A program made the position numbers and the translations under genes. Source: Closterium sp. NIES-65 (lineage: Eukaryota; Streptophyta; Zygnematophyceae; Desmidiales; Closteriaceae). From it: DNA of 64,000 bases. Below are positions 1 through 64,000 of this stretch, in pieces. The DNA lies in assembly GCA_948144175.1 (NCBI GenBank), contig CANXME010002414.1:1-64000 (forward strand), given 5' to 3'. The notes beneath the pieces were generated by a model that was not told the DNA's origin, did no database searches, and saw only the letters and a program-made list of their open reading frames with translations. The number at the start of each line of letters is the position of its first letter. The stretch's first letter is position 1.

Positions 1-1
1 C

Positions 2-3000
2 CCCACAAGCAGAGCGCTTGAGATGGTGAAGGCTATCATTGGGGAGCAAGGCAAGGTGTACCGAGGGGGGTATGAGGAGATAGTTCTCTCCACGCATGCC
101 CTGCAGCAGGTGGGCGCGGTTCTTGAGTCCATCATATAGTAGATCTGTATCCTGCGGCAGGTGAGTCTTTGTTGAGCCTCTGGTATCTTGAGCAACAGCC
201 TCAGTCTTTCTTGAGACTTAACTGGTACTGTAAACAGGGTGAGTGTTGAGTCAACTCCTCAGTCAACTGTGCTTAAGCCTCTGGTATCAGGATTCAGGAG
301 AGCGGAGCAGTACTGTAAGCAGGTCTATGCGTTTTGCATATTCTCATGCTCATTATTGCATTTGTGGTGTCCTAGAAACACTCCTTCACTCCTCGCCTCC
401 CTCCTCCCCTTCTCCCCCCATCAGGTGGCAGTAGCCTCGGATCACACCCATCTGTGGCACGCGGTGCAGCAGCCATTCTTTGTCTTCACGCCCTGCCAGA
501 GTACAGCCTTCCCCAAGTAAGCCCTGCCCCAGCACCGCCTCCCCCAAGTAAGCCCTACCTCAGCACCGCCTCCCCCAAGTACCCGTCACGTAGTGTGTCA
601 CCCTTTCCTAGTTAAGCTTACCTTAATGACTAGCTTCCACGCGCTTCACCTCTCTTACTGGTCTTTTTCAACCCGCCTGCCTCTCTGTCCCCCTGCCTGC
701 CTCTCTGTCCCCCTGCCTGCCTCTGTGCCCACATGCCTGCCTCTGTGCCCACATGCCTGCCTCTGTGCCCACATGCCTGCCTCTGTGCCCACATGCCTGC
801 CTCTGTGCCCACATGCCTGCCTCTGTGCCCACATGCCTGCCTCTGTGCCCACATGCCTGCCTCTGTGCCCACATGCCTGCCTCTCTGCCCACGTGCCTGC
901 CTCTGCCTCCATCCCCGCCTCTCCCCCCATGACTGCAGCAAGACACTCAACGGCACTCGACTCGCCCTCTTGACCAGGTGTGTCGCCGCCCTCTGTTCAA
1001 AGGCTCCTGCTTCCTCTGACCTGCTCTACCCACCTCTTTCAGTCGCACTCTTCCCTTCCTCATACAAGGCCACCAGAGAATACGGCCCACCTCCTGCTTG
1101 TTCTTTTCAGTCAGAGGCATCTCCAAGTGTCCCCACTATAAACTGCGGTGTCTCCGTGTGTATCCCCTTTCAGGCCCTATGGTGCCCAGCTTCCCATCAA
1201 GCTGATGCATTGTAAGTCAAATCAAGAGTTACTTGCGCCGTGATGAAGCCCTACTCTCCCCCTCTTCCCCTCCCCCCCCCCCCTTCGCCTCTTCCTCCTT
1301 CCACTTGCCGTGCATCCCCCCACAGGCCGTACGGAGTGGAGTTTCTGATCGAAACGGTGCTCATGCCCCATAGGTGGAACGAGTTTGATGCTGAGATGGC
1401 GGCTTCTTGGAAGGTTCGCTCCTACTCCCAGCCCAGCCATGGCTTTCTCTCGTACTTACGTGTGTTGAACCATTCTATCAGCGTGTGTATCCCGTCCTCT
1501 TCGCTTCCTTACTCTGTGTTCCTTACACCTTGCTTGCTCTCAATTTCGCGGCCTTCACGGTTCACTGTGTCCCTCACCTCTATTGCTGCGTCCAACCGGC
1601 CCTCTCCCATCAGGCCGTCTGCCTGGCAGTGGCGAACACGCCTCTCCGCGACTCTGACCTTCCCGCCTATCGCAAGGCCGTGCAGGACAGCATTCTCAGA
1701 ATGGCATACTACTGGTATGCTCAAGTGAAGCGTTCAGTACTGCCTATTACTAGTATGGCGACCCATTCATCCAACCATCCATCTATTCATCCGTCTTTCC
1801 TTCCATCCATCCATCCACCCACCCACCCATCCACCCAATCACCCGTTATCACCCTCAAGGTGCAACGTCATGCCCGATATGGCCATGTCATCCTCCTCAC
1901 CTCACCACACCCTGCTCTAATCTCTCTCACTCTCCCCCAATAACTCTCCCCCGAGTCCTTCCAATACGTCTCTCCCCCCTTACCCCCCATACCCCCCCCC
2001 CCACCCCCCTCAGGTACAACTTCATGCCCTTGGCGCGCGGCAAGGCCATGACAGGCCATGTCGTCACCCTCGATCCCCTCAGATTCCTCTCCCCTCTCTC
2101 CCTCTACCTATCTCCCCCTCATCCTTCCTGTCTTCGGACCCCCAACCCTCATCAAGTACAACTTCATGCCCTTGGTGTGCGGCACAGCTATGACAGGCCA
2201 CGTCATCGCTCTCGGCCTGCTCCTCTACCTATCTCCCCCAACCCCCCCTACGTCTCTTCCTCCCTGTCCCCATACCCCCCCCCCCCCCACCCCCTTCAGG
2301 TACAACTTCATGCCCTTGGCGCGCGGCACGACCATGACAGGCCATGTCGTCATGCTCGGTCTGCTCCAACCTCTCTCGCTCTCCACGCATAGCCCTCTCC
2401 GTCCTGTCCTCATGCCCCCATACCCCCCCTACCCCCCACACCACCCCCCTCAGGTACAACTTCATGCCATTGGCGCGCGGCACGGCCATGACGGGCCATG
2501 TCATCACGCTCGGTCTGCTCCCTAACCTAATACTCTCTCCCTCTCCGCGCATACTCCCACCCCCCCCTCAGGTACAACTTCATGCCCTTGGCACGCGGCA
2601 CAGCCATGACAGGCCACGTCATCACGCTCGGTCTGCTCCTCGCCATCGACCTGCACGCCTCCCAGCCCATCCCCCCTAACGTCCAGGTGCAGTGAACCTT
2701 GACGGTTGGTAGTACTAGTAGTCGACTTGATTGCAAAGCCACAGCCATGACAGGCCATGTCGTCACGCTCTGTGCTCCTCGCCATCGACCTGCACGCCTC
2801 CCAGCCCATCCCCCCTAGTGTCCAGGTGCGGTGCTGTGAGCCTTGATGAATGGTAGTTGCAGTCCAGTGCGATAGCCACAGCCATGACAGGCCATGTCGT
2901 CACGCTCGGCCTGCTCCTCGCCATCGACCTCCACGCCTCCAAACCCATTCCCCCTGCCGTCCAGGTGCACTGAACCTTGATGGCTGGTAGTGGTCGACTT

Positions 3001-4597
3001 GGGTGCCGAAGCCGCAGCTGGTTGGACTGCATGCATGCGTGTAAGACAGAGATGACTTTTGAGTCGACTCAAATGCCGAAGCCGCAGGTGGACTGCATGC
3101 ATGCGTGCGTGTAAGACAGAGGGGCTTTGGGGTTTGAGATGCATGCTTGATTTGAAGAATTGCCACAACTCACCCCGCTTGTCCTTCCTTCCCTTCCCTG
3201 CATAAGTGCCTCATTAACTCTCCATCCCCACTGTGCAGGTGGACTGGGAGTCCATCCTGTGCCCCTCAGCCGCTCTCTTCCTCCGCTCCGTCTCCTCCTG
3301 GCTCTACCCTTCTCTCAACCATGAGCCGCGCCTGAAGGAGCTTCTGAGTGTTGAAGATGCATTCCCTTCCCTGGGTGACGTGGTGGAAGTGCTTAGTGCT
3401 GCGGTGGGGGAGGAGGGAGAGGAGATTGGAAAGGAGAGGGGAGAGGATGCGGGTGAAGAGGGGGGAAAGGAGGGGGGAATGCACGGGAGAGAGGAAGGGG
3501 GAGAGGAGGAAAGACGAGGAAGCAGGGGTGGAAAGCAACGGCGTGGAGGGGCGTTGGAAGGAAGGGATTTGGTGTCAGGAGACGAGTTTAGTGAAGGGTC
3601 AAGCAGTGGGAGTAAGCAGATGGATGGGGTGCGTGAGAAGGAATTGGAAGGAAATGTGGCTGAGGTTAAGGCTAAGGGTGGGGAGGAGAGTGAGTCTGGG
3701 GAGAGGGAGGAGAGTGAGGGTGGGAAGAGGGGACGGAGAGGGGGACGCAGGGCACAGAGGGAGAAGGAAAGAAGGGAGAGGGAAGAGCGGTTGCGAGAGG
3801 AGAAGAGAGCAAGCGAAGGGAAAGGGGAGGAGCGAGTTAGTGAAGCCAGAACCGAGGGGAAAGAGGGGACGCAGGAGCTAGAGGAGGAGGCTGAGAGTGA
3901 GGGAGGTGGGATAGGAGGCAAAGGGAGAGGGTTGGCAGGCGGTGATAGGGAGAGGGGAGGGGAGTCAGATGAGGACGATAGGGCAGGAGACCGAGGTGGT
4001 GAGACAGCAGACCGAGGTGGTGAGACAGCAGTGGAGGAAGGGATGGAGAAGAGGGGGAGGAGAGGGAGGGGGCGGAGAGAGGAGAGGAGACTGAGGAGGG
4101 AGAAAGGGGAGGAACGAGAGGAAGAGGGGAGTGGTGTGGAGGAGCATGAGAACAAGGCAAAGGGCAAGGGGGACGTAAAGGTAATCACTGCGGGCACATC
4201 TACTATCAAGGACAATGAGAAGGACGTGGAGAGGGAGAAGGAGAGGGAGAAGGAGAAGGAGAAAGAGAGGGAGAAGGAGAAGGAGAGGGAGAAGGAGAAG
4301 GAGAAAGAGAGGGAGAAGGAGAAGGAGAGGGAGAGGGAGAAGAAGGAGAGGGAGAAGAAGGAGAAGGGACACAAGAGAGAGAAGATGGTAAAGGAGAAGG
4401 GAGAACAAGAGATGGCGGCAGCTGCAGAGTCCAGGCGGAATTCAGCCAAGGGGAGAGCTGGTGCCCGTCCAAAGAAGCGGTGGGGCAGCGATGTGACTCT
4501 CGAAGCAGCAGTGGGGCTGGTGAGTGGCAGTGGGGGGGTGAGTGGCAGTGGGGCTGGTGAGTGGCAGTGGGGGGGTGAGTGGCAGTGGGGCTGGTGA
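2..4597 (+). CDS. SRFR1-like protein, copy A (5' end outside window)
   Basis: This is the C-terminal half of a protein resembling plant SUPPRESSOR OF rps4-RLD1 (SRFR1), a TPR protein that restrains immune signalling in Arabidopsis; its role in an alga is unknown. Visible exons: 2-109, 425-516, 1326-1413, 1614-1714, 2572-2686 and 3239 onward, with phases that agree. Recognisable pieces are WHAVQQPFFV, HRWNEFDAEMAASW, LRMAYYWYNFMPLARG and VDWESILCPS...SSWLYPSL, in the family order. Exon lengths 88, 101 and 115 equal those of copy B at 5.6-19.3 kb, so the two are tandem paralogues. The last exon runs on into an unusual Glu/Lys/Arg-rich tail (about 3400-4460, EKEREK repeats) that copy B lacks. 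The exon may stop at a donor at 4519 rather than at the TGA ending at 4597. A 38-base exon-like piece at 1174-1211 does not fit the phase and is probably a decayed copy of the 1326 exon. Family call firm; 3' end uncertain. Confidence 0.8.
500..586 (+). repeat. Tandem donor-edge repeat after exon 425-516
   Basis: The 3' end of the exon plus its donor (CCCCAA|GTAAGCC) recurs about every 31 bases, giving potential donors at 517 and 548 and a weaker one (GTACCC) near 579. The unit is not a multiple of three, so choice of donor would change the frame. Confidence 0.6.
715..900. repeat. 20-bp minisatellite in intron
   Basis: About nine near-identical 20-base units containing TGCCTGCCTCTGTGCCCACA lie in the copy A intron 517-1325. 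All six frames stay open across the array because of its composition, not because it codes. The rest of this intron (586-714, 900-1173) shows nothing I can name. Confidence 0.85.
2014..2964 (+). repeat. Array of copies of the YNFMPLARG exon
   Basis: The intact 115-base exon (2572-2686) is preceded by four copies of its 5' part starting at 2014, 2157, 2300 and 2454, each beginning TACAACTTCATGCC, three of them after CAG. It is followed by two copies of its 3' part, about 2744-2826 and 2879-2964, each ending GTCCAG|GTG. Upstream copies keep the acceptor side and lose the donor side; downstream copies do the reverse. Only the exon at 2572 has both edges with matching phase. Confidence 0.85.
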
Positions 4598-4890
4598 GTG
4601 GCAGTGGGGGGGTGAGTAGCAGTGGGGCTGGTGAGTGGCAGTGGGGTTGGTGAGTGGCAGTGGGGTTGGTGAGTGGCAGTGGGGTTGGTGAGTGGCAGTG
4701 GGGTTGGTGAGTGGCAGTGGGGTTGGTGAGTGGCAGTGGGGGGGTGAGTGGCAGTGGGGGGGTGAGTGGCAGTGGGGGGGTGAGTGGCAGTGGGGGGGTG
4801 AGTGGCAGTGGGGGGGTGAGTGGCAGTGGGGGGGTGAGTGGCAGTGGGGGGGTGAGTGGCAGTGGGGGGGTGAGTGGCAGTGGGGCGGTG
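4519..4890 (+). repeat. 17-18 bp donor-like minisatellite
   Basis: More than 20 units of GTGAGTGGCAGTGGGG with small variants. Each starts with a consensus 5' splice-site core (G|GTGAGT). The array begins exactly where the last recognisable coding exon of copy A could end (…GGGGCTG|GTGAGT). Confidence 0.85.
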
Positions 4891-5042
4891 AGCAACACAG
4901 CTGGGTCACTTATAGGAGTTCTCAAAGGGGGTTGCTTGCAGGCATTAAGAAGTTTAAGCAGTTTATGCTACACGTCCTTGTGCACAAAAATCACCTCATC
5001 TCATCTCATGTCTAATTCCTCAAACCTCATCGTTGCTTTCCA

Positions 5043-5397
5043 ACTGCATTCTGTCACACACACGGTCGAAAGCATTGAGGTGACTTTTGAGTCGACTCAA
5101 AAGTCAACTGCATTCTGTCACACACACGGTCGAAAGCATTGAGGTGACTTTTGAGTCGACTCAAAAGTCAACTGCATTCTGTCACACACACGGTCGAAAG
5201 CATTGAGGTGACTTTTGAGTCGACTCAAAAGTCAACTGCATTCTGTCACACACACGGTCGAAAGCATTGAGGTGACTTTTGAGTCGACTCAAAAGTCAAC
5301 TGCATTCTGTCACACACACGGTCGAAAGCATTGAGGTGACTTTTGAGTCGACTCAAAAGTCAACTGCATTCTGTCACACACACGGTCGAAAGCATTG
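5043..5397. repeat. 64-bp tandem array carrying a 24-bp palindrome in each unit
   Basis: Unit starts fall at 5043, 5107, 5171, 5235, 5299 and 5363, a strict 64-base period. Five units contain a perfect 24-base palindrome with core TTTTGAGTCGACTCAAAA (5082-5105, 5146-5169, 5210-5233, 5274-5297, 5338-5361). Units are nearly identical, so there are no variable spacers. The array sits just upstream of the first recognised exon of SRFR1 copy B. The stretch 4890-5043 holds nothing recognisable. Confidence 0.93.
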
Positions 5398-5513
5398 CCG
5401 CATTTCCACTTCCCTGCACTCTTATTCCACACTGCTTGATAATTCCCTTGCTTCACTGCGTTTCCCTTGTCCTTCATTTCCGTTACCTCACGCGTCCTGT
5501 CAGGCTCAAGCAG

Positions 5514-5545
5514 GCAACTACGAGGCTGCAATTGAAGCGTGTGCT
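5514..5545 (+). repeat. Upstream copy of the first copy B exon
   Basis: After CCTGTCAG the sequence repeats the AQAGNYEAAIEA coding segment found at 5639-5683, then diverges before a donor. It is an acceptor-side exon copy. The segment 5700-5900 between this and the next exon is a TTCCC-rich simple repeat, and 5900-6150 shows nothing recognisable apart from an acceptor-side copy of the next exon at 6151-6205. Confidence 0.7.
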
Positions 5546-5638
5546 TCCCTGCACTCCTCTTCCACACGGCTTGATGATTCCCTTACTTCACTGCGTTTCC
5601 CTTGACCCTCATATTCATTGCCTCGTGCTTCCTGTCAG

Positions 5639-8600
5639 GCGCAAGCAGGCAACTACGAGGCTGCAATTGAAGCATTTGCACAGGTTACCTTCCCTCCCCT
5701 CTCCTTTCCTCCCTGCCACTTCGCCTCCCTCTCCTTCCCTTTCCATTCCCATTTCCCATTCCTGCCGTTCCCTTTCCCTTCCCTTCCCGTTCCCTTCCCT
5801 CCCCCTCCCTTCCCTTTCCCTTCCGTTCCCTTCCCTTCTTTTTCCTTCCCTTCCTCTTCCCTTCCCTTCCCTTCCCTTCCCTCCATTCCCTGCGCACTGT
5901 CTTGTCTCTCGATCCGTCTTCACACAAGTCATGTGCATGTTATCCTCATTACAGCAGTCTTCAACAGCATCTCTAACCCTCAGTTGTCTATGCCGTCTTG
6001 TATTTTCAACCTGACATTTCTCTTCTCGAGCTTTACTTTAGCGTGGCTGACAGTTAACAGTTTCATCAGCAAGAATCCATCGATATTCTGAAGTAGCCCT
6101 CCTCACCTTCCCCCTGCCGCTCCCCTCCTCTGTACATTGAATCCCACCAGCTGGAGGAGCAGGGAGAGGAGGAGTTGGCAGGGCTGCTGGCATGTAGGGG
6201 CCATTGCTGCCCCCTCATATCCTCCCCTCACTTCCTCCCCTCACTTCCTCCCCTCACCTGCTCCCCGACTTGCTGTCCTCCCCTCCAATGCCACCAGCTG
6301 GAGGAGCAGGGCGAGGAGGAGTCTGCAGGGCTGCTGGCGTGGAGGGGGGCGGCCAACTCCCTCACAGGCCGCCACACGCAGGCCATCACTGACCTCACCA
6401 AGGTATGTGACTGCAGCGAGGTGACTGCTTAGGATATTGACATCACTGACCTCACCAAGGTATGTGACTGCAGCGAGGTGACTGCTTAGGATATTGACAT
6501 CACTGACCTCACCAAGGTGCGACACTGACCTCACCAAGGTGCGACAATGACCTCACCAAGGTGCGACTCTGACCTCACCAAGGTGCGACACTGACCTCAC
6601 CAAGGTGCGACACTGACCTCACCAAGGTGCGACACTGACCTCACCAAGGTGCGACACTGACCTCACCAAGGTGCGACACTGACCTCACCAAGGTGCGACA
6701 CTGACCTCACCAAGGTGCGTCACCGACCTCACCAAGGTGCGACACCGACCTCACCAAGGTGCGACACTGACCTCACCAAGGTGCGACTCTGACCTCACCA
6801 AGGTGCGACTCTGACCTCACCAAGGTGCGACACTGACCTCACCAAGGTGCGACACTGACCTCACCAAGGTGCGACACTGACCTCACCAAGGTGCGTCACC
6901 GACCTCACCAAGGTGCGACACCGACCTCACCAAGGTGCATCACTGTAGAAAGGCAACACTTGTACCGCTCCGCTCCTCTCCTCTTACCATGCCAAGCCTC
7001 GCCCATCCATACTTAACTCCGCTTGCCTTTCTTGCTCTGCTCTTGGGCTGGACGTGCCATTTTTCAGGCCTTGAAGATCATTCCATCGGATCTGCCCATC
7101 CACCAGCAACTGCTGCAGCACCGCGCCGTCTCTCACCTCAGGCTGCAACGGTTCTCTGAGGTCAGGCTGGGTGGGGCTGTGATGTGCATAAGGGAGCAGA
7201 GGGGTTGGAGAGCAGGTGTGCATGGGGATGCGACGATGAAGGAGCAGAGAGGGGCTGTACTGTACTGTACAGCAGCAGAGGGCAGCAGCAGGAGGGTGTA
7301 CATAGCCAATCTATTTGGTATCAAACACAGCCAAACACAGCCAAACACAGCCAGGACATTATCTGACTCTGCAGCCGCTTCAGCTTTCCAATAGCCCTTC
7401 GTGGGTGTAATAAATTAGTAATCACGCCGGCCACACCTTGCTGCACTCGCCCATCAGTGTAGCTCCTAGCAGGTCAGAAGGAGTCTGTGGTCGTGAGGGC
7501 AGTGAGTTCCACTGTGTCCGATGCGTACTGCTATGTGCGACGCGTGTGTGCAACCCATCCCACCCATCCCATGCTGCTGTGTGCCATGCATGTGTGCAAC
7601 CCATGCCATGCCACGCCATGCCATGCCATGGTGCTGTGCGGTGGCAGGCTATAGCGGACTGGACTACCATGATTGCTGCCGACCCGAGCAATGTCGCTGC
7701 CATTCGTGAGAGAGGTGAGTCGTTGAAACAGCAGAACCATATGTCATGCTGGCTTACAGAAATCCCGACAGTATCTGAACCATTCACACACGCCATGCAA
7801 TGCACTTATGCCGTGCTTTCACGGTATGTGTGCACCCATCTTATCCACCCGCTGTCCCATGCACCCATCCATCTTATTTCATGCATCCCATCTCATCCAC
7901 CACCACCCATGCCATCCAATGCACCACCCATGCCATCCCATGCAACCCCCCACCCACCCATCCCTACGTGGCAGGCATGGCTCGTGTGAACAGCAGGGCT
8001 TTCAAGGACGCCATTCCGGACCTCACCACCGCACTGCACCACTCTCCACACGAGCACACCCTCCGCCTCTTCCTGGTACATTACATCTCCCAAGGACCCA
8101 TGGCATGGCATGGCATAGCATGGCATGGCATAGCATGGCATGGCATCGCAGGCAGGGCATGCATTGCAGGCTATTGCATCTCCCAAGGACCCATAGCATG
8201 GCGTGGCGTGGCATGGCATAGCATGGCATGGTGTGGCGTGGCATGGCATGGAGCGGAGCATCCTGCTGCTCTGTGCGGAGTGCTGAGTCCTGACTGGTTG
8301 GTGGGAGTTTTATCCCACCCCACCCCACCCCACCCCACCCCACTGCCCAAGGGCAACACACTAGTATCCACATGGGAATGCAGTTGGAGGCAGCTTTTGA
8401 TCCACCCCTAAAGCCCCCGCTTCCCCAGGGCTACACGCTATCCCACATGGGGTGTAAGTGGGAGGTGTAGCAGGCTGTGGTGCAAGCGGAACCACAGCGG
8501 GGAAAAGGGGGGAGAGATCCTAACCACTTCTCTCCTCCCTTGCACGTTCTCGCTTCCCCGCTTCCTCAGGGCAACACATTGTACCACATGGGGCGACGGT

Positions 8601-11600
8601 CAGAGTCAGCGGCAACGCCGCAGGTGGTGGTGCGTGCGGATCCACAAAAGGTGTAGGGGATGGTGACCCACTTACTTACTCTTCTCTCCTTCCTTGCACC
8701 CTCCCACCAAACCCTCTCCCCCCTCCCGCCAAATCCTCAGGGCAACGCCTTATACCACATGGGGCGATGGTCCGAAGCAGCAGCAGCGGGGGGAGGCGTG
8801 GCGCGTGCTCACTTCTCTCCCTACTGTTATCATTCCCCTCTGCTCTTCCCCAGGGCAACGCCTTATACTACATGGGGCGGCGGTCAGAGGCAGCAGCAGC
8901 GCTGCAGGCCGTGGTGCGTGCAGAGCCGCAGCGGGGGGGGGGCGTGGCGCGTGCTCACTTCTCTCAACTGTTATCATCCCCCTCCCACCTAATCTTCAGG
9001 GCAACGCCTTGTACCACATGGGCCGCCGGTCAGAGGCAGCAGCAGCGCTGCAGACCGTGGTGCAAGCAGAGCCGCAGCGGGGGGAGGCGTGGCGCGTGCT
9101 GGGGGACGTGCGGAGGGACATGGGGGAAGTGGGGGAGGCGGAGAGGTGCTATGAGCATGCGCTTAAAGAGTTCCCCAGGTGAGGTGCTATGGGCATGCGC
9201 TCAAGGCGTTCCCCAGGTGAGGTGCTATGGGCATGCGCTCAAGGCGTTCCCCAGGTGAGGTGCTATGGGCATGCGCTCAAGGCGTTCCCCAGGTGAGGTG
9301 CTATGGGCATGCGCTCAAGGCGTTCCCCAGGTGAGGTGCTATGGGCATGCGCTCAAGGCGTTCCCCAGGTGAGGTGCTATGGGCATGCGCTCAAGGCGTT
9401 CCCCAGGTGAGGTGCTATGGGCATGCGCTCAAGGCGTTCCCCAGGTGAGGTGCTATGGGCATGCGCTCAAGGCGTTCCCCAGGTGAGGTGCTATGGGCAT
9501 GCGCTCAAGGCGTTCCCCAGGTGAGGTGCTATGGGCATGCGCTCAAGGCGTTCCCCAGGTGAGGTGCTATGGGCATGCGCTCAAGGCGTTCCCCAGGTGA
9601 GGTGCTATGGGCATGCGCTCAAGGCGTTTCCCAGGTGAGGTGCTATGGGCATGCGCTCAAGGCGTTCCCCAGGTGAGATGGATGGAGGCATGTAGGCGTG
9701 TGATGGGGAACAGGCGGATGGGCGTGGGGGAGAGGGGAGAAGCGGAGAGGTGCTATGAGAATGCGAGAAGCTCAGGTTCTATGGGTGGAGTCTTGGAGGC
9801 ATGGCGTGTGCTGCAAACGTACGGAGGGATATGGGAGGAGGACAAGGCAGAGAGGTGTTATATGAGAATGTGCTCACTGAATGGCAGGCAGAAGCACAAA
9901 TGAGGGGAGTCTATGTGCTGCATACCTCCTTGCAAAGCCTCTTTGCTCCACCCATTAACTTCCCTCCCAGCAGTCACTTCTTCTCCACCCGCCCTTTCAT
10001 GAATGAACGCCTTGTGTGCTGTGCACCGATGCGCCTTCCCTCCCTCCCCCCCCCCCGTCAACGCATGGTACTTTAGTGATATGCCCACGCTGCACTCGTG
10101 GGTGAAGCTGCTGCAATCCACCGGCAGGCACAGGTGGGTGCAGAGCGGTTCAGATGGGTAGAAGAGGCATGTGCTTGTGAGCCGTCGAGGTGTCATGCAG
10201 TTATTTCTAACATGTTGCTGGTTGTGCTGCCCATGCCACTTTCGCACTGCTGGTTGCGTTGCTGATTTTGCCGCGGATTGTGTCAATCGTTTCTTGTATC
10301 GCCCTTTGTGTCTCAAACGGTCCATTGATATAGGCGGCAGTATACAGGGTTCTCTCTTTGCGCCTCTCTCTCTTGGTGTCTCTCCTTGTGTGCTGCAAGC
10401 CAGGGAGGTAATCAGCCTGATCTCAAAGTACCTCCCCTACCACCCCACTAACGTGGAGCTGCGCTATTGGTTGGCATCATCGCACCACTCCTCGGCTGAC
10501 TTTCCCAAAGCTGTGAGTCGAGCAGTTGATCGCATCAGCAAGTTGAATCCAAGTCATATTGAAATCCCTTTTGAGAATTCTCAACTGTGAGTCGAGTAGT
10601 TGATCGGATCAGCACGTTGAATGCAAGCCAACCGCATCCGCTCTGGCTGGTGCTTTTGAGGCTCTTCCAGTCTAGCCTTGACTCTGGCGTGTTTTTTTTT
10701 TTAGAATTCTCAAAATGTCACCTTGCTTTTGCGACTCTTCCAGTCTAGCCTTTGCTCTGGCGTCTGACATAGCATTACTTTGTTGGTTTAGACGCCATGC
10801 CTTGGGCTGCCATGCCACCTTTCAGACGACTTTTGAGTCGACTCAAAAGTCACCTTGCTCTTGAGGCTCTTCCAGTCTAGCCTTGACTCTGGCTGGCGTC
10901 GGACATAGCATTACTTTGTTGCAGGGCTGCCATGCCACCATTCAGTCGCCTCAAGGCTTGGTCATGGTTTAGCGGTATTACTCAGTTGATCTTCCCTTTG
11001 GGCTTTAGTCACATTTTTTAGGCGCCTCAATTACAAAGGTAACCTAGTGTATCCCCTCACCTCAGCAAGTTTGACAAATGCACCTGCCTGGTTGTGGTGA
11101 TGGTGGCAGGTTGACGCGTATAATCACGTGCTTAAGATGCAGCCACGTGACTACAGCGAGCGCCAGAGCCATGACATGGCATTCTACCAGGTGTGATTGT
11201 ATGGGGAGGAGCCAGCAAATGAGATAGGGTTTTTTTTCTGTGAGATTGCTGCAGCAAGGAGAGCATGTCCGCTGACTCATGCCTGCTGCATGGGTTTGTA
11301 CATGTCTAACTCCCTGCACCCCATACGCCATGTCCAACTCCCTGCACCCCATACGCCATGTCCAACTCCCTGCACCCCATACGCCATGTCTAACTCCCTG
11401 CACCCCATGCGCCATGCCTCCCTGCCTGCACCAATGCTCCATATCTCCCTGCGTGCACCTGCATGGATCACATGACAGAGGGAGGTGGCAATCTACATGG
11501 CAGCATGCATGGAGCAGCCTTTGGACCAATTCAGCTTGGCCCCTGTCTCCCTGCATGTCTCCCTGCGTGCACCTCATGCATGCTGCATGCATGCATCACA

Positions 11601-14600
11601 TCACATGAATCACAGAGGGAGGTGGCAATTTACATGGCCACATGCATGGAGCAGCCTTTGGACCGATTCAGCATCGACGACCACTTCCTTCCTCTCTTCA
11701 AGGTGACTCTAACAAGAATAGCTTCAGGTTGTTTTTGAGACGTCTCAAGAATAACCTCATTACACGCAGCATGCATGGAGCAGCCTTTGGACCAATTCAG
11801 CATCGACGACCACTTCCTTCCTCTCTTCAAGATGACTCTAACAAGAATAGCTTCAGTTTGACTCTATTTCATTCAACTCACTCGCTTTCTTTAGGCACCA
11901 CTGCCTCCCCTCGATTTCTTTGAGGCCTCAACACTGGCCAAAACCTGAAGAGGCGACAAATTCATGGCATCTCCCCACTCCTCTCCCCATTCCTCTCTCC
12001 ACTCCTCCCCCACCCCTCTCCCCACTCCTCCCACTCCCCTTCCCACTCCTCTCCCCACTCCTCTCCCCGTTCCCCTCCCCACTCCACTCCCGTTCCCTCT
12101 CTCCTCAACCATCCCTCCACCAGGAGAGCTGGGCATACCGCTATCCACGAGATGCGCTGCTCCAGGCAGGCTACAAGCGCAAGGCCCTTCTGTCATTGCC
12201 TCGGTCTCCCAAGTCCTCTCCTCACTGCCCTCCCCACTCCTGATTCCGCCATCCCCTCACCAGGAGAGCTGGACGTACCGCTATCCACCAGATTCCCTGC
12301 TGCGGGCAGGCTACGAGCCCATGGCTCTGCCGCCATCTGGAGGACGGGGCAACGGCAGCACATGCAGTGGGGAGGGCGAGGGGGCAAGGCTGGGTGCTGC
12401 CCACGTGGAGGCTGTTGATTGGGCGGACCGGCTGGGCAGCCTGATTCAGTACCACTGTGCTGGCTTCCTCAATAACGGGCGGCAGGTGAGGGGTGGGGGG
12501 CTTTAGGCTGGCTGCCTAGCAGACGGCAGGTGAGGGGTGGGGGGCTTTAGGCTGGCTGCCTAGCAGACGGCAGGTGAGGGGTGGGGGGCTTTAGGCTGGC
12601 TGCCTAGCAGACGGCAGGTGAGGGGTGGGGGGCTTTAGGCTGGCTGCCTAGCAGACGGCAGGTGGGGGGTGGGGGGCTTTAGGCTGGCTGCCTAGCAGAC
12701 GGCAGGTGAGGGGTGGGGGGCTTTAGGCTGGCTGCCTAGCAGACGGCAGGTGAGGGGTGGGGGGCTTTAGGCTGGCTGCCTAGCAGACGGCAGGTGAGGG
12801 GTGGGGGGCTTTAGGCTGGCTGCCTAGCAGACGGCAGGTGAGGGGTGGGGGGCTTTAGGCTGGCTGCCTAGCAGACGGCAGGTGAGGGGTGGGGGGCTTT
12901 AGGCTGGCTGCCTAGCAGACGGCAGGTGAGGGGTGGGGGGCTTTAGGCTGGCTGCCTAGCAGACGGCAGGTGAGGGGTGGGGGGCTTTAGGCTGGCTGCC
13001 TAGCAGACGGCAGGTGAGGGATGAGACGGAGTGAGGTCCAGGAGGACCCGGTCTCTTCTTGGTGGGCTTTTGCACCCACTCAGCAGTCCTTATGGCATGT
13101 GCATGTGCATGTGGATTGGCCGCATGTCCATGTGCATGTGCACTCGCTTGAATGATTGAAAGCGCCCGTAGCTGAACCCCATGGCCCGTGGCTTGGGTCC
13201 CATTCAGACCCTCTCTCCTCCCCTCGCCAATCATACCAATCATCCCAAGCATCTTACTCTTTGTGTTGCACACAGCAAAGGGCAGCAGGGCTAGCCATGC
13301 TGGCCATCATGCAGGCCCTCAGGCAGGCCCTCAGGCACGAGTGGGTCCCATTCAGACACTCTCCCACTCCCCTCTGCAATCACACCAATCATCTCATTGT
13401 ATCCCCATTGCACCAAATGCAATGCACACAGCAAAGGGCAGCAGGGCTAGCCATGCTGGCCATCATGCACGCACTCAGGCACGAGTGGGCCCGCCTTCTC
13501 GCCTCCTCGTCTCGCCCAGCCAGTGCCAGCAGCGGCGCTGACGTGGCGCTGACGTGGCGTGACGTGTACTCCATGGCTGCCACGTGGCGGCAGGTAGCGG
13601 AACCAACGGATAAAGTGATGTGGTCCGATCGATACACGTGAGTGATGTGCTGATTAACTAACCAACATATGTTCGTGCTGGTGACCCAATGTAGAGAGTA
13701 ACAACCTAACATTTGAAAACATTAACCTCTCGAATTGTGCGCTAACAGATTGCTTCGGCTTCAGCCAGTGCTTTTTCCCAATGTGCAATCCTTCTTGACT
13801 GTGACGTCCTTCTTGACTGTGACGTCCTTCTTGACTGTGACGTCCTTCTTGACTGTGACGTCCTTCTTGACTGTGACGTCCTTCTTGACTGTGACGTCCT
13901 TCTTGACTGTGACGTCCTCCGTGGGTGTGCTGGGGTGCGGTGGGTGAGTGGCAGGGAGAGTGGGTTCAACAAGGGGGTCATCTCCAGCACCCCCATCTCA
14001 TACGGCCAATCGCTTAACTTCAAATACGGCGCATACGCCGACAGGTACAGTGGGCTAACGTGTCTTGAGGCGCCTCAAAATTATGGCGCATACGCGGACA
14101 GGTACAGCAGGCTAACATCTCCTAAGAAATCAGTGTTTCAAAATCAGCGTATATGCCTTTGGGTGGCATGCACGCAGGACTGTGTAACGGCTGTGTCTGT
14201 TTTTTGAGACATCCAGCATATATGTCTAAGGGATGTAGGTGTGACTACAGGGAGTGACTGATGGAGTTGCACATGTGCAGCAGCTGCTGCAGAATCCCGA
14301 ACGCTCTGATGTCAAGAGCTTATTTATCATCTGTAAATGCATATGCGTGAGTGTCTGTGTGTGCCTGTGCGTGCATCAGGGCGTTTGTGATTCTGAAGCA
14401 GCTGCTGCTGGAGAGAGGAGTGGTGAAGGCGCAGGATGGGCTTGTGGAGGTTCCACTCTCCAAGGCCGTGCTCAGAAAGGTACGTCAGCACTGCAGACGT
14501 GTTTTAAGTCAACTCAAAAGCACGACTCATTCGAGTCAACTCCAATCACGCAGGATGGGCTGGTGGAGGTTCCACTCTCCAAGGCCGTGCTCAGAGAGGT

Positions 14601-17600
14601 CTGTGAGCATGGCTGCGTTTTGACTCGTCTCACAGCTCAAAACATGAGGTGCCTCACAACTGAAAACTTGAGACATCTCATCATAACTGGGTGAAGGCGC
14701 AGGATGGGCTTGTAGAGATTCCACTCTCCAAGACAGGGCTCAGAAAGGTGTGTGAGCACTGGCAGACTCAAGGACACTCTGCACTCTTGAAGCTTCAAGT
14801 ATGCTCATGCCTGCTTTACGTTTATCAAGCAAACTATTTTACCCCACCCTTCACCGCATCCCGTTCATCCCATCCCATCCCACACCAGGCGCGCAAGGCC
14901 AGCACCCACACGCAGCTAGCCGCGGCAGTCAGCCAACCCTCCTTCTACACACCGCTGCTCATCCCCAGCTCCGCACAGCCCGGGTGCGCACTGACCTCCG
15001 TGCTTGCACCGCGTCCCATCCATCCCATCCCACACCAGGCGCGCAAGGCCAGCACCCACACGCTCATCCCCAGCTCCGCACAGCCCGGGTATGCACTGAC
15101 CTTCACCTCACCGCGTCCCATCCATCCCATCCCACACCAGGCGCGCAAGGCCAGCACCCACACGCAGCTAGCCGCGGCAGTCGGCCAACCCTCCTTCTAC
15201 ACGCCGTTGCTCATCCCCAGCTCCGCACAGCCCGGGTGCGCACTGACCTCCGTGCTTGCACCGCGTCCCATCCATCCCATCCCACACCAGGCGCGCAAGG
15301 CCAGCACCCACACGCAGCTAGCCGCGGCAGTCGGCCAACCCTCCTTCTACACGCCGTTGCTCATCCCCAGCTCCGCACAGCCCGGGTGCGCACTTACCTC
15401 CGTGCTTGCAGCCATGATCCCTGCTGGAGTTTCGTAGTGCCTTGCCTTTTAGCACGTGCAGCGTTTGAGTTGCTTTAAAGCCCTCTCCGTTGCACAGGTT
15501 TGGGTCTCTGTTTGCCTCTGGTGTGGTGTGTGTATTTCTGCTTGCGGGCCCGTTTAAGCATGCCCATGTGATGGTTAACATTCTCCCGTGTGGGTATGTT
15601 TGAATGCTTCTTTGTTTGTACTTCCATGAATATGTGTGTTATGTGTGCAGGAAGCTTATTGAAGGCACACGAATATCAGTGTTTCCTAATCCCGAGTAAG
15701 CTCGACGTGATCCTTACGCCTCGATACTAGCCTCTTTCGCACCATCGCATCTCTCACACCTCCCTCACATCACTCACTCCCCTCTCCTACCCAACCATCG
15801 CCTCCCCTCGTCTCAACAATCTCTCCCAAGCATACCTCCTCCCTCCTTCCATCCCCAGATCCCTTTCCGCCTCCCCCAACCCCCAGCTCGCCACCAAGCC
15901 CATGCTCAATTTCCTTCAGAATCCTACCCCTCCTACCCCTCCCCTTTCTTCCTTTCCCTGTCCGTGCCTCCTTCCTTCCCCCTTGCCAGCTTGCCCGAGC
16001 CCGAGCTAGCAATAGACCTCATGCTCAAGCCCCTTTCCTTATCTCATCTCTCGTCTACCCCTTGTTTGAAGGAGTGTTTTGAGACGTCTCAAAACACATG
16101 CTCAAGCCCCTTTCCTTATCTCATTTCTCGTCTACCCCTCCCTCCAACCTCCTTCCTCCTCGCCTGTCCCCTGCAGCTGACTTTTGGGTCGACCCAAAAG
16201 TCACTGACCCCGAGCTAGCAATCAAGCTCATGCTAAAGCCCCATCCTCCAATCCAACCTCGTCTCCCCCACTCCCCCTCCCACTCCCGCCAACCTCCTTC
16301 CTCCTCGCCTGTCCCGTGCAGCTCGCCCGAGCCTGAGTTAGCAATCGAGCTCATGCTCAAGCCCCATCGCTATCTCCTCTCCCCCCTCCCCTCCCTCCAA
16401 CCCCCTTCCTCCTCTTCTCGCGCTGTCCCCTGCAGCTCGCCCGAGCCCGAGCTAGCAATCGAGCTCATGCTCAAGCCGGAGCGGTGGAGGGAGTATGAGA
16501 GGGAGATGGACGCTGCATGGCAGGTGAGACCGTGAGAGCAAGTGCTCCTCACACACACATACTCCGCCCTTCCTCCTCGCCAGCCCACCTGAGCCCGAGC
16601 TAGCAATCGAGCTCATGCTCAAGCCGGCGCGGTGGAGGGAGTATGAGAGTGAGATGGACGCCGCATGGCAGGTGAGACCGTGAGAGCAAGTGCTCACACA
16701 TAGAAACTCACCACAGCATTTTTGAGGCGCCTCAAAAATCGGCAGGTGAGTGAGAGCAAGTGCTCCTCACACACACATACTCCGTCCTTCTTCCTCGCCA
16801 GCCCACCCGAGCCCGATCTAGCAATCGAGCTCATGCTCAAGCCGGAGCGGTGGAGGGAGTATGAGAGTGAGATGGATGCGGTGTGGCAGGTGAGACCGTG
16901 AGAGCAAGTGCTCACACATATATACTCACCACAGCATTTTTGAGGCGCCTCAAAAATCGGCAGGTGAGTGAGAGCAAGTGCTCACACACACACAGACTCC
17001 GTCCTTCTTCCTCGCCAGCCCACCCGAGCCCGAGCTAGCGATCGAGCTCATGCTCAAGCCGGAGCGGTGGAGGGAGTATGAGAGGGAGATGGACGCTGCA
17101 TGGCAGGTGAGTGCGAGCAAGTGCTCATACAGACTCATCACCGCATGCGCGCTCATTCATGCTTGTCTGAATCTCCTCATTCTCCCCGATCCCATCTCCT
17201 TCTCCCACCTCACTTCACTGCTCTTACATCCCTCACGCTGCGCTCCCATCCCTCTCTACTGCCCTGCTTCCCTCACGCCCGCTCTGACGCTCTGCTCCCC
17301 TCACGCCCCGTGTCCAACCGGCCCTCTCCCATCAGGCCATCTGCATCGCAGTGGCGAATGCATCTCCGCAATTGGTGGGACTTTTGAAAGCTCTCTCACA
17401 TACCATCTACTCTTCGCCTATCTCTCCCATCAGGCCATCCGCCTGGCAGTGGTGAACACGTCTCTCCGCGACTCTGACTTCCCGGCCTACCGCAAGGCAG
17501 TTCAGGACAGCGTACTCAGAATGGCCTATTACTGGTATGTGCTGCTACTGGTATGTGCTGCTACTGGTATGTGCTGCTACTGGTATGTGCTGCTACTGGT

Positions 17601-19334
17601 ATGTGCTGCTACTGGTATGTGCTGCTACTGGTATGTGCTGCTTCTGGTATGTGCTGCTACTGGTATGTGCTGCTACTGGTATGTGCTGCTACTGGTATGT
17701 GCTGCTACTGGTATGTGCTGCTACTGGTATGTGCTGCTACTGGTATGTGCTGCTACTGGTATGTGCTGCTACTGGAGGGTATGGTAGAGCATCGTCGCAT
17801 GGCCTACTGCTGGTATGCTCATGTGAAGCATGGAGTTAGTGTTGCCTATTACTGTTGGGGTGACTACTGGTATGTTCAAGTGCAGCATTCCAATACTGCC
17901 TACTACTGGTATGTGCTGCTGCTGGAGGGTATGGTAGAGCATCATCGCATGGCCCACTGCTGCTATGCTCATGTGAAGCATGAAGTTACTGTTGCCTATT
18001 ACTGCTGGGGCTGACTACTGGGTCCCTGCTCCTTCTCCCCTGTCCCCTATTCACGAGGTGACTTTTGAGTCGACTCAAAAGTCACCTCGACTCAAAAGTC
18101 ACCTCACTACTGGGTCCCTGCTCCTTCTCCCCTGTCCCCTATTCACGACCAACTTCAGACCACTATATGCACAGGCGCATCTGCACATCACATCACAGAA
18201 ACACATACACCGTTTTGTTTTCAGGGCTGTTTACATTACTGTGTGTATGTTCAACCTGTGCTTCTGCACTCACCCAAACCTCCCAAATCTTAATTTCACT
18301 GAAACCATACCACACCACACCACACCACACTTCACTACGCCAGGTACAACTTCCAGCCCTTGTCGCGAGGTACATCAGGCACGGGTTACGTGGTAACGCT
18401 CGCTATGCTACTGTCCATGGACCTGCAAGTCACCACCGCCATCCCTCCGGGCGTGCAGGTGAGCAGAGGGCATGTGGGTTGCCATGGGGTGTGCAGGTGA
18501 GCAGAGGGCATGTGGGTTGCCATGGGGTGTGCAGGTGAGCAGAGGGCATGTGGGTTGCCATGGGGTGTGCAGGTGAGCAGAGGGCATGTGGGTTGCCATG
18601 GGGTGTGCAGGTGAGCAGAGGGCATGTGGGTTGCCATGGGGTGTGCAGGTGAGCAGAGGGCATGTGGGTTGCCATGGGGTGTGCAGGTGAGCAGAGGGCA
18701 TGTGGGTTGCCATGGGGTGTGCAGGTGAGCAGAGGGCATGTGGGTTGCCATGGGGTGTGCAGGTGAGCAGAGGGCATGTGGGTTGCCATGGGGTGTGCAG
18801 GTGAGCAGAGGGCATGTGGGTTGCCATGGGGTGTGCAGGTGAGCAGAGGGCATGTGGGTTGCTATGGGGTGTGCAGGTGAGCAGAGGGCATGTGGGTTGC
18901 CATGGGGTGTGCAGGTGAGCAGAGGGCATGTGGATAGCCAGGGATGTTGGTGGTGGGCGAGTTGATTGTGCTGTTGTGGGGGTGATTGACGATCGAAGAG
19001 ACTCAAAGAGGATGCGAATGGGGGGGAGAATCAGTGTGCAAGTGGGCAAGAGAGGCATAAGGGTTGAGAGACAACACTGGCGTATGTGAAAGCAAGAGAG
19101 GCACAAGTGGGGTGCCAGTCCAGCGCTTGCTTACCTGCTGTCCCTTCACGTGCCCCTCCCGTCCTGTGAGTGCAGGTTGACTGGGAGGCGCTCCTCTCAC
19201 CAACTCCCGCAGACTTCACAGCCGCCATCTCAGAGTGGCTGTACCCGTCGCTCGCGTATACTCCAGAGTTCCAGATCCCACAGATCAGTGACACGTTTCC
19301 ATGCCTTCGTGAGGTTTTCCTTGCTCTAGAGTAG
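5639..19334 (+). CDS. SRFR1-like TPR protein, copy B (N-terminus not found)
   Basis: Twenty exons join in phase to give 714 codons plus stop: 5639-5683, 6298-6402, 7068-7160, 7648-7714, 7975-8075, 9000-9178, 10077-10133, 10404-10512, 11110-11190, 11616-11702, 12264-12485, 13432-13637, 13955-14044, 14380-14479, 15291-15385, 15651-15695, 17019-17106, 17434-17534, 18344-18458, 19176-19334. The first part carries TPR motifs (AGNYEAAIEAF; ALYHMGRRSEAAAAL; GEVGEAERCYEHALKEFP). The second half matches the SRFR1-specific region: DRLGSLIQYHCAGFLNNGRQ, WRDVYSMAATWRQVAEP, KLIEGTRISVF, MLKPERWREYEREMDAAW, VQDSVLRMAYYWYNF and VDWEAL...ISEWLYPSL. Plant SRFR1 proteins are longer at the N-terminus; no start codon or first exons are visible between copy A and 5639, so the gene may be 5' truncated or have unrecognised exons. 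Unlike copy A it ends at FLALE with TAG at 19332-19334. Arabidopsis SRFR1 is a negative regulator of effector-triggered immunity; function here is inference. Confidence 0.85.
6381..6936 (+). repeat. 22-bp minisatellite of the exon end plus donor
   Basis: The last bases of the exon ending at 6402 (CTGACCTCACCAAG) plus GTGCGACA are repeated about 20 times at a 22-base period. Two longer units with GTATGTGACTGC come first. Every unit rebuilds a CACCAAG|GT junction, so the intron opens with roughly 20 possible donors. 22 is not a multiple of three. Confidence 0.92.
8351..8990 (+). repeat. Array of upstream copies of a TPR exon
   Basis: The intact 179-base exon at 9000-9178 begins GGCAACGCCTTGTACCACAT. 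Copies of its first 60-100 bases start near 8351, 8429, 8569, 8741 and 8854, most after a CAG. They become more similar to the intact exon with proximity. All lack the exon's 3' half and donor. Confidence 0.85.
9179..9676 (+). repeat. 38-bp minisatellite of the exon end plus donor
   Basis: Thirteen near-identical 38-base units follow the exon 9000-9178. Each contains the last ~33 exon bases (ending TTCCCCAG) followed by GTGAG, so the 5' splice site is re-created 13 times. The next stretch to 10076 holds two weaker relatives of the same exon edge (about 9718-9770, 9830-9870) and otherwise nothing recognisable. Confidence 0.92.
10571..10584. repeat. Palindrome TTGAGAATTCTCAA
   Basis: Perfect 14-base palindrome in the intron after exon 10404-10512, the AATT-centred member of the dispersed palindrome family. 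The surrounding intron to 11109 also repeats 'GACTCTTCCAGTCTAGCC'-like segments three times. Confidence 0.7.
10828..10851. repeat. 24-bp palindrome, TCGA centre
   Basis: Perfect inverted repeat with core TTTTGAGTCGACTCAAAA, identical over 24 bases to the palindrome in the 5043-5397 array. It lies in the copy B intron 10513-11109. Confidence 0.95.
11477..11835 (+). repeat. Flanking copies of exon 11616-11702
   Basis: An acceptor-side copy (about 11477-11533, GAGGGAGGTGGCAAT...) lies upstream of the exon. A donor-side copy (about 11768-11832, ending CCTCTCTTCAAG but followed by ATGACT instead of GTGACT) lies downstream. Between exon and downstream copy is an ACGT-centred palindrome, TTGAGACGTCTCAA, at 11735-11748. 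Confidence 0.8.
12125..12190 (+). repeat. Upstream copy of exon 12264-12485
   Basis: CACCAG|GAGAGCTGG followed by YRYP-coding sequence repeats the first ~60 bases of the intact exon at 12264 and then diverges. The preceding 11950-12115 is CT-rich simple sequence. Confidence 0.75.
12486..13022 (+). repeat. 44-bp minisatellite re-creating a donor
   Basis: About 12 units of 44 bases, each ending GACGGCAG and beginning GTGAGG, directly follow exon 12264-12485, which itself ends GGGCGGCAG|GTGAGG. Only the last few exon bases are in the unit. Potential donors repeat every 44 bases. The rest of the intron to 13431 holds GT-rich sequence and, at 13276-13340, an acceptor-side copy of the next exon. 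Confidence 0.92.
13792..13922. repeat. 18-bp intronic minisatellite
   Basis: Seven units of TTCTTGACTGTGACGTCC lie in the intron before exon 13955-14044. They do not contain a splice site. Confidence 0.9.
14065..14078. repeat. Palindrome TTGAGGCGCCTCAA
   Basis: GCGC-centred member of the palindrome family, 21 bases after the donor of exon 13955-14044. Immediately after it the exon's last bases (GCGCATACGC..ACAG|GTACAG) are repeated at about 14086-14102. Confidence 0.8.
14550..14750 (+). repeat. Two downstream copies of exon 14380-14479
   Basis: The donor-side half of the exon (GCAGGATGGGCTTGTGGAGG...) is repeated at about 14552-14599 and 14699-14749, ending in AGAGAG|GTCTG and AGAAAG|GTGTG. 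Half-palindromes of the TTTTGAG family (about 14497-14516, 14623-14680) sit between the copies. Confidence 0.8.
14889..15388 (+). repeat. Four copies of exon 15291-15385
   Basis: Copies begin at 14889, 15029 (internally deleted), 15140 and 15291, each after CACACCAG and each ending CAGCCCGG|GT. Three (14889, 15140, 15291) keep full length with acceptor and donor. I used the last as the coding exon because it lies nearest the next exon, but the sequence does not decide. Confidence 0.85.
16075..16096. repeat. 22-bp palindrome, ACGT centre
   Basis: Perfect inverted repeat TGTTTTGAGAC/GTCTCAAAACA inside the 88-nt exon array. It is flanked on both sides by copies of CAAGCCCCTTTCCTTATCTC, so the palindrome sits between duplicated sequence. 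Confidence 0.95.
16179..16202. repeat. 24-bp palindrome with paired substitutions
   Basis: Core TTTTGGGTCGACCCAAAA. Relative to the common TTTTGAG...CTCAAAA form, A to G in the left arm is matched by T to C in the right arm, so the palindrome stays perfect. Confidence 0.95.
16718..16957. repeat. Two 22-bp palindromes, GCGC centre
   Basis: Identical perfect palindromes ATTTTTGAGGC/GCCTCAAAAAT at 16718-16739 and 16936-16957. Each follows a copy of the 88-nt exon's donor and was evidently duplicated together with that exon and intron. Confidence 0.95.
17535..17778 (+). repeat. 16-bp minisatellite re-creating a donor
   Basis: About 15 units of GTATGTGCTGCTACTG follow exon 17434-17534, which ends TATTACTG|GTATGT. 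Every unit restores TACTG|GTATGT. Two longer decayed copies follow at about 17800-17960. An acceptor-side copy of the same exon lies upstream at 17335-17372. Confidence 0.93.
18055..18088. repeat. 34-bp palindrome, TCGA centre
   Basis: The longest perfect palindrome of the family: core TTTTGAGTCGACTCAAAA extended outwards by GAGGTGAC/GTCACCTC. It is followed by a second right half-arm, and the flanking TACTGGGTCCCTGCTCC segment is present on both sides. Confidence 0.95.
18459..18935 (+). repeat. 38-bp minisatellite re-creating a donor
   Basis: About 12-13 units, each beginning GTGAGCAGAGGGCATGTGGG and ending GTGTGCAG, directly follow exon 18344-18458 (…GGGCGTGCAG|GTGAGC). Each unit boundary is a consensus donor. 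18936-19175 is ordinary intron sequence. Confidence 0.93.
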
Positions 19335-19510
19335 CGCTCAGGAGTGGCTGAGATGGGAAGAATGCATTCTCTGACATGGGTTGGTACTAACTGGCATATG
19401 CTTTTGAACATGGTTTGTGAATAATGATTGAGCTTGAGCTTGGGCTTGATTTTAAGATTGAGCTGGAGCTTTAGTTTGTGCTTGTGCTTCAGCTTCAGGT
19501 TCAGCTTTTG

Positions 19511-22500
19511 CTTAAAGCCCAAGACCTGAATTACAAAAAAAGGAAGGCAAACTGTGCACAGTTTGCCTACCGAACCCACAGTTGACCTCCCGAGCCAGGC
19601 TGGTTACCAGAAAACATTGCGCCAAGAAACACAGAGTCGTAGAGCAGAACAGGTTTGGTTGGCGAGAGTCCCAACCACACCCTCCTGAAGGAACAAGGGC
19701 TCAAAATGTGCACAGTTTGCCTTCTTCGGTAATTCAGGTCGTGTGATTTCCATAGTACGCGAAGCGATTAGAGTATGCGAAGAGATAGAATAAAACGCCA
19801 CTACAGCATAGGCCATGAGCATTTTCACTTTTATTCCTAGCTCTTTCCCAAACATCGCATTTGGACCTATCGCCTTCCGCGTCCCCCACGCTTCTCCCCA
19901 CTGTCTCACACACCTCCCCACGCACACGCCCACTCTTCCCACCGTCGCCCAAGCTTTCCCCCACCGTCGCTCACGCTTCCCCTTATCGCCGCTCACGCTT
20001 CCTCCGGCCTTCCCCCACACCGTCGCTCACGCCTTTCCCCACCTTCCCTCACGTTTCCCCTCTCATCGCCCACGATTCCTCCCACCGTCGCCCACGCTTC
20101 GGAGCACCGTCACCCACGCTTTCCCCACCGTCGCCCACGCTTCCCCCCACCGTCGTCCACGCTTCCCCCCACCGTCACCCACGCTTCCCCCCACCGTCGC
20201 CCACGCTTCCCTCCACCGTCGCCCACGCTTCCCCCCACCGTCGCCCCCGCTTCCCCCCACCGTAGCCCACGCTTCCCCCCACCGTCACCCACGCTTCCCC
20301 CCACCGTCGCCCACGCTTCCCCCCACCATCGCCCACGCTTCCCCCCACTGTCGCCCACGCTTCCCCCCACCGTCGCCCACGCTTCTCCCCACCGTCGCCC
20401 ACCGCCACCGTCGCCCACCGCCACTGTCGCCCACGCTTGCCCTCCCATCGTCCTCGCTTAGCCTTCCCGCCGACCTCCCTTCTCTCCTCTCTCCACGTCG
20501 TCATCACTCCCCTGCCCATCACGTTCCCCCTATTCACCATCGCTTCTCTACCCATGCCGCCCACCCTCTCATCCCTTCCCATCGCGTGGGGTGTGGGAGG
20601 GTGCGTGGTCAGCAGCACCCTTCCGTCGCATACACGTTCATTCATTACCCCTTCCCTCATCTCCCCATTCCTCATCTCCCCATTCCTCATCTCCCCTTCC
20701 CTCATCTCCCCATCCCTCACCTCCTCATCCCTCACCTCCCCATCCCTCTCCTCCCCAGCCCTCTCCTCCCCATCCCACACCTCCCCATCCCTCATCTCCT
20801 CATCCCTCATCTCCCCATCCCTCATCTCCCCAATCCGCCTCACCCCATTCCGCCCCGCCCCACCCCATTCCGCCCCACCCCTTTCTGCCCCACTCCATTC
20901 CGCCTCACCCCTTTCTGGCCCACCCCATTCCGCCCCACCCCAGCCTCCTCCCCAGCCTCCTCCCCACCCTCCTCCCCAGCCTCCTCCCCACCCTCCTCCC
21001 CACCCTCCTCCCCACCCTCTTCCCCACCCTCCTCCCCACCCTCCTCCCCACCCTCCTCCCCACCCTCCTCCCCACCCTCCTCCTCACCCTCCTCCCCACC
21101 CTCCTCCCCACCCTCCTCCCCACCCTCCTCCCCACCCTCCTCCCCAGCCTCTCTTCCTCCCCTCCCTTCTGCTTCTCCCCCAAGCGTCCTCCCTACCTCC
21201 CTTCCTCCCATCATCACTTCCTCCCTTCCTTCATTCCTGCATTCCTCACTTCCTCCCTTCCTCCGTTTCTCCCTTCCTCATTTGCCAGTTGTCATTCCCT
21301 TATACTTCAGCCACGTCACATCTGACTTCTTGATTTGAGTTTGGATAGGTCTGCTCTGCATCTGGTTGTGCATGTGCTAGCTGTCTGATAGTAACACACG
21401 TATAGCCATGCCATATATTGGATTCTTTTTTTATAATACAGGATTATGAGCCTCAGAGCAATCATACACATGACCAATACCAAGGAGTTCAACAATTAAT
21501 ATATTACCGTATCTGTAAAGTAAGGGGAATCACCAGACTCGAGAAGGGAACAAAGCTAGGGGGTGTATGTGTAATGTTGTTTTCCGGTTTTGTCTGCTAC
21601 ACTGCAAGCAATAAACCAGGCCGTGGTAAAGCCACATCTGGTGCTGAGCACCTGTAACTGCATTGGGGGGTATGGGGGTGAGTGAAGGGGGAAAGACAGT
21701 AAACGGAATGAGCAGAGGGGAAGAGAAGAAGCAGCGGGGGACAGATTGAACAGAGGGGAAGAGAGGAAGCAGGGGGGAACAGAGTGAGCAGAAGTAAAGA
21801 GAGTGAGCAAGGGGGAAGAGAGTGAGCAGAGAAGAAGGGGAGGGAGAAAGGGTGAAACAGAGGGAGCAAGGGTGAGCAGGGAAGGCGATAGGGGGAAGCA
21901 AGGAAGGAGATAGGGGGAAGCAGGGAAGGGGATGGGGGGGAGCAGGGAAGGGGATGGGGGTGAGCAGGGAAGCGGATGGGGGGATGCTGGGAGGGGGACG
22001 GGGGAAGGAGGGAAGGGGACGGGGGGGAGCAGGGAAGGGGAAGGGGGAAAGCAGGGAAGGGGATGGGGGGGAGCAGGGAAGGGGTTGGGGGGAAGCAGGG
22101 AAGGGGATGGGGGGAGCAAGTCGGAGGATGGGGGGAAGCAGCGCAGGGGATACGAGGAAACAGGGAAGAAGGGAAGGGTGTATGTGCGGGTTGGAAAGGG
22201 GGCGTGACAAGTGTGCGAGATGGGAAGGGAGAAGGGAGGGATGGCGAGGGCAACGAGGAGTGGAAGGGAGGGCAACGGGGAAAACGAGGGCGACGGGGGG
22301 AGAGAGAGACGGGGATTGCGAGGGGACGAGCGCGAGACGAAGGGGGGCAACGGGCGGAAGGGAGGGAAAGAGAGCGTGAAGGGGGAAAGAGAGTGAGAAG
22401 GGGGGAAAGAGAGTGAGCAAGGGGAAAGAGAGTGAGCAGGGGGGGAAGAGAGTGAGCAGGGGGGGGGAGAGTGAGTATAGGCGTGAGTTGGGAAAACAGG

Positions 22501-23797
22501 GGCGAGCAGAGGGGGTAAGAGAGCGTGAAGGGGGGAAATGGGTGAGAAATGGGGAAAGTGGGGTTAGAACAAGGGGAGTGAGCAGAGGGAAAGAGAATGA
22601 GGAGGGGGGAAGCGAGTGAGCAGGGGGAAAGAGATTGAGGAGGGGGGAAGCGAGTGGGCACGGGGGAAGAGAGTGAGCAGGGGGGAAGAGAGTGAGCAAG
22701 GGGGAAGAGAGTGAGCAGGGGGGAAGAGAGTGGGAAGAGAGTGAGCAGGGGGGAAGAGATTGAGGAGGGGGGAAGCGAGTGAGCAGGGGGGAAGAGAGTG
22801 AGCAGGGGGGAAGAGAGTGAGCAGGGGGAAAGAGAGTGAGCAAGGGGGAAGAGAGTGAGCAGGGGGAAAGAGATTGAGCAGGAGAGAGTGAAAGGCAATG
22901 GGAGGGGAAGTGAAGGTGACGGGTGGGGAAGCGAGTGTGACGGGAGGGGGAAGTGAAGGCGACGGGAGGGGGAAGTGAAGGCGACGGGAGGGGGAAGTGA
23001 AGGCGACGGGAGGGGGAAATGAAGGCGACGGGAGGGGGAAATGAAGGCGACGGGAGGGGGAAATGAAGGCGACGGGAGGGGGAAATGAAGGCGACGGGAG
23101 GGGGAATTGAAGGCGACGGGAGGGGGAAGTGAAGGCGACGGGAGGGGGAAGTGAAGGCGACGGGAGGGGGAAATGAAGGCAACGGAAGAGGGGGGGAGTG
23201 AAGGCGACGGGGGAGAAGTGAAGGCGACGGGGGAGAAGTGAAGGCGACGGGCGGAGCAAAGGCGACGGGCACGCGACGAGCTGCGGAAGCGATGGCGATG
23301 ACGCGGGCGAAAGAGAGCGAAAGCGTGGGAAAGGAAAGCGAGGGCGAGGGGAGGGTCACGTTTGGGCGAACGGTTGCGATTCGATTTTCGCCACGAGTTT
23401 ACGCTTCGGAGTAGTTGCACAATAACCTGCATTTCGACACAATAATCATCACCCAGCGCAAACTAGCTTTGCGCGTCATCATTGCAAATCCGCGCCACCC
23501 AAATCATATGGCGCATCTACTCCCTTTTGAGTGAACGCCGACGCCCTGGCCTGTCTACAGGTATGGTCTATGCCTAATACTCTGCGTGCTATCCCAAACT
23601 GTGCACAGTTTGATAAGCTCGCGCTTTTCTGGTTGTGGGAAGGGCACCAACCATCATGGGAAGCGAGAAACTTTTGTCGCAAATTGGTTTCGCGAGTGAA
23701 AATCTCTCGCAACCCAACCGAACCTCTCCGTGCCTGCCTCCCGAACCTAGTTTTTAGCGTTGACTTCCGTTGAGTAATTCAGGTCTTGGGCTTTAAG
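19511..23797. other. Foldback-like non-coding region with inverted ends
   Basis: A perfect 24-base inverted repeat bounds the region (19511-19534 and 23774-23797; core AAAGCCCAAGACCTGAATTA). Weaker similarity continues outside and inside it, including a copy of the short palindrome AACTGTGCACAGTT near each end. The left half is pyrimidine-rich: a 22-base CGCCCACGCTTCCCCCCACC-type array at about 20070-20450, CTCATCTCCCCATC repeats at 20640-20830, CCTCCCCACCCT repeats at 20935-21150. The right half is purine-rich: GGGGGAAG/GAGTGAGCAG repeats at 21660-22890 and a 22-base ACGGGAGGGGGAA array at 22910-23240. The two 22-base units are related when one is reverse-complemented. Long open frames here are compositional and I do not call them genes. 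Between the halves, 21300-21660, nothing is recognisable. Confidence 0.6.
22910..23240. repeat. 22-bp purine-rich minisatellite
   Basis: About 14 units of 22 bases containing GGCGACGGGAGGGGGAA. The reverse complement resembles the 22-base unit of the 20070-20450 array at roughly 16 of 22 positions by eye. Confidence 0.85.
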
Positions 23798-24065
23798 CTT
23801 GAGTTTATGCTTGAAGCTAAGTATATTGAGACCGTCGGGCTGCTATGTTTCTATCACACTTGATAACGCAGTACCAGACTATGTTACAACAGTAACCATC
23901 TTACCACATTCATGTATTGTGCTTTGCAAGCGTCCCCTCCTCTTTTGCTCCCTGACAATGCGTACCGGTATTATCAATTGACGCCTGCACTGAGGCACCC
24001 ACCAGTACTTGTAGAACAATGTGGCATACCATGAGACCCCAGGTATAGGAGCAGGCCGTATGTGG

Positions 24066-24541
24066 CAGGGCCCAAAATTGGTTTTAGGCCACCCTGCCTA
24101 ATCTCGGTCTCAGCCTGTCCCACCCTGATGGCCTAGGGTAAAATTTCTGATACGCTGACAGATACAGGCTAAAAAAAAAAGTACCCTGACTGAATTAAAG
24201 AAAAATTCCATAATTGTTTCTTGTACCACATGAAACGTTAGTAAATGACATAATCAGTTGTTAGATCTCTTCCGAATGAGAAGGTTATAGGTTCGAATTT
24301 TTATGCGTGCGGGATGTCTATTGGGCATACACGGGTTTCTTCGGATCGCTACTGCTGAATCCCATATATTACACTTCTTAATCAGGGAAAGAAAACTACT
24401 ATACTGTTTTGAAAGGGTAAAAAAACCACTAATTTGAAGAAAGGGTAACTATACAGTTAGCCTGCCTTCATCAGGGTAACTGAAAAAAGCGGCCTACAGA
24501 AATGGCAAAAAGGGTATTTTACCCTGATATTTTGGGCCCTG
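24066..24541. mobile_element. hAT-type MITE, 476 bp
   Basis: Terminal inverted repeats begin CAGGGCCCAAAAT (24066-24078) and end ATTTTGGGCCCTG (24529-24541). They are flanked by an exact 8-base target duplication GTATGTGG (24058-24065 and 24542-24549). An 8-base duplication and CAGGG-type ends are hallmarks of the hAT superfamily. There is no transposase frame, so it is non-autonomous. Inside, near 24255-24305, is a tRNA-like stretch with a B-box-like GGTTCGAAT, related to the sequence at about 51530-51610. It sits about 0.5 kb upstream of the SufS start. Confidence 0.88.
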
Positions 24542-24549
24542 GTATGTGG

Positions 24550-25088
24550 CCTCTATGATATCCACTGGTATAAGCGCATACCTTTTAATTTTTCTATTCG
24601 AAAATCTGTCACATACCGTAACGAAGTTTACTTTACCAGACTATCCACTTCCGATCAAAAGCATGGTTCCTTGAACTTGGTCGAAGGCCCTTCCTCTGCC
24701 ACGTCAGCGTTGGTGAGTGCATGTCAGGTGGAGGAGGAATCGAGGCGGCCACTCACTCACAGCCATGCGCTGACCTGATTCGCCTGCTCCAGCTCTTCCA
24801 TTCGCCTCTTTCTACCTCCTCCGGCAAAGCGTATACATGTACACACGCAAATTCATTCACACACACACTCGCATTTGCCACTTTCTGAAACACGGAACTG
24901 GGCTGATTTCTATCTCGCTTCTGCCACTTCGCCTTGTTTGCGTCCGATCCACGCCACTCTGCTTTGCAGGCTACGAGGATTGTCCTGGCCCCAGAATAAG
25001 CGTATCGACTGCCAATTCTCCTTTTTCCAATACCGTTCCTGTGTATCATCTCACGCGCTACTTATCCACCATCGCTCGTCTTCCTAGC
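24550..25088 (+). other. SufS upstream region
   Basis: About 540 bases between the MITE and the SufS start codon. The proximal part should contain promoter and 5' UTR, but I see no clear TATA box. Sequence is of ordinary complexity. Confidence 0.4.
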
Positions 25089-29843
<4,755 letters not shown>

Positions 29844-29849
29844 TCTAGT

Positions 29850-29970
29850 TTTGAGTCGACTCAAAGCGCGAGTGCGCGGCGAGCGCGTATGTGTACAACA
29901 CAAAGGAGGAGATTGACACGTTCATTGTGGGGATGAAGGACACCATTGACTTTTTGTCAAATTCTCCTGA
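29850..29970 (+). repeat. Palindrome and duplicated end of SufS
   Basis: Just after the stop codon at 29841-29843 is a TCGA-centred palindrome (29850-29865). It is followed by a second copy of the last ~100 coding bases (GCGTATGTGTACAACACAAA...GACACCATTGACTT) with frame-shifting differences. It is a non-coding duplicate, like those inside the introns. Confidence 0.85.
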
Positions 29971-30616
29971 TCTAATCAAATCAACCAAGCATATCTCAAG
30001 TCGACCTACAAGAAGCAGCTGAAACTTTTTTAAGATGTTGTTTGTTACTGGTATTATAGAATTTTTCATGTTGCATGCAATGATGTACCGTATCACCCCG
30101 GATATAAGCGCAGGCCTATGTTAAGCGCATGCGCTTATATCTGGAGCAATGCGCTCATGGCCGATCCTCAATTATAGGCGCACCCCTTATATAACCCTGA
30201 TATATTATAAGCGCATGTATAAACATATTATAAAATAACCGGATTAAAACAGTAACAACTTCCCGTTTTGCAGCGAGTCCACATCCACTTCTACTCTGTT
30301 CGACTCCCTCGAGGGCGGGCTCGCTCAGGAAAAGCGCAACGGCGCGAAGTTGAGGTGACAGGGGGCTCGGGAACAACTGTTGTCTGTGCGTTGCGAGCGA
30401 GCGACTGCAGGCCATTGGTCGTACACTGGGACAAGCCTGTGCGATGCAAACGAGCGACTGCAAGCTATTGGTTCGTACACTGGGCTGGGGCGAGCATGAC
30501 ACATTCCTATGCGAAAGTGACGTGTCCTTCCTTGCCCTTGTGCGCCGGCAAAGAATCGCCCTCGCGCGATTCTGAAGCAGAACCCTCCACACATTTCGAT
30601 TTGAATGAGATTTCAA

Positions 30617-31278
30617 TGTTGATTGTGTAGGTGGTTGTGGTATTTTGCTCTAGCTGGTTGTGGGCTAAGGGCGTATTCCTACGGCCTCCTATCAAGAAAC
30701 CTCCTATCAAGATTGTACCTTGTGCCTGGTAAAAGTAGCGAGAGATTTTGGGTTTAGGGAATTTTCCAGTGAGAGCTTGATAGGAGGTTTTCTTGATAGG
30801 AGGATAGGAATACGCCCTAAGGGTTTGGGCAAAATGTGGTGGTTAGACTTGTTGCGGGCTGGTATTGATTTCTCACCCAACAAGCACCAACAAACCTTTG
30901 CTATTCACTACAACACCTTTGGTGTTGCTAGTTTAGCACTTTGGGTTGTTGGGGATTGTTGTAGGGCGAGGGTTGGGTTGGTAGGGTTTGAACAACTCGT
31001 CACTTTTCAGATCTGAACTCTTGCTAAAGCTAGTCTTTTGGTATAATCCATGGCTGCCTACTAATTCCGCCAGAATACACCGTCGCACTTAAATCGCGAT
31101 AGCGATCGGCCTAGATCTTGGTTGAAAGCGTGCGTTACTATTATGGAAAGTAGAGATTAAGACCATTCCAACGCGTACCTGCTCATAGTTTAAGGTTACG
31201 TGAGCTGCACGTAATGTTCCGTCGAAGTCGGCGGACTTAATCTCTTGTACGCTCTCCAGATTCACGCGCTTTCCATAA
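30617..31278 (+). repeat. Copia 5' LTR
   Basis: Direct repeat of 36080-36579. It is longer by a 149-base MITE with its TAA duplication and a 10-base indel. Confidence 0.93.
30669..30817. mobile_element. Harbinger/Tourist-type MITE inside the 5' LTR
   Basis: Ends GGGCGTATTCCTA...TAGGAATACGCCC form an inverted repeat of about 40 bases that includes CCTCCTATCAAGAAA. It is flanked by a TAA duplication (30666-30668 and 30818-30820). The 3' LTR has the empty site (GGGCTAAGGGTTTGGG). Three-base TWA duplications and GGG ends are typical of PIF/Harbinger. Confidence 0.9.
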
Positions 31279-31279
31279 G

Positions 31280-31291
31280 TGGTATCAGAGC
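31280..31291 (+). other. Retrotransposon primer-binding site
   Basis: TGGTATCAGAGC, complementary to the 3' end of plant initiator methionine tRNA, one base after the 5' LTR. Confidence 0.9.
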
Positions 31292-31366
31292 TGGTTAGGC
31301 CTGCGACATTCCCTCCTATTATCATATTACGAATTGGCTTAAGAATCTCCAGATCTAGGGTTGGTT

Positions 31367-34300
31367 ATGGCCCAGAAATAAGATGGCCCTCCTAGGTTCA
31401 CCGGCTCGGATTTTTCGCTATGGCGGTTCCAGTTTACGCTTTGGCTAGGTATCAAAGACCTAGAAGGCGTTTTGGAGGGATCGGAGCGAAGACCTGAAGC
31501 TGATGAAGGAAAGACATCTACTGGAGTCTCTAGCCAAGTGGGAGAAGGGGCTGGGGGAGCCTCTAGCTCATCCATAACTGAGGGAAGTGGAGGTGGACCA
31601 GCAGCACCACGAACCGGAAGGCAACGGCTTAGTACAGAGGAGCTTCTTAAGGCACAAGAAGCATGGGACCGCAAGGACAAGCAAGCGTTCCAGTACCTGT
31701 GTTGGGCCTTGGAAGGCCAACTAGAGCTCCTAAAGATGCTGATTGACCTGAAGGGCAAGCAAGGAGCAGCTGCACTAGCATGGAAGAGAGTTCAAGATCG
31801 ACATTTGCAAAAAGGGTTGTTAAGCATACTCACCTGGAGGAAGCGGTTCTACACCATGGAACGCAATTATGGCGATGGGGAGACCATGGTGCAGTACCTC
31901 CAGAGGGTGGATGAGTATGTGAGGGCATTGGAGGAGCTGAACTATGAAGTAGATGAGAAGGAGATCATCTACACCGCACTCCAGGGGCTGGACCAAGAAG
32001 CAAACGAGGCTCTACTACAATACCTTCACCTAGAGCAGCAGAAATGGACCAAGGCCTGGATATGGGAGGTGTTGGTTTCTGATGAGGCTCGCAAGCGTAA
32101 TGCTGGTAGAGGAGTTGAAGGGGGAATGGGGGCAGGTGATAGGGTTGCCTCCAAGAAATACCAGCAGCGGCACGGAGGTGGGGGGAAGAAGAAGGAGCTC
32201 GACAAGTGCCTCATCCCTGGATGCAACCGGAAGCACTCTTGGAAGGAGTGCTGGAGTCGACCAGATGGGTGGAAGCCTCAAGGGTACCCAGGAGAGGCTC
32301 CACCTGTCACTAGGCCTGAGTGGGTGGAGAGGAGGATGAAGAACGGAGCATGGAACAAGAAGGGCAGCAAAGAGAAAGCGGCAGCAGCGGCGGCAAACGA
32401 GGATAAGAAGGGAAAGGAGGACGTATCGGATGATGGCTTCTCCTTCTTATCCTTAGAGAAGGAGACGGCGCTTCCTGGTCGTACGTTGGATGACCCCAAT
32501 CAGCTCATTCTAGACTCTGGAGCAACCTGTGGAATGGTACCTCGGCGCGACCTCTTCACCACTTATCACTCCCTCCCACCTAACTCCAGAAATGTGATTG
32601 TGGGGAGCGGAGATACGCTGCAAGCAATCGGCATCGGCACCATCACCGTCATGGGGAAGGAGGGGGAGGTGTTGAATGTGAAGGGTGTGCTTCATGTTCT
32701 TGATTTGGCAGCCAACCTTCTCTCATGCTCTCAACTTGCGAGGCAAGAATACATATGCACCTTCACCATGGAAGGTGGCACGGTTCGCAAGGGTGGAGCT
32801 GTGGTGATGGAGGCCAAATTAGAGAAGGGCCTATACCTTGTTCCAGTTTGTGTGCCTCAGGTGGAGAGGGCACATGGAGTTGAAGCCGAGGAAGCCACTT
32901 GTAGCAGCCGTTGGAGGGACGTGGAGCAGGTGACGGCAGATTTGCTGCAACTACGCATGGGGCATGCAGGAAGGCAGCAACTTGTGGAGTGTGTGAAGAA
33001 GGGGGAGCTGAAGGGTGTGGAGATCAAGGAGGGTGGTGGGCAGCCAAGCAAGTGCCCTGATTGCACGACCGGGAAGCTGCTAAGGACCTCTTTCCCTACC
33101 TCCACCACTCGAGCCTCCGCACCTCTTGAGTTGGTGCACACGGATGTGTGTGGCCCCATGCAAACACCGGATAGGGAGAAGGGCAGCAAATACTTCATCA
33201 CCTTCTTGGATGACTTCAGCCGCCTAAGTTGGGTTACCTTGGTGAAAACCAAGGATGAGGTGGCCAAGGTCTTCAAACGTTGGATACGCTATGCGGAGAG
33301 GGAAGCTGGGGCGAAGGTGAAGATACTAAGGTCTGATTGGGGTGGGGAGTACATGGGGAAGGACCTGGAGGCTTTCCTTGAAGACAAGGGCATCACCCAC
33401 CAGCTTTCAGTCGCCTACACACCGCAGCAAAATGGGGCAGCGGAGCGGCTAAACCGGACCCTCATTGACCTTGCCCGAGCCATGCTTGCTCATGCGCAGC
33501 TGGACCATACTTGGTGGGGGGCAGCAGTGCAATATGCAAACTGGGTTAAGAACAGAATGGGCAGCAAGGGGCTAGGGGGCAAGAGCCCTTACTTCATGTG
33601 GACCAGGAAGGTGCCTAGTGTGTCCATGGCACGAGTGTGGGGGTGCATGGCGCAGTACAAAGTGCCCGACCAGCAACGGAGGAAGCTGGATCCTAAGGCA
33701 CAATGGGGCATTTTTCTTGGGGTGTCGGAGAGGAGTAAAGCTTGGATGTTGTGGAGTGTGGCGGATCAGCGGGTGGTGGAAAGCAGGGATGTGGTTTTCC
33801 ACGAGGGGCTGAGCTATAAGGGGTGGAAAGAGCATGGTGCTAGTACAGTTGGGAACTCCCTTCAGGATCCCTACACCTCTTCCATCTTTGAGGGGGCATG
33901 GGAGGACCCTGGAGAGGAGGTAGAGGAGCAGCAAGAGGAACAAAAGGCAGCTGCACCTCACCATGAGGAGTCACCAACTGCTGGTTCTACCCCTGACCCT
34001 AACGCACCAGCCCATGACCCGGAGCAGCCACAAGGGCAGCAGCAACAACAAGAGAAGCCGCAGCAGCCACCACAGGAGCATACACCACCTGTTCCTGCGG
34101 GTAGGTGGCAGCAAATACTGCAGCAGCAGCTGTCCAAGTCACCACGGTCCCCCATGAAGAGAGTGACTTGGAAGGAGAAGCTGCAAAGTTTGGAGCAGGG
34201 GGAGGCATCACCTCTGCGCCGCACCACACGCATCTCCCGGCCACCCGAAAGGTTCACACCAAGTGCACAGTATGCTTTCATGCATGATCATGAGGTGCAT

Positions 34301-36029
34301 GATATGGAGGAGTGCATGCTTGTGGATGCTGAGGGGGGGTGAGCTTGGGCTTGATTTCTGTCTCATGGGTCAGGTGCATGAGCCTAAGTCGGTCAAGGAG
34401 GCCTTGTCCCGTCCTGAGTGGGTCGAGTCCATGCGTGAGGAGCTTGAGTCTCATAGGGTGAACGAGTCTTTTGAGCTGGTTGATCCAGCTTGTGTGCCAC
34501 CTGGAATGGAGGTCTTGAGGTGTCAGTGGGTGTGGAAGTATAAGCACATGGCTGATGGGAGTATTGAGAGGCCTAAGTCCAGGTTGGTGGCCATGGGGAA
34601 CACTCAAACACGAGGCGTTCACTATGACCAGGTATATACCCCGGTGGGTAAACCTACCACCCTGAGAGGTTCCCTTGGGATGGCAGCATCCTTGGGGTCT
34701 CACATCCATCACATGGATGTGACCACCGCCTATCTTCATGGGGTCTTGAAGGAGGAGCTTTACATGAGGCAGCCACCTGGTTTTGATGATGGGTCCGGCA
34801 GAGTTTGCCGACTCAAGAAATCAATCTATGGGCTAAAGCAAGCTCCAAGGCAGTGGTACCTCAAGTTTGATGAGGCGCTGATGGATTTTGGGTTTGAGAG
34901 GTCGGAGTGTGACCCCGCCTTGTACCACTTAGTGAGGCATGAGGGCAGGCTATCCCTTTACCTCTATGTGGATGACATTCTGCTCATGTCTTCGAGCATG
35001 GTCTTGCTGGACGATGTGAAGGGTCTCTTGTCCTCTCGGTTCCGCATGAAGGACTTGGGGGAGGCCAAGTACTATTTGGGGGTGCAGATTGAGCGTGATG
35101 AGAGTGGCATCTTGATTCATCAAGAGAGGTACATTCTCAACATGCTTGAGTTCTTTGGTCTTTCTGAGGCTAACCCCGTGCGTACCCCTCTCCCTACAGG
35201 GTTCGACGTGCATGCACATGCTGAGGAGCCCTTGCTGCGAGATGAGCTGGTCCAGCTCTGTCAAAGTATTGTGGGGTCTCTCATGTATGCAAGCACGACC
35301 ACACAGCCCCAGATTGCTTATGCAGTGTCACAGCTGTCCAAGGTGGTGTCTTGTCCCAAGGCATTTCACCTGCAGGTTGCTAAGAGAGTGCTAAGGTACC
35401 TGAAAGGTTGTGTCAAGTCAGGTATATTCTACCCCGCACACAGCAAGCCTTAGGTTGAGTTGGTGGGCTTTAGTGATGCTGATTATGCTGGAGATTCAGC
35501 TGATCGCAAGAGTCACACCGGCTATGTCTATTGCCTTGATGGTGCAGCCATCTCTTGGCAGAGCAAGAGGCAGCCGGTGGTTGCATTGTCTACCACTGAG
35601 AGTGAGTACATCAGTCTGTGTCAGTGCATTCAGGAGGGTGTGTGGCTGAAGCGTTTGTTTGGGGAGTTTAGGCATGAGTTTGCTGGTGGTGTGCATGTGT
35701 TTGTGGACAACCAGTCTGCCATTGCCCTTGCACAGAATGCATGCTTGCATGGCCACACCAAGCACAGGCAGGTTCGGTGGCATTTCATCAGGGAGATGGT
35801 GGCGTGCGGCGAGGTGATCCTCCGGTGGTGCCCCACCAACCGTCAAGCAGCAGATATACTCACCAAACCCCTCCCTTTTGAGCGGCATGGTGTGTGCATG
35901 TCCTTGATGGGGATGCAGCCCCATGTCAGCATGGTGCCTGAGCAGGATGTGGGAGGACTGGTGCTTCTCTGCATTGACGACCTCATGCTGTGGATGGCGC
36001 CCTTCCCTGGGCAAGGGGGAGTGAAGTGA
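31367..36029 (+). pseudogene. Copia gag-pol with three lesions
   Basis: The reading frame from the ATG at 31367 meets a TAA four codons later (31379-31381), then stays open to 34342. It encodes a gag region, a variant zinc knuckle (CX4CX3HX4C, KCLIPGCNRKHSWKECW), a protease active site (LDSGATCGM), a gag-pre-integrase segment (MGHAGRQQL...CPDC) and an integrase core with D, D and E in HTDVCGPM, LRSDWGGEY and NGAAERLNRT. At a run of seven G (34332-34338) the frame shifts. The next frame encodes reverse transcriptase with the catalytic YVDDILL and ends at an in-frame TAG (35451-35453). RNase H follows in that same frame ([29 protein letters not shown]) to 36029. The early stop, frameshift and nonsense codon indicate an inactive copy. 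Confidence 0.92.
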
Positions 36030-36067
36030 AGGATTTTGCCCAGTGGTGTTCAGCCACCTCCAGCACG

Positions 36068-36079
36068 AGCAAGGGGGAG
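36068..36079 (+). other. Polypurine tract
   Basis: GAGCAAGGGGGAG directly before the 3' LTR, the usual plus-strand primer. Confidence 0.85.
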
Positions 36080-36579
36080 TGTTGATTGTGTAGGTGGTTG
36101 TGGTATTTTGCTCTAGCTGGTTATGGGCTAAGGGTTTGGGCAAAATGTGGTGTTGTGGGCTGGTATTGATCTCGCACCCAACAAGCACCAACAAACCTTT
36201 GCTATTCACTACAACACCTTTGGTGTTGCTAGTTTAGCACTTTGGGTTGTTGGGGATTGTTGTAGGGCGAGGGTTGGGCTGGTAGGGTTTGAACAACTCG
36301 TCACTTTTCAGATCTGAACTCTTGCTAAAGCTAGTCTTTTGGTCTAATCCATGGCTGCCTACTAATTCCGCCAGAATACACCGTCGCACTTAAATCGCAA
36401 TAGCGATCGGCCTAGATCTTGGTTGAAAGCGTGCGTTACTATTATGGAAAGTAGAGATTAAGACCGTTCCAACGCGTACCTGCTCATAGTTTAAGGTTAC
36501 GTGAGCTGCACGCAATGTTCCGTCGAAGTCGGCGGACTTAATCTCTTGTACGCTCTCCAGATTCACGCGCTTTCCATCA
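36080..36579 (+). repeat. Copia 3' LTR
   Basis: 500 bases, TG...CA, followed by the TTCAA target duplication. It has no MITE. Confidence 0.95.
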
Positions 36580-36743
36580 TTCAAGACTCAGATGCACAGT
36601 TTGGTGCGTTTATAACATATTTATGTGTTTGTCATTATATAAGCGCATGCGCTTATAATTTTGACTCATTTATAAGCGCACCCCCCTAAAAAACACTGTT
36701 TTATTATAAGCGCGGATGCGCTTATATCCGGGGTATTACAGTA

Positions 36744-37519
36744 ACTGAAATTCCTACAAGTCTCAAGAACTTTTTACAGTGACTGTGCTTCCAGCTTTCA
36801 AGTTTCAATCATTTAAGGCTCCCACCCAAGCTTCCTGGTTCTCTCGTCTAGGCAACTTAGAGCATGACAGACAATGGCTTGCATAGTAGACCTCTCGTAG
36901 GCAGCTAGGCGGCCGCCAAGGCTGACATGAGTGCCACCGCAATGGTCACTGACACACTGTGTCTGCAGCAGCTACTGACGACTCTACTTGTTGTTTACAT
37001 CAATCCTTCCAGTTAAATCACTTGTCAAAGCAGAAGAGGGGGACCACGAGGAAAGGGGGAAGGAGCGGTGGGTGTGTGACGTTGGAATTGTGCGGTTGTG
37101 TAGGAGAGAAAGAAGGGAGAGGAGGTGAGAGGAAGGTGAGAAGTGCCACGCACAACTAGTGCTCCTTGAGCCTAACTCAAGCGCAACCATACCTCCTGCA
37201 TACCCATATTGAGTCTTTCATACTGCTTTTAAGCACGTGTTGCTAGCAAGGCATGCCCTGCCTTGCATGCATAACAGCGTTGCTCTGTTCTGATGTGCCC
37301 GTGCTGAGACATGATGAGGTACGTACGGAGGTATATACAATCATAAGACAAAAACAGACATACTAACGTACAAACACCGCCCAACCCAAGCCAGGCACCA
37401 CAAGATACTAAACCCGAGACCACCACACACACACACCCCAAAAGAAGGTACACTATGCGTGCAAACCCCACAGCACCTACTCTCACCTACTGCTCAATCC
37501 CTTCCCCCCCTACTTGAGT
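36744..37519. other. Intergenic, no gene seen
   Basis: Ordinary-complexity sequence between the pogo-like element and the 3' end of the first cysteine-rich gene. From about 37215 it is duplicated at 44455 onward as the 3' flank of the second cysteine-rich gene. I see no credible coding region. Confidence 0.6.
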
Positions 37520-38067
37520 TCAGTTGCACTTGTCGCGGCACTTCTGATCCTTCCTGTCACACTTGCGGCTGTTGTGATGATTGTCATCGTAGCACTCGTT
37601 CAGCTGCTCATCACACTTCTCAACGCACTCCTCCTGGCACTCATTGAATGCGTCGTTCGCGTCCGATTCGCACTCGCCGCGCTTCTCGTTGCATTTCTGC
37701 TCGTGCCGCCAGTCGCGCGCGCGGTCAATGCATTGTGTTTCCTTTTCTTCGCACCGCTGCAGCTTCGACTCGTACTTGTCTGAGCATGTCTTGGAGCTGT
37801 GCAGCACCCTCCGTGTGACTGTAACGGGGGATGAGACTCTCGCGAATGGAGCTCGTGCACCTGCAGGGGGGAAGGGGTCAATGCTCTTCTTTCATTACGG
37901 GACTATAAAGCCACGACTTCATGATGTGCTGCGATCACTGAATTCTTCAAGATTTTGCGGTATGTGGGCAGGACAATCGTACCGTGAGCAGAAGGGAAGT
38001 CAGAGATAGTCACGAGAGCGGCGAGCAGGACGAGAAGGGAAGCGACGAGGATCTTATGGCTTGCCAT
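37520..38067 (-). CDS. Secreted 12-cysteine protein, copy 1
   Basis: Two exons on the minus strand: 38067-37983 and 37860-37520, joining in phase (85 + 341 bases) to 141 residues. The first exon is almost exactly a signal peptide (MASHKILVASLLVLLAAL...FPSAHG). The mature part is highly charged with 12 cysteines spaced X10, X6, X12, X6, X10, X3, X3, X6, X10, X6, X3, a pattern suggesting disulfide-linked helices. The paralogue at 44.8-45.3 kb has the same length, exon lengths and every cysteine, which argues for selection. I do not recognise the family and assign no function; an extracellular or endomembrane structural or signalling role is a guess. Confidence 0.85.
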
Positions 38068-38222
38068 TTGGTAACGTCGAGATTCCTATGAGTACAAAAT
38101 TGGACGGTGTGGATGGGAGCTGGAGAACCCTAAAAAACAGGTGAAAGGTGTTTGAATTAGGATGTGACTGGACTATTGAATGCTCGGCTGATGAATGCGA
38201 TGGTAACGATCCGAGCATCTGT

Positions 38223-38234
38223 CGTTTAAATATT
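38223..38234 (-). promoter_or_regulatory. Probable TATA box of cysteine-rich gene 1
   Basis: On the minus strand AATATTTAAACG lies about 160 bases before the ATG. The same element (TATATTTAAACG) and a nearby GACGGCTCnAG are kept at the paralogue, 155 bases before its ATG. Confidence 0.55.
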
Positions 38235-39105
38235 CAGCATCGCGCCTCGAGCCGTCGGGCGAATTCTGGAGCACAGATTGCTGCACCGATCCGTAACCAT
38301 CGTCGAGAAACATCCCCCGAGGTCCAACCCCTTGGCGCTTGGCGCTTCGAGGCATGAGGTCAAACCACTCGGCCAAACTCGCCGGGTGTGGCGCACGAAA
38401 TGTCCTGGGAGCTATACTCGCTCCACCCTCCCGCCGTTTGGCGCTTCGAAGCATGCGGGGCATGTGCCAAGTGGAATTCTCAAGAATTTGCCGGGTGCGG
38501 CCGTCGCGGCTTCGGCAAAATGCTTCTGGGAAGCTAGGGCTGGAATCAAGAATTCGACTGTCAAACACCATCCAATCGCCACATGGCGATTGTCTGAGTT
38601 CTTGGGATTGCTACCTTGCTGACCATCAGAAATTACGAGCAGTAGGGCGGGAAGTTGGTTGGGAACCTCAGAGTGAAGAAGCGAGCGGGAGGGAAGAAAG
38701 CCATTTGTTCGCCCTGCTGAGCTAGTGAAACTGCTTTGACCAAGGTGGAGCTTGTGTACTCCTTGTTGGCTACATCGATAAAAGTGGATGGAAGAACCTA
38801 TGTAGTTCTTACAAAGTTTCCTGAATTTCAAGGAGAAAGGCCCATGCTATATGCATGAAACTTATGGCACTTCCAACCTTGTCAGAACACAGTAACGAGT
38901 CGCTGCTATTTCCCTGCTGTGAATAGGTCAGTTCTCTCCCATAACTCAACCCGATCAGAAGGACAAGCCTCGATGCGTACACATCTAACAAGCAAACTCA
39001 GGACACTAAACCGAATTATGTGCCTCCAATAATTCCTGGAATCAGCCTCGTACGCTGCAAATTGCGTTTCTATCGCAGATTTTCACGCGCCAATCAGCGG
39101 CTGCC
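38235..39105. other. Upstream flank duplicated at 45.46-46.11 kb
   Basis: 38235-38830 matches 45459-46110 with gaps (shared ACTCGGCC(A/G)A(A/G)CTCGCCGGGTGTGG, GTGAAACTGCTTTGACC, and GTACTCCTTGTTGGCT segments). It belongs to the duplicated unit of the cysteine-rich genes. No gene is evident between here and the MCM5 fragment. Confidence 0.6.
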
Positions 39106-41454
39106 TTGTCAGGGTGGAACGAGGGGCAGATGTTATACAACAATTATGTTTTTTACGAGTCTGAAGGGTCGGCCGATAACGATGCGCTGGGCGATGCGGG
39201 AATCACGCAATATGCCGCGAAGCAGAAGCTCCGCGAGTTCGTACGAATGATCCGCAATACCATGACCGCTTCATTTACAGGTGCGACACATGTGCATGCA
39301 CGCGTGTGTTCTTGTAACGGGGGCCGCCTTCTACCAACGCACCAAACAGTCAGCATTTCTCCATTCTGCACCATACTGTCGGTGCCGTTCCGTCCTCAGT
39401 GCTTGCCCGTCCGCTCCCCTCCGTGCGCCCACTGAGCCTTGAGACCTCTCACACCAACCCCCTGCTCCCCTCCTTCTAGGCACTAGTTGCAGGAAGGGCG
39501 GCGGCACGCTGGATGTGGGCTTACATGCGTTTTCTTACAGAAGACGATAAAATCATGACTCATAAACCATGCTGGAGGTGGACTCGGATGACCTGGCCGT
39601 TTCAGCGCTGCTTAAAATGCATCATCTCTCCCTTACCCAGAAAACGGGACGCGGATTCAGAAGCCTCTAGAAAGTGGTTCTTTTAGACTGTTAATATACA
39701 CGAGTTCCCCTCTCCCCCCCCACACACACCCACCACCTCCCCCCATCAGGGAGCGCTCCCCTCATCCCTCCACCCCCAAGGAGCGGCTGCAGGAGGAGAG
39801 GGAGGGAGGGGGGGGGGGTGGGGGGTGGGGGCGTATTGGAGGTGGACTAAAGACTTGGCGAGCAAGGAGGAGGGCTGTGCCACCTCATGTGCACTCGCCT
39901 CGCTAACACGCTTCCGCTGGTAGGAAATTGGTGGATAATATTGCGTTCATTGTAAATGCTCGATATGCCTGTGTGTCATTCTTGAAGAAAAACGCAACTC
40001 ACAAGTGTTCAGAGTGCTTGAAATGTTATTAGCGACCGCCTTTTTCTCAGCCTTCTCTCTCTCGTTCTCCTCGCCTCTCTCCCTTCTGCCCTTTCCACCC
40101 CCACCCCGTGCTGACATGGCAGTTGGAGGTGGCAGCAGCTGAGGTGGTGGCAAGCGTGTAGCAGAAGGTTATGCGGGAGAGTGGTGAGATGGAGGAGGCG
40201 AGAGTGTTGCCCATGCAGGTGCTACTCAAGACCTCCGAGGACCCCATGCCCATCCGGGCTGTACCATGTAGGAGGTTCGCCTGTCCTTGCCCTTGCTTCC
40301 TCTTCCCGACAGATCTCATCTTCTGGCGTGATAGCCTCCGGAATATCACTTTCCTTCTTAGTTATGGAACACCTCTTTCTATTTTCCAGCTCTTTCCAAC
40401 CTTTTTCACCCTCACACCCCCTCTCCCCTTACACCCCCCTTTCCTCTTTCCTCCTCTCCCCTTACACCCCCCTTTCCTCTTTCCTCTTCTCCCCTTACAC
40501 CCCCCTTTCCTCTTTCCCCCTTTTTCCATACAACCCCTCCAATCGGCACAAATCTCCCATATGGTCAAACTTTCTAGCATTGTGATCGCATCATCCCGTG
40601 CCAAGGCCAAGGTGGTGTCAGTTGAGCTCATGTGCTGCTTCTGTAAGAACGTCAAGCCCATCCCCTGCCGCACTGGCTGAGGCGGCGCTATCATCCCGCG
40701 CCAGGGCCAAGGTGGTGTCAGTGGTGCTCACGTGCTGCTCCTGCAAGAACTTCAAGCTCATCCCCTGCCGTGCCGCCCTGGCTTAGTCGGCGCCATCATC
40801 CCACGCACGTGGGATCACAGAGCCCCTGTACGCTCTCTCCTTCACACTATTTATCCCTCACACTTTTACTCCCTCCTCTCTCTCGTTTCCCTCTTCTTCC
40901 TCCTCTCCCTCCTCTCCATTCTATTAACCGTCACCGCTGGTGGGTGGTGGTGCAGAATTGAAGGTCTTGTTCCTTTCTTCCACCTTCTTCCTCCTCTCTC
41001 CCTCATCGGTGCATTAGCAGCCACGGAAAGAGCCGTATGTAGTTCTACCTAGAAGAAGCAACTCCTTCTGCCTCCCTTCCTCGTCTCTCACTCGTTCGTG
41101 CGCGAGAAGCCTGGGGAGGAGCCATGTAGGGTGGTCTTATAGGTTGTGCTACTGAACAGAAGCTAGTACCTGGACCAGCAGGCCATCAAACTACTGGAGA
41201 ATCCCGAGCTAAGATCGAGGGTCTTTGGAGTAATTCCAGGAAAATCTGCCTGTGAATCAACCCCTGGAAGGTAACTAAGCCTATGCGCTATCCCCTCATG
41301 CCTAAACCCCTTACCAACGGGTGAGATGCGATGCAGTGTGGTGCTGGCAGCTGACTGTTCGCTGGTGCAGCATGATGTGTGCACTGCATCCACACCATGA
41401 ACCTCGCGCCATGCCCCATGCCCCATGCCCATGGGCCCATCCTCATGAGGCATG

Positions 41455-41900
41455 GCAGATGCACCATGTTATGCTCCTACCCCATGCCCCATGTCATGCT
41501 CCTACCCCATGCCCCACGTCATGCTCCTACCCCATGCACCATGTCATGCTCCTACCCCATGCCCCATGTAATGCTTCTACCCCATGCCCCATGTCATGCT
41601 CCTACCTCATGCCCCATGTCATGCTCCTACCCCATGCCCCATGTCATGCTCCTACCCCATGCACCATGTCATGCTCCTACCCCATGCACCATGTCATGCT
41701 CCTACCCCATGCACCATGTCATGCTCCTACCCCATGCACCATGTCATGCTCCTACCCCATGCACCATGTCATGCTCCTACCCCATGCACCATGTCATGCT
41801 CCTACTCCATGCACCATGTCATGCTCCTACCCCATGCACCATGTCATGCTCCTACCCCATGCACCATGTCATGCTCCTACCCCATGCCCCATGCCTCATG
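41455..41900. repeat. 25-bp minisatellite (ATGCTCCTACCCCATGC...)
   Basis: About 17 units at a 25-base period between the first two MCM5 exon copies. Three frames stay open because 25-base units rotate through all frames; not coding. Confidence 0.9.
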
Positions 41901-42189
41901 CCCGTGCCCCACAGGACGTGCCTACAGGTGAGATGCCGCGCGGTGTGCTGCTGCCGGTGGATCACTCACTGGTGCAGCGCAACATGTGTGCACTGCATGC
42001 ACACCATGCCCCTTTCCGCATGGACCATGCATTGTGTGTGTGGCATGTGCCTTGCCCTGTGCACCACACCACGCTCCATATGACCCGCAGGACGTGCCAA
42101 CGGGTGAGATGCCGCGCGGTGTGCTGCTGGCAGTGGACCGCTCATTGGTGCAGCATGATGCTTGTAGTACCTTTACTCCATGAAGCTTG

Positions 42190-42860
42190 CCCCACATGCC
42201 CCATGGCCCATTGCCCCATGCCCCATGCCCATTGCCCCATGCCCATTGCCCCATGCATGTTGCCCCATGCCCATTGGCCCATGCCCATTTCCCCGTGCCC
42301 ATTGGCCCGTGCCCATTCCCATTGCCCCGTGCCCGTTGCCCGTTGCCCCATGCTTATTGCCCCATGCCCATTGCCCCATGCCCATTGCCCCATGCCCATT
42401 GCCCCGTGCCCGTTGCCCCGCGCTCGTTGCCCCATGCCCGTTGCCCCATGCCCGTTGCCTTTTACACATTGCCCCGTGCCCATTGCCCCATGCCCGTTGC
42501 CTTTTACACATTGCCCCATGCCCATTGCCCCATGCCCGTTGCCTTTTACACATTGACCCGTGCCCATTGGCCCATGCCCATTGCCCCGTGCCCATTGCCC
42601 CATGCTCGTTGCCTTTTACACATTGCCCCGTGCCCATTGCCCCATGCCTGTTGCCTTTTACACATTGCCCCGTGCCCATTGCCCCATGCCCGTTGCCTTT
42701 TACACATTGCCCCGTGCCCATTGCCCCATGCCCGTTGCCTTTTACACATTGCCCCGTGCCCATTGCCCCATGCCCGTTGCCTTTTACACATTGCCCCGTG
42801 CCCATTGCCCCATGCCCGTTGCCTTTTACACATTGCCCCGTGCCCATTGCCCTATGTTCC
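42190..42860. repeat. CCCATTG/CCCATGCC nested repeats
   Basis: GCCCATTGCCCCAT-type units of 12-14 bases grade into a ~54-base higher-order unit with TTGCCTTTTACACATTG, repeated about nine times. Not coding. Confidence 0.85.
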
Positions 42861-43665
42861 CTAGGATGTGCCAACAGGTGGGATGGCGCGACAGTGTGCT
42901 GTTGGTGCAGCGCATGATGTGTTCACTGCTTGCACACCATGAATTATGCTGCATGCATCAGGCACTGTGTACCATGTGCCTTGCCCCATGCCCTACACCA
43001 CACCCCATGCGCCCTGCAGGACGTGCCAACGGGTGAGATGTCATGCGGTGTGCTGCTGGCGGTGGACCACTCATTAGTGCAGCATGATGTGTGCGCTGCC
43101 CATTGCCCACTGCCCTGTGCACCACACCACACCCCATGTGCCCTGCAGGATGTGCCAACGGGTGAGATGTCACGCGGTGTGCTGCTGGCGGTGCACCGCT
43201 CATTGGTGCAGCATTATGTGTGCACTGCCCGGTGCATACCATGTGCCTTGTCGCATGCCCCCATAACCCCCACACTCACCACTCCCAGGACGCGCCAATG
43301 GGTGAGATGCTGCACAGTGTGCTACTAGCGGTGGACTGCTGGCTGGTGCAGCGCATTTCCCCAGCACATGCATCACCATGGCCAGCATCTGCAACATCTT
43401 CTAGGCGTCTGATAAAGCCAAGTGAGAGTGAGATGGATGGTAGGGGGGTAAGTGAATGTGGGGAGGAGTCTAAGCTAGATGGGTGGTGGCTAGGCGACTG
43501 AGTGAGTGTGCAGACAACAGCAAGTGATATGGCTGCTGGCGTAGGGTGTATGGGGACAAGGCCATGTGCATGTGGGGACAATGCTCCCTCATCCTCGTCC
43601 CTCTAGCTGGCCACTTCCGTCCTCCCCTCGCCACCCCTCCCCTCACCACCCTTTCCCTGGCCCAT

Positions 43666-43925
43666 TCATGCTTCCTCATGCCTCCCTCACCCTCCTCTTC
43701 CCGTTTCCCCTCTCCGTTGCCTTTTCCCCAAAATCCACCCATCCTGCACGGCGTGGGCATCCGCAGTGGGCACCACTGTGCGCAGCCCATTCACCAGCAG
43801 CTAGGCATCAATGCGAGTGCACGGGCGAGCGCGTACGTGTACAACACAAAGGAGGAGATAGACATGTTCATCGTCTCGCCGGGCTCAAGGAAACCATTGA
43901 CTTCTTTGTCAAATTTTCGCAATTC
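43666..43925 (+). pseudogene. Displaced 3' end of SufS
   Basis: Matches 29580-29850 of the SufS gene including the CT-rich intron end and the last exon ([18 protein letters not shown]), then a frameshift after EEIDMFIV. Upstream exons are missing, so it is a fragment carried here by duplication. Confidence 0.9.
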
Positions 43926-44131
43926 AAATACTCAAGAGATTCTCAAAATGACCCGTGTCTTCCACCCTGCAAGTTCCTATGGTTTGAGAAATAAGGGAGG
44001 GAAGGGGAGATGGATGGGGAGTAGAGGAGTGAGTAGGGAGCAAACGATGAAAGTTGGGGCAAGAGTGGTGTGACGGCACGTAAAAGCATCAAATCACCAG
44101 TGCTTGCTTCATGCACCTGCCCTGGTAATGC

Positions 44132-44312
44132 AGGTTGGCAGGAAGGCACTCCTCTCCTCTCACCAACTCCTGCAGACCTCACCACTGCCATCTCTGAGAG
44201 GCTGTAGCCCTCACTCACACAGGTACGTGCCAGAGTTGAGGCAAATTCTGGGGCAAATTCCTCAGATCAGTGACATGTTCCCGTGCCTCCAGAGGTTTTC
44301 CAGTTGTACCGT
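44132..44312 (+). pseudogene. Displaced last exon of SRFR1 copy B
   Basis: GCAGGTTGGCAGGAAGGCACTCC... matches exon 19176-19334 (ALLS.TPADFTAAISEWLYPSL) but carries a TAG where the gene has a tyrosine codon, plus indels. It also matches a little intron upstream. It directly follows the SufS fragment. Confidence 0.85.
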
Positions 44313-44759
44313 ATGCTGGTGGTGAGTTGCAAGCATGGCATGTGAACAGCAATTTTGTCAATGCTGACCAAATTGGGTCTGGTGCTCCTTGGGCCGTATC
44401 CATGCCCAACCCAACCCATCCTCCTGCATACATTGCCGTAGTTCTGAATAACGTACTCAAACAGTGTGTGTTGCTAGAAAGGCATGCTCTGCCTTGCATG
44501 CATACGGTACCGTAACAGCGTTGCCCTGCTCCGATGTGGTTGTGCTGAAACATGAGAGATAGGTAACGTAACGTGTATACTACCATCATCAGGCAATAAC
44601 AGACACACAACACACACAAACCAACCCACCCAACCCAAAAACCACAACATACTACCGTACTAAACAACCATCACATCATACCCCAAAAAGAAGGCACACT
44701 GTGAACAAACTCTGCCTCATTTCCCCCCAGCTGCTGCCCACTCCCCGCCCTGCTTCAGC

Positions 44760-45295
44760 TCAGTCGCACTTCTCGCGGCACTTCTTATCCTTCCTGTCGC
44801 ACTTGCGGCTGTTGTGATGATTGTCCTCATAGCACTCATCCAGCTTCTCATCACACTTCTCGGTGCACTCCTGCTGGCAATCATTGAACGCATCATTCGC
44901 GTCCCACTCGCAATCGCCGCGCTTCTCTGTGCATTTCTGCTCCTGCCGCCAGTCCCACGCGCGACCAATGCAGTCGGTTTCCTTGTCCTGGCACCGCTGC
45001 AGCTTTGTATTGTACTTGTCAGAGCATGTAGTGGAGCTGTAGAGCACCCGCCTCCTGACTATAGCGGGGGATGCAACGCTCGCGAATGGAGCTCGTGCAC
45101 CTGCAGGGGAATTAGGTAAACTTATTTTTCATTACGGGTTTATAAAGGTACACCATCGCTGATCTGTTAATTCTTTGAACTTTCTGGGTAATTGGGAAAG
45201 TTGGCCGTACCTTGAGCAGAAGGGAAGCTGGAGATGGTGAGGAGAGCGGCGAGCAGGAAGAGGAGGGAAGCAACGAAAAACTTTCCGAATGCCAT
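44760..45295 (-). CDS. Secreted 12-cysteine protein, copy 2
   Basis: Exons 45295-45211 and 45100-44760 (85 + 341 bases, as in copy 1) give 141 residues. The signal peptide is MAFGKFFVASLLFLLAALLT...SAQG. All 12 cysteines and their spacing match copy 1, as do DWR.EQKC and CYEDNHHNSRKCDRK-type segments, while intervening acidic and basic residues vary conservatively. The frame is intact. The family is unknown to me. The conserved cysteine scaffold and conserved TATA region suggest both copies are, or recently were, active. Confidence 0.85.
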
Positions 45296-45446
45296 GGTAA
45301 CGTCAGTTTCCTCTTAGTCGAAAGGAATGTTACGGATGTGAGCTGCAGAACCCTAAAGTAGGCGAGTAGAAGGTGGATAAGGAAGTGACTGGAATCTGGA
45401 ATACTCGAATCCCTGGCTGCGAATGGCCAACAATCCGAGCGTCTTT

Positions 45447-45458
45447 CGTTTAAATATA
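45447..45458 (-). promoter_or_regulatory. Probable TATA box of cysteine-rich gene 2
   Basis: Minus-strand TATATTTAAACG about 155 bases before the ATG, conserved with copy 1. Confidence 0.55.
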
Positions 45459-46110
45459 CAGCAACGCGACTGGAGCCGTCGGGGACAGTACAGCATTCCA
45501 GTACCAATTGGCCTCATCCATTGCGTCTTTCGGAGCACCAATGGCACCGAGCCGCCACCAAGAAACATCGTGTAAGCACCAGCGGCTCGGCCCATCAAGC
45601 TATCATCACGAAAGATCCTGGGAGCTCCAGCCACTTTGGACCTCCACCCGTTTGGCACTTGGAGGCATGAGGCCAACCCACTCGGCCGAGCTCGCCGGGT
45701 GTGGCGTCGCTGCTTCAGCAAAAAGTTTCGGGGAAACTAGAAAAACAGGGATTCAAGAATTCTGCTTAGGTCAAAGCATCATCATCGCCAGATGGCGTCC
45801 GCCCACGTTCTTATTGAAATTGCTTCTTGCTGAATTGGAGAAGAAAGCACCATCAGCAGTTTCTGAGCGCAGGAGAGGGATCGAGAAGAAACCCGTATTC
45901 CCTGCTGAGGTGGTGAAACTGCTTTGACCGGACTGGAAATTCCTGAACTCCTCGTTGGCAACTCCGTACTCCTCGTTGGCAACGCTGTATCGCTGGCAAC
46001 TCTGTACTTGTTGGCAACTCTCTTGTCCTCGGCAACTCTGTACTCCTTGTTGGCTGCGGCGATAAAAAACTTGATTCCGAAGCTGATATGTTTTTGTAGA
46101 CGACGGTCCA

Positions 46111-48142
46111 TATTTGTCCCTCGTGGGTTCACAAAATAATATTTTGAACCGAGTGTAACCCTGTTTGGCGTAAAGGGGGAGCTGGGGGGAAATGATACAC
46201 GGAAGTGGCGTGGGGGGGAAAATGGAGGGGAATGTTTCGAGTGCGTGTTGCGGCACTGGGTTGGCAGGTTTTTTCCCCTGCTCTTCCTTACCCCCGCCCC
46301 CCTTTTTCGGCAGCGCGCCGTTGTATTTGTCTTTCGCACGCTGAGATTGGTTTCGCACTTTTCGCCCAGCCCTTTTGTTTTCGCCAACATCTGTCAGCAG
46401 GTCCACCAGCACAAATACGTACCCAGGTTGTTCAGCCACACATAGTTCCTAGCCAGTGACTGTTATAGCTAAGAAAAGCTAAGACTCCACCTCCATTACT
46501 CCGCCCATCCTCGCCCTTTCGCCTTCCCCTCTTCCACCATCCCTTTCTCCCTCTATTAATCCGTTCCGTCCGATCCGTCGCCCTAGCTTTCCGCTAGCCT
46601 GAGTTCTCGTTTCCACTCCACGTCGCGGGCCATGCCCATTCTAGCGCTTATGCCCATCGTCGCCCTGGTTTCACTTCCCCATCGCCCACCGCATAGAAAT
46701 TGCTTCTATTCCTAGCCCGCCGTCCTCTCTGTCCATCCCATCGCATTTCGCTTTTCGTTTTTTCCCCTTTTTTAAAAAGGATTCGTCGCCATCGCTTGCA
46801 ACCCGTCGCGTACGCGCAGTCCCGTCCAAAGCCCACGCTCACTCCCTTCCATCGCCCACGATCTCTGCCCTCGAACGAGCACGCTCCCTCCCCTCCCGTC
46901 GCCTTCGCGCACTCCCCTCTCGTCGCACACGCTCACTCCCCTCCGTCGCCCACGCTCACTGCCTTCCCGTCGCCCACGATCACTCCCCTCCGTCGCCCAT
47001 GCTCAATCCCTTCCGTCGCCCACGCGCACTCCGCTCGAACGAGCACGCTCACTCCCCTTCCGTCGCCCACGCTCACTCCCCTCCGTCGCACACGCTCGCC
47101 CACGCATCCCCATCCCGTCGCACCATTCCTTCGTTTCCCCCATCCGCGCTACCTCACATGTCTCTGTTCCAACCGTCCTCCTTCCTCATTCCCTCCTTCC
47201 CTCCCTCCATCCCTCCCTGACTCCTCGCCACCATCCGCCCTGCCAACCTACCTCCCTTCCTCATTTCCTCCGGTTCTCCCTACCTTCCTCCCGTTCTTCC
47301 TTCTCATCTCCCCTGTTCTCCCATCTCGTCTCCCCACGCTCTCCTCTCTCAGCTTCCCCCGTGCTTCCTTCTCATCTCCTCTCTTTCTCCCGTCTCATCC
47401 CCTCACGTGCTCCCTAACTCATTTCCTCTCTTGCTCCTTCTCATCTCCTCATGCTCTCTCGTCTCATCTCCTCACGCTCTCCCTCCCTTCTCATCTCCTC
47501 ATGCTCTCCTTCTCATCTCCTCATGCCCTCCTTCTCATCTCCTCATGCTCTCCCTTCTCATCTCCTCATGCTCTCCCTTCTCATCTCCTCATGCCCTCCT
47601 TCTCATCTCCTCATGCTCTCCCTTCTCATCTCCTCATGCTCTCCCTTCTCATCTCCTCATGCTCTCCCTTCTCATCTCCTCATGCTCTCCCTTCTCATCT
47701 CCTCATTCTCTCCTTCTCATCTCCTCATGCTCTCCCTTCTCATCTCCTCACGCTCTCCCTTCTCATCTCCTCACGCTCTCCCTTCTCATCTCCTCATGCT
47801 CTCCCTTCTCATCTCCTCACGCTCTCCCTTCTCATCTCCTCACGCTCTCCCTTCTCATCTCCTCACGCTCTCCCGTCTCATGGCATGAGATGGTACGGAC
47901 AAACAAAATGTGCCGTGAGGAGAGAGAGGTGGAAAGGGTGGATGGGGTGGGATGGAGGTATAAACGAGGCCAGGCCAGAGTCACTTGCACGTTTCACCTC
48001 ACCTCACCTCACCTCACACCCCATGTGTTTCCCCCCTTGTGCTTCACAGGGTTGTGTTCCGTGAAGCAATAGACAGCAGGGCATGAGTCGAGTCTCACTG
48101 TGTGCTTTGCCTCTACCTCTGCGCCATGCGCCCCACAGGCAC
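46111..48142. other. Low-complexity intergenic DNA within the MCM5 locus
   Basis: 46111-46690 is ordinary sequence without a recognisable gene. 46690-47110 contains CGTCGCCCACGCTCACTCCC-type repeats related to the left arm of the 19.5-23.8 kb foldback region, introduced by ATCGCTTGCAACCCGTCGCG, which resembles the complement of its right inner flank. 47220-47880 is the CT-rich array listed separately. No gene called. Confidence 0.6.
47440..47885. repeat. CTCATCTCCTCATGCTCTCC minisatellite
   Basis: About 20 units of 22-23 bases with C/T variants. Pyrimidine-only on the plus strand. Confidence 0.9.
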
Positions 48143-48411
48143 AGGGTGGCGATCCACGAGGCGATGCAGCAGCAGGCCATGCGTCTCACTGTGTGCTTCG
48201 CCTCTGCCTGTGCGCCATGCGTCCCACAGGAGTGGCGATCCACGAGGCGATGCAGCAGCAGGCCATCAGCATCGCCAAGGCGGGTATCACCACCCACCTC
48301 CCCAGCCTGCCCTCGGGGTGATACTTCTCATATTATGCCTCGGAATGATCGATGCGTACATCACATCCCTGTCTCCCTCCTCTCCGCCGTCCCTTCTTAT
48401 CCACCTCACAG

Positions 48412-48515
48412 ACAGCACAAGAGAACATGCATCTGCAGAGCTCAAGAGAACATGCACCTGCAGAGCTCAAGAGAACATGCACCTGCAGAGCTCAAGAGAA
48501 CATGCACCTGCATGC
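48412..48515 (+). repeat. 25-bp repeat from an MCM5 exon
   Basis: Four units of AAGAGAACATGCACCTGCAG plus AGCTC. The first corresponds to the AQENMHLQ coding segment. 25 is not a multiple of three. Confidence 0.85.
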
Positions 48516-49074
48516 ACCATTCTGCCGCGTCTCGACCTCATCTTTGCCGTCAAGGATCTGCGCAACTTCGACCGCGTGATGAAAAAAGGGAGTTTGTGCG
48601 ACGTCTCAAAATGAAAACTCCCTTATATCAAGGACACGCACGACTTCAACCACGACCTCGTGCGTTGCGTCTGCCCATCTACCTTCACTAACGCATGTGT
48701 CGAAATGCTGCTCGCCCAGTCAACACGACCGAGGCGTCGACCTCATCTGTGTTGTCAGGGGCACGTGCGACTTCAACTGCATTCTATTCCAATCCCCATT
48801 TCTGCCCTTTTTTTTTCCCACAGAATATCGCGCGACATGTGGTGAACAGGCTTACTTGATCTCAAGCCTATCCATGTGCTCCCCCCTGTCTCTGCCTCTT
48901 CTCCCCCGCTGCAAATTGCGCGGCACGGAGTGAACGTGCATGTGAAGGCGGATGCAGTGGTGGGATAGGGCGGGGATGGCATGGGGGGATGGGGCGGCAT
49001 GGGGGATGGGCCTGCGGGGGCGGGGGCGTGGGATACACGGGGGGAAGGATGGGGAGCAGGAGAACTGGCTCGAG

Positions 49075-49330
49075 AGGTGAGGAGTGGGCGGAGGTGAGGA
49101 GTGGGCGGAGGTGAGGTGTGGGCGGAGGTGAGGAGTGGGCGGAGGTGAGGTGTGGGCGGAGGTGAGGAGTGGGCGGAGGTGAGGTGTGGGCGGAGGTGAG
49201 GTGTGGGCGGAGGTGAGGTGTGGGCGGAGGTGAGGAGTGGGCGGAGGTGAGGTGTGGGCGGAGGTGAGGTGTGGGCGGAGGTGAGGTGTGGGCGGAGGTG
49301 AGGTGTGGGCGGAGGTGGTGAGGTGTGGGG
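49075..49330. repeat. 17-bp GTGAGGTGTGGGCGGAG minisatellite
   Basis: About 14 units with G/A variants in MCM5-remnant intron sequence. Each contains GGAG|GTGAGG, again donor-like on the plus strand. 48600-49075 has no other recognisable feature. Confidence 0.85.
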
Positions 49331-50039
49331 GATGGGCGTGGGAAGGGTAAAGGGTGCTGCAGGGGAAGCGGTCCTGAGAGGGATGAATGAGTATGCCGGT
49401 TTTCCCATTGTTGTGAAAGTTGGTGTGGACTTTTTTCTGGTCACTATGCCGGGTGCACAGACAGAGTCTGCTCGCCTCAAGAGGATGTGGCATAGCCCCT
49501 CGTTCCCCGTCGGTTCCCACTCTAACCCCACCCCACCCCCACCGCCTCCCCCCCCTCCCCATTAGGTACATTGAGTTTGCTTGCACGTGCTGCTCGCCGC
49601 GGCTGCCAGAATCGGCAGCAATGCCACTGCAGAATAACCACGTGCAGATCCGCCAGGTGTGCTGCTTGCCATTGTGTTGTGGTGGGACATGTTGCATTGC
49701 ATTGCATTACAGCACAGCACAGCACAGCAATGCCGTAAAACCGCTATTTGCACATCCGCCGTTGAGCTACTTGCTGTTGTGCCATGATGGTTCTTGTTTC
49801 AGGACGACACGTTGAAGCGCGCCACAGCACACACCACGTCGCACCGCACTGCACCGCACCATTCCGCATCCCACCTCATCGTGCTGCATCACATGCTGTG
49901 GCATCATCCCCCCTCAACGCCCCCTCGCCTGTCAGAACATGCTGCAGAGAGCAACGGAGATGGGGGGGGCAATAGTGCTGCCAATCACGGTTCGCCAGCT
50001 GGAGGCTATTGTGAGGCTCTCAGAGTCGTGTGCATGCAG

Positions 50040-50370
50040 CTGTGAATGACATGGCATTCAGCTGTGAGTGACTTGGCATGCAGTTGTAAGTGCCGTGACA
50101 TGCAGCTGTGAGTGACATGGCATGCAGCTGTGAGCGACGTGGCATGCAGCTGTGAGCGACGTGGCATGCAGCTGTGAGCGACGTGGCATGCAGCTGTATG
50201 TGGCAATGAAATCGCATGCAGCTGTGTGATGGATGTAGAAACCGTTCTGACTAGATTAGAAACCGTTCTGACTGGATTAGAAACCGTTCTGACTGGATTA
50301 GAAACCGTTCTGACTGGATTAGAAACCGTTCTGACTGGATTAGAAACCGTTCTGACTGGATCATGGACCC
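50040..50370 (+). repeat. 22-bp and 21-bp arrays after an MCM5 exon
   Basis: About eight units of GCATGCAGCTGTGAGCGACG (22-base period) at 50030-50225, then about six units of GAAACCGTTCTGACTGGATT (21-base period) at 50239-50368. They fill the intron between the ITVRQLEAIV segment and the C-terminal one. Confidence 0.85.
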
Positions 50371-50945
50371 ATGCTGTTGAGCCCTCATTGCCTCATTGCC
50401 TCATCGCCTCATTGCCTGATTCGCTTTGCATCAGGAGGCTGCGTGTCGTTCTACTGGATGTGTGATCTCCAGATTGCTGCCCATTCAATGTCCGCCAGGC
50501 AGGTGCTGTGTGCAACGCTCATCCCAATCCTTCAGCACATGTATAACCTCGAATGTGGCATGTGCATGTTGTATGGCGTGTGGCATGTGGCGTATGGCGT
50601 TTGGCACGGCATGTGGAATGGGGCGTGGCATGTATCGTCACATGCTGCGTGCATCAGGTGCGGCGAGTGCTGCTCATCATGGTGGCACGGGGGGAGGTGG
50701 AGAAACCGCGACTGAGGAGGGTCATATACTGCAAGGTCTGACCGCCGCTCTCACTGCTGCACTCACTTGCATTGGCAATCTAAAAACAATGCAAAACCAC
50801 TGGCTCTACGCTTAAGTTGTTTTTAGTTCAACCTTGTAGCTTCAGCTGTGTTGGCCAAGTAGCAAATGGGCAAATGGGGAGTAAGGTGTTAGCAGCTGAC
50901 AAAGGTTGTTTATTTATGATTACAAACAAGAATCTCTCTAAACAA

Positions 50946-51017
50946 GTCGGTGTAGTTTAGTGGTTAGAATCCCACGTTGTGGCCGTGGAGACCTGGGCTC
51001 GAATCCCAGCACCGACA
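50946..51017 (+). tRNA. tRNA-His (GTG)
   Basis: 72-base cloverleaf without intron. The acceptor stem GTCGGTG/CACCGAC pairs perfectly, the anticodon loop is TTGTGGC with anticodon GTG, and the T arm has GGGCTCGAATCCC. A-box (TAGTTTAGTGG) and B-box (GCTCGAATCCC) are good. TTTT follows within a few bases as Pol III terminator. It looks functional. Confidence 0.97.
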
Positions 51018-53554
51018 ACTTTTATTCGTACTGGTTGACGTTTGCAGCTGCTGTTTGAGTGTATTAGAACTCTCCCTCCTCTTCTGTTGTTGCGCCTAAT
51101 TTGTTTACCAACTTGAATCAAATTTCTATTTTCACCATTCTTACCATACTTTATTGATGTATTTTGGTTTTGCCAAATGCCTAGTGTAGCTGACACTTTC
51201 AGCACACCCAGTACCAGTAAGTTTGATACGGGATGGAACACTAACAGAAACGGATTTCAAGGGGCAAGGTAGGCACGGTAGCTGATTAAGCTTCTAGCGC
51301 GGACCACCCTTCTGCTGTAGAATTTTAAGGCCAACTCTGGGAAAATATGTTATCAAAAACAACAAGAGGCGACGAAATCGTCTTAGGGTTGCGAAGCATT
51401 TTACGTAACGATATGTACACAATTTTTTACATTTTACATAACGACATGTACCGTACACAATTTTCTACAAGTGAGAATACTTTTATAAAAACCTGTGGTA
51501 ATTGACATTTATAGCAACGACTCGAAAAACAGCTTCACCATAATTCGAACCTACGACCTTCGTACCCAACGCCTTTCTCCTACCGACTGCACTAGCGCTA
51601 CTGCAAAGAGAAGCAACATAATAATCTAGATTACATAAAGTAACGACGAATCTGACACTTTGTTAGGGTTGGCTCTTCCTTTCTTTCTCCCTCCCTTCCG
51701 CTCGCTGGTTTAGCTCCCCGCTACTCACGCCCCACCTACCCGTTCCTACTAAGGTGAGAACAACTCTACCTTACCGTTTCAAGTAGAATTAAGTTACCTG
51801 ATTTCTAGCGAGACTAGCATGCGTTAATCTCGTACATAGTTGTTTACTCTTACCCTGGCCGCGTTTTAAAAAGATAGTTTGATTAAGCCTATGTTCTAGG
51901 TTCTAGGTATTCGTTTTCTCTTTCTCTTTTCTTCTCGCCAGTGGAGCTTGTTCTTTTGCCTCACGCTACTTACGGTCCACCTACCACTCCAAGGTCAGAA
52001 AGTTTAAGATGTCATTTAGAGTTGTTACCTCATGGTAAGATGTAAGCTCTTATTGTCGTCATTTACTTCCTATTCTTAGTTAGCCCTCCCTTTCCTACTT
52101 CCTCTCGTTCTGCTGACGGGCTACGGGACTTCCGCTAGGTAAGCTCCTAACTTGCAACTTAAACGCGTTCGATACCTGTTAGGTCGACTTAATTCTAACA
52201 CAGGACGGCTTAGATCTAAACTAGGTCGGCTTAGATCTTGTTTTTACACATGTTTTTTTTCGAAATCGTAGAAATCGTAATTTATTGAACACTCTCTCTA
52301 TCTCTCGTTCGTTCTCGCTCGTTCTCTCTCTCGTTCTCTCTCTCTCGTCCTCGTTCTCTCGTTCTCTCTCTCTCGTTCTCGTTTTCTCTCGTTCTCTCCC
52401 TCTCTCTCGTTCTCGCTCTCTGTATTCGTTATATTCTCTTCTTTCGTTTACTGTCTCGGTATTTTGTTCCTCTATTCCCGTTCCTTATTTTCGTTTTATG
52501 CCTCGTTAGATTCTTCTCCATGCTCTTTGTCAAGTCTAACCATTCAATGCTCACGGCGTTTTTCTTAGCCCTTGTATTGATTCATTTGTTTCTTCGTTAT
52601 TCCTGTTTCTCTTCATTTCATCACACCTTATGCCTTTTTTCTGTTTTGTTTGTTGTACCGGCTATTCATTTCCGTTCCTCCTTTCCACTTCCTAAACCCG
52701 TTTGTCAGGGGCCTTTCCGGTCAGGAACGCGATTTCAATCCAGAAAATGCGTATTGGTCACTAGGATTTATCGTATTGTCCTTTTAACATTGATTTACTT
52801 GTTATGTAGTTCGCGTCGCGTGTATCTCGTGTTTTTTGGCTGGGTTTGCCGGAGCTCGTGTTTTTTATTGTGTGAATGTGTTTGTTCGTGTGAGTGCATT
52901 CATCTCATCTGTCATTGCAATATCAATGCATGTCTGTCAATTTTAAAAAGGGGGTTCATTTCTATCATTTCTCATTGGTTCATTGGCGCACTCAGTGACT
53001 CGTGTGTTTGCCACTTCGAACTGGATTTGATAGAGTGAACCTCTTTTTTAGAGTTAACAGATTGTATTTTTTCATGTGCTAGTTGATTATTCAAAGATTT
53101 TGCTATTGACCTCCCCCCCATGCTAGGCAGGGGATGGCGATAGCTTAGTTTTTGGGTTGTTAACTGTCACGCATTTTATCATGTGCATGTGCATTATTCA
53201 TCACATAACACATGCATTATATACATCATTCTATGCATTATGCATTGTATAGCATCATTTATGCATTACGCATGCACCTCTTCATCATTACACAACATCA
53301 TCTAACAGTAACATATAATGCAAACAGTACAGCAAATCTCCACTAAACAATTGCAAAATATTCATATGGAATAATGCACTATGAACAGTACCGTATTCAA
53401 AACTGCTCAACATGCATACAGTATGGGAAGGGTAGTACTGTAGTTGACAAATTTTATTTTCATGATTTTTTTAAAAAATATTAACATGAAAATAAAATTT
53501 GGCAAAATCGATCGTAAAGGGTTGCTTCGCAACCCAAAAAACGGCAAGACGGAT
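51018..53554. other. Intergenic region between tRNA genes
   Basis: About 2.5 kb, more AT-rich than the rest, without a credible gene. It contains a tRNA-like sequence at about 51530-51610, a TCTCTCTCGTTCTC microsatellite at 52285-52430, and AT-rich CATTATGCAT-type sequence at 53160-53450. Confidence 0.6.
51530..51613 (-). ncRNA. tRNA-like, probably degenerate
   Basis: On the minus strand a 7-base acceptor-like stem (GCTTCTC/GTGAAGC, one mismatch), an A-box-like TAGTGCAGTCGGTAG and a B-box-like GGTTCGAAT are in tRNA order. The anticodon and T stems pair poorly. GAAGGTCGTAGGTTCGAATT is shared in part with the hAT MITE at 24.27 kb. It may be a tRNA pseudogene or tRNA-derived repeat. Confidence 0.35.
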
Positions 53555-53627
53555 GTCTGAACCCGGAATCGAACCGGAGACCTCCAGTGTGTGAGACTGG
53601 CGTGATAACCGACTACACCATCCAGAC
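53555..53627 (-). tRNA. tRNA-Val (CAC)
   Basis: 73-base minus-strand cloverleaf. Acceptor stem GTCTGGA/TTCAGAC has one G-T pair, the anticodon arm is CCAGT-CTCACAC-ACTGG with anticodon CAC, and the T arm is CCGGTTCGATTCCGG. A TTTTTT run follows 13 bases downstream as terminator. It looks functional. Confidence 0.96.
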
Positions 53628-53986
53628 ATGTATATTGGTATTTTAAAAAAAACTCTTATAATATTATTAAAAAAACATTTTTTGCCACCAATGACGTGGC
53701 GCCAAATCTGTTCCCTTGGGAATGCTGCTGATGTGGTGGAGAACAGCACAAGCCACGCCCCAGCACTGGCCCCTTTCACATGCCTCGTTTCTCTTGCCCA
53801 TCCCTCACCGTTTCAAAGCAATCAACCTCGCTGCTTGTGCACAGATTTCTGTTCTTCCTCCTTGCTTCCTCGCTGATTCCAGACCAGTGCACTGGTCGCC
53901 GCCATCCGCCTCTGCTTGCTGGCTGCCGCTGCGCCAACGGTTCACACGCCCTGCCTGCTCGTCCGCTCGCTGCGCGCTGACGTGGA

Positions 53987-56900
53987 ATGGCTTCCATGGC
54001 TGCCACGGCGGTGGCTGATTGCCGCACATTGCGGTGTATAGGTAGGTTACGATGACGCGCCGCCGCATGTCATGTACTCGCGCCGCGTTCTATGTAGCAT
54101 CGCAGCCGCATTGGCACCTGCAATTGTCGCTCGCAATAATCGCTCCGCTGAGATCCACGTCGCTTCGTGGCTTCACGCGGGTTCATTCGTTCGCCATTTC
54201 CGCCCATCTCGCCATGCCCCCGACTCTTTATCTCATTCCGCGAATTCCGCGTACTTCGCCATCCCCGTTCGTACATTGTCGCCCAGGCTCAACTCCCTCG
54301 TCGCAATGCCGTGCGACGCCCGTGGCCTCGCTGCCTGCTCGTCGCATCGCTTCGCGCGCGCACTGCTCGCTCGCTAGCGTCGCACACATCGCCTCGTGGC
54401 AACGCTGCGACTCGCGCCGAGCGACTCATCTACGGTAAGCCGCAGACGCTGCCACTCTTCAACGTAACCTTCGAACTACGAGAGGCGAAAGGGATGAACT
54501 GGACGGAAGCAGCAAAGACGGCAATGCTTTGTGAAAAGGTACCGGCTGGCGGGTTTTTAGCTTCTCGCGGATTCGAAACGAGTTTCTCGAATCTGTATTC
54601 TCTCATGGGCCTGCACCCCGCTCCCCAACGCGTCACCCTCCCAACCACACACTCTCTTTCCCTCCTATGCACCCCCACCCTCTCACCTTTCCCCTATCCT
54701 ACCCACATGCATCTCCGGCGGGGCAGCGTTGCGCGGCCCGGGGCGGTGCGGGCGGCAGCGGACGAGGAGGTGGAGGAGGAGCTCATGATGATCGAGGAGA
54801 GCGCGGTGAGTGCAGCCCTGGGCGCGGTGAGGAGAGCGCGGTGAGTGGCGGGACCAGTGCACCCGTGCTTGCCAGGGGAGGGTGTGGCGCTTGGCGAGCT
54901 TGCAACACAAAGGCAGCACGGCAGGGTTTAAGACTTGCATAATAACTGGGCCTCCATTCTTCAGCAGGGTTTAGGCTTGTATCTGGCATCACCAACGCAC
55001 AGGCAACGCTTGGCACTCCCCTCGCTCTCGCCTCCTTCCATCCACCACCCTCCCTCCCTCTCCCTCGTTCAACTCCTTCACTCTGCTGCTCACTCACCTC
55101 CCTTCACCGCCCTGGCACTCCTCGTATTCCCAACCCTGCCACACTACCATGATTCACTGCGGTGCAACGCGGTGCAGATGGAGCGCATGGAGAAGACGTT
55201 GGACAGCGTGAGGGGCAACTTCAACACGGTCAGAACGGGGCGAGCCAGCCCCTCCCTGCTGGACCGCATCGAGGTGAGCCCTGCTGGACCGCATCGAGGT
55301 GAGCCCTGCTGGACCGCATCGAGGTGAGCCCTGCTGGACCGCATCGAGGTGAGCCCTGCTGGACCGCATCGAGGTGAGCCCTGCTGGACCGCATCGAGGT
55401 GAGCCCTGCTGGACCGCATCGAGGTGAGCCCTGCTGGACCGCATCGAGGTGAGCCCTGCTGGACCGCATCGAGGTGAGCCCTGCTGGACCGCATCGAGGT
55501 GAGCCCCTCCCGCTCCTTACGCCTTCCTACCTCTCACTCCCACTCTTGGTCTCGTTCTCCTCTTCCCTGTGCTGTGCCTCTTTGCACCTACAATCTGGCT
55601 TCTGCCTTCAGTTGCTTCTGTGCCTTGCTGGCTGCTCTATGTGCCACGTGTACCCCTCCCATCGCCACGTGTGTCCCTCCCATGGCCTGCGGTACCCCCA
55701 GGTGGAGTATTACGGCGCGAGTGTGATTCTAAAGAGCATCGCTCAGATCGCTGCCCCTGACGGCTCCATGCTGCTCGTCACGCCCTTTGACAAATCCAGG
55801 TGCCATTTCTTCAAACCCCTGCTTTTGAGTCGACTCAAAAGCAAATCCAGGTGCCATTTCTTCAAACCCCTGCTTTTGAGTCGACTCAAAAGCAAATCCA
55901 GGTGCCATTTCTTCAAACCCCTGCTTTTGAGTCGACTCAAAAGCAAATCCAGGTGCCATTTCTTCAAACCCCTCCTCCTCCACCCTCCCCTCTCCAACCC
56001 CCCACTTCTCACTTTGCCACAATTTCTGCAGCCGTCCTAAGCACTTCAGCACACTCCCCCACACATTTCCCCCACATCCCCCCACTCCCTCCCCTTTCTA
56101 CCCAGCATCCCGTCCATAGAGAAGGCGATTATGAAGTCAGACGTGGACCTCACACCCCCCGCACCTTCCCCACCTGCCTCGCATCCCTCCTCCCCTCCTC
56201 TAACTCCCCTCTCTCCCTCCCCTACCCCCCCCCCCTCCCATCCGCCCAGCATCCCGTCCATCGAGAAGGCGATCATGAAGTCAGACGTGGGCCTCACGCC
56301 CTCGTCTGACGGCAACGTCATCCGCCTCTCCATCCCGCAGCTCACCGCCGAGCGCCGCAAGGTACGAGCGTGCAAGGTGGTTGCTGTCAGCAGCTGAAAG
56401 GCTTGTCACGCCCTCCTCGGACGGCAACGTCATCCGCCTCTCCATCCCGCAGCTCACCGCCGAGCGCCGCAAGGTGCTGTGCTGTGCTGTGCTGTGCTTT
56501 GCTGCCTCCCAAGGGCCACATACGCACTACATACAGACTCTCTACACCCTGACATCCTCCGTTATATGTTCAGTAAAAATCTGAGACAGTGGGAATGAGG
56601 TAGCGTAATAATAGGCAGTAGCATAGACAACCGAAACGTGGCTGAGGGAGGGCAGTGGTGGGGGGATGGTGAGAAGGAGCAGGAGATGAGAGGTGGTTGC
56701 TGTTGCCAGCCGATGGACTTGTGATGCCATGCCTCTGCTTCTATGCTCGCTCACCCTGAGATACCTCCCAGCCTCCTCCCATCCTCTCTCCGACCACCTC
56801 TCAAGATTGGCTTCTCGAAATTACCGCTCCAAAATTCCTCTTCTCTCCCTTCCGCCTTGCCATGGCATGGAGTGGCATAGCATTGCACATGCATGTCGTG

Positions 56901-58527
56901 GCTTGATACTTGGACGGCATGTGCATGGGCATGGCATGTGTGGTGCACGGGTGGGCGTGGCATGGGCTTGTGCACGGCCGGCCATGGCATGGCATGGCAT
57001 GGGCATGTCATGGGAATGTGTTTGGGTGGGCATGGCGGCAACAGGAGCTGCTGAAGACGGTGTCAAAGCTGTCTGAGGATGGCAAGGTGAGCCATGAAAG
57101 GGATGCAGGCCAAGTGTGCTTTCATGAATCCATACATCCACGACTCACACCCATGCCCACACCACACCCAAAAGCAAACAGCTTTGCTGAAGCATGACAC
57201 AAGGCTCTCTCACGAATGCCCTTCACCACCCCCGCTGCACCTGCCACCTGCACCCTGGGCACCCTGCCCCACCCACTCGCCCCCTCACCCCGCTGGCCCC
57301 TCTGCCCCACCTGCTCCTCTGCCCCGCCTGCTCCTCTGTCCCCACCTGCTCCTCTGCCCCACCTGCTCCTCTGTCCCCACCTGCTCCTCTGCCCCACCTG
57401 CTCCTCTGCCCCACCTGCTCCTCTGTCCCCACCTGCTCCTCTGTCCCCACCTGCTCCTCTGTCCCCACCTGTGATCGTGGCCCCACCTGTGATCGTGGCC
57501 CCACCTGTGATCGTGGCCCCACCTGTGATCGTGGCCCCACCTGTAATCGTGGCCCCCCTTTCCCCCCTCATACCGACGCATGGCCACCAGGTGGCACTGC
57601 GTAACGTGCGCCGGGACTCCATCAAGGCCTACGAGAAGCTGCAGAAGGTGCCGCCTGCCTGGACCACCGCATTTGGCATCGCTCTTGACAATCAATTTTT
57701 TCTAGAGTCACCTGCCTGCTCCACCCCTCTCAACGCGCCTTCCTTTACACACACCGTGACTAAGATGCCTGCAGCCTGCCTGCGCTTCTGCTGCATGCGC
57801 TGCATGCCACATGTACCGCCCTGCCCTAAACCCTAAACCATCTTGCACGAGCCGTTTACTACCGCATGCTATCTGCAAAGGGCAGCTTCTTGTTTTCCGT
57901 GTCTCTTATCATCTCTTTTTATCACATGCCACGTGTCATGCCCCCATTGGTGCATGGCAGGAGAAGAAGATCTCAGAGGATGCTCTCAAGGACCTTTCAA
58001 ACGACATCCAGGTGACGTGGCATGCTAGGATTGGCCAGCATTACCCGCCATGCAGGCACCCACACAGCTTCCTCACAACCTCTGCTGACTCAACCCTTCC
58101 TGCTCCTAGCTGTCAGGCAACTCACATTCCTGACCCTCTGCTTCTGTCTACCCCACTCGCTTCGGACACCCCTCTCCCCCCCCCTTTCCCCCCTCCCTCT
58201 TTTCTGTCTTGCTACACCTTCCGCCCCCTTGCCCACGCGTGCGTGCGAGCAGAAGATGACGGATGACTATGTGAAGCAGATCGACACGGCCTTCAAGCAA
58301 AAGGAGAAGGTCCGTGCCACACCCACCCGCCCACACATCTGCAGTGCAGTGCAGGAGGCTCCGTACCTTGATGTTTGTTTTCCTTTCTTCAAGTTGATCT
58401 TTGGAGGTAGATCCTCCAAATGCCTGCTCCCACGCCACGTCAGGGATTGCACCGAACAACCGCACCTCTGCACCCCTTTCCATCCATCTCCGCCGTCCCT
58501 CCCCCTCAGGACCTGCTCACGGTGTGA
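53987..58527 (+). CDS. RRF: Plastid ribosome recycling factor
   Basis: RRF splits post-termination ribosomes with EF-G; this nuclear copy is probably plastid-targeted. Eleven exons in agreeing phase encode 333 residues: 53987-54041, 54098-54434, 54727-54805, 55178-55273, 55702-55799, 56250-56361, 57045-57086, 57591-57647, 57961-58011, 58253-58309, 58510-58527. The first two exons give a Ser/Arg/Ala-rich, acid-poor targeting extension; their borders are the least certain. The RRF domain is complete: [96 protein letters not shown] and the terminal helix [17 protein letters not shown]. The last exon is only six codons (DLLTV and TGA). It is convergent with the DUF7796-like gene. Targeting is inferred. 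Confidence 0.93.
54790..54850 (+). repeat. Triplicated donor edge after RRF exon 3
   Basis: GAGAGCGCG|GTGAGT is followed by GGGCGCG|GTGAGG and GAGAGCGCG|GTGAGT, three potential donors within 40 bases. Confidence 0.7.
55257..55500 (+). repeat. 25-bp minisatellite of RRF exon end plus donor
   Basis: The last 19 bases of exon 55178-55273 (CCTGCTGGACCGCATCGAG) plus GTGAGC are repeated nine times at a 25-base period. This gives ten ATCGAG|GTGAG junctions at 55273, 55298 and so on to 55498. Confidence 0.95.
55794..55975 (+). repeat. 51-bp tandem repeat: exon edge, donor and palindrome
   Basis: Each unit contains the exon end AAATCCAG, the donor GTGCCATTT and a perfect 22-base palindrome with core TTTTGAGTCGACTCAAAA (55821-55842, 55872-55893, 55923-55944). 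A fourth exon edge and donor end the array. Unlike most other units, 51 is a multiple of three. Confidence 0.95.
56104..56480 (+). repeat. Half-copies on both sides of RRF exon 6
   Basis: An acceptor-side copy (about 56106-56155, CATCCCGTCCATAGAGAAGG) lies upstream and a donor-side copy (about 56405-56475, ending CGCCGCAAG|GTGCTG) downstream of the intact exon 56250-56361. This is the clearest single example of the pattern. Confidence 0.9.
57295..57560. repeat. CACCTGCTCCTCTG(T)CCC minisatellite
   Basis: About ten 17-18 base units followed by five 18-base units CACCTGTGATCGTGGCCC, in the RRF intron before exon 57591. Confidence 0.9.
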
Positions 58528-59044
58528 GTGGCTGTGACATGACAAGCAACTGAGAGGCCTACACACAAACAAACACACGACTCAGCGCCAAACAGTCATG
58601 CCCCTGATTCCATCCGTGCTGCACCGCTGCTGCTCTGCACCTCTGCTGCCAAACGCCCATTCAGATGCACTTGCTGTGGGCAGTAGGACTAGCCTAGCCT
58701 TGATTCGTTTACCAGCTCCCAAGGCCGAATGGCGTGAACAGAGTCTTCTAGCATCTCCTCTTGTAACTCATGGGTGTCTCACAGGCATCCACCATGGTTT
58801 CAGATAACCGTCGCTGTTTATCAACCCTGTTTTGAATGATGCTGAACGGAAAGGGAGGAACCGCTTTCGTGGAAGATTGAACAAAAGTTGGGCCATGTTT
58901 TTGGCTATGGAGGCATTCCAGAAGCTCTTGCTACAATAATGCTTAGGGATTAGCCACAGCTTTACATTGGAAATGAAATGAACTGAGCAGATTTCAGAAA
59001 TGGACATTAGATTAAAATCAATAAATCAGGCAGTAAAGAACACA
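58528..59044. other. Convergent intergenic space
   Basis: About 500 bases between the stop codons of the RRF gene and the minus-strand DUF7796-like gene. It should hold both 3' UTRs. No repeats or coding signal seen. Confidence 0.5.
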
Positions 59045-62000
59045 CTATCTACCAGTTGTTTGTTGAGGGGCAGTAACGGGGGCGTGGCAATGTGTGAGGG
59101 AGAAGAAGGTACATCGCCCCACCCTCTCCTCGTTCCCCGACACACACCGGTCCAGATGGAACGACCTTCCAGACAGCCACCGCTGCACCTCCCCCAGCTC
59201 CGCCTCCCCCCGCCACTTAGCTAAGAGCGGGTCATCCGGCAGCAAGAACGCATCCAGCTCCTCCAACTCCTTGCTCGCATCTGCCCCTCCTTGATCTACC
59301 CCATGCTCGCCCTCTTGCCCCTCCCCTTGCAGCGCCCCTTGCCCCACTTGCTGCAACCGCCTCCCTCCCATCCCACCCATCCCCCCCATTCCCCCCATCC
59401 TCCCCCCAACCCTTCCTCCATCAGCGCTCCGCTCACCGCCACCCTCCACAACCCCCTCCCCGCCCCGCTCCCCGCCCATCCCACCCCTGTCCCTGAGCTG
59501 CGCCAGCACGCCCTCCCCCGCACCCTCCACGTCCACCAGCAGCTGGCACGTGCTCAGGCCGCGGGATAGCAGCACTTGCAGGTCTGGTAGGCGCCCCGCT
59601 CCCACCTGGTTGCGGGGTGAAGGGTTGGGTTGGGAGGGGAGCAGTAGTGAGGGAAGAGTGTTCTTATGCTCTGCCCCCGTGCCCTCCAGATCCACGGCAG
59701 CTGGCACACGCGCAGCTCACACGTCAGCAGTGCTTGCAACTGCAGCAAGCTTGCACGTGTAAGGCGGGCATGGTTCCTCCCAGGTGTGCACATGCAATGC
59801 TCATGTAACGCTCATGTAATGCATATTGACACTCACTCGAATGAGGTCCACGTGCTTGGACGCCCCTGCAGCCCAGAGCACATGGTCCGCATCTACAGCA
59901 GCACCTCCCCTCCCCACCACCTCCTCCTTTGCTTTTATCCGCCTCACCGCCGCTTCAAACGCCGCCTTGTACTGTGCACCCAATTCCCTGCCTGCCACTG
60001 CTGACTGCTGCTGGGCGGCAGCGTCGGCAGTTTGGGCGGCAGTGGCAGTGGGTTGGGCGGGCGGTTTTGGCAGCATTAGGAGGCGCATGGAGGGCAGGGC
60101 GGAAAGCAGGTGGGCGTCCCAGAGGAGGTCGGCGGAGGGCGGTGTGGCAGGCAGGGACACAGCGATGCTGCACGGAGGGGAGGAGGGTAAGGGGGAGAGG
60201 GCGTGACAGCGGTGATGGGGATTGCGGGGGATCAAGGGAGTGAGGCAAAGGTGAGTGGGATCAGAAAACGACCTTCGGGCTGGACAGCCGGCATGAACAG
60301 AATGTTGGCTGCAGTGCAGTGCAATGCACTGCGGTGCAGTGCGTCAGTCCTGATCTATTAAGCCAAGCACGCACCTGTGGTTGAAAGCGTAGAGGTAAGT
60401 CAGGAAGGCAGACCAGCTGCCAGAGCGCCCTGTGCCAAATGCGCCAAACACCGTTGCCTTCCCCAGCCCATGCCGCACACACAGCACTGCTGGTGCAGGC
60501 GCCCGCCACCCCTCCCTCCTCACTGCCTCCCGCCACGCCACCTCTGCCGCCTCCTCCTCTGCTGCTGCTGCTGCTGTCTCCTCTTCCTTCCCGCCTTGCT
60601 CTTGCCCACTCGCAACCCTAAACCCTGGCCTCCCTCCCAGCCGCCCCAGCAGGTGCTGCCACAGGGAGGTTTGGCCTGGCCGGTTAGAGGCTAATGCTTG
60701 CTGTTCTCGTTCTTGTTCTTGCTCTTGTTGTTCTTGTTGTTCTTGTTCTTGTTGTTGTTGTTGTTGTTGAGGGGTGAGGAGAGCACGGCGAGCCGGTAGG
60801 GCTGTCAACGAGGCTAACGGGTTGGTTCGGCGCCGAACCTCGAGAGACAGCTGAGGTGAGGAAAGAAGGGAATGATGAGGCGGGGATATGCGAGATGGAG
60901 GAGGGAAAGCACGAGCGATGAGGAGGGATGGATGCATGTAAGTGTGTGAACCAACTCTCCACACAAGTCACCCCCACCCACCTCTGCATCATGGCCCCCA
61001 CCATCTCTGCCTGCCCCATGACCCCCACCCACCTGAGCCACCTGCACCTCGCACCCCTCTCTGCCGCCCTCCACCGCAGCCATCACTGCCTGCCGCCCCG
61101 CCGCCAGCCGCTCCGGCACATGCCAGTCAAACTGCACCGCCCAGTCCGCCGCCCACGGGCCTGTCTGCTCGCAGAACGGGTTGGGCGGCGGCTCGTGCTG
61201 GCAGGGGCGGCAGTAGTCGCCCCCGCGGCGGTTGCGGAGGTTGGGGAGGGCGAGCATTTTGAAGAACTGGTGGTGTGACACGAGGCAGAAGGGGAAGTGC
61301 GCTCGCGTGACTGACACGTTGAGGCGCTGCAGCATGCGCGCGTACACCGTCTCTGCGTTCACTCGCCTGGGAGGGATATCCAAGTAGGGACGAGGGAACG
61401 GGAGTGTGGAGGGGAGAGGGAGTGAGCAGTTGAGTGGAAGAGGGTGGACGACCCACCATTGCAGAGGGTGATGGGCTGCTGTGAGCGCATGCAAGTGGGA
61501 ATCATGGCGGCACAGAGAATGGCTTAACAGCAATGAGGAGAAAAGCCCAGCAGCCCTACTTGCCAGCTTCGCCACCGCCCTCGCTCACAGCTCCCAGCAT
61601 GTGCAGCCGCGCGAACACCGCCCGGCCCGCCGCCCGCGGCACCACCGCCAGCCTGTCATTCACCCCACCGAAATCCAACCCGGGCGGCGCCGTCAAGCTC
61701 CGATACTCCAAGCCGCCCAGCGGCGCGGGCGGCGCCGCCCAGAAAGAGTCCGGGCGGGCCTTCATGAGCCACTTGTAGCGGCGGCTGTAGTGCCGTTCTC
61801 TCTCAGCGATGTCAGCGGCGCACATGGCTTCCATGCTGAACTGCTGTAGCAGCCCCTGTGGCCCGTTCTCCAGTCCCTTGAGCGCGTGTGTGGGGTACAG
61901 CGCCTCGTTCACGTTGAAGTCCGGAAACACTCGCACTGACACCAGCCTTGGGCCTCCCAATCCTCCTCCTCCCCCTCTCCCCGCCTCCCCTTGCTGCGTG

Positions 62001-63509
62001 ACGTTTTCTTCCCTGGCTCCCCCGGCTCCCTGCGCCCCCTCCGCCCACCCCATCCCCCTGAGGGCGAGGAGCTTGGCGGAGTTCTCATCGAGGGGCGTCA
62101 CCACAAACACGTCTGCCTGCCCGTACCCCTCAACCCCCACCAGATTCGCCGCTATGGATGGCCCGGTCAGCTCAAACGTTCGCAGCTGCCCGACAAGGCA
62201 CAGCGCCATGGAGTCCTCCGGCCAGGGCAGCTCAAAATCTGCAGTAGGCGCTGCTGCTTCTGCTGCTGCTACTGTTGACAGCCCTGGTGTGGGGGTCTGG
62301 ACGAGGTATTGTATGGGAAATGCAGGGGGGGTGAGAAAGGATGGATGGAGAGGGGAGAGGTGGATGGGGTGGTGTGAGAGATCGACGGTGAGTGTGTGGT
62401 AGGAACGTGGCGTCCCTTGCTCTGCTTGCAGGTGGCACAAGCAGAGCACACAAGCAACGGGTGTGCGCCGCTTGCTCTGCTCTGCTTGCTAACGCTCTTC
62501 TCTCCCTCGCACACTCGTCCCTGCTCCGGCACCTTCCACCAGTCGACTTGCATCCCCTCACCGCATGTCACCGCACCTCACCTCACCGCACCTCACCTCA
62601 CCACACTTCACCTCACCTCACCTCACCTCACCTCACCGCACCTCACCTCACCGCACCTCACCTCACCACACCTCACCTCACCTCACCTCACCTCACCTCA
62701 CCTCACCTCACCTCACCGCACCTCACCTCACCTCACCTCACCTCACCTCACCTCACCTCACCGCACCTCACCTCACCTCACCTCACCTCACCGCACCTCA
62801 CCTCACCTCACCTCACCTCACCTCACCACACCTCACCTCACCGCACCTCACCTCACCTCACCGCACCTCACCTCACCTCACCTCACCTCACCGCACCTCA
62901 ACTCACCGCACCTCACCTCACCTCACCTCACCACACCTCACCTCACCTCACCGCACCTCACCTCACCTCACCGCACCTCATCTCACCTCCGTGTGAAGAC
63001 CCGTGTGGGGCAGGGCAGCATGGGTCACCAGCGATGGTTGCTGGCGGTGCCATGGGTGGGGGGAAGGCGAGAGCGGCGTGGGGGGGTGGGCGTTGAAGGG
63101 AGACAGATACGAGGATTGGGGTGGAGGATATAGGAGGGTGCAGCGAAGGGGAAGGGGTGAAGGGTATGTCATGTGGGACGTGGGAGGGTGGGGGGAGGGA
63201 AACAGCAGTAGGGGTACAAAAGGCGACAGGCACGTTGATACAGCACACACAACCCCTCTCTTCGCCCTTCCCCTCCAAATCGCCCGCTCCCCTCACCTCG
63301 CCCTCTGTCTGCGCGCCCCCGTGCGCGTGCAGCCACGGCGGCATCACGCTCGTGAACGCCAGCAGCGGCGTCAGCGCCAACACCGCCACCACCGCCACTA
63401 CCGCCACCCGCCGCGCCGCGCCCCTCCCCCCGCCTCCCCCGCTCCCCGGACCCCCGCTTCCCCTGCTGCTGGGCTGATCCGCGCCCGCGCTGCTTCCCCC
63501 CGCGCCCAT
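59045..63509 (-). CDS. DUF7796-like type II membrane protein
   Basis: Minus-strand gene. The best in-phase model is 63509-63297, 62230-61560, 61366-61033, 60850-60375, 60167-59837, 59605-59045, giving 861 residues. I chose the ATG at 63509 because it precedes a single hydrophobic segment (about residues 35-53, VAVVAVVAVLALTPLLAF), a signal anchor; reading frame continues upstream without ATG, so another first exon is possible. The lumenal part matches a plant family I know as DUF7796: MALCLVGQLRTFELTGPSI, DVFVVTPLDENS, RYKWLMKARPDSFW, DFGGVNDRLAVVP, HFPFCLVSHHQFFKM and GDYCRPCQHEPP. These proteins are thought to be Golgi/ER glycosyltransferase-like; activity is unproven. A Gln/Glu repeat (about 60670-60770) and Gly-rich stretch (59340-59470) are lineage insertions. 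The second exon could instead begin at 62283. Confidence 0.75.
59685..59785 (-). repeat. Decayed acceptor-side copy of the last exon
   Basis: On the minus strand the sequence GGAGGAACC...GCAGCTGCCGTGGATCTGG repeats, with gaps, the start of the exon beginning at 59605, and lies upstream of it in transcript direction. The exon-edge rule therefore holds on the minus strand too. Confidence 0.65.
62570..62995. repeat. CCTCA/CCGCA pentamer satellite
   Basis: About 80 pentamer units in the first intron of the DUF7796-like gene. On the coding (minus) strand this reads GTGAGGTGAGG, a continuous run of donor-like GTGAG. Confidence 0.93.
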
Positions 63510-64000
63510 CCTGCTTCCCGCGCGGCTGCGCAACTGAAGCGCTCCCCCGACTCCGATACCCCCTGCGCTCCCGCGATAGCCCTCCCGCCCGCGCACTACT
63601 GCCGCCGGCTCCGCCAATCCCCGATCCGCCGCGCCCCGCCTGCGAACCTCGGAGTCCCGCGTCGCCGTGCGACGAGGCGACTGCGATTGGACAGGCGACG
63701 GCGGCGACAGTAACGGCGACGCTGCGAAACCTTCGCGGCCTCTCGCCACGCGACGACCTGCGACGGACTACAACCGCGAGGATGCGCGGGGGGAAGCGGA
63801 GAGGGGAGAAGAGGGAGTTGCGGACGGGCCGGGCGGAAAATGCGGAGAGAAAAAGGGCGCGACAGGGTTGGAAAGAGAGAGCTCACGTGATCGGGCGACG
63901 GATTGGCGGAGTGGCGGCGGGGGAAGGGGGAGGTCATGGCGGGCGCGGAGTCATGGCGCGCTGGATACGACGCTGGGCGAAGAAAGGCTGGCTGGGGTGT
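63510..64000. other. 5' region of the DUF7796-like gene
   Basis: GC-rich. On the minus strand an ATG at 63937 starts a 17-codon stretch ending in a good donor (GATCAC|GTGAGC), a possible upstream exon, but its phase does not fit the next open stretch. On the plus strand an ATG at 63936 runs off the window end. Neither is called. Confidence 0.35.

Follow-up and report, generated by a model that had tools for sequence, protein, structure and literature searches.

The window, that is, the whole stretch of DNA analysed (64,000 nt; Closterium sp. NIES-65, contig CANXME010002414.1, positions 1 to 64,000, forward strand), contains genes A and B, the genes for SufS and RRF, an MCM5-like scrap and a DUF7796-like gene. 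The names SRFR1 (A and B) and MCM5 come from the initial annotation, a sequence-only reading. A piece of gene B has TPR repeats (Pfam), and no Pfam match was found in the first 221 residues of gene A. The models of A, SufS and RRF have a frame open across all joined exons, and in that of B the frame stays open from 5639 up to 13637, the end of an exon, each later exon having an open frame. Chloroplast homologues match the SufS and RRF proteins along almost the entire length (E 1.3e-184 and 2.1e-77, respectively). The copies, arrays and palindromes of these genes are given below; the second contig is the allele-like contig C481.

2014..2686, +: gene A, acceptor-side copies upstream of exon 2572-2686, at 2014-2080, 2156-2225, 2300-2388 and 2454-2521
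1992-2529: TRF array over the gene A upstream copies, period 144
2572..2964, +: gene A, exon 2572-2686 plus donor-side copies at 2740-2825 and 2877-2964 (TRF period 139)
3005..3123, no strand: gene A intron, palindrome 3057 flanked by two direct copies of ~47 bp
5041..5397, no strand: tandem array, 64-bp unit with palindrome; 5 palindromes in the window, 2 in the second contig
5504..5683, +: gene B, exon 5639-5683 copied upstream (nt 1-41 of 45, scored whole)
6151..6945, +: gene B, exon 6298-6402, acceptor-side copy upstream, donor-side arrays (57 bp; 22 bp x20) downstream; copy number unlike in the second contig
8352..9677, +: gene B, exon 9000-9178, acceptor-side copies upstream, 38-bp donor-side array downstream
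11479..11856, +: gene B, near-whole copy upstream of exon 11616-11702; palindrome 11733 and a donor-side copy downstream of it
12124..13020, +: gene B, exon 12264-12485 between an upstream acceptor-side copy and a downstream 44-bp donor-spanning array, from which the second contig lacks 352 bp
14028..14116, +: donor edge of the exon ending at 14044, then palindrome 14063 and a donor-side copy
14380..14747, +: exon 14380-14479, two donor-side copies, palindrome 14502; one unit absent from the second contig
14889..15385, +: whole-exon tandem array, with the only donor-side copy found upstream (15062-15088)
15994..17106, +: acceptor-side and whole-exon copies, palindromes 16077, 16182, 16720 and 16938
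17434..17775, +: exon 17434-17534, 16-bp donor-spanning array
18011..18148, no strand: palindrome 18063 flanked by two ~46-bp copies; second contig with a single copy and no palindrome
18344..18947, +: exon 18344-18458, 38-bp donor-spanning array, 418 bp shorter in the second contig
26233..26943, +: SufS exon 26490-26872, acceptor-side copy upstream and, beyond palindrome 26878, donor-side copy downstream
27211..27820, +: SufS exon 27211-27429, followed by three donor-side copies; 876 bp (6 x 146) more in the second contig
29548..29970, +: SufS last exon 29673-29843, acceptor-side copy upstream and, beyond palindrome 29849, copy of the exon 3' end
48146..48283, +: MCM5-like scrap, acceptor-side copy upstream
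55178..55506, +: RRF exon 55178-55273, array of 25-bp units over the donor with 100% identity between copies; second contig 100 bp shorter
55702..55976, +: RRF exon 55702-55799, donor spanned by three 51-bp units marked with palindromes; second contig with a single, palindrome-free copy
56106..56473, +: RRF exon 56250-56361, nt 1-52 copied upstream at 56106-56157 and nt 45-112 copied downstream at 56406-56473

Each exon of A, B, SufS, RRF and the MCM5-like scrap (43 in all) was compared with its own flanking introns, the threshold for a copy being the 99th of 100 dinucleotide shuffles plus 1, with a minimum of 14. This gave 80 direct copies, 40 of them donor-side and downstream, 21 acceptor-side and upstream, and 7 whole and upstream, a class that tolerates 6 nt absent per end, so that 5504-5544 and 11479-11560 are near-whole. 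Another 11 are internal and reach no edge (8 upstream, 3 downstream). No acceptor-side copy was found downstream among the 80, and the sole contrary copy (donor-side, upstream, 15062-15088) lies within a whole-exon array, where the copy counted as the used exon was the analyst's choice. Counted by exon-side (41 with copies), there are 14 with donor-side copies downstream, 13 with acceptor-side, 1 with donor-side and 4 with whole copies upstream, and 7 and 2 with internal copies upstream and downstream, respectively. Inverted matches above the same threshold numbered 10, eight at 67-85% identity, one for B exon 14380 (89%, 28 nt) and one for SufS exon 28970 (90%, 20 nt).

The exon-edge duplication pattern is largely real. 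Copies with fixed polarity, acceptor-side upstream and donor-side downstream, had been claimed for all of these genes; the claim stands for A, B, SufS, RRF and the MCM5-like scrap and fails for the DUF7796-like gene, which has three internal copies and no edge copies. The two exons said to have copies on both sides (2572-2686, with four upstream and two downstream, and RRF 56250-56361) do have them. The gene models and the copy comparison also bear out the proposal that introns here grow by repeated local duplication across splice junctions. The innermost copy, as proposed, appears to be the protein-preserving one in the models with open frames (A, SufS and RRF), two of which (SufS and RRF) match homologues. 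On the other hand, the view that the two-sided polarity needs an undescribed mechanism is unsupported, since head-to-tail geometry suffices. A unit straddling a donor leaves a donor-side copy downstream and one straddling an acceptor leaves an acceptor-side copy upstream, and, provided that the innermost sites remain in use, no other side is possible for the spare copy. A single case of tandem duplication crossing an acceptor has been described in potato, in RdRp; as in the window, the direct duplication unit crosses an intron-exon boundary and an exon fragment is left in the intron, but one event there made a new intron, whereas here many events per gene enlarge existing introns (PMC4974935). 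The window arrays share with such duplication across splice sites the direct adjacent copies and, in 16 of 35 arrays, a splice junction within the unit; there is no sign that a new intron results.

These 16 arrays spanning an exon edge compare with 7.5 expected from simple placement (P 0.0004), about a twofold excess, among arrays hand-listed from TRF output (36), with short-period rows, overlapping rows and the arrays in the long last exon of gene A (about 3409-4367) left out. Of these spanning arrays, the 9 whose units are shorter than 60 bp all lie at donors. Together with the excess, this indicates that geometry alone is not the whole story. A splicing- or transcription-linked process directing duplications to donor sites would account for both observations, as well as for AGGTRAG in 6 of 91 minisatellite units, all six within the window, against 0.9% of background segments, and for the position of the 15 window palindrome loci (at most 1 mismatch), each of which lies within or immediately next to A, B, SufS or RRF. 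However, selection gives the same donor bias, because short acceptor duplications would create competing AG sites and be purged, and such a directing process is considered improbable.

The second contig has 95.9-99.8% identity to the window in the collinear blocks listed and shares most of its structures, in differing copy number. Where the two differ in length, the difference often falls on a tandem array, and several arrays differ by whole units. The exon-edge copies are direct and adjacent, and their divergence varies. Some arrays are 100% identical, as an assembly artefact might produce; however, imperfect copies diverged to varying degrees and common to two separate contigs in different numbers speak against it, and this explanation is given almost no weight.

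The more surprising finding, overlooked in the initial annotation, is a palindrome that separates many of the copies. Its 18-bp core, TTTTGAGNNNNCTCAAAA, occurs as an exact match at 30,327 sites in 874 Mb, compared with 4 sites for a reversed-pattern control. The centres genome-wide include TCGA (13,080), GCGC (5,851) and ACGT (5,047). The arms vary with centre type and, by eye, have unequal lengths on the two sides; in palindrome 18063, an arm is repeated head to tail. A symmetric arm variant, TTTTGGGNNNNCCCAAAA, was rejected, with 16 sites against 9 for its control. The TCGA form gave no match in viral contigs and was found in only 4 stretches of prokaryote contigs.

Direct copies of flanking DNA were found on both sides of the palindrome in 45 of 51 rows and 32 of 38 loci by a two-sided test that allows a larger gap window to the right of the palindrome than to its left, and were not detected by it in the other 6 rows. 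The locus tally has arrays collapsed by hand and 2-mismatch palindromes left out (including 10569, 16182, 48594, L021 and L032). The same test was passed by 219-293 of 1000 random points in four controls (22-29%); it replaced a single-best-alignment flank test with a null of 10-21%. Target copies of 20-112 bp (median 43) were measured at 25 of 26 sites, a fraction that gives no rate because the sites were chosen for visible duplication; the inserts are 18-58 bp long and consist of the palindrome plus short arms. The sites taken from contig C6 are its 12 isolated ones out of 30 listed.

Between the window and the second contig, 6 of 19 palindrome loci differ (up to 2 mismatches allowed; 48594, where the contigs do not align, left out; h57631 and h57712 are parts of one compound insertion). 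At 18063, 55823 and 14502, the second contig has a single target copy and no palindrome, and at the positions corresponding to h57631/57712 and h59489 it is the window that has a single copy and no palindrome. The insertion process looks recent. An empty site may also come from deletion between copies, of which 14502 (copies 92% alike) is a possible case.

Plain tandem duplication by slippage, unequal exchange or staggered-break fill-in could explain all the exon-edge copies, the palindrome being a bystander in unstable introns. In line with this, a palindrome is at the joint of only about 7 of the 28 exon-sides with exon-edge copies (hand count), most copies having none, and 22-29% of random points also have nearby direct repeats. 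Against it, target copies flank most palindrome loci and palindrome-free sites, where compared, are also without the extra copy, which leaves this explanation unlikely, at about one chance in five.

MITEs and other short inverted-repeat transposons are palindromic, dispersed, present or absent between copies of a locus, and flanked by a duplicated target. The palindrome resembles them in its inverted-repeat ends, dispersal, presence or absence between contigs and duplicated target, and could be the remnant of an inverted-end transposable element (a very short MITE or the joined ends of a larger element) with unusually long target duplications. The arms extending beyond the core and varying with centre type fit this, as do the half arms GGTGACTTTTGAGTC, of which 3,607 of 5,569 run on into an intact partner. 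However, the core is only 18 bp and no interior up to 30 bp was seen; TCGA-type arms spaced by 1-30 bp are rare (682 sites, and 8 of 10 with letters inspected were compound palindromes). Cut-and-paste elements have target duplications that are short and fixed in length, whereas those found here are long and vary from site to site. A remnant is a possible but doubtful reading, though the strongest of the alternatives. Twin priming, a target-primed reverse transcription in which a short RNA would be copied from both nicked strands and its 5' end would form the palindrome centre, would fit the variable target duplication, the variable outer ends, the constant centre and the head-to-tail arm at 18063. 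The variable target duplication is shared with LINE and Penelope-like elements, but the 25 measured inserts have no truncated element body or tail, and twin priming is improbable.

Here it is proposed, with a probability of about 0.78, that the polarity is the footprint of head-to-tail duplications straddling splice junctions, part of which came from palindrome insertion with target duplication. Direct head-to-tail duplication with units of about 16-220 bp would straddle a junction and be kept only if the innermost splice-site pair still yields the right mRNA, duplications that change the mRNA being presumably removed by selection. In a second, recent-looking event, a short palindrome would be inserted and its 20-112 bp target duplicated, giving target-palindrome-target. 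This may start from a staggered break with both ends filled in, between which a small palindromic DNA, its outer ends trimmed, would be joined; slippage or unequal exchange could later expand some units into long arrays. The palindrome, the new part of the finding, would then be the cause of some of the duplications. Breaks with 46-nt overhangs led to tandem duplications in the laboratory, and the likeness lies in duplications of tens of bp from filling in both protruding ends; the part of that source available does not mention a conserved palindrome between copies, which many of the window duplications carry (PMC5730883).

Many of the window arrays are like ordinary variable tandem repeats (minisatellites, VNTR), with copy number varying between allele-like contigs, but their units often straddle a splice junction or contain a palindrome. 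Introner elements are numerous short insertions in introns, as the palindromes are. However, the palindrome core is without an AG or GT splice pair at its ends and sits inside existing introns; 26878, 28198 and 55823-55925 are inside SufS and RRF introns, across which the predicted proteins read through intact, so that the insertion does not seem to supply the splice sites of a new intron. There is also no sign of recent intron gain in 38 introns, with a donor/acceptor context identity of 0.256 against 0.263 permuted (P 0.73).

At even odds, the palindrome is a new kind of mobile DNA of ~18-36 bp and four or more centre types, which occupies tens of thousands of sites, duplicates 20-112 bp of target and was recently active in that loci differ between contigs. 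If mobile, it is smaller than any transposable element known to us, and the length and variability of the target duplication suggest an unusual geometry of the break. No described element resembling it is known to us or was found in the open-licence literature searched; four longer palindrome strings were absent from that literature, and 3 matches carried a 12-letter piece only. If the mobile reading is true, the palindrome would be one of the chief drivers by which introns lengthen and exon edges are duplicated in this genome, and it might also create introns at targets with AGGT. Intron growth and the origin of tandem duplications are open questions, and many events here carry a recognisable tag, so that a large number could be dated, mapped and compared with empty sites.

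Wider sampling covered the second contig, 19 spread 10-kb stretches and one paralogous locus. At the latter, where the main exon was picked by the analyst, the copies are on the same sides as in the window, together with weak matches (scores 17-20) above threshold that reach no edge, namely A4/A5 pieces at 1704-1737, 2211-2235 and 2221-2280.

The 43 exons of genes A and B (named SRFR1 in the initial annotation), SufS, RRF and an MCM5-like scrap were compared with their own flanking introns, with a threshold set by dinucleotide shuffles of each intron. Polarity was examined overall in these four gene models and the scrap, in one gene on the minus strand and at one paralogous locus. The 80 direct copies comprise 40 donor-side copies in the downstream intron, 21 acceptor-side copies in the upstream intron, seven whole or near-whole upstream copies and 11 internal ones (eight upstream, three downstream). 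A single donor-side copy lies upstream, within a whole-exon tandem array, and none of the 80 is an acceptor-side copy placed downstream, which largely bears out the fixed polarity described in the initial annotation for A, B, SufS, RRF and the scrap. Ten inverted matches exceed the same threshold (eight at 67-85% identity, one of 28 nt at 89% and one of 20 nt at 90%) and give a rough idea of the chance level. The minus-strand DUF7796-like gene had been listed among the polar cases, which is not borne out: its three copies are all internal, and none reaches an exon edge.

The exon set used for these counts, as read from sequence, is probably correct, because of open frames and the homologue matches of SufS and RRF. 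The window belongs to an assembly of 874 Mb in 2400 contigs; gene models were derived from its sequence and then tested for open frames. The joined exons of A, SufS and RRF are open throughout. In gene B the joined frame is open between 5639 and the end of the exon at 13637, and each later exon is open singly. SufS matches chloroplast cysteine desulfurase (E 1.3e-184), with the larger gaps inside exons by reading of the alignment, and RRF matches the chloroplast recycling factor (E 2.1e-77).

The paralogous locus, which is the same in two contigs (L007 and L008), has the same-side pattern as the window genes, as well as three weak internal matches above threshold. Its copies are:

2516-2593, upstream acceptor-side copy
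2662-2731, upstream acceptor-side copy
355-396, upstream acceptor-side copy beginning at exon nt 5
638-692, downstream copy reaching the donor
1658-1709, downstream copy of exon nt 48-99 of 115, stopping where its exon match stops

The polarity had been thought to need an undescribed mechanism; head-to-tail duplication across splice edges already gives these sides. A unit that begins in an intron and extends into the exon, once duplicated, would leave its first copy as an acceptor-side fragment upstream of the intact exon, and a unit running from exon into intron would leave the spare copy downstream; the opposite placements cannot arise in this way. Selection keeping the innermost splice sites in use would be required in addition. 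One such duplication across an acceptor is described for a potato gene (PMC4974935).

Placement was also analyzed for 35 hand-listed tandem arrays outside exons: 16 of them span an exon edge, where placing them at random in collapsed introns would give 7.5 (P 0.0004). Spanning arrays with units below 60 bp are all at donors (9/9). Among 91 minisatellite units, six contain AGGTRAG, each of them from the window, versus 0.9% of background segments. This reflects either a preference for donors or the removal of short acceptor duplications that create competing AG sites, two readings that the data do not separate.

The window introns hold recurrent palindromes built on the core TTTTGAGNNNNCTCAAAA. 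The exact core has 30,327 sites genome-wide, versus 4 for the pattern read backwards, with the centres TCGA (13,080), GCGC (5,851) and ACGT (5,047); AATT is the centre in 2 of 50 core sites among those listed and in six rows of the arm comparison. The TCGA form has no match in viral contigs and occurs in four stretches only in prokaryote contigs, and the longer palindrome strings searched are absent from the set of open-licence papers searched. By eye, the arms outside the core differ by centre type and their outer ends are unequal left and right, with the centre intact. The half arm GGTGACTTTTGAGTC has 5,569 sites, and at 3,607 of these it adjoins an intact partner. No interior was seen between TCGA-type arms up to 30 bp spacing, since arms spaced 1-30 bp are rare (682 sites) and mostly compound palindromes among those displayed (8/10). 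A symmetric form carrying GGG arms is close to the background level (16 versus 9). Another palindrome, TAAGCGCATGCGCTTA, has two sites in the window (30129 and 36647), and an array of palindrome arms with a 27-bp period lies on contig C43 (G000:C43:1010328-1011047).

Most of the palindromes examined lie between direct target copies. Recurrence of the left-flank end after the palindrome and of the right-flank start before it, with a single period, was found for 19 of the 21 rows from the window, 9 of the 12 stand-alone sites on contig C6, all four sites in spread stretches and, from about 57 kb of the stretch compared onwards, 13 of 14 in C481, an allele-like contig. By locus, target copies flank the palindrome at 32 of 38, versus 219-293 per 1000 random points (binomial P 2.8e-14 against a 0.25 expectation). 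Among 26 sites chosen for visible duplication, 25 have a target copy of 20-112 bp (median 43) and an insert of 18-58 bp.

C481 has the same order as the window, the listed collinear blocks being 95.9-99.8% identical; parts of 47-54 kb have no simple alignment. The aligned part contains 19 palindrome loci, 13 of them common to both contigs and six in one only: 14502, 18063 and 55823 in the window, and h57631, h57712 and h59489 in C481, where the first two form one compound insertion. At the places of 18063 and 55823, C481 has exactly one target copy without the palindrome, and the window likewise has one target copy each at the places of h59489 and h57631/57712; the difference at 14502 may have arisen by loss. 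Several arrays, among them those at 12480-13020, 18449-18947 and 27311-27587, have gained or lost whole units between the contigs. Gene B has an 18-bp unit repeated about seven times within a probable coding exon (13789-13918), and C481 is 36 bp (two units) shorter there. About 8 kb of C481 (47933-55930 of the stretch compared) is missing from the window near 51131, and C481 lacks about 2.2 kb of the window (51349-53552) as well as about 1.4 kb of purine-rich sequence at 21747-23189.

We propose that opposite-strand nicks 20-112 nt apart would open into a staggered break, that fill-in of both ends would duplicate the target, and that a small palindromic DNA, trimmed at its ends, would be ligated into the gap. 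Tandem duplications are known to follow from breaks whose overhangs are 46 nt long (PMC5730883). Candidate sources of the palindrome are a very small transposable element, a reverse-transcription product or a repair by-product. Most exon-edge copies have no palindrome (about 21 of 28 exon-sides by hand count), and plain duplications would explain these. There is no sign of recent intron gain in the donor and acceptor contexts of 38 introns, which are 0.256 alike versus 0.263 in permuted pairs (P 0.73).

The window also includes long open frames at 31382-36029, which we take to resemble a Copia-type retrotransposon polyprotein, and tRNA genes at 50946-51017 (plus strand) and 53554-53627 (minus strand).
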